A stretch of 64,000 nt of DNA from Gigantopelta aegis (taxonomy: Eukaryota; Mollusca; Gastropoda; Neomphalida; Peltospiridae): positions 5,471,890-5,535,889 of the forward strand of contig NC_054701.1 in the NCBI RefSeq assembly GCF_016097555.1. Direction: 5' to 3'. Every line of letters starts with the position of its first letter. The stretch's first letter is position 1. Both the position numbers and the translations under genes were made by a program. Below, piece by piece: positions 1 through 64,000 of this stretch. The notes under the pieces are model-generated. The model was given only the letters and a program-made list of their open reading frames with translations. It made no database searches and was not told where the DNA came from.

Positions 1-740
1 GGATAGGTTAATGGTTAGTCCTCAGTGAGAGTGAAGTATGTCCAGGATAGGTTAATAGTTAGTCCTTAGTGAGAGTGAAGTATGTCCAGGATAGGTTAAT
101 AGTCCTCAGTGAGAGTGAAGTATGTCCAGGATAGGTTAATAGTCCTCAGTGAGAGTGAAGTATGTCCAGGATAGGTTAATAGTCCTCAGTGAGAGTGAAG
201 TATGTCCAGGATAGGTTAATAGTCCTCAGTGAGAGTGAAGTATGTCCAGGATAGGTTAATGGTTAGTCCTCAGTGAGAGTGAAGTATGTCCAGGATAGGT
301 TAATAGTTAGTCCTCAGTGAGAGTGAAGTATGTCTAGGATAGGTTAATAGTTAGTCCTTAGTGAGAGTGAAGTATGTCCAGGATAGGTTAATAGTTAGTC
401 CTCAGTGAGAGTGAAGTATGTCTAGGATAGGTTAATAGTTAGTCCTCAGTGAGAGTGAAGTATGTCTAGGATAGGTTAATAGTTAGTCCTTAGTGAGAGT
501 GAAGTATGTCCAGGATAGGTTAATAGTTAGTCCTCAGTGAGAGTGAAGTATGTCTAGGATAGGTTAATAGTTAGTCCTTAGTGAGAGTGAAGTATGTCCA
601 GGATAGGTTAATAGTCCTCAGTGAGAGTGAAGTATGTCCAGGATAGGTTAATAGTTAGTCCTCAGTAAGGGTAAAGTATGTCCAGGATAGGTTAATAGTT
701 AGTCCGCAGTAAGAGTGAAGTATGTCCAGGATAGGCTAAT
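1..740. repeat. Minisatellite, 40/44-bp unit, about 18 copies
   Basis: The unit begins ggataggttaat and ends gaagtatgtcc. Two length classes alternate: 44 bp with agttagtcc and 40 bp with only agtcc. Several 40-bp copies lie in a row at about 90-250. Decay at the right edge (cagtaaggg, tagtccgcag) marks the end of the array, while the left end runs off the window. No open frame persists and no gene lies beside it. Confidence 0.95.
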
Positions 741-3045
741 GGTTAATCCCTAATGCAAGGAAAGTGAGTGTAGCAGCTTCACACTCTCACAATCTGCTTG
801 GAGTTGGTACCAGGATGCAAACCTAGGACTAGTAGGACCTACAAGCCTTAACAACCGTACCAGTGAGAACACGTTTTCTTTCTGTTTTGATGCACACCAT
901 ACGATAAACAGATGATGTGTTGAGAAGTGAGAATATGACATGAGTGGACATTAGACATGAACTGTTTTATAACATATCTAACAAGCAAAAGCAAGATGGA
1001 TGTTTTTAACAATGAGCTATAAGATAAATGGTGTCTAACAGACATGAATGTTAAATTCGGTTTCTTACATATCTTCAAAAACCAGGTTTAAAATACATTT
1101 TGCAACTAAAAATGTTTTATACAGTGCCTGCATATACAGTTAACTTACGTATCAGAGGAATCAATTAGATCATGCTTACTTTACTGGATGGCATATCACA
1201 AATAACACATGGGTTTCTCACAAACAGGGGTGTGAGAAGATATTTTATGTAACTCATTCTTAAAATGAGGAATAACATCATTCTTGATGTCACATTTCGT
1301 GAATTCTAAACAGCATGAACAGACACACACACTCTCTATCTCTCTCTCTCTCCCTCCCTCCCTCCCCCCCCCTCTCTGTATATCTCTCTCTCCATGTCTC
1401 TCTCTCCGTGTCTCTCTCTCTCTCACTCACTCAATATTTAGCACAAAATTTGGAAAGTCCTGCATATGAATTAGTATAAAAAGTTAAATAACCCCACAGG
1501 CACATCCATAAAAAATAAATTTAAGCTGCTAATCCATGTGTCATGCCCAACGATAAACTCCACACCAAAATATAATCTAAAAACATTTCTTTAATTATGC
1601 TAAGACAATAACACACTCAGGAATGTCAGTATAGTACAGAAACACTTTCACATACACTATCTACTACAAATCACAAGTCCATCCATTTTGTCACTTGGTC
1701 ATCAAAAGACACCCTTTTTGTTCTGGTCAACCTTGACCTTCAAAATGAGCTACTATTATCGTCTACAGTAACACATTTGTCTCACCTACCCACTATAGCA
1801 AATAAAATGCAAAATAAATTAAGAAAAAAGTAATCCAATAAGGGACCATCACACATTCATTTCACTGCTCTCGCTTATATGTGGTCACACAAAACTATTT
1901 CCATGTGGGCGAAAAACTGTTCACCTTGTCACACACCAATATCACCAATTTATTTAATAAAAATTACTGTGAATTTGACACAGACAGCAATTGTTCTCCT
2001 ACATAATTTCAGGGGAGCAGTTTTTTGCTCACTGTAAAAGTCAAAATGATCTTTTAAAAAGATGAAAACTCAATAGTCAAATAAATTTTCATCAATTCAG
2101 ACCAAATCTAGTAGTGATGAAATGTTTTGTTTAGAATGAATTAATCCTTTCTCCTTTGAGCAATGACCTAACAACACATGTGGTATGTTTGCACGAGGGT
2201 TTTATAGCATGTGTACCTGTGAAATGTAAGTGAATCGTTAGTTAACTGGGTAGGAAACCATGTACACTACATCTATAGACCAGGGCTAGCTCTGGGTCCA
2301 CACACAATTCCGCCTAATTACCTATCAAACTTCAAAAACATTCGCCAAATTAAAACAAAATTTGCCAGTTGTTTTTAAAATTAGCAGTTGTCAAATTTGT
2401 CGAGTGGCAGAGCTACCTCAGATAGACCCTTCCCATAATAGGGTGCTTCATATGGGACAAGAATTGAACTACAGACTTGTGATGTCAAAGGGGGACAGTG
2501 TGAATTGAAACACTATGCGGACAGAATGGTTATTTCCTGCTACACATTTATTATCATTTCTTCACCGCTACGGGTCCAGATAAAATGTTATGTATGTACT
2601 CGTTTCACCTACATATTACAAAAAAACAAGTGTCAACCCTTTTTTCTAGTTACTGTAACTTCACTTTAAATTCATTTCCTGTAAATGATACCATTTTTAA
2701 AACCGAGAGAGAAAACCATAAACTCATTTGTAATAATAAAAAAGTAAAATTATTTACACTGCTAGACTAAACAACTAGAATGCATTTGGGTGTCCATTAA
2801 GTTGTAAGTTTTATCTCTGTGCTTAAAAAGTTAAATTGTCAACATTTTGATGGTAGCAGCTAGCCACAATGCGTAGTTAATTAGATTACTTTTTACTGTG
2901 ACAAATCCATTTGTCAGAAAATGTATCAATGACAGTATGTTCTAACTTTGAGCAGGATCTCACACCCTATGACATCACACACCGCAGCTGCCATCTTTAT
3001 GAGAAGGGTCTTTACTCAATTTATAATCTCTATGCCCTGTAGAGA
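741..3045. other. AT-rich stretch with no recognised gene
   Basis: Only short open frames occur here. A pyrimidine-rich microsatellite (CT, CCCT and C runs) lies at about 1327-1432. It lies beyond the 3' end of gene A (gene A reads leftward and stops at 3697). A distal 3' UTR cannot be excluded, but I see no exon with splice signals. Confidence 0.5.
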
Positions 3046-3182
3046 AACCTGATCTTGTGAACATGTGATCCAAATAGCACCTTGTAAACCATTCATTTAA
3101 TTACATTAATTAAAACCTGATCTTGTGAACATGTGATCCAAATAGCACCTTGTAAACCATTCATTTAATTACATTAATTAAA
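3046..3182. repeat. Perfect 68-bp tandem duplication
   Basis: The 68-bp segment starting aacctgatcttgtgaacatg is repeated immediately (second copy from 3114) and ends in attacattaatta both times. I see no mismatch, so it is recent. It has no coding content. Confidence 0.9.
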
Positions 3183-3317
3183 ACAAGTCTTTGCCTTAAA
3201 ACTATCCACTTTAAAAAACACACAACAAAATAAAAAATAATATAAATGAAATACAATGAATATTTAAGGCAGAAAAGATTGAAAACAAATTTTCTTGTCT
3301 TGATAAGAAAAAAGTCA

Positions 3318-3482
3318 AAAGTTTATTTTGTTTAACTAGCGCACAATGATTTATTAATCATCTGCTATTGGATGTAATTCTGACATGTTGTCTCTGAGGA
3401 AACCTGCTACATTTTTCCATTAGAAGCTAGTGATGTTTTATAACACAGAACAACACATACCACAGCCTTTGATATACAAGTA
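3318..3482 (-). mobile_element. Degenerate SINE fragment
   Basis: This is a diverged copy of the SINE that recurs in the window. Read on the plus strand it shows tttattttgtttaac, then attaatcatctgctattgg, cctgctacatttttccatta and acataccacagcctttgat in the right order. It sits just downstream of the gene A stop codon and supplies AATAAA-like hexamers on the minus strand (3350-3355, 3322-3327), possible polyadenylation signals for gene A. Confidence 0.7.
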
Positions 3483-3601
3483 TGTTCTGATAACAAACCA
3501 TGTTTGTGTGACTTAAAAATCAGTCCCATACTTCGTTTTTTTCGCATTATGGCTTTATCCATAATGTGTTAATTCCTTTGGACCGAAATTCACAGAAATC
3601 A

Positions 3602-3622
3602 ATAAACACACACACACACACA
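3602..3622. repeat. (CA)n microsatellite
   Basis: A short pure CA run about 75 bp beyond the stop codon of gene A, probably within its 3' UTR. Confidence 0.8.
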
Positions 3623-3696
3623 ATATCACTCAAACAGCTGCATTACGTAATAAACCATGGATCACACACAATTTACAAACATTATCCTATCCAGCA

Positions 3697-4055
3697 TCAC
3701 AGGGTGTCCACATTCATATAGTTGGGCGATTCCAAACTTTCTGGAGGTTTCGGCATCTCCAAAGCCTCTTCATACGAAGGTGGCAAATCGGATCCCTCCG
3801 ATGATGACCCAACCTCTGTGACTCCCTCACTCGCTCCGCCAGGGTGGTCTGGGTGCAGGTGTGTGTGGCTGTTCAATGGTTCAAATAAAACATGACTCAT
3901 CTCCTCGGGATGTGAAGATGATAAGCGTTCTTTGTTCGCCGGTAAGCGGGTCAGAAGTATGTGATGTTGACCGTGACCCTTCTTTGAAAGCAGATGTCCA
4001 CCTTCCGGGTGGCTTGCGACACTTTCGTGAGAATCTTGCGAACTGTCATGATGAC
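3697..4055 (-). CDS. Gene A exon 5 (cytoplasmic tail, stop)
   Basis: The acceptor is TCTCCTTGTAG|GT, in phase 1, and the stop is TGA at 3699-3697. It encodes 118 residues: a His/Ser-rich start (HHDSSQDSHESVAS), an acidic/Pro/Ser region, PPSYEEAL, then SPNYMNVDTL at the C-terminus. An internal ATG (3900) could open a shorter frame, but the upstream codons remain open and join exon 4 in phase. Confidence 0.85.
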
Positions 4056-7000
4056 CTACAAGGAGAATGACAACTTGTTACAGATCCTCACTAACACAGT
4101 TAGTGATGGAAGTTAGTTTGTTTTGTTTAACAACACTACTAAAGCACATTGATTTATTCATCATCGGCTATTGGATGTCTAACATTTGGTAATTATTCTT
4201 TTGAAGAGGAAGCCCGCTACATTTTTCCATTAGTAGCAAGAGATCTTTGATATGCACATTCGCACAGACAGGATAGCACATACCGTGCCCTATGATATAC
4301 CAGTGAAGGTGCACCGCAGGGCTCAAACTTAACAATTGTTGCCATTGTTGAGATATAAATTGCCATTGGTGAAGCTCAATGATGGCAAAATGTTCACACC
4401 TGGTGTACATTATCTGCCAATATATAACATTAGAACATTTAAAATATATCTACATACAGCAAAATAACCTTTCAGTCTTATTTATTTGCTGCAAAAGTCT
4501 TCTTTTTTTGCAATTGTCATGGACAGCCTTTAAATTGCTGTCGGTGGGCTGTTTTACCCACAGCCATTTGTTTTTAAACGGAGTGGGAGACAAATTCTTA
4601 AGTTCGAGCCCTGCACTGGCTGGAATGAGAAAACATAACAATCATTATCATACCCTACCACCACCATCATCATAATCACTACCACCATTATCACAACCCT
4701 GATAACCACCATCATCATCATAACAATCATTATCATAACCTACCACCACCATCATCATAATCACTACCACCATTATCACAACCATGATAACCACCATCAT
4801 CATCATAACAATCTTTATCATAACCTACAACCACCATCATCATAATCATCATCAATCACTACCACCATTATCACAACCATGATAACCACCATCATCATCA
4901 TAACAATCATTATCATAACCTACCACCACCATCATCATAATCACTACCACCATTATCACAACCATGATAACCACCATCATCATCATAACAATCATTATCA
5001 TAACCTACCACCACCATCATCATAATCACTACCACCATTATCACAACCATGATAACCACCATCATCATCATAACAATCATTATCATAACCTACCACCACC
5101 ATCATCATAATCACTACCACCATTATCACAACCATGATAACCACCATCATCATCATAACCTACCACCACCATCATCATAATCACTACCACCATTATCACA
5201 ACCATGATAACCACCATCATCATCATAACAATCATTATCATAACCTACCACCACCATCATCATAATCACTACCACCATTATCACTACCACCATTATCACA
5301 ACCATGATAACCACCATCATCATCATAACCTACCACCACCATCATCATAATCACTACCACCATTATCACAACCATGATAACCACCATCATCATCATAACA
5401 ATCATTATCATAACCTACCACCACCATCATCATAATCACTACCACCATTATCACAACCATGATAACCACCATCATCATCATAACAATCATTATCATAACC
5501 TACCACCACCATCATAATCACTACCACCATTATCACAACCATGATAACCACCATCATCATCATAACAATCATTATCATAACCTACCACCACCATCATCAT
5601 AATCACTACCACCATTATCACAACCATGATAACCACCATCATCATCATAACAATCATTATCATAACCTACCACCACCATCATCATAATCACTACCACCAT
5701 TATCACAACCATGATAACCACCATCATCATCATAACAATCTTTATCATAACCTACAACCACCATCATCATAATCACTACCACCATTATCACAACCATGAT
5801 AACCACCATCATCATCATAACAATCATTATCATAACCTACTACCACCATCATCATAATCACTACCACCATTATCACAACCATGATAACCACCATCATCAT
5901 CATCATAACAATCATTATCATAACCTACCACCACCATCATCATAATCACTACCACCATTATCACAACCATGATAACCACCATCATCATCATAACAATCAT
6001 TATCATAACCTACCACCACCATCATCATAATCACTACCACCATTATCACAACCATGATAACCACCATCATCATCATAACAATCATTATCATAACCTACCA
6101 CCACCATCATCATAATCACTACCACCATTATCACAACCATGATAACCACCATCATCATCATAACAATCATTATCATAACCTACCACCACCATCATCATAA
6201 TCATTACCACCGTTATCACAACCATGATAACCACCATCATCATCATAACAATCTTTATCATAACCTACAACCACCATCATCATAATCACTACCACCATTA
6301 TCACATCCATGATAACCACCATCATCATCATAACAATCTTTATCATAACCTACCACCACCAACATCATAACAACCACCATTATCACAAACAAGATAACCA
6401 CCACCATCATCATCATAACAATCATTATCATAACCTACCACCACCATCATCATAACAACCACCATTATCACTACCACCATTATCACAACCATGATAACCA
6501 CCATCATCATCATAACAATCATTATCATAACCTACCACCACCAACATCATAACAACCACCATTATCACAACCATGATAACCACCATCATCATCATAACAA
6601 TCATTATCATAACCTACCACCACCATCATCATAATCACTACCACCATTATCACAACCATGATAACCACCATCATCATCATAACAATCATTATCATAACCT
6701 ACCACCACCATCATCATAACAACCACCATTATCACAACCATGATAACCATCATCATCATCATAACAATCTTTATCATAACCTACCACCACCATCATCATA
6801 ACAACCACCATTATCACAACCATGATAACCATCATCATCATCATAACAATCATTATCATAACCTACCACCACCATCATCATAATCACTACCACCATTATC
6901 ACAACCATGATAACCACCATCAGCATCATAACAATCATTATAACCTACAACCACCATCATCATAATCACTACCACCATTATCACAACCATGATAACCACC

Positions 7001-10000
7001 ATCATCATCATAACAATCTTTATCATATCCTACCACCACCATTATCACAACCATGATAACCACCATCATCATCATCATCATAACAATCATTATCATAACC
7101 TACCACCACCATCATTATAATCACTACCACCATTTTCACAACCATGATAACCACCATCATCATCATAACAATCATTATCATAACCTACAACCACCATCAT
7201 CATAATCACTACCACCATTATCACAACCATGATAACCACCATCATCATCATAACAATCATTATCATAACCTATCATCATTATAATCACTACCAACATCAT
7301 CACAACCATGATAACCACCACCATCATCACCACTGTCATAGTTGCACGTTACCTGGATGCAGAGCACCATTACTGTCTGCCTGACATGGCAAGGTTGTGT
7401 AGGCGATCCCGTTGTGTAGTTCCTGTGAACTGTGGACGTGCAGAGCGTTCTCTATCGCGCGCTCCGCCCGGCGCTCTCTCAACACCGCACTCTTCATCCT
7501 CGTGTACTTGACCATGATGAATGCGATGATACAGATCAGGGCTAGTAACGCCGTCGCTATGCCGATGATCACTGCAACACTGGGCCCAGTTTGAGGTGGG
7601 CCATCTTTAAATAAAACAAGCATTCTGAGAATGCTGCTATAGCAATACATGTCTCCTACTGGACCTAACAAATGTTCATATCTTTTACATTCAAGAGCCA
7701 TATCTGGATAAATCACTAAGAATGTCAAACTTGATCTGTAATAGGACATGGTAAAGCTATATATAAAATTTTATCTAAATATCTCAAGGCTCTTTGAAAA
7801 AAAACCATGTGGTAAACTATATGTGGGACAAATGGATGGATGGATAGATGGAGATGAAACCTGTAGTCCCCTCCATTTGGACCAGTAGGGCACTATTAAC
7901 ATCAAATGAAGACAGAGAGAGAGAGATCAGATGACTTCTAGAAGCTAGGTGTTGGTCTCATTATCTATATTACTCTCATGAAATAAATACTACACTATTA
8001 ATGAGTTTAGGCTGACCCCAAAAAGGTATTATCAATATGGCGAATTAAATCAGAAATATGGAGTCAAATTCAAGTTTCATTTAGCCAAACAGGAAAAGTA
8101 GCTGTACATCTACAAATGACTAATTATAGGATATTAAACAAGCTTCCACTTTGTATCATGCTTATGTCCTGAGTGAAATAATTTTCAATTGTCACGAGGT
8201 TTAGCTTTAGAAATGATTTCACGAGGGACATAAACATGATATAAAATGGTAGCGAGTTTAATATCCTATTTATTAACCATAATCGATCTTAATTTATACC
8301 ACTCATCTCGTGTTTTGTCGACGTAAGGTTGTAGTGTGCCAATTGATGACGTCATCATGTGACGTCCCTCTTGGCATTCTAGTGGGACGTATCACTTTGA
8401 CATGTACCAAAATATTGTTAACCATATGGGCAGGGCATCTACAATTGTTTTGTTTTTAATCTAGCCACGATTAAAATTCACTAGCCCTACTTTACTTTAA
8501 AGGGACACACCCTAGTTTCAAGCCGTGAATATTAACACTAAGTTTAGTTAAAGGGACAGACCCTAGTTTCAACCCGTGAATATTAACACTAAGTTTAATT
8601 AATCTACAAACCTGTAACACATTTGGATAAAGTTACAATTGAGTGAAACATGAGTCTGTGACTTTGAAATGGTGAAATACCCTCTAAAAATAGACTAACA
8701 CTTGACTCCATAACTGTTATTTCTCAGACGCACATGAGTTTTAAAAATATGAAAAATGCATTTTGTGATATTAAAAACACCAGGATGACCAAAAACACTT
8801 TGAATGTACGGAAATTGATAATCTAAACCATAAAATCTAAGTAAAGTATGATTTCAGTTATGAAAAAAGGCTATAATAGTCCTTATTGTTTAAAAACTAG
8901 GGTATGTCCCTTTAAGTTAATACAGTTTTACTAAATAATAGTAATAATCAGATATGTCACCTAAAGAGGGAGATGGAGCTTAAAAAGACTAACATTAGGG
9001 TGGAGTGGAGTCAGTATATTCATATTTACTAAATAATAGTAATAATCAGATATGTCACCTAAAGAGGGAGATGGAGCTTAAAAAGACTAACATTAGGGTG
9101 GAGTGGAGTCAGTATATTCATATTTACTAAATAATAGTAATAATCAGATATGTCACCTAAAGAGGGAGATGGAGCTTAAAAAGACTAACATTAGGGTGGA
9201 GTGGAGTCAGTATATTCATATTTACATTGAATATCACTAGCCACGGCAGTGGGGCTACGGTAATCTAGAAGCCCTCCATATGGGTAATAAATGAATATAT
9301 CCACCAAGTTTATTGTCCTTTTGGTGAATAGCCTATTATATTATTAAATATTGTAAATACTATATAGTTATTTCTGTGTCTATTTAAAAACAAAAATCAA
9401 TATATTATTTAACTGGCAGCAAAACACCCAATATAATTCATATATTTTCTCAATTTATTTTTATCCTATATATATTTTATTAAATGAACCTCCAGTAACT
9501 ATAGACACATTGACAAAAGAATAATCAAATATAGACTTTAGTAGGATAGGCTATTAAGCAAGAAAACATAACTTTAAACCTGATGAACAGACAACATTCT
9601 TCACTATGGAAGAGTATTGTTATTTTATTTATACACTGACAATTGTTTTTACAAACTGCATTTGAAAATAGAACATTTTTGTTATTTCCAACAAACTTTC
9701 TTTTCTATTTACATGGAGCCAAACTAAAATAACTGAAAGAAAACACTAAAAAATGGAGGCTAGTACAGAGAATAAATTTAATCTTCAATAACTTTCATTG
9801 CAAGCCCAAAACAATGGGAATTATTGTGAAAAATCAATAAACGGCAAAACAAAACTGGAAACAATGAGAGAAAAAGATACAATTCTACCCTGATCAGACA
9901 CTTTTTTTACAGTGTATATAAAACAAGAGGATTTTGTGACATACTAAAGCCCCATTGTGGCCACAAAATACAAAACAAAAGGAGAAAGAAAAAAACATGT

Positions 10001-13000
10001 ATTAATTTCACAGAACATTCCTACATCATGTTAATTAAGTTAAATATAATTACAAAATTTCCATGTTTATACATTTATTTCCTCAATTCTGATTGGACGA
10101 CATCGAAAAAACCCAGAATGTTATCCTGCTATAAACCTCAGAAAATGAGGTCATTACGCCAGCTGGAACGTCATTACGTAAAACAGGCCATGGAAAGGAA
10201 GCTAGAAGCTGATTTATGTGTATTTTAACTCACTATGGTGTGTCCAGGCGCTTGTGCATACATTTTAGAAGAGGGTGGGAGCTAAACTGTGGCTAGTGAA
10301 ATTTATGTGTATTTTAACTAACTATGGTGTGTCCAGGCGCTTGTGCATACATTTTAGAAGAGGGTGGGAGCTAAACTGTGGCTAGTGAAATTTATGATGG
10401 GTAAAGACATGCTTCCCAGGAAAAGTATTGAAAAAAAGAGAACATTTGTTTGATCAAGAAGAGGGTTCGACTGCCGTAACCCACCCTCTGCAGAAGCTCC
10501 TGTCTTTGAAATAATATAAAATCTGTTTGTTATTTTTTAAATGAATTTATCAATGTACAACTGTCACAAACTGCATAAAATTGTGTAGTGTAGTGAAGAT
10601 TTTAAACTAAACACCTCATAAAATAACGTCATTACATTAAATGGGATGTCATTACGTAACGCAGATCATGGGAAGAACGTTAGAAACTGACTGATGAATT
10701 ATGAGTAGTTTTAACCAAATAAGTTTAATTGTTTGTAATTATAAAAATTGTACGTTATTTTTTGCTAATTTATTGACGTATAGCAGTCACAAATTTAGTA
10801 TAAAATCGCGTAGTGTAGCGAAGCAATTTTATACAATTTGTGACTGTTATACATCGATAAAGTTGCAAAAAATAACGAACAATTCTTATATAAAAGATGT
10901 GAAAAATGTCAGTGAGTTCCGATTCATTTTGTAAGATCAGGTCAGAAACGACCCTATAAAAGTGTTTACCCGACAATGAAACATTAACTCGGAAGTTATA
11001 GTTTCTGAGATAAATATCTTCTCTAGAGAGGGTCACCCGGACACTGAAGTCACGAGATGCGTACAACACACCAGGACTAGGATCAGCACAACTCAGCTTC
11101 ACCTGCAACAAAGTAACGGCCACATTTAGGAAAGAAAATGATGTGTTTCTTTAGAAACTCACCAGCACATTTTGTATACTACAAGTACAGCTTTTAGATG
11201 TCTTCATATGAAGCAACTGTGACAAAGGAAAGAAATGTTTCATATTTAATTATGGTTATATGGCACTGGATGTATCGTTTAAGGTTGACGACAGTCACTT
11301 TTCAGACTCTTGTTTTGGCTTCGTACACAATAAATAAAACATATTCTACGGTAATTTTTTGATATGATATATTTGACAAAAGGTCTTTTTATTTCTTTCA
11401 TCTTTTAAAACTTCAAATTAATATTTGGTCCAGAATTATGAAAAAAACACAAAAAACCCTGTAAACAGCATTGTCTGTTTGTTATAGAAATTCGACAGGG
11501 GTCAACGTTAATAGACCAGTTTTTATTTTAATGTCGTAAAGCATTGTAATAATATAGCAGTGTTCGAAATAAGTACTTATTGTTTGTCCTGACAAGTGCA
11601 AATCTGCTGGGACAAGTAAAATGTACCTCAATGGTTGTCCAGTGGACAAGTACAAAATGTCCAATGCATTTTGTTTTGTTTGTGTTTTGAGATATTTTAT
11701 TGATCAAAAAAGGAATCAAAAGGATTGCACAACAGGCAGAGCCTATATAAGTGGTCTCCCAAACAAGATGGACATCAGACAATATTCATAATCATATATA
11801 TAAAACATAATAACAATGTCCAATGGCATAAAATATTTAACATAATGCATTTTCATTTCGAGTAGTCAAAAACATTGTCCTTGTACTTGAATAGAACAAA
11901 CCACTTAATTGGACAAGGGAAAATATTGGTGGACAAATAGATTTCTAGATGTACTTGTCTGGTAGATGAGTGAAAAATGTTGCTCATTTCTATCAATGTA
12001 TAGCTAATTTTGAATTTGAATGACATCAGTATTCCAAATGATGTCACTTTGCATCTCCTTACAATAACCATAACTGGGTACATGACGTTTTCAGTTTAAG
12101 AATGCTGGAAAAATTCCAATGCAAAATTGCTATTCAATTATTTTTTTTGGAACATTATTAATGCACCTGAATGTGTTTCAAGAAAATCCTGTGATTAAAA
12201 AAGTGTACCGTGTACGAAATATGGATTTCAAGTGAAATTACGGTAAGATATGCTATATTTATTGCGTACAAAGCCAAAACAATGGTGCAAAAAGTGACTG
12301 TCGTCGACCTTAGGACCACACAGTTAATGAGAGAGAAAACCTTCTGTGCTACACAACAAACAATCTTTTATATTCAGCATCCCGCAGACAGGATAGTTCT
12401 GGAGCACTAAAGTCCAAACCAAATTGTTAACAACTATGATAAATTACTCTCCTGCCTTCAATTACTGTTAGATTTTTTGTCTAAACAGAAATCATGAAAA
12501 AAAACATTACAGTGACATACAAGACTGTAATAATGTCATCGATATAGACTTTGCTGAGATCGCATACGGAAAACTACATAGTTTTTCACTGTGTGCCATT
12601 TAGCTTTTTTGTGGAATACTGTTCAAGAGGTGTGGAAGTATGTGACAGTTAATCTGATGTCATGATGAGTGCATTATACCCAAGCACATGTCATGACATT
12701 GTTAGATTACGTTATATCGACCCAACCCTTTTGAAGAGTATTCCATAAACAAGCAAAATGGCAGACAGCAGAAAACTGCATGTATTTTCTTCTATGCAAT
12801 CTCAGCGAAGTCGATGTCGGTGACATCAGTACAGTCTTGCATGTGGAATCAGTGTCACTGTAATGTTTTTTTCACTATTTGTGTGGAAAAAATTTGGGGG
12901 AAATCTAACGTTAATTAAAGATAGAGTAATTTATCGTAGTTGTTAACAATTATGGTTCAGACTTTAGCAACTGCAACAAATGATCTCAAGAGTCAGAGAA

Positions 13001-15627
13001 CAAACCTATTGCCACCACATAGGCTACCCTTACTGATTACAAAGGCTTGTTTATATGCAGCATCCCACAGACAGGATAGTACATACCACAGCCTTTGATA
13101 CACCAGCTGTGGAGCACTAGCAACTGCGATAAATTATCTCAAGAGTCAGAGAACAAACCTATTGTCACCACATAGGCTACCCTTACTGATTACAACAAGG
13201 GCTCTTTTATGAACACTTTTCAACAGACAGGTTAGCCTGGGACCTGATTAATTAAACTCCTTCAACTTTGCGTTCTTGCAGTGCAGTACAAAAAGATATA
13301 TACAGATGATGCAATGTTGGTTACGAAAGCATATGAGGGCTTGGTGAATTAAGTCCCAGTTATGCAGAAATGGTTGTGAAATAACCCAACAAGTCATCTA
13401 ATTAGTCACAGTCTGCTCACTGGACAACCTAACTAGACTCATGTGTCAAAAATGGGCCTCTGTGGCATCGTGGTTAAGCCATTGAACATAAGGCTGGTAG
13501 GTACTGGGTTCGTGGCCCGGTTCCAGCTCCTACCCAAAGCGAGTTTTAACGACTTAGTGGGTAGATGTAAGGCAACTACACCCTCTTCTTTCTCACTAAC
13601 CACTAACCCACTGTCCTGGACAGACAGGCCAGATAGCTCTAGGTGTGTGTCCAGGATAGCATGCTTGAACCGTACTTGGATATAAGCACAAAAATGAAAC
13701 GAAAACAAATTTGTCAAATAAAAACATTTTTTAACCAATTCATTAATAGAATAATGCTTGAAAATTTAATTTTAAAAAATAAAATAAAAAATAGTTGAGA
13801 AGTTAAATAATAAATTAGGATGTCAATCTGTTTGGTGATATAAGATATGAACTGTTTTGTCTCTGTAACAAAGGATGTAGACTCAAGTATTGAAAGAGGC
13901 TGTCACTAACCAGTTGCTGAACGTCACTATTAAACAAGCTGGTAGACGACTGGGTGATGGTCAGTGTGATATCACAGTCATTGATGTAGAAGTTGTCAAA
14001 CTGAAGCCGCAGCGATGAATAGCCCATGTCGGACACCGGACTGAACTGTATGGTACAGTTCTGGGCCGCTGCGGCACTGTTTGTTGGCGTTTTCTTGCCA
14101 ATGATGACCATACTCTTCTGGTCCTCCACAAACACTTGGTGCACCGACTTCAACAAACACACCTTCTTGTCATCCATTCCATCTGCAAGAACCGAGCAAA
14201 CGCAAATCACAGTTAATGAGAAAAATGTACAACTCGGTGAGAAAAATGTACAACTCGGTGAGAAAAATGTACAACTGTGAGAAAAATGTACAACTCACTT
14301 GTGACAAATAGGTAATTACAATGATTTACACAAAAATGAGAACAAGAATTCTATATGGCATGTTGTTAAAGAGACATTCCTAACTCTGTAGCTAATACAT
14401 AGGGCTCATTCTGCCCATTGACAAATCCAATTCCTACATTTTATAAGTGGCTACAACATATATCGTTGAATTTACGAAGCCTGTATTTCATGAACACTGT
14501 CATTTATAAGCAGAAAACCCCCAATCAGCTCAATGGATCCACGGAGGTAGTTCGATCATGCTACGCAAGCACCTCAGACGAGCTCTCAACCAACTACGCT
14601 AAATCCTACCCACTGATCCTAGTTAATACAATGTGTAAAATAGTGTCGGCAATTACAACTTTTAGCATTTAATAACACATTCATTATAATGCCTAGCTTA
14701 AGTTATCACTTTTATTAAATCCAATGTATTTCTGGTCATCTTCATGTTTGTAGTACCAAATATTGTCATGTTTTAGTCGACTTTTGTCGATAGGCTGGCC
14801 CCTTAATATCTGGCACAAAAAGATTGGCAGCTGACATGATGTATACATTTTTACAATTCAATTTATTACAAATCAGATAAAAATAGTATCAAGTACTTTT
14901 CATGAGAAATACAAGTGCCTTGTAACATTGTTTCTCACAGTCTGTTCACACTTGTAAGTCCTATTGGAATTTTCTGATGTATTTGGAATTTGCCAATTGT
15001 TAACTGGTTTTGTACCATCTTTTCATTAGTTATTGATGATCATGACATTTTGTTACGCCAAACAATTATTTTCCTTTTAATAAAATGTTTTACAAAGCAC
15101 AAATCTATTTTATGGTAATACATGTATGAATTTACATGTTAAAAAATAATTTTAGTTTGGCAAACATGTGGTTGTAGTCAATTTTCATAGTGACCATATT
15201 ATCAATGATATAATGATTTTAATTCTGGAAAATCAAAAGCAAATGTTGAGGATTTAAACCAGGCGAAGTCTGGTGACACAAAGTCTCCATTCTGTCCATA
15301 TCATGATCACTGCAAGAACATGTCACAGACTTATACACTGAGGAGAGGAGGTGGTGACAGTTGCATATACATCCCCCCAAATTACCAATGGTCCACATTT
15401 TTTCTAGCAAATTTAGATATTGATACATAAACAGGTGGGTTTTTTTTAGCAACTGTTAGTCCTATCACAGGAATTTGCACCCCCACCTCCAATTAAACAC
15501 CCTGTGTACGGGCCTATGTGATCATCAGATTTCCACACTTACATGACGGCACACCCGTCCACACGTCTGTGACAACTGAATGCAGCAGGTAGACCAATGT
15601 TACGCAGGTGTTGTAGAGTTTCGTCAT
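3697..15627 (-). CDS. Gene A: type I membrane protein with a CUB-like ectodomain (5 exons, 366 aa)
   Basis: The coding exons are 15627-15543, 14182-13911, 11102-10970, 7604-7353 and 4055-3697. All introns are GT-AG, the phases 1-0-1-1 match at every junction, and the total of 1101 nt closes on a TGA. Residues 1 to about 22 form a signal peptide with a hydrophobic core around CVTLVYLL. Residues 30-163 form a CUB-like domain with four cysteines (37, 71, 98, 124) in CUB spacing and a sequon at N70. The transmembrane helix spans about 173-195, followed by the basic stop KYTRMK. The tail (196-366) holds His/Ser-rich stretches, a PPSY motif at 339-342 (a WW-domain ligand, Nedd4 type) and YMNV at 360-363 (a YxNx Grb2-SH2 type site) close to the C-terminus. 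The likely role is a cell-surface receptor or adaptor; the ligand is unknown. No gene name is recognised. The same exon plan recurs in gene B. Confidence 0.85.
4116..4325 (-). mobile_element. SINE fragment in intron 4 of gene A
   Basis: It shows gtttgttttgtttaac, catcggctattggatgtc, cccgctacatttttccatta, agatctttgatatgcac and gacaggatagcacatacc in order. This is the tail half of the common SINE in reverse orientation. It starts about 60 bp into the intron after the acceptor side of exon 5. The tRNA-like head is absent. Confidence 0.85.
4625..7320. repeat. 85-bp minisatellite, about 30 copies, within gene A intron 4
   Basis: The unit begins taacaatcattatcataacc and continues with Cat/Acc triplets (ccaccaccatcatcat, aaccatgataacc). 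Most copies are exactly 85 bp. Some lack taacaatc..., and others carry tandem changes of the catcat or accatt blocks. It fills most of the 3.3-kb intron and stops about 30 bp from the exon 4 donor. The frames it opens on either strand are products of the repeat, not genes. Confidence 0.95.
7353..7604 (-). CDS. Gene A exon 4 (transmembrane helix and juxtamembrane tail)
   Basis: The acceptor is TTATTTAAAG|AT and the donor CATCCAG|GTAACG. Phase is 1 in and 1 out. It encodes a short stalk (DGPPQTGPS), a 23-residue hydrophobic helix and a basic region KYTRMKSAVLRERRAER, fitting type I topology with the tail inside. The donor is only about 30 bp from the end of the 85-bp minisatellite. Confidence 0.85.
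8347..8354. promoter_or_regulatory. Perfect CRE palindrome TGACGTCA
   Basis: A consensus cAMP-response element in intron 3 of gene A, followed 6 bp later by a half site (tgacgtcc). Whether CREB binds is inference; such octamers also arise by chance at about this scale. Confidence 0.3.
8497..8915. mobile_element. TTAA-flanked MITE, short version
   Basis: It is flanked by TTAA at 8497-8500 and 8912-8915. The left terminus agggacacaccctagttt and the right terminus aactagggtatgtcccttt are inverted copies. The first 51 bp are duplicated (a second terminus starts at 8548). There is no coding capacity. TTAA target duplications with a CCCTAG-type terminus suggest mobilisation by a piggyBac-type transposase (inference). 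It shares termini and interior with 17326-18122. Confidence 0.85.
8929..9224. repeat. 98-bp unit repeated three times
   Basis: The unit begins actaaataatagtaataatc and contains gtcacctaaagagggag and gtggagtggagtcag. The three copies look identical, so the expansion is recent. It lies in intron 3 of gene A. Confidence 0.95.
10213..10396. repeat. 89-bp tandem duplication
   Basis: The two near-identical copies contain ggtgtgtccaggcgcttg and gagggtgggagctaaac, differing by one base (actcacta against actaacta). They lie in intron 3 of gene A. Confidence 0.9.
10753..10877. mobile_element. 125-bp palindromic element beside exon 3
   Basis: The left arm cgttattttttgc ... gtcacaaatt ... tataaaatcgc and the right arm gcaattttatac ... 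gtcacaaatt-complement ... gcaaaaaataacg pair over about 55 bp around a loop gtagtgtagcg. A second, half-length relative lies at about 10530-10605, and the segment 10140-10210 resembles 10615-10700. This points to an older duplicated cluster of the same MITE. It ends about 90 bp from the donor of gene A exon 3. Confidence 0.8.
10970..11102 (-). CDS. Gene A exon 3 (second half of CUB-like domain)
   Basis: The acceptor is TTTGTTGCAG|GTG and the donor TCGG|GTAAAC. Phase is 0 in and 1 out, 133 nt. It carries the fourth cysteine (VKLSC) and ends in a strand YNFRVNVSLS, a typical CUB finish. Gene B exon 43071-42942 is its counterpart, with 130 nt, the same phases and the ending YKFSIMVTT. Confidence 0.85.
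11282..12310. mobile_element. TA-flanked element with about 90-bp inverted termini
   Basis: The left end aggttgacgacagtcac, continuing through ttgttttggcttcgtac, reappears inverted at the right end (gtacaaagccaaaacaa ... gtgactgtcgtcgacct). TA stands outside both ends (11280-11281, 12311-12312). Inside, gacaagta/gtccaa-rich blocks form a second, weaker inverted pair. There is no transposase frame, so it is a non-autonomous TA-target (mariner-like) element by inference. It is located in intron 2 of gene A. Confidence 0.75.
12410..12964. mobile_element. 555-bp foldback (near full-length palindrome) element
   Basis: The arms of about 250 bp pair along their length: aagtccaaacc / ggttcagactt at the ends, ttgttaacaact, aaattactct, acattacagtgaca, gctgagatcgcat and aatactgttcaag each have inverted partners. 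TA flanks both ends. The unoccupied version of the same site occurs at 13110-13135 (gagcactagcaactg), which proves the boundaries and the TA duplication. Confidence 0.85.
12967..13196. repeat. Direct duplication of about 153 bp including a SINE fragment
   Basis: The sequence gcaactgc(a/g)a ... ctcaagagtcagagaacaaac ... cacataggctacccttac occurs at 12967-13042 and again at 13119-13196. Between them is a reverse-oriented SINE piece (tttatatgcagcatcccaca ... cctttgatacacc). A further decayed piece of the same SINE lies at about 12330-12409 on the other side of the foldback element. Confidence 0.8.
13439..13690 (+). mobile_element. tRNA-derived SINE, second family
   Basis: It has a tRNA-like head with an A-box-like gtggttaagcc and a B-box-like ggttcgtggcc, then aggctggtaggtactgg, ctcactaaccactaaccc, actgtcctggacagac and the tail ggatataagcac. 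Other members are at 36545-36800 and 47815-48020 (reverse) and 62510-62715 (forward). It lies in intron 2 of gene A, 220 bp from exon 2. Confidence 0.85.
13911..14182 (-). CDS. Gene A exon 2 (first half of CUB-like domain)
   Basis: The acceptor is TTCTTGCAG|AT and the donor CTG|GTTAGTG. Phase is 1 in and 0 out, giving 90 full codons. The exon carries cysteines 37, 71 and 98 and the CUB-type hydrophobic strand LRLQFDNFYINDCDITLTI. The frame stays open past the donor, so the end rests on the donor and on phase agreement with exon 3. Confidence 0.85.
14217..14298. repeat. 21-bp repeat, four copies
   Basis: The unit gagaaaaatgtacaactcggt is repeated just upstream (on the minus strand) of the acceptor of gene A exon 2, about 35 bp from the splice site, where the branch point would be expected. 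Confidence 0.9.
15543..15627 (-). CDS. Gene A exon 1 (signal peptide)
   Basis: The ATG at 15627-15625 has G at -3. The exon encodes 28 residues with a hydrophobic core and ends T|GTAAGTGT, a near-consensus donor, in phase 1. An earlier ATG on the same strand (15658) is out of frame and would overlap the start as a small upstream frame. Protein length and the closing phases favour 15627. Confidence 0.8.
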
Positions 15628-16334
15628 GTCCTCCGCTCAGTGCTTTACTTCTTACCATCTGTACAATAGTGTGGCCTCACTCTGGAACTTTGCATGATTA
15701 AACGTGCTAATTAGAGCCTACAGAAAAAATTGAAGTCGGGTTATAAAACAACTGTAACTAACAGGGTAGTCATAACCTGAAAAAAAACCCCAAAACAAAC
15801 AGAATGACCAGATTCACAGTATTGTTTCTCATTGAATCACAGAAACTTTCCACCAAATTTAGTTATATTTAAAGTTTGTTTTGTTTAACTGGTACAAAAT
15901 GTAATCACACCAACAATTTGCTGGGGAAAATGGGTGGAAGTTATGTCAAAAGATGGATTTGCCCATAGATATACCAAAACAATAATTACTTGGTAGAGGG
16001 CTAATCCTAAGTGCTGAAACAGTCAAAAGTCTTGCCAACTGATGATGACAGAAAAAAATCACATTTTTTACAAGTTCAGGAAAGATAAGAAATTTCTTCC
16101 TACTCCTAGGCCGAATTCTCTGCTGTTCGAGAACTAGAGGGACATTTGGACGGTTATAATTGCTCTTTGTCATCAGAGACAACTCTGAAAATGGAGGATT
16201 TTTGTCAGCTCGAGTGTCCTCTAGCTATGTCCTGTTTATGTATAAATAAACAAGCATTCTGAGAGTACTGCTAAAGCAAAACATGTCCAGGGCTAATGGG
16301 CCCAACAAATGTTCGTATCTCCCTAAGTTTAATA

Positions 16335-16610
16335 AAAATTTGTTTTGTTTAATGATACTGCTAGAGCACATTGATTTATTAATCATCAGCTACTGGATGT
16401 CAAACATATGCCATATAGTAATTTCGATATATAGTCTTAGAAAGGAAACCTGCTAAATTTTTCCATTAGTAGCAAGGGATCTTTTATATGCACCACCCCA
16501 GACATGATAGCACATACCACGACCTTTGATATAGCAGTCACGGTGCAGTGGTTGAAATGAGAAATAGCCCAATGGGCCAACAGGGATTGACCCTAAGTTC
16601 AAAGTACATA
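16335..16610 (-). mobile_element. SINE, reverse orientation
   Basis: It runs from tttgttttgtttaatgatac through the core (agcaagggatcttttatatg, gatagcacataccacg) into gaaatagcccaatgggcc and a decayed head. It lies about 700 bp upstream of the gene A start. A segment at 16255-16330 and 16620-16700 resembles intron 3 sequence near 7615-7760 (caagcattctgagag..., gtccag..., cttgatctgtaa). Confidence 0.85.
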
Positions 16611-17325
16611 TTTATGTAAAAAAATTAGAAATCCCCATGAAAGTTAAACTTGATCTGTAACAGTACATGATAAAATTATAAAGAAAATTTACACAAAAAT
16701 GTCCAGAAAACTAATTTTTGTATCTTCTAAGTTGAAGGATGCATTTGACTTGTAGAAACCAATTTAAAATGGAGGAAGAAGAATTAACACCTGTCACATG
16801 ACCTCACATGTGCCAGAACAAAATGGCCAAATCATATAATTTTTATGATTTTCATGTCCCCTTTCGTTAAATTATTTTTCATTTATTATATTCGATTTGC
16901 AAAAGGTATTCTGCATTTTTGTGCCGCTAATGTATAGCCCATTCAGAACTGTAAATAATTTTGAGTATAAATTGGTTTAATTAACAATCAGTTCATTACA
17001 AAACTGATATTTTACAAACTATTCACTGGTATGAACATATTGCCTATCTTTAATGGCGTTAAGTATTGTTAGCGAAAAGAGTGAACTGACTGTACAACAA
17101 AGTAAATTTTTCTTTTTAAAAATTATTAATCAAAGACTCATTTGAAGTGTTCACCCACTGTGCATACATATGTATTTTAAAAACATATTTTATTATCTAG
17201 CGGCTTTAAAAATCTAAACGTATATATGCCTGAACACAGTTAAAAACCAACATTCTTTTTATTTACTTGTGTTTACTAGAAAGGATTCGGATTACATCCA
17301 TGTTGTTGATCGGTATATATTTTAT

Positions 17326-18122
17326 TTAAAGCCGCACACCCTAGTTCCATCCAGCAAAAATAAATTATAATTTGGTTAATCTACAAACCTGTAACACACT
17401 TAGATCACATTTTATCAAATGGGGTGAAAAAGCAGGTTTTATATCGATAAATACCATGGGAATCCCCATTTCCCAGTTGCTTGAAATAATTTTGAAAGTT
17501 AGTATTCTGATGTCACCGGTAGATGTCGCTCGAAGCACAACAATGCCTACATCACGACAAATTTCACAGACTTGGGGTGCGTTCGTTTCACCTCTCCTGG
17601 ACATGTTCCAACTGTTCTGTCCTGGTTGTATCCCCTCTCCAGATATCGTAAGACATAGCAAAATTATTGGTTTTACAGGTTTGTAACGTTTTGTATTGAG
17701 ACACTTACTTGTCTGAACTTTATTGTTACTGAAAATGTTCACGAACTGTGAAGAAAAATCTCACAAATGAACAACAACAAATCGGATGTCGATTGCGCTA
17801 ACCGTGCACGAGAAAACAAACCGAACCAAAATAATAACGGTCACGTGATATACCAACGTCTGTGACATTAAAAATAGATTGGACCTCGCTTGCTTAACGG
17901 TTTTTTCTCGACAACAAGTTTTGTGAAAAAATGCAAAAAATGCATTTCGTGGTTTTACAAACATCAGGATTACCAAAAAGCACTTCAGGTGAATGGAAAT
18001 GTGTATTCTAAATAATAAAATGTAAGTAAAGTGCAATTTTATTTGTGAAAAATGGGGTTTAATAGCGAAAAACAACGCCGTAATGGTTAACAAATAAACG
18101 TAACTAGGGTGTGTCCCTTTAA
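17326..18122. mobile_element. TTAA-flanked MITE, long version (789 bp)
   Basis: It is flanked by TTAA at 17326-17329 and 18119-18122. The termini agccgcacaccctagttcc and aactagggtgtgtccct are inverted. The interior shares ctacaaacctgtaacacac and aatgcattt..., aaaacatcaggat..., aagtaaagt blocks with the short copy at 8497-8915. It carries an additional 300-bp centre, including gcgttcgtttcacctctcc, that the short copy lacks. The two opposite frames of about 100-125 codons here do not resemble a transposase. Confidence 0.85.
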
Positions 18123-19122
18123 TATATTGTAACTTAAAAATATAAAATATTCTTTCAATAAGTATTAAGTATCATTATCATACTCATGTTTATGTTGTTA
18201 TCGAATGCAGTTTGGGATGTTGATATTATGATTATGATATTATCACAACAGTTACACACACTACGTGACTAGACTACAGTCTTAGAGTCTACAGAAAAAA
18301 AAAAATCTTGACAGCACTACTTTTAAATAATTCTTTGGTTAAATAATAAATATATAGGTGGTAGGCAAAAATACAGCGTTTTTGTTACTGAGAGCGATTA
18401 AAACTGTCCAAACGTCAGTCTAGCTCTCGAACACAGTTCAGAACAGCAAACTACTCGGGCTACTCGCTTGGACTCAGTGGAATCGACCACCTAGCCCTTT
18501 AAATGACTCGACGTGATATTAACTCAAGAGAACGATCATAAACATTACGCCGAGGTGACCTTAATACTTCACCTGATATCCCACTGCTGATATACCTCAA
18601 CTCAAAGCACTGATTTGCCGTGAAAACATAATTTACACGAGAGTCAGGTTCAGGAAAACTAATTTTGTAAACATGTAAAACACGCCACCTGTTACTGAGA
18701 AAAGGGGAATAATTCTAATTTCCGTTTTTTAAATTACAATTTTAGGAGGTTCCATTGTGCCAAATCAATTCCTACTGCCGATAAAGTTAACGTCGCTAAT
18801 AAAATTAATATAATCAGCGTTATCAGCAGAATGTGTGGCATGTTATTTTTAATCTATCTGCAAGAAAATGGGAAAGGGATCATAAAAGGAAATTTACCCA
18901 GGAAAACTAGTCACATGAAAAGTTTGTTTTTGTGTTATTTCACTTATTCCTACCCCACCCCCATTTTTGTTTTGTTTTTGTTATGTTAATCAAACTTAGG
19001 TTTTGCCAAAAAAAAAATAACTTTCATTTTGGGATACCCTACACTGGTTTCAACTTCTAGTGTATACTGCATGACAACTGTATACTAACTAGGGTAGTAG
19101 TATAAGGGCCTGTCGAGTGTCA

Positions 19123-19167
19123 TGACCTACTTTCCGTGACCTTGACCTACTGACCAGGCTTTGACCT
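19123..19167 (-). promoter_or_regulatory. Cluster of four AGGTCA half-sites
   Basis: TGACCT occurs on the plus strand at 19123, 19137, 19143 and 19162, so AGGTCA occurs four times on the minus strand in 45 bp. The middle pair is a DR0, and TCAAGGTCA (an FTZ-F1/SF-1 or ERR type monomer site) is present. Binding by nuclear receptors is inference. It lies about 3.5 kb upstream of the gene A start and directly before a SINE. Confidence 0.35.
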
Positions 19168-19189
19168 ACTTAGTCCCGCTTGGCCTGAA

Positions 19190-19380
19190 TCCTCCTCGGC
19201 TCAGACCGTGAACTCAGTGCTCGCTTGAGGTGTTTGCGTCACAGCATCGAATCACCTCTGTGGATCCATTCAACTGATTGGGGTTTTTCTCGTTCCAACC
19301 AGTGCACCACAACTGGGCAACGGCCGCGATATGTGCTTTACTGTCTTTGGGATGGTGTACAATAGAATGTCCCTTGGGAA
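19190..19380 (+). mobile_element. tRNA-derived SINE, 5' part
   Basis: The head shows ctcagtgctcgcttgaggtg and the B-box-like gcatcgaatc, then cctctgtggatccattc, gattggggtttttctcgttc and aaccagtgcaccacaactgg. It is truncated in the core, after which a T/A-rich run (19383-19465) follows. Confidence 0.8.
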
Positions 19381-19978
19381 AGTGTTTTCTATTAATTATT
19401 AATTTATTTATAGTTAATTTATTTATTTGTTTTTATTTATATATTTGCTTATTTAATTATTTATTATGTTACGATTTTTTGTTCAAGCAGCCTCCTTTTA
19501 CCATTGTACAATCAGCCTCTCTAACCTGCAGGGCGGGGCCTGTATAGGTGGTTTGTTTTGAAATTTAACATTTCATGTACGAAGTTTAAACAGCAGTTTA
19601 ATTAACTTATATTAGATTTTAAGGTACATACATATATATTCACACTCCTATATATTGCCCCATATAAGGACATTTACGCTTTAAAAATGTACCATGTATA
19701 CAGAGAAGATTTGATTACAACTAGTTTTAGCATGCCTTTCTAGATAGCTTTTATGTCACTGATAAAGATGTGATAAACTAACCATGCAATATCACTGCTA
19801 CAGTAGTAAAAACAAAACAAAGTTGTTGGGTTTTGGGGGTTTTAAAAATTTATTTCTAAATTACAATCACTGGTCTACTGACACATATATAAAATGGACA
19901 CACATTGGGTTACATCGATCCAGGAACGATACTGATTTAATTTAGAATTAATCTGTGGTTTCACATATCTTTTAGGAT

Positions 19979-21190
19979 TCACCGACTGTAGATTTGTTTT
20001 CGTGTTGGGGCCTTTGTCAAAGTAATGTATAGAAAGCGAGAGTACGTGTCTTTAAATAACTTCCATTGCAATGTCTCCATGTTTCTTTCGATAGCTTCTT
20101 GGGACATGCTTTTTACTTCGTAGCGTTTCCTTTTGCTTTCGAAATAGTTACGATTGATGTCGAATTCACGCTCGACCATCAGAGGTACGCCTTCGTTTTC
20201 CAGATCGAGCGACGGCTCTGCTTCATTTCCCTCCTCGCACCATTAAAATTGCAGATGTCACTGCAAGTCGCTTTCGTCTTTAAAGACCAGACTACACGTA
20301 TCGCAAGACTGCATCCTCTTGACTTTTTTCAGATAGGGTTTCTACCTCATCATCTTCTTCGTCGTCACTTTCGTAGGCGGGTATGCTTGGTAGTTTACAC
20401 TTGAATGCGTCCCTTTGCGTGATTTGCATGTAGAGCTCTTTCTCTGACGGTGGTTGCAACTCTTCGGAGACATTCGCCGTTACGTTTGGACTTTTATATC
20501 ATTCGGACGGTCCCGTCTCTAAACCATTAGGTCGAAGTCGCCAATGTTCGGGCGTGGTCGGTTTCAAATCCACCAAGAGATGTCCGTAGGGCCTGTGGGT
20601 AGCTTTCTCAAACCGTTGCATGAAATGAGTGTTTTCCAGATACAATCTGCCGTGACAACGTCAGAACTTGCTGCTTATCGATGGGGTTGTTGAACAGTGC
20701 CAAGTAATGGCAGTTTCTTCTCTGTGTCGGATCTTTGCTGTGATAGAAGTTATGGTTGATGGCAATCACTGATAGGTTTCTGTGGTGACTTCCTTCCGTG
20801 AACAGGTCGGTGATGCGAGAATCTTTATTGGCCATACACACCAAGTCGTTCAACACGATGAGATTTCTGACTAGGATCCGAATAATGATCCTTTTACAAA
20901 TTCTCAGGTATGCCTTGAACGAATTTCACTCGAATGGTTGCCCCAATGATGTTGTAGAGGGGTTACCATCGTTTGTAGAGCCAGATGATGCGTTGAGGCG
21001 GTGGGAAGATTTTACCATCCCTTAGCATTTTGTATACCAAAAATGTCTTTCCACACGAAGTGGGTCCCAACACGATCATGGTGAACGGATGTAACAATCT
21101 TAGGGGATGCTGCTGCTGCTGCTGCTGCTCCTGCTGCTGCTGCTGGGAAGGTTTATTTTCAGATTCCAAGAGGCCATGTTTATTTTGTAT
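19979..21190 (-). pseudogene. Broken A32-like (FtsK/HerA) packaging ATPase of a virus-like or Polinton-like element
   Basis: Read from 21190 leftwards. A Gln-rich N-terminus is encoded by a CAG run at about 21109-21145. A P-loop GPTSCGKT lies near 21065, then RIIWLYKRW; a Walker-B-like LIVLNDL near 20855; the conserved segment DSRITDLFTEGSHHRNLSV; and RRNCHYLALFNNP. The family motor packages DNA into capsids. It is inactive here. In-frame stops lie at 20963-20965 and 20894-20896. The frame shifts between 20894 and 20856 and again near 20640, and the start ATG (near 21178) is in another frame from the P-loop. The Walker B acidic residue reads N. Further left, a stop-interrupted zinc-finger-like CDTCSLVFKDESDL (about 20270-20310) and a Lys/Arg-rich frame (20179-19979) probably belong to the same element. 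No capsid or polymerase is seen nearby. Confidence 0.7.
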
Positions 21191-21287
21191 GTGTCAAGTT
21201 AGGTCGTGGGTCCAAACATTTTTGTTTTCGCAAATGTGACACTGATTCATGATCTTGTCTGTTCATATATTCAACGTGAAATGACGT

Positions 21288-21322
21288 TGTCTGTCATGTC
21301 ATGTCATGTCATGTCATGTCAT
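21288..21322. repeat. (TGTCA)n microsatellite
   Basis: About seven copies of a pentanucleotide directly upstream of the ATPase pseudogene. Confidence 0.85.
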
Positions 21323-23368
21323 AGGGTTTTACGTGCACATTCAGAACAAGCTGTTGTAGCGCACGCCTGTCGTGGGCACAAGAGCCGGCCTTGGCCGGCT
21401 CCTCCGTCCATGACAGGAAAGGTGGGGGGAGGGGAGATGAGGGATCGCCTGCACTGGCAGGTGCAAGGGAGCACCAGCAGCCTGATCAAATCGGTAGAAG
21501 GCGGGTGGGGGTGGTGGTGGTGCTATGGAATTTGAAAGGAGCAGTTAAATGCCAAAGAGAAAAGGGTGCGCAATTTTGATTGAGGGAATTTGGCGCAATT
21601 TTGAACGGTCGGTCGAAAGGTAAATGGCCGAGCTAATATAGGTTTTGATATTAGTGAATCGAGAGTAGCTCGTTAATTTTAGACCTTTACGATGCTGTGG
21701 TGTCTCCCTAGGTTGCCCATAGGGCCCTTATAAAGGGCCTGACCGCTTCTGGTCGAGGCATCACCAAGTACCAAGTTATTACCAGCAGCAAGTATTGGGG
21801 GTTTGGGTGGGGGAGGCCGATATTCTTTTGTTCAGCTTCCCCCGGGTGCATTGCAATTGTGTACTCGGAACGGTATTCTTTTGTCCGGTTCCTTATTCGA
21901 GTATGTGCTGGACCATTAAATGGGGGCGGGTGCATTGTTATCATTAGTCAATGCACCCTGTGTACTGATGCAGTGAGCGTGTAGTCTGTGTGTGAATCCT
22001 AGTTTTGTGTTACGGTTGTACCTATTGTCTTAAGTCCCTATTCTTGTGAGTTCAACGGTCATTCATGACCACCCATCCCCCTCCGTCCTTGTATAGCATT
22101 GAATACAATGACGGAGGGGGAGTTAAACTAGCCTAGCTATCTAATTTGAAGGGTTAAACCCTTATAGTGTAGGTATTGGTTTAAAAGCCTTGTGCTTGAC
22201 ATACTTAACTTTATTACCAATGCAATAAAACGAAACTAACGTTGGCAAGTAGCAATTGTATACATATATGCACCGATCTAGGTACTTAGTTGGAAGAATT
22301 TTGATTCCCGCCCCATAAATATAGGATTTTAGTAGGCTTACTTGGTTTGTCTTCAGGCTATCTGGATAGTTGGGTATCGGTTTTCCTGCATGTCTTTGCT
22401 TCTGGAACCCTAGATGACCTACCTTAGTTAGCTAGGATCGAATGCATCAGTAATAAAAAAAAATTAAAAAAAAATAAAACATGGTGCGGGTGCAAAGACA
22501 AATTCGTGCAGTTTATTTACAGACGTTGTCTGGCCCATGTGACTCCTTTTATAGTCTGTTTAGAAATTCTTCTGCCGTAGTAGCCAATTGCTAATTTTTG
22601 TATAAAGTGGCTACAGCATTTAATCTTTGGCTAATAAAATAGTTCTTTTATTAACCACATTTGAATCATTTTCAATGAAATACTCTAAATATCTGAACAT
22701 TAGCTAGAGCAAAATGTGTTCCAGTGTGAGCCCTACATAAGGCATTTACATTGGGCGCCGTTTGCCAAGTTACTTTCTCATTTTGCAATAATTGTCTCCA
22801 AAAAAGTTCACAACGTACAAAACGAGTGAATATTTCCCAGGACCTCACCTCACAAAGGCGTATGAGCTCCTATTTGTGTGTGTGTGTGGGGGGGGGGGGG
22901 GGGGGGGAGGAGGCTGATTTTTGCCCGAATAAAACGAAAATCCCCGAATAAACATAACAACATTTATTCATACTAGCTTTACTGTCAAACAGCTATAGAC
23001 CAAATAACTTCCGGCTGGGTAAAAGTTCGGTATAGAAGTTAATAACAAACGTCCTGTGATTGGCCATAAATGTGAGTGTGTTGGTTGTAAACAAAAAATG
23101 CATGCAGTTTTATTTCATCTAATATCACTGTGTCAAATAACCTTGTGCTTGAAACATGTATGGGGTACCTGTAAAAAACCCCAAAAAACTAGGGTAGTCA
23201 CAGACGCTACCCGTTATCTCTAAAATGAGCAGCTTGACCCCATTTTTAAAAATTCACTTTATGTTTGTTAGTATTTATATCCGTGGTGTATATGTCGATT
23301 GATACGCTGCAGGTATGTTACTATTGTCGTCTATGGGATTTGATTTGGTGGTATACACCCTATAGGAT
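21323..23368. other. Unclassified moderately GC stretch, probably old repeat
   Basis: There is no gene with splice or domain support. A strong hairpin occurs at 22077-22120, oligo-A blocks at 22455-22480 and a G-run at about 22888-22907. The segment 21700-22450 has an even base composition unlike its AT-rich surroundings, which suggests a transposed unit, but I found no terminal repeats. Confidence 0.4.
22077..22120. repeat. 44-bp hairpin
   Basis: An 11-bp perfect stem (ccccctccgtc / gacggaggggg), one mismatch, then a 6-bp stem (ttgtat / atacaa) closes an 8-base loop. RNA from either strand would fold stably. Its function is unknown. Confidence 0.75.
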
Positions 23369-23763
23369 CGACCGGCCTCAGTGGCGTCGTGGTTAGGCCA
23401 TCGGTCTACAGGCTGGTAGGTACTGGGTTCAGATCCCAGTCGAGGCATGGAATTTTTAATCCAGATACCGACTCCAAACCCTGAGTGAGTGCTCCGCAAG
23501 GCTCAATGGGTAGGTGTAAACCACTTGCACTGACCAGTGATCCATAACTGGTTCAACAAAGGCCATGGTTTGTGCTATCCTGCCTGTGGGAAGCGCAAAT
23601 AAAAGATCCCTTGCTGCTAATCGGAAAGAGTAACCCATGTAGTGGCGACAGTGGGTTTCCTCTCAAAATCTATGTGGTCCTTAACCATATGTCTGACGCC
23701 ATATAACCGTAAATAAAATGTGTTGAGTGGGTCGTTAAATAAAACATTTCTTTCTTTCTTTCC
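23369..23763 (+). mobile_element. Nearly full-length tRNA-derived SINE
   Basis: The head is ggcctcagtggcgtcgtggt (A-box region) followed by a B-box-like ggttcagatcc, then cgaggcatggaatttttaat, gtgatccataactggttcaa, ggccatggtttgtgctatcc, gcaaataaaagatcccttgc, gtagtggcgacagtgggttt, gacgccatataaccgtaaat and a (TTTC)n tail. This is the most complete copy in the window and a good reference for the others. Confidence 0.9.
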
Positions 23764-24967
23764 CTATAGGGTCGCAAATTAATCACTACGCATTTTGACA
23801 TGGATTACAACTAATATTGTAAGTATAATTATGGAAATACATGGTAAAACGGTTTCACGCCTGCTTGAATATCTCTATCGTTTTTGCCCAAATTTGAGAT
23901 TTTCTCCATCACAGGGGTGAGTTGGGGATGGGGGAATGTCACTTCTATTATCGTAGCAGATCACAGTTATTTGTGTATCTTTAGCTGACATTCATACAGT
24001 ACCAGCCCATGGCATCCTAAATGCCCACCTATTGTTTACAAATAAAGAAAGATACAGGTATTTTTAGTCTCAAGGAAATTACAAAAAGGGTCATAATTAT
24101 AAAGAGGACTTATTTTAAATACTTTTAGTGACATGTTTGTGTTACTTTCATCATAATGTGTCCAAACCGCATGACTTTGGGTATATTTTTGATAATGTTC
24201 ACACCAATACAAACCACACCCAAGCGGAAGTTGGCGGATATCACACATATGGAAACTTTGCTCATCAAACCTTACAAAAACCTTATTTGAATAACGGTTT
24301 AGCTATTCAATTTTTCACAAAATCAGCTTGTTTGAAAATTGCCCAAAATGATCACGTCCCACTTTTGTCACAAGGAAAACCCGGCGTATGAATGCCAAGT
24401 CTCATTACAGCTAAACCGTTTGCACTGCTGGTGACAAACCAATTGTTATTTTTAAAAAGAACTCATTGGCTATCAATAAGCTTAAGAATTTACTCCCTAT
24501 TCCAAATAATTAGCCTTCAAACATGGATCTGTACAAAACCAAAAACCAAATTCTTTGTGCGCCGGGTACGCAAGGGAGCTAACTGTATACTGCTACCTAT
24601 AGGCCCTATAACTTTTGCAAGGCGGTACCAGTCTAGCGGGCGATAGCGATTACTCGCCCTCCTGAACGTACTGCATACCTCATTCTTGGAGCATTGTCAA
24701 TAAAAGAACAATGTCATGAAGGTATATTGATCCTCTTTACAAACATGTTATGAGCATAATATATGGATATCTTGAAAGAAGTGATCCGGAACCTTCTGTC
24801 GCGCTATAACCTCCTATCTGCACATTTGCTACAGAATTCCATGCCAAGCAAAATTCATAATTGAGAGAGGGGACACTTTAACAAGATATACAGCTACTGA
24901 AAAGCCAATTTGAAAGAGAAAACTGCCTTTGAATATGTTAATCTTGGGGCTTGCAAAATTGAAAACA

Positions 24968-25800
24968 TGGGGCATTGATAACATGGACAGCACTACTGTG
25001 GCACAATATATAATAAAGGCAAACATTGAAAAATACAATCCTGTCTGGAGCATTGATAACATGGACAGCACCACTGTGGTACATTCTATAATAAAGGCAA
25101 ACATTGACAGATGCAATCCTGTTTGGGGCATTGATAACATGGACAGCACCACTGTGGTACAATCTATAATAAAGGCAAACATTGAAAGATGCAATCCTGT
25201 TTGGGGCATTGATAACATGGACAGCAACACTGTGGCACAGTCTATAATAAAGGCAAACATTGAAAGATGCAATCCTGTCGAGAACATTGATAACATGGAC
25301 AGCACCACTGTGGCACAATATATGACGAAGGCAAAAATTTAAAGCGGTAACCCTGTCTAGAACATTGATAACACAGACAGCCCGACTGTGGTACAATTTA
25401 TGATAAAGACAATTTAAAGAGGTAACCCTGTCTAGAACATTGATAACATAGACCGCCCGACTGTGGTACAATCTATGATAAAAACAATTTAAAGAGGTAA
25501 CCCTGTCTAGAACATTGATAACATAGACCGCCCGACTGTGGTACAATCTATGATAAAGACAATTTAAAGAGGCAATCCTGTCTAGAACATTGATAACATA
25601 GACCGCGCGACTGTGGTACAGTCTATGATAAAGACAATTTAAAGAGGCAATTCTGTCTAGAACATTAATAACATAGACCGCACGACTGTGGTACAGTCTA
25701 TGATAAAGACAATTTAAAGAGGCAATCCTGTCTAGAACATTGATAACATAGGCCGCATCAGTGCACTGTGGCACAATTTATGATAAAGGCAAAACTTTTA
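24968..25800. repeat. 75/78-bp minisatellite, about 11 copies
   Basis: The left half has 78-bp units (gcattgataacatggacagc ... aggcaaacattgaaagatgc) and the right half 75-bp units (cattgataacatagaccgcc ... gacaatttaaagaggtaacc). Because both periods are multiples of three, long frames stay open on both strands: 278 codons on minus and 137 on plus. Neither has splice context or a known domain, and each simply repeats a 25-26 residue block, so I do not call a gene. Confidence 0.9.
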
Positions 25801-28800
25801 TGCCAGCTCTTAATAATTAGATGCACTTCGTCAACCCTTCCTTACAAAGTTAAATGTCATCATAAATGTTTCCTGTTGCAAATCGTGATACAAGAAATAG
25901 CTGACATTTTGTTATTAAGAACTACTGTATCTTGGATTGTTAATATCTTGTAACTCCAAACTAGATTTGTTAGTCCTGGAAGAAGTTATTGGGAACTTTA
26001 GATGTTAAACGTGACTGACATGACAGCTGTGGTGGAAGGATATGCTCATCTTTCGCGAACACATGATATCACTGTTTTGACAGTTATTCATGGGTACATT
26101 TTTTAAAGCTAAATTTATTACAATGAGCTCTGCCCTGTGCTAGTTTGAGTTAGTAAACTAGTCTGGGAGTGGCAGTCCTCTTTGAGTGATGCAGGAATAA
26201 TGTGTTGTCCAGTAAAGGAGCTCCTCGGGAGTGGCTGTCCTCCTACAGACGAGGAACTATATAGAGATTCATGAAATCAAGCACTATTTTGGTTATTTCT
26301 CATTCAACTCATTCGAATTGTGCAAAGATAAAAAGCTTTTGACCACACATAACTGTTTTGTCGTTTAGATTCGCTAATGCTTAAAAACTAAATTTATCAC
26401 TTCAGCTGTTTTCCTCGTTGTTTAAAATTATTAAAACTGTCCATGTTGAATCAGTAAGTGTTAATGTGTATTGAAAACAATATTCAGCCAAATTTTCAAA
26501 ACGTTATTTGTCATAAACATGTGACAATTCTTTCATTCGGTTACTGATGGAAAAAATATTATAACTTTTTTTTGTTTGTAACTTTTGTTTTTGGTTCTGA
26601 AATTGTATGCATTATTTATTAGTCAGTTGGTCATTGATATTTTAAAACATTTCTCTGACTTTGGCCTTGAACTATTCTTATAAGTTATACTCCATATATA
26701 TTATCCAAAATGTTTCATAGTCAATCAGTACTTGTTTTCCCACCGATCTTTCTGGCTTCGGGATAAAAAAAAAAAATTACCTATCCAATAAAAAGAAAAC
26801 AATCTTTAGACAGAATTTCACTTGTACTGCCTTTTCTAGTTACTTGGAGCCTTTTTTTCCGTCTGGTACACTGTATATAGATGAATGCTGCTGATTGGGT
26901 GGGCACCTGTTAAGCAGCTTTCGTTTCAGCTGACATTCGTGTACCTGCTCAGACTCCTCAACGAATAAGTTGTTTTGTTAGTGTGTTAGTATTAAACGCA
27001 GTGAAAGCATGACCCAGTTACAAATTATACACTCAACATTTTAAGAACCCCACCCTAGTGAAATATGATGATATCTTGTAGAAAAATCTATTTTCAGTGT
27101 ATAAAGAGTCTCTGTATAAAGTCTATGTTATTTAGAAGTATCATGTTTGTGCTCTACGACCCCCAAATTTCGTATATTGATATATTATACAGAGGTGTAA
27201 GTTCTAAAAATGCTAAATTAATTTATTTGGTGTACAAATTGTTGATATTAACTGAATCTAAGACTACTGTATTATTAAATATTAAGAGGGTCGGATACGT
27301 TTTGTAAAACTGGGTGGGGAGGTGGTGGAACATGCAGGTGAGTTTTCAGCTACTGACGTAGAGCCGATTTGGGCTATGGGACTAAAGGTTAATAACCGTG
27401 TTACGGTATAGAAATCCATGACGATACTTAACAAAAGACATGATCAACGGACTCGTTCTTGTTAGGTTTGGTGTACAGGCATTTGGTCTTGACAAATACG
27501 GATTTTAGTCTGGATTGGTTAAATGTCTTTAATTGACAAATCAACAGCCCACTAATAGAATCAATGTGGACTGTTAATTGAACATTTTAATATCTATACC
27601 CTGCCCGTCCGTTTCTCTAACGCTCAAAACTAGACATAGATCCCCCAGCCCCCCCCCCCCCCCCCATTTTCACAATTTCTACTTAAATGGTACATAAGTG
27701 GTCAATAATTTTTATAAACAAATGTCCAAGTAGACAGTACACAACCTGTATTTAGTGGACACATATATTTAGTATGCCTTTAAATAGAGATGCCCTTTTT
27801 AGTAAAAGGCTCATTTCAATACATAACTGAATAATTAATATTAGTATATTGCATACATATGTATTCATTAACGAGGATAATGTTTGATTATTATAAATGT
27901 TTTATATTGGGATAAAATACATTAAAAACATTTTTAGTATTGAAAGGAAAGGGTTAGTGAGCAATGTATATTTTATAACTAAATGATCACACATGTAAAC
28001 CATTACTGCAAGGGAACAGTTGGCATTTAGCCTCTCTCTCTCTCTCTCTCAGTAGGGGATTATGGTGTGTGTCTTAATTAGCACCAACAGCTTTTGGGTT
28101 ATTGCTTTAGCAGACGATCAGTTTGACACCGATATCTGGTAAATCCTCAGCTGCAACATAAACATTGGTCTCAGCTTGAAATTAATTGACTTAAGCTGAA
28201 TAACCTTTGGTAATGTGTTTGTCTTTGTGGGGGAATGGCTTTCTGACTTTGTTTTTATGTGAAGGATATACATGTACACTAGAGAAGAAACACAACTTTA
28301 CATAATTAGAATAGCAAAAAAAGATCATCAGGATAATATTAAAGTAAAAATGCACTTCTAATAATAGAGTGACAGTTCTTATTAAGTGTTTAGAAATAAT
28401 CTATTTGGTATTATTAACTTGTTGCATTAGTGCCAGCCAAATTTATATGGGTTGAGGATTATTACAAATGTCTTATTCATGTTACTTCTTCTTGAAGCCA
28501 TGGTTTAATGATATTGTGGAAGAGTGTTGATATTAATGATTATGTGTATTTGGTTTGATAGATGAAGCTTGGTTACTAATGCTGTTTAATTGATTAGCCT
28601 ACACTTTTGTTGAACATGTATTTATATAACTGTTTTCTATTTTGCTAAATATTAGGACTATACGTGTGGGATATACACTACTTGTATATTGATTTATAGA
28701 TCCTGGGGATAAATTATCCTATATGGAAACCCCAGTGTTCTAATTTCACTTATAATTATTTAACCCTATTATTAAAGCCCTTCAGATCCTGAACCTCGTC

Positions 28801-28860
28801 TTTCTTATTTATATTAATACATATTTACTATATTCATATTTGAGGGTGAAGGTAATCAAT
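25801..28860. other. AT-rich stretch with no recognised gene
   Basis: I see only short frames, a poly-C run (about 27648-27665) and a short CT run (28035-28052). No exon-like segment with both splice sites stood out on either strand. Confidence 0.5.
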
Positions 28861-28867
28861 CCTTACA

Positions 28868-29062
28868 GAAGGAAGGAAGGAACTGTTTTATTTAACGACA
28901 CACTCAACACATTTTATTTACGTTATATGGCGTCAGACAAATAGTTAAGGACCATACAGATATTGAGGGAGGGAGGGAGCAGCAAGGAAACTTTTATATG
29001 CACCATCCTACAGACAGGGTAGTACATACCACGGCCTTTGATATACCAGTCGTGGTGCTCAG
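28868..29062 (-). mobile_element. SINE, reverse orientation, internally deleted
   Basis: It shows the ggaaggaaggaa tail, gttttatttaacgacacact, ttatatggcgtcagac, cagatattgag, then gcagcaaggaaacttttatatg and gtacataccacggcctttg. The region coding cccgctgtcgccacttcatg is missing, replaced by a ggga run. The head is absent. Confidence 0.85.
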
Positions 29063-29214
29063 TTGAAAAGCGATTTAAATATGGATTTTAATTAATATTT
29101 TGGGGTTTTATACACCGACAGTTCAAAACAATGTAGGTCATAATTCTCCATGTATGTATTTAGAAACTGTTCAAATATAAACATAAAGTTTGTTTTCATA
29201 ATTCTCCCTCTCTC

Positions 29215-29314
29215 ACACATTCACTCTGTCTCTCTCTACCTCTCTCTCTCTCTTTCTCTCTCTCTCGTCTCCCTTTTTCTCTTTCTCTCTTTCTTTCTCT
29301 GCCTCTGTCTCTCA

Positions 29315-29387
<73 letters not shown>

Positions 29388-29433
29388 CCTTTTTTATCTC
29401 TCGATATCTTTCTTTGTCTGCCTCTGTCTCTCA

Positions 29434-29505
<72 letters not shown>
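29215..29505. repeat. Compound (CT)n microsatellite
   Basis: Two long CT runs are separated by a duplicated spacer (tctgcctctgtctctcacatt). The spacer duplication shows that the array grew as a block of about 110 bp, not only by slippage. Confidence 0.95.
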
Positions 29506-29507
<2 letters not shown>

Positions 29508-29779
29508 ATATCTGTATAACTATTGGGTAGAAATAAAACTAGTAACTCAGGATGAATTTCATTTCATTATAAAAATTTATTTGATGATGTAATGATCAGT
29601 ACAGCAGATAAATACAGTAAAATATGTTTGTCGTAATCAGTTAATAATCTACATATCTAGGAGTTATACTAACGAAGGGATTCTCCATTTAATGTCACTC
29701 ATGTAACACGATTATCTATACATTGTAATAACTATAGTTTCAGCTCATCTTTCAAATATATTGGTTCGGTCCTTTCTAG

Positions 29780-29881
29780 GGGCGGATCCAACAAATATTT
29801 CGGGGACTAAGAGAAAAGGTGCACATAGATCAACTTGTGAAAAGGGTTCTCCAATAAAAGGCTCAGCATTACCCCTGAGAG

Positions 29882-29958
<77 letters not shown>

Positions 29959-29965
29959 AGAGATT

Positions 29966-30025
<60 letters not shown>

Positions 30026-30497
30026 GATGGAGAGACAGTGAGAAAAGAGGAAACATGCTGCCACCTGTGTTTGTATAGCTGCAGGAGAATTTTTAAAAAC
30101 TCTTTCACATTATTCTGCCAAAAGTATATAACTCAACTGAAATCTGCAGTAAAACTATGAGATTCAACACTGTGAGTCGAATACATACTACAATGGAATC
30201 AAAGTGAGCTGTGTTCCATTAACATGGTCATTACCTGTGTTCTGCTGCTGGGATGGAGAATCCCGCCATGGGACAACCGTAGTACGTTCTGGCTGTCGTG
30301 ATGCTTGCAATAGTGTCCGTGCCCATGAAGTTAACAAGGTGAGACATTCCACCAATCCCTGCAGACTGCAGTTACAAATAACATCAGCTAAATTATGTAC
30401 AAGCACAGGGCAGAGAGTGAGTTAGCAAAGAAAAAACGGCACTTGAATATTTTTAGGGAGATGGATTCCTCTGGTTTCCTCCATGGATCCGCCTCTT
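29780..30497. mobile_element. Probable TIR element containing a (GA)n array
   Basis: The left end ggggcggatccaac and the right end atggatccgcctct are inverted matches around GGATCC. The element holds the (GA)n tract 29882-30020, interrupted by gatttag. The interior has no transposase frame. Similar GGCGGATC ends occur at 30538-30712 and 35620-35886 and as a single end at 60160. hAT-like ancestry is a guess. Confidence 0.5.
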
Positions 30498-30537
30498 CCT
30501 TCAAAATCAAGACGTTTGAATACATATAACATTGTCC

Positions 30538-30712
30538 AGTGGCGAATCTAAGGCCTCCACCCCCCCCCCCCCCCCCCCCCCCAATCCTCCCTAAATGTTG
30601 CTCTCTTTTTTCATTTGTTTACGTTGGAGAATCCGAGGAATCCCTTCGGGAACGTTTGTATCTTTTGGTCACATGTCATTGCCCCAGTGAATTTTCTGTA
30701 TCCGCCACTATT
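30538..30712. mobile_element. Short TIR element with a poly-C tract
   Basis: The ends agtggcgaatcta and tgtatccgccact are inverted. The interior starts with a run of about 24 C. It lies 40 bp from the end of the preceding GGCGGATC-type element. Confidence 0.55.
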
Positions 30713-32298
30713 GTTGTATTGATGAACCAACTGCATGTAATGTACTTAACCTTTCGTCAGATTGTTAACATGTAGGCACCAGTAAATAGCAGTGCTTTTC
30801 AAGTCAGTAATATTGGAACACGATGACGTAAAGATGCGGGAATCTAAATGGATTTTATGTAGAATGTCACAAAAAATAAGGCCTGGAGATAACTGGGGGT
30901 GGTCCTTATAGAGAGTTTCTAAAGTGTATGATGTTCCAATGATCGAATGTAATCGAAAATAAATCGGTTGGTCTTCCGATGTGATGATCGGTTATACACA
31001 ATCTATAATCGACTGTCAAGGGAAATGTAATTGCTCCTATATAGTTTGTGTATTGGACTTGCTGTTCATATGTCGAGGGGGGGGGGGGGGGGGGGTGCTT
31101 TCATATATACACGTAAGTAAATTGAGTAGGTCTTAACGGTAAAACTGGTGATCTGTAAGATCTATTCCGGTAAACCTGACAAAAAGTGCATAGTTCTAAT
31201 AATTAAAATCTTTCTTCAGTTCCTATAATTCTAATTCTAACTGATTGTGTAATCGAAAGTTGATCGGCACCGTTGGTGCACACTGATGATAACCTATGAT
31301 CGCTAATGCAATTCCAACCGATTACTAACACTGTCTACAGTAATTATCTGCCATTACGATTTACATGTATGTAATCGTGCACAAAGCGCAACATATCCGA
31401 ACAACAGTCTATTGCAGGTCATCGTTATAATCTGTTGATCATTAATAATACAAATAAACGATTTTGATTTATATGGACGGAATACCGTGCCAAACCTTGC
31501 TTAAAAGGTGAAAAATGTTGGGATTACTATTTACACAACGTATTTACATAAACGTAAATATTGTAATACAATACCAATATGTGTATAGTATTCGTGTTAG
31601 TAGCACTTGCTGTAGGCCTAGTACAAGAAACAGTTGATCGGAAGACAGGAAAACATACTCATATATATTAATTACTGATTAGAACCTGCATTATTTAGTC
31701 ATCAGCAAAATATTGATATATATATATACAAGCGTATACATGAGGCAGTATATATGAAAAAGCTTGAATGTTATAGGAAAACATTATTAAATAATCGAAT
31801 TTTAAAGATTTGTTTTCGTGAAATTTTATTTTACAAGACTACATTAGCCTACATTTATTCAGTTATTGAAGCCACATGATCAAGATAACTTGTTTTAAAA
31901 ACAACTAAGTACTGCGCTACATGTGTACAATACATATTCAATTTAAACTTGTGGATTTTTCGTTCGAAACAAGACTACATTTTACATTTATTTTCAAAAT
32001 TATTTTGATTTGATATCAATGAATTATTCTTTCTTTTGTGATTTATTATATAACTACCTAATAGGATATATATGTTTCGAAACTGTTCGTTTAAAATAGG
32101 TGAATGCATTATGGAAGCGTCCGCGTATGCAATTACTGTAAATTTCAAATATCGACCTGGTGTTACGTCTGTTTATAAATAAAATAGCTTCACCCGCTAA
32201 ATATTTTGATCGTTGAGTGGCCTCAAATGCATTTTCTTAAAACATGGAGAACAAAATAATATGATTTTAGATTACATTTTTGTTCGTTTCAAAGGTGT

Positions 32299-32304
<6 letters not shown>
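30713..32304. other. Non-coding stretch with scattered TAATCG/GATCG motifs
   Basis: No gene is supported. A G-run lies at about 31077-31096. Two segments (30935-31020 and 31245-31330) share the flavour gatcg/taatcga and may be a degenerate repeat pair. Confidence 0.4.

Positions 32305-32369
<65 letters not shown>
32305..32369. repeat. (TA)n microsatellite, left flank of DNA element
   Basis: About 32 uninterrupted TA units run straight into the terminus of the 32370-33330 element. Confidence 0.95.
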
Positions 32370-32372
<3 letters not shown>

Positions 32373-33324
32373 TAGAATCTCATTGGCTCGAACGCCCAAC
32401 GGTCGAACCTCCTGGTATTCTCGAATCAAGAACAATGTCCCGATTTGTTTTTCTATTAAACCCTTTTATTTTGGTGCTGATTGGTCGAATACCACTGGGG
32501 TCGAACAGAAGCTTTCTCTCGAACCAGTTTATTGGTCCGAACTGTAAAATTAAACATATTTAGCTCGAACGACTAAGTCTATCCGAAAAAATAAAAAAAT
32601 AATTTTATGTACGAATTTGTCATCGACGTCAGTCACAACGTAAGTTATTATAAATTCGGAAGTGGAACGAATTAATTCTAGATAACATGCCGGCTTATCA
32701 TGTTGTTTATTTAGAACCTATCGGCAATTATCTTTCTAGTACAGACAATTGTACTACGTAATCATTAGCTGAATGAACCTTGCATGTAACACCAATCAAT
32801 TGGTGAACCTAGGCAGGCCTCGCCGGTTTACTTTAATCATTTTAATCGCTACTCTACGCATGAGCGTCGGCCTATTTTGTTTTTAACTTGAAATACAGGA
32901 GAGATCAATGTAATGTAGTGACTGCAACAATAACAGGTAAAGGACCTCCGCCTGTGCTTCATGCACTTTCATTTTTTCTCAACGTTGTTAATATGTCGCA
33001 AAAGATTCTACAACAGCATAATAAAGAACGATTTTTTAAATTAATAAATATTTATAAATACAGACTACCAGTGTGTTTGTTATTTGTTTATTTAACGGCG
33101 ATAAATAATTGTTACAAATATGTATCTCATCCGACATTTGACGGCGACTTCGTTAATCACGAGTCAATCGGACCATCTCGCTCAAGCCAGTTTTACGGAA
33201 ATATGCGAGGTGTTTCGATTGGTTTTTGTGTAGGAGAAGCACCCGACAACGGCCAAATGCATGGTTCGAACTACCCGATGGGTCGAACAGACTTTGATGC
33301 ACCGACAGTGTTCGAGCCAGTGAG

Positions 33325-33330
<6 letters not shown>
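32370..33330. mobile_element. pogo/Tigger-like non-autonomous DNA transposon
   Basis: The left terminus cagtagaatctcattggctc and the right terminus gagccagtgagattcta are inverted, with gttcgaa-type subterminal repeats (ctcgaac, gtcgaac) several times near each end. CAGTAGAATCTC-type ends and TA targets fit the pogo/Tigger branch of Tc1-mariner (family knowledge). The right end lacks the last three to four bases. The largest internal frame (173 codons, 32888-33409) shows no DDE or HTH motif that I recognise. Confidence 0.75.

Positions 33331-33372
<42 letters not shown>
33330..33372. repeat. (TA)n microsatellite, right flank of DNA element
   Basis: A second TA run abuts the other terminus. 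Together with 32305-32369 it indicates insertion into a TA array, or TA growth seeded at both target duplications. Confidence 0.95.
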
Positions 33373-33376
<4 letters not shown>

Positions 33377-34690
33377 AAAAGCCATATAATGAATGATTTA
33401 ACAACATAATCTCTACGACAAAACCATTATCAGCCTTGATGTTTGTATTGCATTGTACTTTTCCCCACAGTTCTTTACATAATTACTAGTATAAAATATT
33501 AATTTATAATGTAAATAATCATATTCATATTTTAACCTTGTTTGACAGCCAATAACCGAAGTGTGTTTTTGTGCTGCGGTGTCGTTAAACATTCATTCAT
33601 TCATTCAAAACCGTTATCATGATCAAAATTGTATTTCCGTATGCTGTACGCAATGCTGTTAGATCTACTGGCTAGACCCAGTAGAGCTAATTTTAATCAG
33701 ATTGTGTATGTACATGTCTACAGTTCCGCAAGTACCGATGGTAGTATCCTTGATTGTGTAGTAGTTAGCTTTAAATGAAGTTTTAATCTAAAGTACTTTG
33801 AAATAACGATCACACATGAAAATATACGAGACACCACAAAGTTAAAATCCAAAGTTATTTTAAAAGAAATAAAGTATAACTAATATAACTGTTAACAAAC
33901 AATATATAAAAATTAACTAAAATAATCAGATCAAATAAAAGCAATTATACAGTCTTTTAATATAGCAATAAAACCCCCATTTTTATTGCTAAAAAGGTAT
34001 CTAGTGGTTAGAAAATAAAACAAATGTCTCAACTGGTTCTTAATAAGTTATAAAAAATTGAAATATTTTAAAATTATTAACAAATAACTGATATGTTCAA
34101 ACAATTACATTCTGATACAGATCAGTTTGGAATGTTTAAACCCCAAAACATCAATAACTTTCAAATATTAATACAGTAACTTAGAAATCGAACGCTGAAC
34201 TCGTTAGATTACTATAGATATACACAGTGAACTACTTGGATGCCATTCGAGTAGTTATGTTTTTTTAAATTCGTTTCAGGTTGACTTTGATTTGTGCAGT
34301 TTGTCATTATAATTATTATTAATTGTATAATAATTGTATAATGTAACAAATGAATAACTATAAACAAACAAATACGACAACATGCATATCTCAACACTAT
34401 TAAGAGAGTGCTGGACTTCAACAGGAACCGGAAACTGTCCAGAAGCCGTTAATGACCAGCCGATGATGATACTAGAAACCATTATTTGTAGTCCGCCATT
34501 TTTTAAATTTTCTTTTACCATCGCATACAGTGGCACCTACACACAACCAAACCGTCGAAAGTCTGTTATTGGGCTGATTCACGACGGCTGAAAGTTTTAA
34601 CAGAGGAATTTAAAATTACTTGTAATTTAAGGGTGGATCTAAAATGAGTGATCTGGAGGTCATCTTTCACCACGAACATTTTCTAATTTT
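33373..34690. other. AT-rich stretch with no recognised gene
   Basis: There are only short frames. A SINE-like end (gtgtcgttaaacattcattcattcattc) lies at about 33580-33606. On the minus strand aaaatggcggac occurs at 34504-34493, a YY1-like motif often near animal promoters, but no adjoining exon is visible. Confidence 0.4.
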
Positions 34691-34806
34691 CGTTTTAATG
34701 TGTGTGTGTGTGTGTGTGTCTGTCTGTGTGTGTCTCACTCTGTGTGTGTGTGATGGACTTCGTGGGTTAAAGAGGACCTCCATTTCGTAAATTCCAGGCC
34801 TGCCCT

Positions 34807-34915
34807 GGGACCCGTTCCACGAAGCGATCTTAGCCCTAAGACCAACTTAAGTGCATAGGGTAGCTATGTGCTTAAGGTAATCTTAGGGCTAAGATCGCTT
34901 CATGGAACGGGACCC
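34807..34915. mobile_element. 109-bp palindromic MITE
   Basis: The arms gggacccgttccacgaagcg ... ttagccctaaga and tcttagggctaa ... cgcttcatggaacgggaccc pair over nearly 50 bp around agggtagct. The internal ttagccctaag / cttagggctaa repeat gives a second pairing option. I associate this type of GGACCCGTTCCACGAAGCG palindrome with many aquatic animal genomes. Confidence 0.85.
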
Positions 34916-35619
34916 TGGTCATTACCTAGTCACATGTCCGTTATATATCCATTTAGCCGCAGTAGATTTGCAACTGGAAGCATTAGTGTGTATCTATGCG
35001 GGCGAACTAGACGGTGTCCGGACTTAAAACATTTCGAACCATGGAGACTGATTGGTGAACACAAGTTGGCTGATGAAATGGAATCACATTTAACACAGTA
35101 CATTGCCTATAATATATTACTATTACAAAACTCATTCAGAACAATCTATCATGATAAATGTTTTCTCTCAAACATGGGAAAATAATTGCGAAAATAATTG
35201 GGAAAAATCAAATCACAATAACCTACGTGTACATGAAAGTATTTGAAACATTCGGTTGGTTTACCTACAATCTAATTAAGCTCGGCTCCACTAGTCTGTA
35301 ACTAGCACACCAGTAGAGCTGATCTCAGTGAGATTGGTTTAACTAAACCATATAAACGAAAGTAACGTAAATCTATTTAAAACTTGGGATGAAAGTGGCA
35401 GGACATGATGTATTAAGACGCGGTCACGTGAGGATTCCCTGCGCCTGGCCTCTGAAAATTGCGAGACCGATCGTTGTGTTCGCACGTCGTTCATGCAAAT
35501 CTTTTGCATAACCTATTTCCCAAATTTGTTTTGGCGTCCTATCTGACATACAAACGATTCTTTGCGTCGCCACTCACAATGTTATACATGAAGGATGATA
35601 ATCTAAAAGATACCCATGG

Positions 35620-35886
35620 GCGGATCCAAGAGTTTGTAAAGAGGGAGAGTCACACAATTCTAAAAGGGTAAGACTGGGTTTGCCAAAGGCAAATTAGTCG
35701 AGCTCCCAAAGGAAACATTTGAAATAAAGATGCCGAGAGACGCGTTTGTAGGACAATATTTAGTGTTGTATATCGTGGACGATGACCTAAAACAAACATC
35801 CAAACAAGTCTTTAAAAAGGGCTTTTCAAGCGTGCGGAGTGCTTTACGGGAACCCTGTGACCCTCTTCTCGATCCGCCAATGGGTG
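35620..35886. mobile_element. Probable TIR element (GGCGGATC family)
   Basis: The left end atgggcggatccaagag and the right end ctcgatccgccaatgg are inverted with small differences. It is about 267 bp, with no coding content. Confidence 0.5.
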
Positions 35887-36182
35887 CAGGCTATATCTGT
35901 AAGTATAACTATTATATGGTTGAACTGTACAGTATGACTGAAATGGTTACTGTAACACGCCCAATCTTTTCATACATTAATTATTATTATTTTTTTTAAT
36001 TTGACAAACATTATTTCCACAATTTTGCATAGAAATATGAAATCCAAGAATGATTAAACTACGAGATTTAACCAGCAAATACTGTTATTACCACGCGTGA
36101 ATATACTAGTGACAGTCACTAGTCGCTAAACTCCATTCAGTCATTTTTCCTTCACTACCTAATCAGCAGATACTCCATAATG

Positions 36183-36325
36183 CTAGGGTTCAGTCTACCA
36201 ACTGCCAGCAGAAAGTTGGCCAACTTTCTATTATCACGTCTGAGCACACTTACAAGTCGGGAGTTTGGGAAATTAAAACGAAACAGTCGAGTTGGCCAAC
36301 TTTCTGCTGGCAGTTGGTAGTCTTT
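36183..36325. mobile_element. MITE with 31-bp perfect inverted termini
   Basis: 36195-36225 (starting ctaccaactgccagcag) is the exact reverse complement of 36290-36320. The TIR itself contains the palindrome agttggccaact. The interior (gtcgggagtttgggaaatta) recurs in the diverged copy at 49598-49822, which defines a family with two members here. Confidence 0.85.
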
Positions 36326-36544
36326 AATGTCACCAATGGCGTTTTCGACTATCACGTCACCGTCGCAAACATGTCTCATATATTGAACAACAACAGACTG
36401 CAGGCGAAGTTCATGTTTCACAGGGGTCAGCAGTGGTCAGTCACTCGTTTTAGCAGCATGTGTAGAGAGGCGATTTTAACGTTTTTTCTTACTCGGTGCT
36501 ATTTACCGTCATGTGCCAGATTGAAGAACCTTACCTAGTTCATT

Positions 36545-36800
36545 TTCCATTTTCCATTTATTTTGTAGCTTACACCCAATTAAGATCCAAGCACGCTATC
36601 CTGGGAACACACCCCAACTGTCTGAACTGTCTATCCATGGATGAAAATACTTGTATAGTGAGAGAGAAGTCAATGTAGTGCTTTTACACCTCCTAATTAA
36701 GCCGTTTAATACAGTTGTAAGCGGAAGCTGGTACTGAGACCTGAACCCAGCACCGATTAGCCATAAAGCCGATAAGTTAACTACTATCCTACCGACACCT
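36545..36800 (-). mobile_element. tRNA-derived SINE, second family, reverse
   Basis: It shows caagcacgctatcctggga, cctaattaagccgtttaa, agctggtactgagacctgaa and the head complement aaagccgataagttaactac. It is the reverse of the copy at 13439-13690. It lies in the presumed 3' region of gene B and supplies a minus-strand AATAAA near 36560. Confidence 0.8.
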
Positions 36801-37030
36801 TCCCCTAGTTTCACGTGCGTTAATCCTTATTAAGATATCATGCACGTGCACGTCGCTATCATGACAAGATGAAGATCACACTCGACAACAAATCATCGTG
36901 TTAGTTCGTCTGCAATACCAGGATACTGATCAACAGAACGTCCTCGCGTTTATGTACTTTGTTCGGAAGTCTGTTGGAAGAGCCATAGAAAAATACTCAA
37001 ATCGTAATGTGTACAAGCGAGGTCCGTGAC

Positions 37031-37770
37031 TCAAACCTGACTCTGGAGTTCCTTCTCCCTGCCTGGAAGTCCCGACAAGTCATACGACACACGCTTACTG
37101 GCGCTTCGACTACTGCTCGTCGAATCGTCACTTGTTCTCGATTCTTCGTAACCTTTTTTATAAAACCTATACACACCGCTAGAGCCCATGGCATCTGGAT
37201 CCACTGTGGGCCGCCTGCGTTCCGACGACCTTGATGACCCAGGCGACCTTGACCTATGCGAACCATGTCTACGACTGTGACTCCCACCGCTGCCACCACT
37301 GTGACGACTCGATCTGCTTCGCGGAGACTCCGATCCGTGATGGTGTCCGCCATTGGACGATCTGGGTCTCCGTCTGGCCGGTTTTCCTCTGGGATCATTG
37401 CCGTCACGGCTGGTCTCGCTCGCCTTCCGCTTCCGGTCGAGCGATCTGCTGCGCGCACTGCCGCTCCTCTCCCGACTGATGGACCCGGTGGTTGGCTGGT
37501 ACTTGCTGTACTTGTGTCCTCCGCCAGACGTCTGGCTGTCCGAGGAATCGTACTCGGACGTCTCGAAGCCCTCGTTGAAGACGCCCTTCCCGTCATGCGC
37601 GTCTGGGTTGCGTCGTCTGCCTCTGTTCGTCTGCTTGCCCTCGAAGGCGGGATTCGGATACACGTAGTTGTTCTGTCCCTCGTTGGAAGACATACTCGAG
37701 TTCCTGCTGTCGGCGTCCTTGTTCTGCGCGTACCGGTCAGGGTGGGATGGGAAAAGCACTTGGGAGGCAG
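37031..37770 (-). CDS. Gene B exon 5 (distal tail, stop)
   Basis: The acceptor is TTTTAATTCAG|CT after a long pyrimidine tract, phase 1, with TGA at 37033-37031. It encodes 245 residues: a start VLFPSHPDRYAQNKD, YVYPNPAFEGKQTN, acidic FETSEYDSSDSQ, then dense RS/SR repeats (SRERSGSARSRSLDRKRK, SPRSRSSRHSGGSGGSHSRR). G+C is far above the flanks, as expected for a real exon. Assignment to gene B rests on strand, phase and matching composition. Confidence 0.75.
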
Positions 37771-38559
37771 CTGAATTAAAAGAAAAAGAAATTATTAGCG
37801 GTTTTTTGGCTAAGGATTGGAGCGGTTGTTATATAATTATATTGATTAAATGAATATCATTTTGAAATTTCATCGTGCGTTAAATAATAATAATATATTT
37901 TTATATTTAAAAAAAAAATGGATACTGTATTATGAAAGCATTTTGTTTATACATTTTTCAGTTGCCTCCCAAATGCATTTTATTTATCACACATGCCAGT
38001 ACCGATATATGATACTCTAAAAACTTATAAGCTAGGTGCTGTATAATTTCGATTAGTATGTCACTTTTGTAAGGGCAGACGTCCTGTAATAGAATACTGT
38101 TCCAGAAAGTGTAACTTGAGACAATATTTTCCACAGAGCCATTCACCAATTAAAATCCAGCATTGTCATGACTTGCCGTCCAATGGTAAGACCAGGAACT
38201 GAAGGAATTATACAGTTGTTATTTTGGAGATTTTTCTCACTTCCGTCCACGTGACCTTTTCAGGGAAATTTGAAACCAGATGGGTAACACGTCACTGTCC
38301 TGTTAATGATACACCGAACACTCCAGCCAGAAAGTCCAGGTTTTCAAATCAGAAATAAGGTGTTTTTTTCAAATATCTAAATAGATATTGATTTTCGGGT
38401 TTTGGCAGTGAGGAAAATGTAATAGATTCTTCGGGGCCTTGTCTGTCATTACAATTTGTCCGTTACAAACCTTTTGTGTTCCAGGAATGAACGTTGCTAA
38501 AATAGAATCAGCATTTTATTTATGTTCAACACCAAATTAAATACAAAAGTGTTTGTTCT

Positions 38560-38590
<31 letters not shown>

Positions 38591-41500
38591 AGTCAGTCCA
38601 TCTGTTATAAAGAATTTGAATAGTCAAATTTATTAATCTATGTATATTTTTATCAGTAACACGTTAAAATGAAACAAAAAGAAGAAAAACGGTACAAACA
38701 GGCGTTTAATTGTTTTAAAAAAAACATCGAACAATACGGAATGTACTAAAATTATTAACTAACAGTGAAAACTATTATTGTGGAATTTCTATGAGACTTG
38801 CAATGTAAAGTTTTACGTTTTGTGAGAGGCACCATGAAAAAAATAAACTATTATAACTACAGTAAGGTCCAAAACGTTACATATTAGTATATGCTTATGT
38901 TTCAAGAAAATAAAAAAATTATCAATAGAATGATAAATGCGGTTCCGCTTATGAAAGTGCGTTCATATCTAAATACACGTACATGTATATATGTTTCAGA
39001 GAATACCTATTACCAGAGATTATGTATAATCCTTGAACATTCCAGGTGATGTGTGTAATGTCTGATTCACCTATAGTCCGTCCCACAGGGAACGCCTTTT
39101 TTCATGCCAAGAAATTTACTACAAGTTATTTAATTCTGAGCTGATTGATATTTGTAAATTTGACACAAAAATAGTTTGTTTTTTTGTGGGGTTTTTTGTT
39201 ATCACTTTTACTTCTCTTCTTACGTCAAACCAAACTTACATTATTTACAAAACACACTTTTGTAGAAAGATGGGACGGACTATAGGAATATGTATAATGA
39301 TCACAGAAAAGTTCAGTTATTATACAAAATACCTGAAATTTAGTCAGTTATGTTATACATATTTCCAGAAAATGTTTCATCGACAATTGTAGATCAAAAT
39401 GTTAAATTTCTAGACGTTTATATTTTTATGTCAGAGGCTAATAGAACATCGAAACACTTACATGTTTGTGTTACATAGATAAACGTTCGGGTCCTACTTC
39501 TTCCTTCGAGATAGCGTGACGTTGACAAAACGGTGTTCGAGATAGAGAGAGTTTATTGTAATTACACATTTATAGGTTTTTTGGTCTACAATTATGGATG
39601 AAACAATTTCAAGGAATATGTATAAAATCACTTTAAATTTCAGGTATTATGTATAACAACTATAATTGTCAGGGATTATACATAATTCCAAAGTGAATCA
39701 AACATTACACATATAACGTAAACCCTTGAGGGATTATACATAATTCCTGATAATACGTATTCCATGTAACATACACAAATTGATAATGTTAAATGACAGC
39801 ATGTATGACGGTGAATGACATAAGAAGCAACTGTAAATAATATAAAACATGATTGGTAATCATACAAATATATACAAAAATACACTTTACAAAGGGTATA
39901 TTGACGGGGTTCGAACTTACTGCACCAATTCGTATAGCATTTGATAGTCCGTAATATTAAATGTTCATCACCGTTCAACCAATGGAAATACATTTAACAT
40001 TCTGGAAGCGCAACAGTTCTTTTATTATACATGTAGCCAATCGGATGCTTTTCTTGTGAACCAGCCATCAGCACTATGTTACTGTGTATACTAAAATATA
40101 CTGAGACAAAATATTTCATTGGAAGTACTTCCAACCTATAAATATTGGCCCTTGAGCATGTGGTCGCTATATACATTGTATATTTTAAAACATGCTCTAG
40201 AATGCGGAAAAGAAATGTCCTTTGTATGGAGGTGGGTGTTATTCAATGTTTCCTTCACAGAGGTGTAACTGTACGTGTTTCTCTAAACATATTCATAACA
40301 CAACCTCACATAATTATATTCAAGAAAGTGTCAGAATTGGGTAAAACAGAATCCTGATCGATATCGTTTGTTGGGTCTTACGTTTAGGTCAAGTTAACAT
40401 TTCAGCCCGTGTAACGAAGAACTTAAATCTGTAGTCAAAGTGTTCCCTTTTGGGCAAATAACTAGACACTGTATGTGTACTCCTTCCTGTGAGCATTCCA
40501 GTGCAATCGTTTCCGATCTCAATGTTTCATAAACTGTAGACCTATTTTGTCTTCAGTGATTACAGTTTGACATTTTAAGACGTGCTCCTTTGTAATTTTC
40601 GCATAATAAAAAGGGTCAAACCATCGTTTGACAAACTATTCTAACGTATTGGTATTAGGTCAGTCTAACGCTTTAGACATTAACCACAACTGCCACATAT
40701 TGCGTTGGCTAGTCTGATATTGTTTCGGTTAGTCTGATATTGTTTCGGTTAGTCTAGCGTTTTGGAATTTGACCACGATTGCCATATCTGGCATTGATGT
40801 TGAGATCACCAAGCGTCTTTGACTGTTTCTCTTTCCTGGAACCAGTGTCTCTATCTCTGGAAGAACTTCTCTCGGGGGTCTGTCTCCTGACACTGCCAGG
40901 CGAAGGTCGGGTTTCTCTCTCTGCGTGCCGCCGTGGGTGGCTGTTATCCCAGTATGGAGACTCAGTGTGCCGCCTTGGGCGGCTGTTATCCCTGTATGGA
41001 GACTGGCTTCGTCTGGGGACACTGCCTCCTTCTCTGCGAGAGTCTCTTCCAGCAGACTGACGCCTCGAGTTGTCCCGTCTCACGTCATCCTTCCTCACAG
41101 AATGCCCTCTTGACTGGCTGCCCCTTGGGAACTCGAAGTCTTCGTATTTTGTCGACGACCTGTCATCCCTTGTGGAACGATTCCTGGGACGGCTTTCCCG
41201 TTCTCGTGGGAATTCGAAGTCTTCGTATTTTCCCGAATGTCGATCGTCCCTTCTCGAATAAGTACCGTGTGGATAATCATATTCGTCGTATTTTGACTGT
41301 TGACGTTTAGCGTTGCCCTCCTGTCTGTAAGATCCCTTTTCAGAAGGTTGGCGCTTCGATGTTTCGCGCCTGACGTCATTGGTCACTGCTGACTGTTTCT
41401 TGTAATTCCTTCCATCCATGTCGTCGTCACTGGCCGGATATCGTCTGCTCTTTCCAGCAGACTGTCGTTTAGGATCTGCTCGTTTGAACTCCCCGCTTTT

Positions 41501-42869
41501 TTCAGACTGCGGTTTAGAATCTCGGCCTTGTCGAGCGCGATCGTAGTCGTCGTAAACCGGAAACTCTTTGCTCTTCTCCATGGAGTGACGCTTGGGAGTA
41601 TCTCGTCTAAACTTGTTGTGTTCCACCGGGTACCCGCCACTGCTGCTGTCTCGACTGAAGGCGTCGTTTTTAAACGTAGCCGGATGTCTTCCATACTGAT
41701 CCTTGACGATAAAAATGTCGGACTCTTTGTGATCGCTTTGAGAAACCTGGCTGTACGTCCTTGTTGAAGGACTGGGTTTTGGAGGGATAAAATCTCTACC
41801 TATGTGCACTTTGGAGTCATTGTAATATTTTTCCTTACTTGATGAATACACTGTTGATCCTGCATTGGTAGACCCTGCTTCCCTTTCCTTGGACAGTCTC
41901 TTCCTCCTGTGTTTGATGATACAGTAGATAGCAATGCCGACTAGCGCTAGAAAGATGAGACCACCTCCGATTGCTAGTCCAACAATGGCACCGATTGTAA
42001 GAGTCTGTCCATAGTATTCATTAACATTCTGCTCGAAGTCGATGTTTGGACCTGCAACAACAAGTAATTATTATTATACTGTATTCATACAGCAACCAAG
42101 ACAGGGTTGTACCTAACGGGTGAAATATTGGCAAGAAGGCAATGGCTTCCTCCCAGAAATATATATATATATTTTTTAATCTGCCCATTAAACAAAAATA
42201 TTATATTGCTGTGTCCCGATTTAGTTTTAGTTTTTTATTGCCCTCCACGGTCGCCCTAGTTATTTTCCGCTAGGTACTGCAATTAGGGCTGCAAGAAGGA
42301 TATACATGGTCTTTAACTGCATCTATATTGAAGATATTTTTTCTCTCGTTCTCTCTGTGTTAGACATTTAACAGCTGTTGAATACATTGTACGCTTGGGG
42401 GAGAAAAATACTTTTAAAATGTATTTATTTATTATTTATTTTGTTTGTCATTAAAAACAACACTTCAGTTGAATACGAACCTTTAACAAGCAATTACCTA
42501 CCTAAAGTGGCCATTTTGTTATTCTCTCAAAACATCTATGATTAAGCACTCACCTGTCTTAAGAGGTCACTTTAATATTGTCCCAAATTAATAATGTAAC
42601 GTTGATTGTTTTGGTGGGGGGGGGGGGGGGATGCTTTATATTCGTGACTGTTTTATATAGAGTTCACTGTCATTTTAAACTACACATGTCTATATGTTGT
42701 CTAATTAATGTACACTAAATAACATTAAATTTGAACAATAGAACCATTAACATATTCACGCTCGTTTGACAGAATCCAAAGGATGTTTTGGACATGAAAT
42801 GCATTATAAATTGTGTGTGTTATCGATACTTTAAATCCTCCATTATAGAAATATACATCGTTTGAAAGC

Positions 42870-42906
<37 letters not shown>

Positions 42907-44006
42907 AAAGTCATATAAATTAAACTATAATGTGGTCCTACCTTGATCAGTTGTGACCATGATGCTGAATTTGTACGTCCTCGCCGACGTGGACTGTTTG
43001 ACCAGTTCAAACATGACAGACGTTTTCAGCTCCCACCTCATACCTGGGCCATCATCGCTCGTTAGAACGTGCTAAAATATAGGTAAAACACATAGCCTAT
43101 ATATGTCGTATGTGTACATAATTATACAGAAAACCAACACAAAAATGTAAATAAAAATACAGTACATAAACGCATAACCCCAAAACATACTTAAAAACAT
43201 ACAACAAAAATATTTAACAATTTAAACTTAAAAGCATAACAATATAAAATATACAAAAACAAAATGTGTACATGAATTAAAAATCTGTAAACCTGACATT
43301 AAGAACCTAAAAGGGTTACATCTTACAATATGAACAGCTTTCAAAAAATGTAATCCCGAGAAATTATTAAAAACTGAAATTTTAATAAAACTGAAATTTT
43401 ACGATTGTTTTTAACACGACGGTTGGTAGTTTTAAATGGATTTAATTTTTTAATGTGGATTTAAATTCACTGACATCTTAAAAACAATTTGAATAATACA
43501 GAGTACGTTTTATGTGGGAAGCCATGCTAAGAAGGCATGCTTTGAGTAAAGGAATTATTGATAGCTATAGGAAGTGTTTTCTTTAACTTTTTAAAGTATG
43601 TTTTCAATTAAATATTGCAGTTTAACACTAACACTATGTATATAACACTAAACCTTTCCAAGTGGGCCTTGAAACTTAATATTATCATACGTCACTCCAT
43701 TTCGTTAACAAATATTTTATAGAACTGCATTTTCTTTCATATGTTTATCCCTTATTAACGGACTTTATCAAATAACTTAAAACAAACACAATTACATATA
43801 AGTAAAATATGCAAAATAATGTAGGCCTACTCATGGGCGTACATAGGATTTTGAAAAGGGGGGTTCCAAAATAGATTGCAGAGATATTGGGCATATATTT
43901 CTATGTTGAGTAAATATAATAATGTCAGATATCAATGTCAGATATATTAAATTATAAAAAAAGCGATTTCAGGGGGGGGGGGGGGTCCGGTCGAACCCAT
44001 CGAACC

Positions 44007-44041
<35 letters not shown>

Positions 44042-44433
44042 TATGTACGCCCATGCTACTGTATCTTATAACGGTTTAGAATCAGTACAAATAGCCATGC
44101 AAATTATCATTTTTAAGTAATGTCATCATTGGATAAGGGAAATGTGAAGGATAATTGCAAACTACATAATATTTGTTGACTGCTTAAGTTCGCTCAGTAA
44201 GCATTGTCTAAAACACCCGATCTAGAGTGATCATGGAGATAAATAAACTTCAAGTATCGGTTCAAAAACTATCGTTTTGACGAAAAACCATACGCCGTCA
44301 TATTTATCATTTCATGGTGATTAGTCTACTAACTACCGGTACGGTAAACGGTAAATATTCGACATTGCAAAAATATTCATATCCGTGATATTATCAGCCA
44401 GGCTGTCAGGTCTAGAACACGCTGGTCTGCTGG

Positions 44434-44510
<77 letters not shown>

Positions 44511-46702
44511 CAGATTTAATTGCTTCCTTGTTAGAGAATAATTGCACGTATTCACTTCTAATGATGACTCACAACTTATTTACTGCTTCGTGAATGGGAT
44601 CTATAGATCTAAGATCAGCTACAAGTTGTCTCATGATACTTCATATATAATTTAATGTTAAATTCGTAGTTTAAATGTGGAGTAAGTTAATTTTGTATTG
44701 GATACCGTACAACACTTCATACCACACCACACAACACAATACTACTTGTTTAGTTATTTTCATTTGATGAAAATGATCTTAAATGCACACATTTGTGATT
44801 AAATGTTATTGGTGATGGTGATAAAGGATGCTTAGATAAAACATGTATTTGTCATTAGTTTCCTGCATGAAGGTGACTGAACGCATTGCCATGTTTGTTT
44901 CCGTTAATACGATTAAGTCAAAGTGTAAAGATACTATCCGCATATCTTATGCAGTGTGCGCATGCCTAGAACATTTCCCGGAAGCATAAAATCCAAACAC
45001 AGCGAATATACTACATTACCATAAATGGTTGCATGCACTACTAGTAGTAGTTTATGACCACACACAAAAAAACCGTTCTATTGTTAAAATATTTCAAAAT
45101 GTGCACAAAACATATTTTCTTCTCCAAAGTAGTCGTTTGTATATCTATAGGTAAAGTACCAACAGATGTTTAAAATGGTTGTACAGTTGTACAGTATACA
45201 TCCCAGTGTGTTCAGAATATTTTGACATGAGACTTTGTACAATTTAATTTTTGTTATCTATTAATATAATTTTCAGCAGCAATAAAAATGATTTCTAACT
45301 GCATATGTATGTGTGCATTGACAACCAATCCCTTAATAACCACACAATTCAGCAGAATCTCACATTTATTTATTTATCACTTTTCACGTAATTGTACATT
45401 CGGGTTTGCCCCACAATCACAGAACCATGACAACAGCATACGACGAATACAGCCTACTAATAACTGTGCGACAGTATATTAATCACCACGATAACCGATC
45501 AACATGCAAGGCCAACTCAAATACTTTACATGCCTTTCTGTTTTGTGGCTGGAAACAAAATAAGAAAGAAATACCTAATTAAACGTTGTTCTGAAGATCT
45601 TGTTGGAGACAATCTGCTATAGTGGCGATATATATCTTAATCATCGTTCTCATTGTTATCGTGAATATCGTTATAGTGATCATCGTCATCATCATCATCG
45701 TAATTATCATTACAATCGTAACTGTCACCATCATCATCATTATGTTCATAATCAGCAGTATCGTGTTATAGTAATATACATCATCACATTCATTATCATC
45801 ATATCCAAACATTTTACAATTTTTTATAGTTTGAAAATAAATAATTCATTATGATTTATTGAACTCCTGTAATACACAGGGTTTATTACACATATGATTA
45901 GTATTTATGACATAATTATATGTAATATACACTGTACGTTATATGCATAATTAATACCCCCAAACTACTCACTATACAGTAGATACAGTGACGCATGTAT
46001 GTAATACACACTGTACATTTTTCACACACAATATGCACTATACATTATACATTATACCCTGTTAATAATACACACTGTACATTACATACACGATTAATAC
46101 CCTGTAAATAATACATACTGTACACTTCAGAAATGATTAATATCCATGTAATATACACTAGTCATTTCATACATTATTAATAGTCATGTAACACACACTT
46201 TACATTGCATGCACATAATTATTAATACCCATGTAATACACACTATACATTACCTGTATTATTAATACCCATGTAATACACACCGTACATTACGTGCATT
46301 ATTAATATCATGTAATACACACTGTACATTACATGTATTATTAATACCCATGTACATTACATACATAATACCCATGTAATACACACTGTACATTACATAC
46401 ATAATACTCATATAATACACACTACATTACAAACATGAATGACATCATGTCGCTTACCCTGGGATGGGCCGATGATGTGCTGTCGTACACTTTGAGTTGA
46501 ATGCCGCGGTCGTTGAACAAGACGTCGGTGACGTAGACGAAGAGTCTTCTGTTTCCGAGCTCCGCCCTCAGCCTGATGACGCACCTATCACGTGACCCGG
46601 AGCCGGCGTTTTGAAATGGCGGATTTGCCCACACTTTGACAATGTCTAGGTCGGTAACAGTATAATCACCAGCATGGTCGCAGTCAGAGCTTTCCATGTT
46701 CA
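37031..46702 (-). CDS. Gene B: CUB-like membrane protein with giant Ser/Arg-rich tail (5' exon missing)
   Basis: The exons found are 46702-46458, 43071-42942, 42051-40810 and 37770-37031. Phases are 1-0-1-1, identical to gene A, and the sum plus one upstream base equals 786 codons including the stop. The ectodomain has two cysteines (SSDC, DRCVIRL) and CUB-like strands (RLFVYVTDVLFND, GIQLKVYD, YKFSIMVTT). It lacks the two later cysteines of gene A. The transmembrane helix is LTIGAIVGLAIGGGLIFLAL and onward, followed by KHRRKRLSK. The tail is about 600 residues, highly charged and probably disordered, with RRxS and RS blocks, repeated KYEDFEFPR and SPYxDNSxPRRH units, and YVYPNPAFEG. The signal-peptide exon, expected to end in phase 1, was not found upstream. 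The likely role is a surface receptor paralogous to gene A; the function is unknown. Confidence 0.75.
38560..38590. repeat. (TCTG)n microsatellite
   Basis: About seven units, with decayed copies (tccgtcagtcag) following, in intron 4 of gene B. Confidence 0.85.
39070..39286. mobile_element. 217-bp MITE with 16-bp perfect inverted ends
   Basis: cctatagtccgtccca at 39070-39085 is the reverse complement of tgggacggactatagg at 39271-39286. The TATA inside each end suggests a TA target duplication with TIR tagtccgtccca (mariner-like, inference). It sits in intron 4 of gene B. Confidence 0.8.
40810..42051 (-). CDS. Gene B exon 4 (transmembrane helix and first tail half)
   Basis: The acceptor is TTGTTGTTGCAG|GT, phase 1. 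The frame is open to a TAG at 40756-40754, so the 3' boundary is the weakest call in this gene. Three GT sites keep phase 1 (after 40810, 40777 and 40774), and TTG|GTGATC at 40810 looks best. If none is used, the protein ends at GQIPKR. It encodes the stalk, the TM helix, the basic anchor KHRRKRLSK and about 360 residues of Ser/Arg/Asp-rich tail. Confidence 0.7.
42875..42902. repeat. (TA)n microsatellite
   Basis: About 14 TA units in gene B intron 3, 40 bp from the donor of exon 3. Confidence 0.9.
42942..43071 (-). CDS. Gene B exon 3 (second half of CUB-like domain)
   Basis: The acceptor is TATATTTTAG|CAC and the donor GATCAAG|GTAGGA. Phase is 0 in and 1 out, 130 nt. It encodes HVLTSDDGPGMRWELK and ends ARTYKFSIMVTTDQ. 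It is the counterpart of gene A exon 3 but without its cysteine. Confidence 0.8.
43832..44055. mobile_element. TIR element with paired G-run and C-run
   Basis: catgggcgtacatagg (43832-43847) and cctatgtacgcccatg (44040-44055) are exact inverted copies. The interior has a run of about 14 G (43972-43985) and then about 35 C (44007-44041), which can pair or form quadruplex/i-motif structures. The duplicate aatgtcagatat at 43921-43946 is internal. It lies in intron 2 of gene B (the intron between 46458 and 43071). Confidence 0.8.
44434..44503. repeat. (TA)n microsatellite, about 35 units
   Basis: A pure TA array ending in cacagacag, in the gene B intron between 46458 and 43071. It can extrude a cruciform. 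Confidence 0.95.
45860..46430. repeat. Diverged about 36-40-bp repeat array next to gene B exon 2
   Basis: Variable units of the form catgtaatacacactgtac followed by attacatacattattaatac recur about 14 times with many indels. It is an older array than the others. It ends about 25 bp from the donor of exon 2 (46458). Confidence 0.8.
46458..46702 (-). CDS. Gene B exon 2 (first half of CUB-like domain)
   Basis: The acceptor is TTTTTCTCTGACAG|TG, an excellent tract, and the donor CCCAGG|GTAAGC. Phase is 1 in and 0 out, 245 nt. It matches gene A exon 2 in position and phase and encodes strands RCVIRLRAELGNRRLFVYV and GIQLKVYDSTSS. Where gene A has its third cysteine (YINDCDITL), gene B reads FNDRGIQLK. 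Confidence 0.8.
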
Positions 46703-46721
46703 CTGTCAGAGAAAAACAAAG

Positions 46722-47050
46722 GAAAGAAATGTTTTATTTAACGACGTACTCAACACATTTTATTTACGGTTATATGGCGTCAGACATATTATGGTTAAGG
46801 ACCATACAGATATTGAGAGAGGAAACCCGCTGTCGCCACTTCATGGACTACTCTTTTCGATTAGCAGCAAGGGATCTTTTATATGCACCATCCTACAGAC
46901 AGGGTAGTACATACCACGGCCTTTGATATACCAGTCGTGGTGCACTGGCTGGAACGAGAAATAGCGTAATGGGGCCACCGACGGGGATCGATCTCACACC
47001 GACCGCGCATCGAGCGAGCGTTGTACCACTGGGCTACGTCCCCCCTCCCC
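46722..47050 (-). mobile_element. Full SINE, reverse orientation, with tRNA-like head
   Basis: It runs from ggaaagaaatgttttattta through tatatggcgtcagacatat, cgctgtcgccacttcatgg, gcaagggatcttttatatg, gtacataccacggcctttg, cgagaaatagcgtaatggg, ggggatcgatctcacaccg (B box complement) and gcgagcgttgtaccactggg (A box complement) to ctacgtcccc. It starts only about 20 bp before the acceptor of gene B exon 2, so it directly abuts the branch point region. Confidence 0.9.
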
Positions 47051-47159
47051 CCAAACCCCCCCCCCCCCAAAAAAAAAACCCCAAAGGAAACAGTGTATCA
47101 CTTTAGGGCAGGATACGTTTTTAACTAACAGTTTGTAAGATGGAATGATTGTGACTGGC

Positions 47160-47285
47160 ACTGGGGGGTGGGGGGTGGGGGGTGGGGTGGCCTTTAGGGT
47201 GGTTCTGGCATTGACCACGAACCTCTGTTAAGTAACTACCAAAGTGTGTCTCTGTGTGTGTGTGGGGGGGGGGGGGGGGGTGTAT
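47160..47285. repeat. G-rich low-complexity tracts
   Basis: A ggggtgggg-type stretch (47164-47190) and a gtgtgtgtg + G18 run (47250-47281). Both could form quadruplexes. They follow a C-rich/A-rich junction at 47041-47085. Confidence 0.85.
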
Positions 47286-47814
47286 TTTAAACGAGGTAGA
47301 TGCATCATTAGGGTCAGTTTGAAGAATAAAAATGTTTTAGAAGTGGCCGCTTGAGCATGTTTTACTGAAGTACAATAATATAGGGAATCAATTAAAACAA
47401 ATACCTATAAACCAATTTCAGTTTGTACGACTGCACGTGCGATACTTCGCTATAATATTTATTTACTACAAATAACTATATATTAATCGATTCCATATAT
47501 AATTTATATATAATTAACTCAATAATATCAAAATTGTAACGTTCTGCCACTTGGTGTAAACGGTGGTCTCTCTAATAATATCACTAGTTGAGAAAGACTT
47601 AGATATTTTTGTTAAATGTTGGCTAAAACCTATATAAATACGGTACTAAACTCTCTATAGTGACTAAGTCATGGGTTTCCTCAAGTGTTGTTAACCAATT
47701 TCTCAAGCCCATTGCTGAAGAAACGGCATCAAAATGACCATATAAACAAAATTCTGTTCAATAAAAATCCCATATAAAGAAAGGATAATTTCTGTATTCA
47801 TTTCATTTCATTTC

Positions 47815-48020
47815 AACTTATTTTGGTGCTTATATCCATTTAAGGTTCAAGCACGCTGTCCTTGGCACACAACTCGGATATATGGATTAATTGTTAGTGG
47901 TTAGTGAGAAAAAAGAGAGGGTGTAATGGCCTTACACCTACTCATTGGGTCGTTAGAACTCGCTCTGGTGGGAGCCGATACCAGGCTGGGAACCCAGTAC
48001 CGACCAGCCTGTAATTTATG
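47815..48020 (-). mobile_element. tRNA-derived SINE, second family, reverse
   Basis: It shows ggtgcttatatccatttaag, caagcacgctgtccttgg, ggttagtgagaaa, cacctactcattgggtcgtt and gggaacccagtaccgaccag, and ends in the complement of the tRNA-like head. It is about the same length as the copy at 13439. Confidence 0.85.
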
Positions 48021-48496
48021 TAATAACACCCACGACATGTTTTGGAATTAATTAGTCACTGAGAATCATTCCTAAAAAAAACCCACCGCTATTTCATAGG
48101 TTATTCCTTTTAATGAAAAACAGCACACACTAGTGACTACGGCCGCCTGTATGTGCCATTCGCAATGGTTGGAACGGGAAATAACTGTAAGGGTCTACCC
48201 AGTGACCCGCTGTTATTTGTGTGGAAGCTGTTGAAGCTCTAAGTTGTTGCTCTAAATTATTGTATTGCTGATAAGCTAATAGCTTAAAGCAATAAAATAA
48301 CTGAATTGAAAGACTAGTAGTCGGTAACAGATTCATAAACTGGTGAGTCATTGCGTAAACGAAAGCACATTCACTTACAATATATCTTTATCTTCAAAGT
48401 GGGTCAACTCTTTAGCCACCGTGGAATGACAGCGAAACGTATTTGCTCTATATTTTGTAAACTTACACGTGTATAGAACGAACAAAAAAGACAAAA

Positions 48497-48770
48497 GAAT
48501 GTTTAAGGAAGGATGGAATGTTTTATTTAATGACGCACTACATATTAATTGCGATTATATGGCGTCCCACGCAATGGGCTACCCTTCCCGAGTAGCAGCA
48601 AGGGGTCGTTTATATACAGCATCCTACAGACAGGATAGTACATACCACAGCCTTTGTTACACCAGTTGTAGAGCACTGGCTGGAACAAGAACTAGCCCAC
48701 AGACGGGGATGGATCCTAGAGCCACCGCGCACCAGGCGAGCGTTATAGCACAGAGCCGCCCATTCAATAG
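48497..48770 (-). mobile_element. SINE, reverse, internally shortened
   Basis: It shows ggaaggatggaatgttttat, gattatatggcgtccca, atgggctacccttcccgag, cagacaggatagtacatacc, ggctggaacaagaactagcc, gatggatcctagagccacc and gcgagcgttatagcacagag. The central cgacagcgg segment is deleted. Confidence 0.85.
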
Positions 48771-48798
48771 TCCTTGGCCGGTACGTAGCTCATCGAGC

Positions 48799-48960
48799 GG
48801 CCAGATCTAGCTCAGTCGGTAGAGCGCTCGCCTGACGTGCTTGCGTCGTAGGATCGAACCACCTCAGTGGACCCATTCTCCGATTGGGGTTTTTCTCCGT
48901 TCCAATTAAAACCCCACGACTGGTATATCAAAGTATGTAGTATGTGCTGACTGACATGAC
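48799..48960 (+). mobile_element. tRNA-derived SINE, third family, 5' part
   Basis: It has a clear tRNA-like head: tagctcagtcggtagagcgc (A box) and ggatcgaacc (B box), then acctcagtggacccattctc and gattggggtttttctccgtt. It is a SINE promoter rather than a functional tRNA because the arms do not close and the body continues. It faces away from the reverse SINE ending 29 bp to its left. Confidence 0.8.
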
Positions 48961-49597
48961 ACATTGCTTAAATTTAAACCAAGATTAAGAATGTCTGCGT
49001 AGACCCGCGTTTGTAAATATGCCTATTTAAATGTCATTGCTCATGTATTTATACAAACCAAGAACATATTATACGTACATGTACATGGGTATATTTGCAT
49101 TCATAGTCAATAAATGATTGTTATTTTCGTTGCCTTAATAAATTCATAAAATTTAGACCAAGAAAATTAATACAACCTGCATGCACTTGGAAATTTAATA
49201 CATTGCATTCTTAATTAGGGAAAACAATAACACTTATTTCTTATCTATCGTGAAATCTATGACCACTAGATAAACTGACTGATGTCATGATGTCATGATC
49301 TGCAGTAATTGTTTACGTTTAATGGTGTTAACACCGTGGGTCTACTGCAGTACCGTTATCTACATGTTTACCTGTCAGGTAAATATTTGTTGAGTAACGA
49401 GGCGCGGCATATTAGTGTGTTTATCTCCACTCATATTGTACACGTGTCATGTACTCTTAACTATTTCTGTGCTGACGTTTTGATCTTTTCCTCATACTTT
49501 CTATCATATACTCGACACAATTAATTAAGGGACATTAGGTATTCTTGGCTTTTTTAAAAATAAGTTGTTTTTTTAAAGCAGATTCTTCCTTTGTAAT

Positions 49598-49822
49598 GCT
49601 AGGGTCAGACTACCAATTGTCAGCACAAAGTTGTCCAATTTTCTGCTGTCACGACTTCTACGACTGTCCAGTTGCTAGTCTGAGCGCTCTTACTACTCGA
49701 TTATCGTCGTATAACCTATTAGTTGTTAAACTGAGCGCACCCGTCGGGAGTTGGGAAAATTACAACGCAACCATCGAGTTGTCCAACTTCGCCGTAACAG
49801 TTGACAGTCTGAGCCTAATCTA
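49598..49822. mobile_element. MITE, second copy of the 36183 family
   Basis: The left agggtcagactaccaattgt ... aaagttgtccaa and right gagttgtccaacttc ... acagttgacagtctgagcc are inverted. The interior cgtcgggagttgggaaaatt matches the copy at 36183. It is about 80 bp longer than that copy because of an added centre. Confidence 0.8.
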
Positions 49823-49869
49823 GTACGAACAGACGTGGAACGAATCCTAGGCGAATGAGGTGCAATGGT

Positions 49870-50015
49870 CCTTAGGTTCATTCCACCTTGGTGGACACAA
49901 TGTTCGTTTACCCTCGTCCAAACCAGTGACCCAATTACCATGGTATGTGCTATCATGTCGGTGGAAAGCGAATGTAAAAGACCCCTTGTTGTTATTTGTT
50001 AAGAGTAGCCAGTGG
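49870..50015 (+). mobile_element. Decayed SINE fragment
   Basis: It shows ttccaccttggtggacac, ccagtgacccaattacc, ggtatgtgctatcatgtc, aagaccccttgttgttat and agagtagccagtgg in the usual order, with many substitutions. Confidence 0.65.
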
Positions 50016-50278
50016 GGGTGCATAATCTAAGAACACCTCTCTTGAATAGGTTCTGAGGTGATCGAGAGAAAGGGAAAAGCTTCTCGAATGAGACGACAGC
50101 TGTAAAAGATAAGATGTCGACCGAACCGTGTTCGCTGTAATAAATATGAGTATTATATCAATGTTAGAACAACCCGGCGATGGGAGGGAAGGATCAGCAT
50201 TAAAAATGTTTTCTCTTAGCTTGCATGCTATATTCACTAGAAACTTATTGCTCAATAATGAAATGCTGGGTACGATTT

Positions 50279-50395
50279 TTAAAGTCGCATACCAACTCAT
50301 GAAAATAACACTAAGTTTGGATAATGTACAAATCGGTAACACATCTGAACAAAGTTACAATAGAGTCTGAGACTTTGAAATGGGGAAATATCCTT

Positions 50396-50436
<41 letters not shown>

Positions 50437-50440
50437 CACA
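50279..50440. mobile_element. Truncated TTAA-family MITE continued by (CA)n
   Basis: ttaaagtcgcataccaactc, aataacactaagtttgg, gtaacacatctgaac, gtctgagactttgaaatgg match the left third of the element at 8497-8915. It stops at gaaatatcctttaa where a (CA)n run (50398-50440) starts, so the right end is lost. Confidence 0.75.
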
Positions 50441-50791
50441 AGACGGCAATAACCAATAGAATATAAGTATTTGTCTGATTTTACTTATTATGGATGGCTC
50501 TGATAGTGAACAATCTGCCGTAGTGTTTAAAAACTATTGTCAGAGTAGTGGAAACTGGTGCTATATATAGCAGTTGATTGTTGTAAACGTACTAACACAC
50601 TTGTAAGTCAGTCTAATCCATGTCCTAATTATACAGGATTGGTTATTAGTGCCATTGGACTAATTATAGTAAGTCATGCCAACTGACTAATTATATTGGG
50701 TAATTTGCTAGCTTACGTTCTTTTCAAAATAGATGTAGCCTACTGCTGTGTACATTATTATTAATATGAACTTACAGTATATTATTATACA

Positions 50792-50995
<204 letters not shown>

Positions 50996-51632
50996 ACGTA
51001 CAAACACGTGTATACAAACATAATTTAGTGTGAAACACATGTCTAAAATTGTTATTTGCGATGTTGGCGTTGTGTGCATGTAGCCATCTTTAATTTGAAA
51101 ACCTGGAGTTGTTAACTTAAAATTAAAACTTCACCAACACAGGATCCTTAAAGTCATTAAAGTATATTAAGAGTTCATCATGATCAAATCAAGCTATAAA
51201 AGTATATATTCTAACTTTCTTCTGTCTTTGTAGATGACTAATAGTGAACAACATGAACTTCGGGTAGGTCTGAGCCAAACAGCGTGTGCTCTCAGGTAAA
51301 TATATATATACAATAGAAAACTGTTTACTTTCACAAGGTAAGTATTTACTGTCGGTATTTAGTCACTGTGTTCATATCTTTTAGGAGAGAAAGTTGGGGG
51401 TTTTTTTTTCTTTGTTGCAGGTTTTAAGGATATATATTTTAACCAGTGAAGAGAGATTCCACATATAACACTGAATACTTAAGTTAAGCATATAGCTTTC
51501 AACTCAATAACAATATCGCGAACGATTTTAAATGTTTGATATCTGTATACGATGAATATAGCACGAAGAATATGCAGTATATGTACTGCAGCGTGCTAAC
51601 ACTTTTTATTCAGCCGGTGTTTGATATTTTTA

Positions 51633-51711
51633 TAGCCAGGTATTATTTATGCCTGGCTGAGCACGGGCAGCCTACATTCCAGCTTCGAGTGTTTGAAATC
51701 CACCGTGCTCA
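51633..51711. repeat. Two adjacent hairpins
   Basis: agccaggta ... tgcctggct (51633-51657) folds on itself. Directly after it, ctgagcacgg ... ccgtgctcag (about 51655-51711) forms a 10-bp stem. They might be the remnant of a short mobile element or a structured RNA; I do not recognise a family. Confidence 0.5.
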
Positions 51712-51777
51712 GTTACAAATACACCACTAGAGTGGCTTCGGGTCTTATCTTGTAACACAGGGCAGTGGGAATCAGGT

Positions 51778-52905
51778 TATAATAAATACACCCGTGTAGT
51801 GTGTGCGCGTGTGTGTGAGTTCACAAATACATCTATAGTATACATATAAACGGTTACTATATTATAATAAATACACCCGTGTAGTGTGTGCGCGTGTGTG
51901 TGTGTGAGTTCACAAATACATCTATATTATACATATAAACGCTTACTATATTATAATAAATACACCCGTGTAGTGTGTGCGCGTGTGTGTGTGTGAGTTC
52001 ACAAATACATCTATATTATACATATAAACGGTTACTATATTATAATAAATACACCCGTGTAGTGTGTGCGCGTGTGTGTGAGTTCACAAATACATCTATA
52101 TTATACATATAAACGGTTACTATATTATAATAAATACACCCGTGTAGTGTGTGCGCGTGTGTGTGAGTTCACAAATACATCTATAGTATACATATAAACG
52201 GTTACTATATTATAATAAATACACCCGTGTAGTGTGTGCGCGTGTGTGTGTGTGAGTTCACAAATACATCTATATTATACATATAAACGCTTACTATATT
52301 ATAATAAATACACCCGTGTAGTGTGTGCGCGTGTGTGTGAGTTCACAAATACATCTATATTATACATATAAACGCTTACTATATTATAATAAATACACCC
52401 GTGTAGTGTGTGCGCGTGTGTGTGAGTTCACAAATACATCTATAGTATACATATAAACGGTTACTATATTATAATAAATACACCCGTGTAGTGTGTGCGC
52501 GTGTGTGTGTGTGAGTTCACAAATACATCTATATTATACATATAAACGCTTACTATATTATAATAAATACACCCGTGTAGTGTGTGCGCGTGTGTGTGAG
52601 TTCACAAATACATCTATATTATACATATAAACGCTTACTATATTATAATAAATACACCCGTGTAGTGTGTGCGCGTGTGTGTGAGTTCACAAATACATCT
52701 ATATTATACATATAAACGCTTACTATATTATAATAAATACACCCGTGTAGTGTGTGCGCGTGTGTGTGAGTTCACAAATACATCTATATTATACATATAA
52801 ACGCTTACTATATTATAATAAATACACCCGTGTAGTGTGTGCGCGTGTGTGTGAGTTCACAAATACATCTATATTATACATATAAACGCTTACTATATTA
52901 TTTAT
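51778..52905. repeat. 85/89-bp minisatellite, about 13 copies
   Basis: The unit starts aataaatacacccgtgtagt and ends cttactatattat. Copies differ by an extra GTGT (gcgcgtgtgtgtgtgtgag against gcgcgtgtgtgtgag) and by single bases (tagtatac/tattatac; acggtt/acgctt). The variants occur in runs, which records the order of amplification. Confidence 0.95.
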
Positions 52906-53010
52906 TTACTCATGAATGTATTATCGAAGCCAGTAGGAATATGGGTGGAGTCACTGATGAGCCAGAAATGTACTTCTTACTTGGGGACTACAGACTTAAT
53001 TCTTCTAATA

Positions 53011-53013
53011 TAT

Positions 53014-53070
<57 letters not shown>
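53011..53070. repeat. (GATA)n microsatellite
   Basis: About 13 tetranucleotide units following tatatatagatag, then atagatatatc. Confidence 0.95.
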
Positions 53071-53072
<2 letters not shown>

Positions 53073-53298
53073 TAGATATATCAAATGTTTATTATTTTAT
53101 TTATTTATTAGTGAATAAATAAAAATAACTGTTAAAACAGCTGTGAAAAGTTCTCCCAAAACCACATCATCATGTCAGACGCTTCCTTCTCCGACCCCCC
53201 TCCGCCCTCCAGTTCAAATATTGTTCATTCTGACATGTTATCTTTTACCATTGACATATTCATGATACTGCACCTCCGGCGACCGCTCTGTCAGAGAC

Positions 53299-53622
53299 CT
53301 ACATCCCGTCCCGTGTGAATAAACCAAAAGGTGTAACTTTAAGCAATACCTTTGTCCAATACCTGTGTTCATTTATTCCGTGCAGTGAATCTGCTGTGGG
53401 GTCAACGTTTACATGTGCTGTGAATAGGCTATAGGGTTTAGAGGTACAGTGAATATAAGCGTGTCTTACAGACCGCAGACATTCGTCAAAGAGATTAGAA
53501 GAAGGAAAAACACCAGGTGATATGACGCGACCCGGAATCCCAACAACGAACACCACCTTCCTCGGACTCGCGTGTCTCCGCCAGTGTCTGTCGAGATCTG
53601 TACACAGACGTGTTACATCCAC
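53299..53622 (-). pseudogene. Possible SGNH/GDSL-type hydrolase fragment
   Basis: A 107-codon frame of even, non-repetitive composition. The segment KVVFVVGIPGR resembles a core beta strand, and the end DSLHGINEHRYWTKVL recalls the C-terminal Asp-x-x-His block of SGNH hydrolases followed by the usual helix. The GDSL nucleophile block is missing, the frame has no upstream partner, and no splice sites were confirmed. I read it as a fragment of a retrocopy, of a transposon-borne domain, or an isolated exon. The family call is inference only. Confidence 0.3.
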
Positions 53623-53935
53623 TTATTAAACCTTTTACACGTCTTACACTTACATCTACTGTTTACGTTTTAAAAACTAAATAAATATGTACATAATAGG
53701 CCTAGATCTACAACAACTTGTTCAGTAACATTCTCCATAGATGTAGATATAATGAAACATGGAATACGTCCTACAATAAGCTACACCATTTGGGCTTACT
53801 GCAAATTAAAGAGACATGCACGTAACTATATTATTCAAGGACATTTAGCATATGATACATATACCATAACCACATCAAGCGCAGTTTACACAGGCCTACG
53901 TTTACTGCATCTACTTGAAGGACATTCCACATACA

Positions 53936-56375
53936 TGTAAGATATACAACTACTTGAAAGACAGTTTGCATACATGTAAGTTCTACAACTACTTGAAAGA
54001 CGGTTTGCATACATGTAAGTTCTACAACTACTTTAAACAAAGTTTACATACATGTAAGTTCTACAACCACTTGAAAGACAGTTTACATACATGTAAGTTC
54101 TACAACCACTTGAAAGACAGTTTGCATACATGTAAGTTCTACAACTACTTGAAAGACAGTTTGCATACATGTAAGTTCTACAACTACTTTAAAGAAAGTT
54201 TGCATACATGTAAGTTCTACAACTACTTGAAAGAAAGTTTGCATACATGTAAGTTCTACAACTACTTGAAAGACGGTTTGCATACATGTAAGTTCTACAA
54301 CTACTTGAAAGACAGTTTGCATACATGTAAGTTCTACAACTACTTGAAAGACAGTTTACATACATGTAAGTTCTACAACTACTTGAAAGACAGTTTACAT
54401 ACATGTAATTCTACAACCACTTGAAAGACAGTTTACATACATGTAAGTTCTACAACCACTTGAAAGACAGTTTACATACATGTAAGTTCTACAACCACTT
54501 GAAAGACAGTTTACATACATGTAATTCTACAACCACTTGAAAGACAGTTTACATACATGTAAGTTCTACAACCACTTGAAAGACAGTTTACATACATGTA
54601 AGTTCTACAACCACTTGAAAGACAGTTTACATACATGTAAGTTCTACAACCACTTGAAAGACAGTTTACATACATGTAATTCTACAACCACATACATGTA
54701 AGTTCTACAACCACTTGAAAGACAGTTTACATACATGTAAGTTCTACAACTACTTGAAAGACAGTTTGCATACATGTAAGTTCTACAACCACTTGAAAGA
54801 CAGTTTACATACATGTAAGTTCTACAACTACTTGAAAGACAGTTTGCATACATGTAAGTTCTACAACTACTTTAAAGAAAGTTTGCATACATGTAAGTTC
54901 TACAATTACTTGAAAGAAAGTTTGCATACATGTAAGTTCTACAACCACTTGAAAGACAGTTTACATACATGTAATTCTACAACCACTTGAAAGACAGTTT
55001 ACATACATGTAAGTTCTACAACCACTTGAAAGACAGTTTACATACATGTAAGTTCTACAACCACTTGAAAGACAGTTTACATACATGTAATTCTACAACC
55101 ACTTGAAAGACAGTTTACATACATGTAAGTTTTACAACCACTTGAAAGACAGTTTACATACATGTAAGTTCTACAACCACTTGAAAGACAGTTTACATAC
55201 ATGTAAGTTCTACAACCACTTAAAAGACAGTTTACATACATGTAATTCTACAACCACTTGAAAGACAGTTTACATACATGTAATTCTACAACCACTTGAA
55301 AGACAGTTTACATACATGTAAGTTTTACAACCACTTGAAAGACAGTTTACATACATGTAAGTTCTACAACCACTTGAAAGACAGTTTACATACATGTAAT
55401 TCTACAACCACTTGAAAGACAGTTTACATACATGTAAGTTTTACAACCACTTGAAAGACAGTTTACATACATGTAAGTTCTACAACCACTTGAAAGACAG
55501 TTTACATACATGTAAGTTCTACAACCAATTGAAAGACAGTTTACATACATGTAAGTTCTACAACCAACTACTTGAAAGACAGTTTACATACATGTAAGTT
55601 CTACAACCACTTGAAAGACAGTTTACATACATGTAATTCTACAACCACTTGAAAGACAGTTTACATACATGTAAGTTCTACAACCACTTGAAAGACAGTT
55701 TACATACATGTAAGTTCTACAACCACTTGAAAGACAGTTTACATACATGTAATTCTACAACCACTTGAAAGACAGTTTACATACATGTAAGTTTTACAAC
55801 CACTTGAAAGACAGTTTACATACATGTAAGTTCTACAACCACTTGAAAGACAGTTTACATACATGTAAGTTCTACAACCACTTGAAAGACAGTTTACATA
55901 CATGTAATTCTACAACCACTTGAAAGACAGTTTACATACATGTAATTCTACAACCACTTGAAAGACAGTTTACATACATGTAAGTTTTACAACCACTTGA
56001 AAGACAGTTTACATACATGTAAGTTCTACAACCACTTGAAAGACAGTTTACATACATGTAATTCTACAACCACTTGAAAGACAGTTTACATACATGTAAG
56101 TTTTACAACCACTTGAAAGACAGTTTACATACATGTAAGTTCTACAACCACTTGAAAGACAGTTTACATACATGTAAGTTCTACAACCACTTAAAAGACA
56201 GTTTACATACATGTAACTTCTACAACCACATACATGTAAGTTCTACAACCACTTGAAAGACAGTTTACATACATGTTAGTTCTACAACCACTGGAAAGAC
56301 AGTTTACATACATGTAAGTTCTACAACCACATACATGTAAGTTCTACAACCACTGGAAAGACAGTTTACATACAT
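53936..56375. repeat. 39-bp minisatellite, about 60 copies
   Basis: The unit is cacttgaaagacagtttaca followed by tacatgtaagttctacaac. A 38-bp variant (taattc instead of taagttc) recurs every three to five units, giving higher-order blocks of the type 38-39-39-39. The left 600 bp use cttgaaagacagtttgcata and aactactt variants. Stretches without the 38-bp variant stay open for up to 169 codons (LKDSLHTCKFYNY), but each 38-bp unit shifts the frame, which argues against coding. Confidence 0.95.
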
Positions 56376-56394
56376 GGATGTGGTGTATGTCTAC

Positions 56395-56545
56395 AACTGA
56401 TTAGACGACATTGTACACACATGTATGACGACATTGAACACACATGTATGACGACATTGTACACACATGTATGACGACATTGTACACACATGTATGACGA
56501 CATTGTACACACATGTATGACGACATTGTGCACACAAGTATGACG
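56395..56545. repeat. 23-bp repeat, about six copies
   Basis: Unit gacgacattgtacacacatgtat. It follows the 39-bp array directly and shares the acatgta core with it, so it may derive from it. Confidence 0.9.
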
Positions 56546-57440
56546 ATCCCGAAAATAATTGAGGAAATGATTAATTGCTCCCCTTACTTAGATTCTGTGG
56601 AGCCATTTAAAATAGATTACCATGTTGATACTATATAAATTCACATAGTAATGGGAACTAAAAATGACTCTCTTTCAACTAGTTTCAGGGGTGTAACCGT
56701 GTTCTGGGAGCGATAGTGGTTGCTCCCATTAAATGGCGAGGTGTGTGTATGTACTACAACTACTTCAAGGACATTGTTCATACATGTATAGCATTTTCAA
56801 AAGTAATTACATGTAATACGTGTTCCCCAAGGGCATGTACATACACGTTCTACAGATAGGTTACTTCGAGGACTTTTTTTTCTAGTTTGTCTCTTGTAAA
56901 AATGTCAAACGTAAAGACCAACAGAAATGAATTATAGTACATATCCACGCGAGCAACGCACCCACCGTGCCTGATTAAAAGGAAAATGAGACAAAGCATT
57001 GTCATAGCAAGGATTTTATAATGGCGGTAGGGTGGAAGACGCAACCATATGCGATGTATTATGGGGCAACAGAAAAATAAAAAAAGATAGTGCGGAAAAA
57101 AAAAAGAGTATGAACCAACAGGTTCCATTACAGACGCTTTGACTTTTATTAAATATACCAATGCTATCATTAATAATGCATGTATTAAGTAATATTTAGG
57201 AATGTTTAGAAAGAAAATTTACCACATGAGCAGGAATGTGGGACAATTATTGCCACTATTTTAGAATATAATTAGTTGTTAGTTTAGCGTTAATTGTTAT
57301 TGACATTTAATAATTCGGCCCGGTAGACCGTCTCCCTTTCCATATGATCAACGTAATCAGTCCGAACTCCAGCATTTAAAATATGTTTATAAATCAAAAT
57401 ATGATCTCTCTCACTCTTCATGTGTATGTGCGTGTCTGTC
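56546..57440. other. Non-coding stretch with no recognised gene
   Basis: A leftover acatgta-type unit (ctacaactacttcaaggacattgttcata) at about 56755-56785 shows that the array once extended further. Nothing else is recognised. Confidence 0.45.
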
Positions 57441-57443
57441 CCT

Positions 57444-57499
<56 letters not shown>

Positions 57500-57720
57500 A
57501 GTGATCCATAACTGGTTCAACAAAGGCCATGGTTTGTGCTATCCTGCCTGTGGGAAGCGCAAATAAAAGATCCATTGCTGCTAATCGGAAAGAGTAGCCC
57601 ATGTAGTGGCGACAGCGGGTTTCCTCTCAAAATCTGTTTGGTCCGTAATCATATGTCTGACGCCATATAACCGTAAATAAAATGTGTTGAGTGCGTCATT
57701 AAATAAAACATTTCTTTATT
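57441..57720 (+). mobile_element. SINE core and tail, 5' end replaced by C/CT tract
   Basis: Poly-C and (CT)n (57441-57493) run straight into caaccagtgatccataactg, then the standard core (ggccatggtttgtgctatcc, gcaaataaaagatccattgc, gacgccatataaccgtaaat) and a T-rich tail. Compared with 23369-23763, about 150 bp of head are missing. Confidence 0.9.
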
Positions 57721-57744
57721 TTTTTTCTTTTCTTCTCTTTTTCT

Positions 57745-57746
<2 letters not shown>

Positions 57747-57779
<33 letters not shown>
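57747..57779. repeat. Poly-C run (about 32)
   Basis: An uninterrupted C run after the T-rich tail of a SINE. The exact length is prone to sequencing error. Confidence 0.9.
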
Positions 57780-57781
<2 letters not shown>

Positions 57782-59369
57782 TCGCTCACTCTTCTGCACA
57801 CACCATGTGCAAATAAAATACGAAATGATGCAACAGAGTGCTTTCTAAATACCGGTCTTGCGTAATCCCACTAATACTAGGTAATCCGTCTGGTGTAGTT
57901 GTTCGTCCAGTTTACTTAAAGGGTCAGGGTAATGGTTCGTCGACCTCATTATTTGTTCAGTTGAGAATCAAGGTGCTATTTCCCTGACCTTGAATCTAAA
58001 GGTACGTTATCACTCGACGACTTACAGTAACATGTAGCGTATAATGTGTCTGTGATTAGCAGATGTGCCAGGAAGAATTGTAAATCCTGGAAGGTTTTTT
58101 TAATCATAGATGATTATAGGTGCTTTTTAGAAGGTTAAATTTATATCATATTTTAACAATGGAATGAGAAAATGTTTTACATCACGCCTCCAGTCGCCCA
58201 TTCCACCCCATCCTCATAGTTTGGATCATTCGCAGGAAGTAAAAAACGATCCAGCTGATCAAGAGTTCAGAAATCAGAATGTAGATACAGAGCCACAATT
58301 AGTAGGTAACAGTTACCACTCACATGATTTTTATCAATGGTACCGTTTTAATGGGTTTAAAAAAAAACACACCAAAAAACCTAACCCAGATCAGAACATA
58401 TCCATAGATTTTAGCATATCAATCAGGACAGTGAGGTATAATTATAACCTTCTCAGCCTTTTGGAACAAGAAGCTCTGATGAGACTCCATACGAACCACA
58501 ACTGACTGAATGCTAAAAAAAAAAAACCTTTCAAGTCAGCACCTTTAACAGCTTGTGGCTGTGACCTGAAAGACCTACCAAGGGAGCACATGCTATATAC
58601 AGTAAGTGTCTAGCCTATCAAAGACTGCGACAATCCGAGTGACCCATCAAGACTCTCCTGTACACCAAGCTCTGTGGTGACAGAGGTGAACTGGAAAAGA
58701 CGAGTCATTTTATCCCACAGACTACTGGTGTAGTTTGTGAAAGAAGAAGAAAAGATAAGGAGAAGAAGAAGAAGAAGAAGAAGAAGGACACGAAGAAAAA
58801 GAAAAGGATAAGAATACGAAAAAGGCAGAGGAGAAGAACTAGGAGAAAGGAAAGAAAACGATGAAAAGAAGTCTAACATCTTCCATTTTCCCTCACTTCA
58901 ACTGCCACCCAGTTGTTTCGTGTTCGCTAGGGCTGCTAAACAGTTGAGTATGATGTAGAGTATAGTTCCATCTGTATTTGGCATTACCGTATCTAGCATA
59001 ATGTCAAAGAGGTTGTCCAAAAGAAAACAAAAAACCGGACCAGGGCTCAATTATACTGGGTGTTCGCCAGTTAGAACATATGCCACTTATAAACTAAAAA
59101 AAGTTAACATTTTCCTCTTTTTTTCCGTGGTGAGACAAGTCCTCCCTCTCAGCCACGCTAGGTACTCCCTGCATACGTGACGAAACGTTATTGTCATTTG
59201 ACTGACATTGACGACCACTAATATAATACGTGTGAATCATACAATACCGTAAAACTGCACCGCAAAACGATATTTTATATATTTAGTCGTGTGTCATGAA
59301 TCAGCACGCACTAATTTAACTTCCGTGATGAGGCGGGATGGGTTGTATATATACATTGAGGACATTCCC
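57780..59369. other. Non-coding stretch; GAA-rich tract inside
   Basis: A 113-codon frame at 58164-58505 (plus) has no recognisable domain, and an AAAAAAAC run lies inside it. A purine tract (gaagaagaaga-type) occupies 58740-58870. A tgaccttga (TCAAGGTCA on minus) nuclear receptor type site is at about 57985. No gene is called. Confidence 0.4.
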
Positions 59370-59675
59370 GCGACTCGGGGCGGGATGTAGCCCAATACTA
59401 GTGGTAAAGCCACGCCCAATCCCGTCGGTGGGCCCATTGTGTTATTTCTCGTTCCAGCCAGTGCACCACGATTGTATACCAAAGGCCGTGCTATGTGCTA
59501 TCCTGTCTGTGGGATGGCGCATAGAAAAGATTCCTTGCTAGTAATGAAAACAAATGTAGCGGGTTTCCTCACTGAGACTATATATAAAAATGATCAAACT
59601 TTTGACATCCAATAGTAGATGATTAATAAATGGATGTGCTCTAGTGCTGTCGTTAAACAAAACAAACTTTTCTCA
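59370..59675 (+). mobile_element. SINE with tRNA-like head and alternative tail
   Basis: It shows gggcgggatgtagcccaata (A box region), ccaatcccgtcggtgggccc, ttatttctcgttccagccag, ggatggcgcatagaaaagat, then the tail gacatccaatagtagatgat, ggatgtgctctagtgctgtc and gttaaacaaaacaaac. This is the forward equivalent of the tails at 3318, 4116 and 16335. A second degraded head copy (tgaggcgggatgg) lies just before it. Confidence 0.85.
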
Positions 59676-60890
59676 GTGATGCAACCCCAAACGTTGATAC
59701 AAGTGATTCAAAAGCAAGTTCATTCAGTAATGGGTGCGACTGAGATTTGAAGAATGAATTTCATTGTGTTATAGTATGTCAGTTCGGGCGACAAACTTAA
59801 TGTGGGGGTTTTACTTTTTTACTCAGATTTTAACAAATATTTTCACATTTAAGCGCTGGAACACAATCAGTATTTGTAGCAATAAGGGAAAAATTTATTC
59901 TGTTATATTATATATGTATATTTGTATTCTTCAGATGCCATCGAACGATGGCCCCGGGTGCAATAAAAGTTCTGCTTTGTTCTGTTCAGTTCTGAAGGGT
60001 CTAGTACTAATTATATTAACGTTATCATCACAATGGGCTGATTAGTTTCAATAATGAGCCCATTCAATAGGCGCCGACCCGACACTACTGGGTAACAAAG
60101 CATAACAGTATGAACATCAAAAGCAACATAATGATCTCCCAATTTCTAAAATTGTTGATCCGCCCCTGGCCATTACAGAATAGAACTTTATTCGCTGGGA
60201 ACACCATCGGTGTTACATTTGAGGTGGTTTACAAACATTTCGGCAGCAAGTATACTGCTTAAAAGAATAATAGAATCAAACATTCGAATAACCAAATAAC
60301 AGTGATTGATTACATTGCATGTAAATATTAAGATTAAGAAGGTGCAGCAGAAGAGAAAAAAACATAAATCACTTTTGCAATTACCTGTATGTTGAGTTTA
60401 CTTATTAAATACACCATCTTACACCATATGTTGAGGTTTTGTGGCACACTAACATTATACTTCCCTATGTACTGAGAGGTGCAGTTAATAAATGATTGAA
60501 TTACTGAATTGGGGACACATTTTCTTGAAGTTCAAAAGTAACTTTATAATCCCTCTTCAAAGGGTGGTGGCATTTAAGTACGTAAGACCTAGAGGTAACG
60601 TGAACGGAAAAGAATGTTTGTTTAATGACGTTGACACATTGTTTCGAGTAACCGGCGTGCAATAGGTGTCACGGATATGGCTGGTGTGACATATTGTTAT
60701 TATATCACAAAGTGTGGTACGAGGGACGTATGCTACAGAGGTTATTCTAGCTCATAATGAATCACATTTTTATTTTATTTTTTGTTCTTAGATATCATAT
60801 ATTATTATTTAAGCTTAAGCACGTTTCCCTGGTAATACACATATTAGTGTCGGTCTAAGACGAGTTAATGATTAGACGATGGTATGTGTA
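59676..60890. other. Non-coding stretch with no recognised gene
   Basis: Only short frames are seen. A single GGCGGATC-family terminus (gttgatccgcccctggcc) lies at about 60155-60172 without a partner nearby. Confidence 0.4.
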
Positions 60891-61010
<120 letters not shown>

Positions 61011-62205
61011 ATGTGTGCGAAAGAAGTGAAAGTGAGTGCCTTACAAAGGAATGTTTAGTCACTAAACCGTGAAGGCCGACCATGACTTGGTGACATGACA
61101 GCTACCTCTGCTAGATAGATACGTAATATATTACATACGTATGTATAACATTACGTCTGTAGTATTCACAGGTATTATGTGCACTCATACTCACATTCCT
61201 TTGTGGGTGTCGTATATCCATGAACCAGGCATACATGCACACACAACAAAACGATGGCTTTTGTTGTTCTATCCATAGTTTTTTTTTTGTTATCGTTTGT
61301 TTCCCCCTCAGTCTGATTGAATAAGCACCTCGGTGTTCAATGACCCAGTTCACAGAAATTGCCGGCCACCTCAGCTTGGCGGCATTTACCTCTAATTTAC
61401 CTCCTAACGGAAGCTGACCATTGTGACTTTCACCTGTCCGCTCATAATTAATTGGTCACATGACTGGTCAGTCGTAAGCTGACAGATATGTCAGATTAGT
61501 GGTCACAACAATAACGGTTTCCGTTTCTCCGTCATCTGTAAGAATAAATAATCATAATTATAAACAATACAGGTATTGGCCACTTTTCATATAGCTGACG
61601 TTGTCAAAGGCCCTCTAATACTTCTTGTGTTATTTTTTATTTCAAACAATGACACCTATAGCTGAGATTTTATTCTTCTTGTTTAGTTATGGTAAAGTGT
61701 TAAGCAATTGTGTATATTAAACGACTAATGATAACAATCTTAAAATGTACTATATATGGATTCCAGTTGAAAACGGTTGTTTAGACTACTTAATCGTCGT
61801 ACAAGTCATAGCTAAGTTATGTCAAGTAACTGATCCACACGAATGTTAAAAGTCACAGTTGACCTACAATGCCACAATACTCTCAAGGCATGTTTTTAAG
61901 AACTGTCACAGGTAAAATTGTGTATAGTACATGATGAGCAATCTGTGACAAACAAAATAAAAGTAAAAACTTACCTAGGGAAAGCTTAGAAATATTACTC
62001 TAACAGGAGAAAATGGATTAACAACGTAAGTTCACAGTTAAGGTAATATATCTATATTTAGCTTCACATTCGTTTCAGAGCGGGACGCGCCCAAGCGGCT
62101 GCTTTAATGACAACCGCGCCATCTGTCGTACAGGTAAGGTCACACGATCAAGAGAGGACAACTTACTCGTATTTTCAATATCACTTGCGATTTTACTTTC
62201 TCTTA

Positions 62206-62541
62206 CGAAAAGAAAGGGAGGCCTCGGTGGTGTGGTGGTTATGCTGTCGGTCGTGAAAAGAAAGGGAGGCCTCGGTGGTGTGGTGGTTATGCTGTCGGTC
62301 GTGAAAAGAAAGGGAGGCCTCGGTGGTGTGGTGGTTATGCTATCGGTCATGAAAAGAAAAGGAGGCTTCGGTGATGTGGTGGTTAAGCTGTCGGTCGTGA
62401 AAAGAAAGAGAGGCCTCGGTGGTGTAGTGGTTATTTTGTCGGTCGTGAAAAGAAAGGGAGGCCTCGGTGGTGTGGTGGTTATGCTATCGGTTATGAAAAG
62501 AAAGGGAGGCCTCGCTGGTGTGGTGGTTATGCTATCGGTCG
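62206..62541. repeat. 48-bp repeat, seven copies, formed from a SINE head
   Basis: The unit gaaaagaaagggaggcctcg is followed by gtggtgtggtggttatgctg tcggtcgt. The ggcctcggtggtgtggtggt part is the 5' end of the tRNA-like SINE (compare 23369), so the A-box region is present seven times in a row. As 48 is a multiple of three, frames of 133 (plus) and 163 (minus) codons remain open; I do not regard them as genes. Confidence 0.9.
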
Positions 62542-62715
62542 TAAGGCTCCCAGTTACGGTTCCCACCCAGAGTAAGTTTAATGACTCAACGGGTAGGTGT
62601 GTGATATTACTATGCCAACTGCTCTCTCACTAACCATAAACCCACTGTCCTGGAAAGAAAGTCCAGATAGCTGAAGTGTGCCCAGAACAGCGGGCTTGAG
62701 CCTAATTGGATATAT
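62510..62715 (+). mobile_element. tRNA-derived SINE, second family, downstream of the amplified head
   Basis: The last head copy continues into gtaaggctcccagttacgg, cactaaccataaacccact, gtcctggaaagaaagtcc and gagcctaattggatatatac, i.e. the body of the family at 13439-13690. Confidence 0.85.
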
Positions 62716-63204
62716 ACACGAAAATAACTATAAATGAATTAATGCTTAAAACAGAATCTGCCGTGTGCAGTATGAATGAATAAATGAATTAATGAATGAA
62801 TTAATGTTTAACGACACCCCAACACGAAAACATACGTCGGCTATTGGGTGTCAAACTATGGTAAATGGAAAAATAATGGGATGATAAACATCAATATAAA
62901 CATTTAAAAGTTAAATAAAAACACAGTGTAAAGAACTGTGCAAAAAATAAACATATCTCAGATAAATATGTGCAATATCACTACCATGAATCAGAACTCA
63001 TAGGGCCCAAGACTGTTTTAATTTATTGATTTATTTTAACATGATATTGTTATCGTATTCAATTAAACTCGCTCTGTGTGGGAGAAAGTACTGGGATGGG
63101 ACCAATGTTATGTCATCGATAAATTTGTGGCAAAGGTAATTCAAATCCTACGAGTTATACGCTAGAATAATTAAGCAAAATTACTTTCGGTGTCTCAACT
63201 GCTT

Positions 63205-63268
63205 TATTATTATTATTAATATTATTATTAATATTATTATTATTATTATTATTATTATTAGTATTATT
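63205..63268. repeat. (ATT)n microsatellite
   Basis: About 21 ATT units with two interruptions. Confidence 0.95.
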
Positions 63269-63489
63269 TAAATCTTTCTATTGGACTAAATGGTGAACGT
63301 GAGCATGCACTGTTTGAAGATTACACAGCTGGCTTGAGGCCAGTCATGGGAGAGATGGTTATAAATCTTACATCACATTAGGAAGTGTAATAAATGTCTT
63401 ATCACAGAGAAGCCACAACTCATATCCGTCCGAGGAAGATAATGGCGAGCGCACTGAAGCAACATCCGGGTTTTAATTTTTTTTAGTCG

Positions 63490-63880
63490 GTTATATGGCG
63501 TCAGACATATGGTTCAGGACCACACATATATTGAGAGAGGAAACCCGCTGTCGCCACTTCATGGGCTACTCTTTTCGATTAGCAGCTAGATAGATAACCA
63601 GTTTAACTTGCTCATATACTACTAGGGTTTCGAACACGCCCATCCAGAGTCCGACCTCCAATAAGATCGGTGGCCTGACTCGGGATGGGGGGTCGATTAG
63701 CAGCAAGGGATCTTTTATATGCACCATCCCACAGGCAGGATAACACATACCACGGCCTTTGATATACCAGTCGTGGTGCACTAGCTAGAACGAGAAATAG
63801 CCCGATGGACCCACAGACGGGGGTCGATCCTAGACTGATCGCGCATCGAGCGAGCGCTTTACCCCTGGGCTACGTCCCGC
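63490..63880 (-). mobile_element. SINE, reverse orientation, interrupted by a nested insertion
   Basis: It runs from ggttatatggcgtcagacat through cgctgtcgccacttcatggg to ctcttttcgattagcagc. After the insertion it resumes with tcgattagcagcaagggat, caccatcccacaggcagga, gtggtgcactagctagaacg, ggggtcgatcctagactgat and gcgagcgctttacccctggg to ctacgtcccgcccc. Head and tail are both present. Confidence 0.9.
63587..63692 (-). mobile_element. 106-bp insertion within the SINE, with 12-bp target duplication
   Basis: tcgattagcagc occurs at 63575-63586 and 63693-63704, bracketing the insert. Read on the minus strand the insert contains a B-box-like gtgttcgaaaccc and ends in a (TCTA)n-like tail (ttatctatcta) next to the duplication. 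These are hallmarks of a small retroposed element, probably another tRNA-type SINE. Confidence 0.8.
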
Positions 63881-64000
63881 CCCTCTTTTAGTCAAGATCG
63901 TCCCTACACTCAAATTGTGTGTGTGTGTGGGGTGGGGTGTGTGTGTGGGTGGGTGGAGGTGGAGTAGGGGTGAAATAATCATTTTATTTTAAAAAGAGCA

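Follow-up and report, generated by a model that had tools for sequence, protein, structure and literature searches.

In type I membrane proteins, a CUB domain can serve to bind or cluster a second membrane protein, as described for Neto, SOL-1, SOL-2 and LEV-10 (PMC9083331). These proteins carry two to five CUB domains, accompanied by LDLa in the case of Neto, SOL-2 and LEV-10, and Drosophila Neto occurs as two isoforms that differ inside the cell (PMC9083331). Here, we compare with these systems two neighbouring genes, A and B, found within a 64,000-nucleotide stretch (5471890-5535889) of contig NC_054701.1 of Gigantopelta aegis, a peltospirid snail of deep-sea vents (the window, from whose first letter all positions are counted). 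The proteins that they encode are uncharacterised, but they are a known kind of receptor. The reading that we favour, at a probability of about 0.57, is that A and B arose long ago as a tandem pair and encode type I membrane proteins, co-receptors that each combine a single divergent CUB domain with a disordered tail.

Each of the two proteins is predicted to combine a single divergent CUB-fold domain with a signal peptide, one transmembrane helix and a cytoplasmic tail that is disordered. Gene B resembles Neto in having two isoforms that differ in the inner part of the protein, and Neto2 was among the PDB matches of the structural models of both A and B. Neto was absent among the matches listed in PDB sequence searches with A or B. 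Proteins of the Neto/SOL/LEV-10 class have at least two CUB domains, whereas A and B have one each, and the likeness is functional only. Spermadhesins, in which a single CUB domain makes up the whole chain, gave the best VIA match for both ectodomains, but their solved chains are 109-116 residues long and have no transmembrane part, whereas A and B have a transmembrane helix and long tails. The CUB domain of Kremen was matched as part of a longer chain (residues 212-322; the chain record has 294 residues), whereas the ectodomain of A is the CUB domain alone. A set of gastropod proteins, which we term the A family, possesses the same invariant cysteines and the same PPSYEEAL...YxN block as A, whereas B lacks a PPxY motif and two of the four cysteines.

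Both genes lie on the minus strand, and their exons, when joined at GT-AG sites, yield the NCBI proteins P0001, P0006 and P0007 letter for letter. Gene A is LOC121367432 of Gigantopelta aegis (NCBI), which the spliced model matches at 100% over 100%, and codes for a protein of 366 amino acids. Its exon 1 (15543..15627, 85 nt) supplies the start codon together with the signal peptide; it accounts for residues 1-28 of P0001 and one further base, ending in phase 1. The predicted CUB-fold ectodomain is divided between exon 2 (13911..14182, 272 nt, phases 1-0), which encodes the N-terminal part with C37, C71 and C98, and exon 3 (10970..11102, 133 nt, phases 0-1), which encodes the C-terminal part with C124. 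Exon 4 (7353..7604, 252 nt, phases 1-1) encodes the transmembrane helix and juxtamembrane region (helix 173-229 in the AF2 model), and exon 5 (3697..4055, 359 nt) the cytoplasmic tail, with PPSYEEAL and YMNV close to its end, and the stop codon. The last intron of this gene is mostly a tandem array (window 4634-7329) of 16 copies of a 170-bp unit.

Gene B is LOC121367434, annotated with an isoform X2 of 469 amino acids and an isoform X1 of 584; the spliced model matches X2, named 'filaggrin-like' by NCBI, at 100% over 100%, and X1 at 98% over 77% of the part used as query. Exon 1 (61195..61276, 82 nt) again supplies the start codon together with the signal peptide; it accounts for residues 1-27 of P0006 and one further base, ending in phase 1. 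It is followed about 14.5 kb downstream by exon 2 (46458..46702, 245 nt, phases 1-0), encoding the N-terminal part of the CUB-like ectodomain with C35 and C68, and by the cysteine-free exon 3 (42942..43071, 130 nt, phases 0-1), encoding the C-terminal part. Exon 4 takes two forms, so that one ectodomain would be joined to two tails. In X2 it encodes the transmembrane helix (41839..42051, 213 nt, phases 1-1) and is spliced to exon 5 (37031..37770, 740 nt), which is used in X2 only and holds an alternative S/R/G-rich tail with NYVYPNPAFE and a stop codon. In X1 it is read through as a terminal exon (40754..42051, 1298 nt), encoding the helix and a long R/S/D-rich tail, to an intronic stop at 40754. 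Past the X1 stop there is an AATAAA motif at 728 nt, and past the X2 stop one at 469 nt; they are compatible with both ends, and are no proof of them in such A+T-rich DNA. The name of X2 probably stems from its S/R/G-rich tail, judging by composition.

An earlier note on this DNA had proposed two minus-strand genes with a common exon and phase plan, and here the DNA had been read correctly: every exon that it listed is present, with GT-AG boundaries and the phases given, and its lengths for exon 3 (133 nt in A, 130 nt in B) are right. The nine coding exons that it counted all exist, and become ten for A plus B-X2, exon 1 of B lying beyond the range that the note covered (3697..46702). Likewise, its model of gene B was sound in the exons listed and overlooked isoform X1. 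Its expectation that annotators would miss the genes proved mistaken, as both carry NCBI names, with two isoforms for B.

Other features of the window can be recorded alongside these genes. Within intron 1 of gene B, which is 14.5 kb long, lie two large minisatellites (window 51777-52901 and 53911-56376, with 85-bp and 39-bp units). A SINE-like interspersed repeat of about 330 bp (window 46703-47047, minus strand), the 5' part of which looks tRNA-derived by eye, accounts for 17 blastn rows across the window, its own among them, of which some may be fragments of a single copy; ARAGORN called no tRNA in it. This copy stops roughly 10 nt short of the splice acceptor of exon 2 in gene B and may supply part of that site. 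Between A and B (window 20608-21193, minus strand) lie two adjoining open pieces in different frames that resemble a viral-type packaging ATPase and which may be akin to the ATPases of Polintons and adintoviruses. The first of the two gives a Pfam match to Adeno_IVa2 at E 0.0016, which is below the cut-off, and the second matches nothing. PHROGs gave no match for two pieces from between the genes. Searches of the window with Rfam at gathering score and for tRNAs returned nothing.

CUB domains characteristically have four conserved cysteines that form two disulfides, and a calcium-binding subclass has conserved acidic calcium ligands. In A, all four cysteines (C37, C71, C98 and C124) are invariant in the six A-family proteins, the disulfides themselves being predicted, and the AF2 model of the ectodomain has the CUB beta-sandwich fold. 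B has C35 and C68 only, with R and T at the places of C98 and C124. Its AF2 model is weak (mean pLDDT 43.1, with ectodomain blocks of about 46-66), and a bacterial collagen-binding domain stands at Foldseek rank 1. The prediction of a CUB-type fold is thus firm for A and provisional for B. With about 135 residues in A and about 125 in B, each ectodomain corresponds to one domain of CUB size, and neither Pfam scans nor models revealed further domains in either protein. Pfam CUB (PF00431) did not match A or B at E 1, and among the 131 Pfam CUB matches found in the genome (150 of 277 candidates scored) none lies inside the window. Because there is no Pfam CUB match, we call A and B 'CUB-like' and place them outside PF00431. 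Other candidate matches were set aside: Pfam searches with spliced A and B gave weak matches only, the best being LapA_dom at E 0.0011 in one of five A-family members, and PDB sequence matches were likewise weak, the A-family profile having matched transmembrane helices such as that of sodium channel beta-2.

The sequence kinship of A and B is weak, but it recurs in several comparisons. BLASTP aligned 158 residues of the two with 23% identity (E 7e-7 as a single comparison, partly via the transmembrane helix), and profile-profile alignment with hhalign, transmembrane part included, gave a probability of 90.6. The ectodomains on their own scored 48, a value reached by 4 of 2000 shuffles, and the transmembrane part alone scored 47, reached by none of 2000. 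We also ran an A-family profile built without B on 1878 stop-to-stop pieces. The profile of exon 3 placed B exon 3 next after A's own exon, as a mild signal (E 0.024, or 0.03 without P0001), while B exon 2 scored at chance (E 0.93) and, without P0001, was absent among the six matches listed. The profile of the whole ectodomain gave E 0.076 / 0.095 for B exon 3 and much the same, E 0.097 / 0.073, for an unrelated piece (10698-10931). The spliced B ectodomain scored E 0.018 with the A-family profile against 5000 shuffles of itself.

Relatives of A with the same architecture were found in five other gastropods: Haliotis (P0002), Lottia (P0003), Patella (P0004, already 'CUB domain-containing' in UniRef), Physella (P0005) and Biomphalaria (P0009). 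The A-family profile search, in which the 7993 candidates with the most words in common were scored, lost Patella P0004 and does not imply absence from bivalves or cephalopods. For B, a search limited to at most 100 short words recovered its own isoforms and P0008 only, an unnamed 376-residue protein that begins near the transmembrane exon. Within the A family, conservation is concentrated at the C-terminus: of the last 29 residues of A, 13 are invariant in all six gastropod proteins (identity to A 59-78%), compared with 20 of 135 in the ectodomain (25-52%), 8 of 65 in the transmembrane region and 2 of 108 in the middle of the tail, which drifts (13-22%). The invariant block, PPSYEEAL followed by YxN close to the C-terminus, is present in all six proteins, A included. 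No PPxY was found in P0006, P0007 or P0008, and B, in which this block is missing, is taken as a paralogue outside the A family of gastropod receptors. The B X1 tail is 63% identical to P0008 over 365 columns, and the X1 form of exon 4 is 68.9% identical to it by tblastn. On the strength of these alignments, the C-terminal block of A and the X1 tail of B are constrained, and the tails are unlike between the two genes.

Searches for further copies returned little else. A found only its own five exons in the Gigantopelta genome, and the Haliotis relative of A found four of these together with weak places on C6 (E 0.36, one stop) and C897 (E 8.5, two stops). B found its own five exons, then places on C5 (E 2.3) and C7 (E 4.6). 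None of these four weak places was accepted as a copy. Within the 20 kb flanking each side, nine proteins gave at best a 14-residue tblastn match (E 0.72), and a profile of A plus B reached no better than E 0.37. The searches with A and with Haliotis A did not recover B at E 10, nor did the search with B recover A. Because the two miss each other in this way, the genome-wide searches would also overlook any third copy that has diverged as far as A and B have.

A rival to common descent is the idea that two CUB-type receptor genes are neighbours by chance, and that their shared plan is simply the ordinary CUB module, two exons flanked by phase-1 introns, and not the trace of a whole-gene duplication. 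Such modules are common in this genome, many of the 131 Pfam matches being half-domains; a dense one-strand run of them on contig C11 (10384890-10515451) is likely one cubilin-like gene or cluster. We compared introns in 12 neighbouring half-domain pairs, after putting 41 of the 131 matches through a simple splice-site score. Among these twelve classical two-exon CUBs, the best-scoring internal phase was 0 in six, 2 in four and 1 in two, although several best scores were low and four of the six phase-0 cases come from one C11 cluster. Phase 0, as found for the internal ectodomain intron of both A and B, is therefore the commonest phase in the sample. Overall identity between A and B is just 16% (MAFFT alignment), and some A-family ectodomains score about as well with a classical CUB as they do with B (Lottia-cubilin5 z 5.4), A itself reaching z 3.0 with cubilin7 and z 2.7 with cubilin5; because of this the kinship of A and B is not sharply set apart. 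Furthermore, the Physella ectodomain matched B weakly (35 and 29 of 1000 shuffles in two runs). Nevertheless, B scores better with all six A-family ectodomains (z 2.4 to 6.3) than with any of eight classical CUBs of known structure (z -1.5 to 2.1), and the A-B alignment continues through the transmembrane exon. The genes lie on the same strand, 21.4 kb apart, with four identical intron phases. Because the two-exon CUB plan alone is ordinary in this genome, the informative part is the shared place of the internal intron: in the alignment it falls within one residue in A and B, four residues before the fourth cysteine in A, and, as read by eye from the alignment rather than from a computed profile position, it appears to lie further along the domain than in the twelve sampled CUBs (profile positions about 47 to 68). 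On this evidence, a chance pairing seems to us rather unlikely. The tandem origin put forward in the earlier note thus draws support from BLASTP, hhalign, intron phases and place, similar predicted fold and adjacency. The note had treated unrelated ectodomain folds as grounds for rejecting it; the ectodomain of A models confidently as a CUB fold, and that of B provisionally so. We conclude that A and B are likely an old tandem duplication, which falls short of proof.

If the pair did arise by duplication, it could be a recent, lineage-specific event followed by free evolution of the intracellular parts, as the note had supposed. In keeping with this, there is no obvious sequence similarity between the two tails, as it had observed: outside the ectodomain-transmembrane alignment, BLASTP gave only scraps at E 2.9 or above. 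In addition, B has one recognised relative in its search. However, A is 47-48% identical to its Haliotis protein and only 16% identical to B, so that either the A-B split is old or B has evolved very fast. The relatives of A in five other gastropods retain the C-terminal block, so gene A is not lineage-specific. Free evolution is likewise not supported, in view of the last 29 residues of A, the best conserved part of the protein, and of the conservation of the B X1 tail in P0008. A small family is not borne out either: just these two copies were found, within the limits of the searches run. A recent duplication is therefore very improbable. It can also be asked whether the two proteins are innate-immune or symbiont-recognition receptors of a symbiont-bearing snail, rather than co-receptors of host proteins. 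The genome paper describes two endosymbionts in the host and a larger set of recognition receptors than in the scaly-foot snail (PMC7895826). Against this, the term CUB has 0 occurrences in the main text of that paper (PMC7895826), relatives of A are present in Lottia and Biomphalaria, and an expansion was not found in our searches. We regard a role in symbiont recognition as unlikely. More doubtful still is a composite view in which A is a member of an old family of single-CUB signalling receptors of gastropods that has no Pfam model, while B is a fast-evolving offshoot, possibly confined to peltospirids, that lost one disulfide, has two splice-switched tails and perhaps serves in symbiont recognition. 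Among the papers searched, none paired 'CUB domain' with 'Gigantopelta', and those listed showed, by title and opening of the abstract, nothing on this gene pair.

Under the favoured reading of an old tandem pair of co-receptors, the CUB domain of each protein would bind a protein partner. PPxY motifs are binding sites for WW domains, and YxN motifs for SH2 domains. The invariant PPSY of A is therefore a putative WW-domain site for a NEDD4-type ligase that would set the level of the receptor at the surface, and its YxN close to the C-terminus, once phosphorylated, is a putative GRB2-type SH2 site through which a signal might leave. B, without PPxY and the second cysteine pair, would instead present one ectodomain on either of its two tails. 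In summary, the earlier note had the DNA right and the story partly wrong. The tempting account of the locus has to be corrected, in that the tails are constrained rather than free and the gene pair was already annotated, under an NCBI name for the X2 isoform (filaggrin-like) that is misleading. What emerges in its place is a group of gastropod receptors whose CUB nature escapes Pfam.
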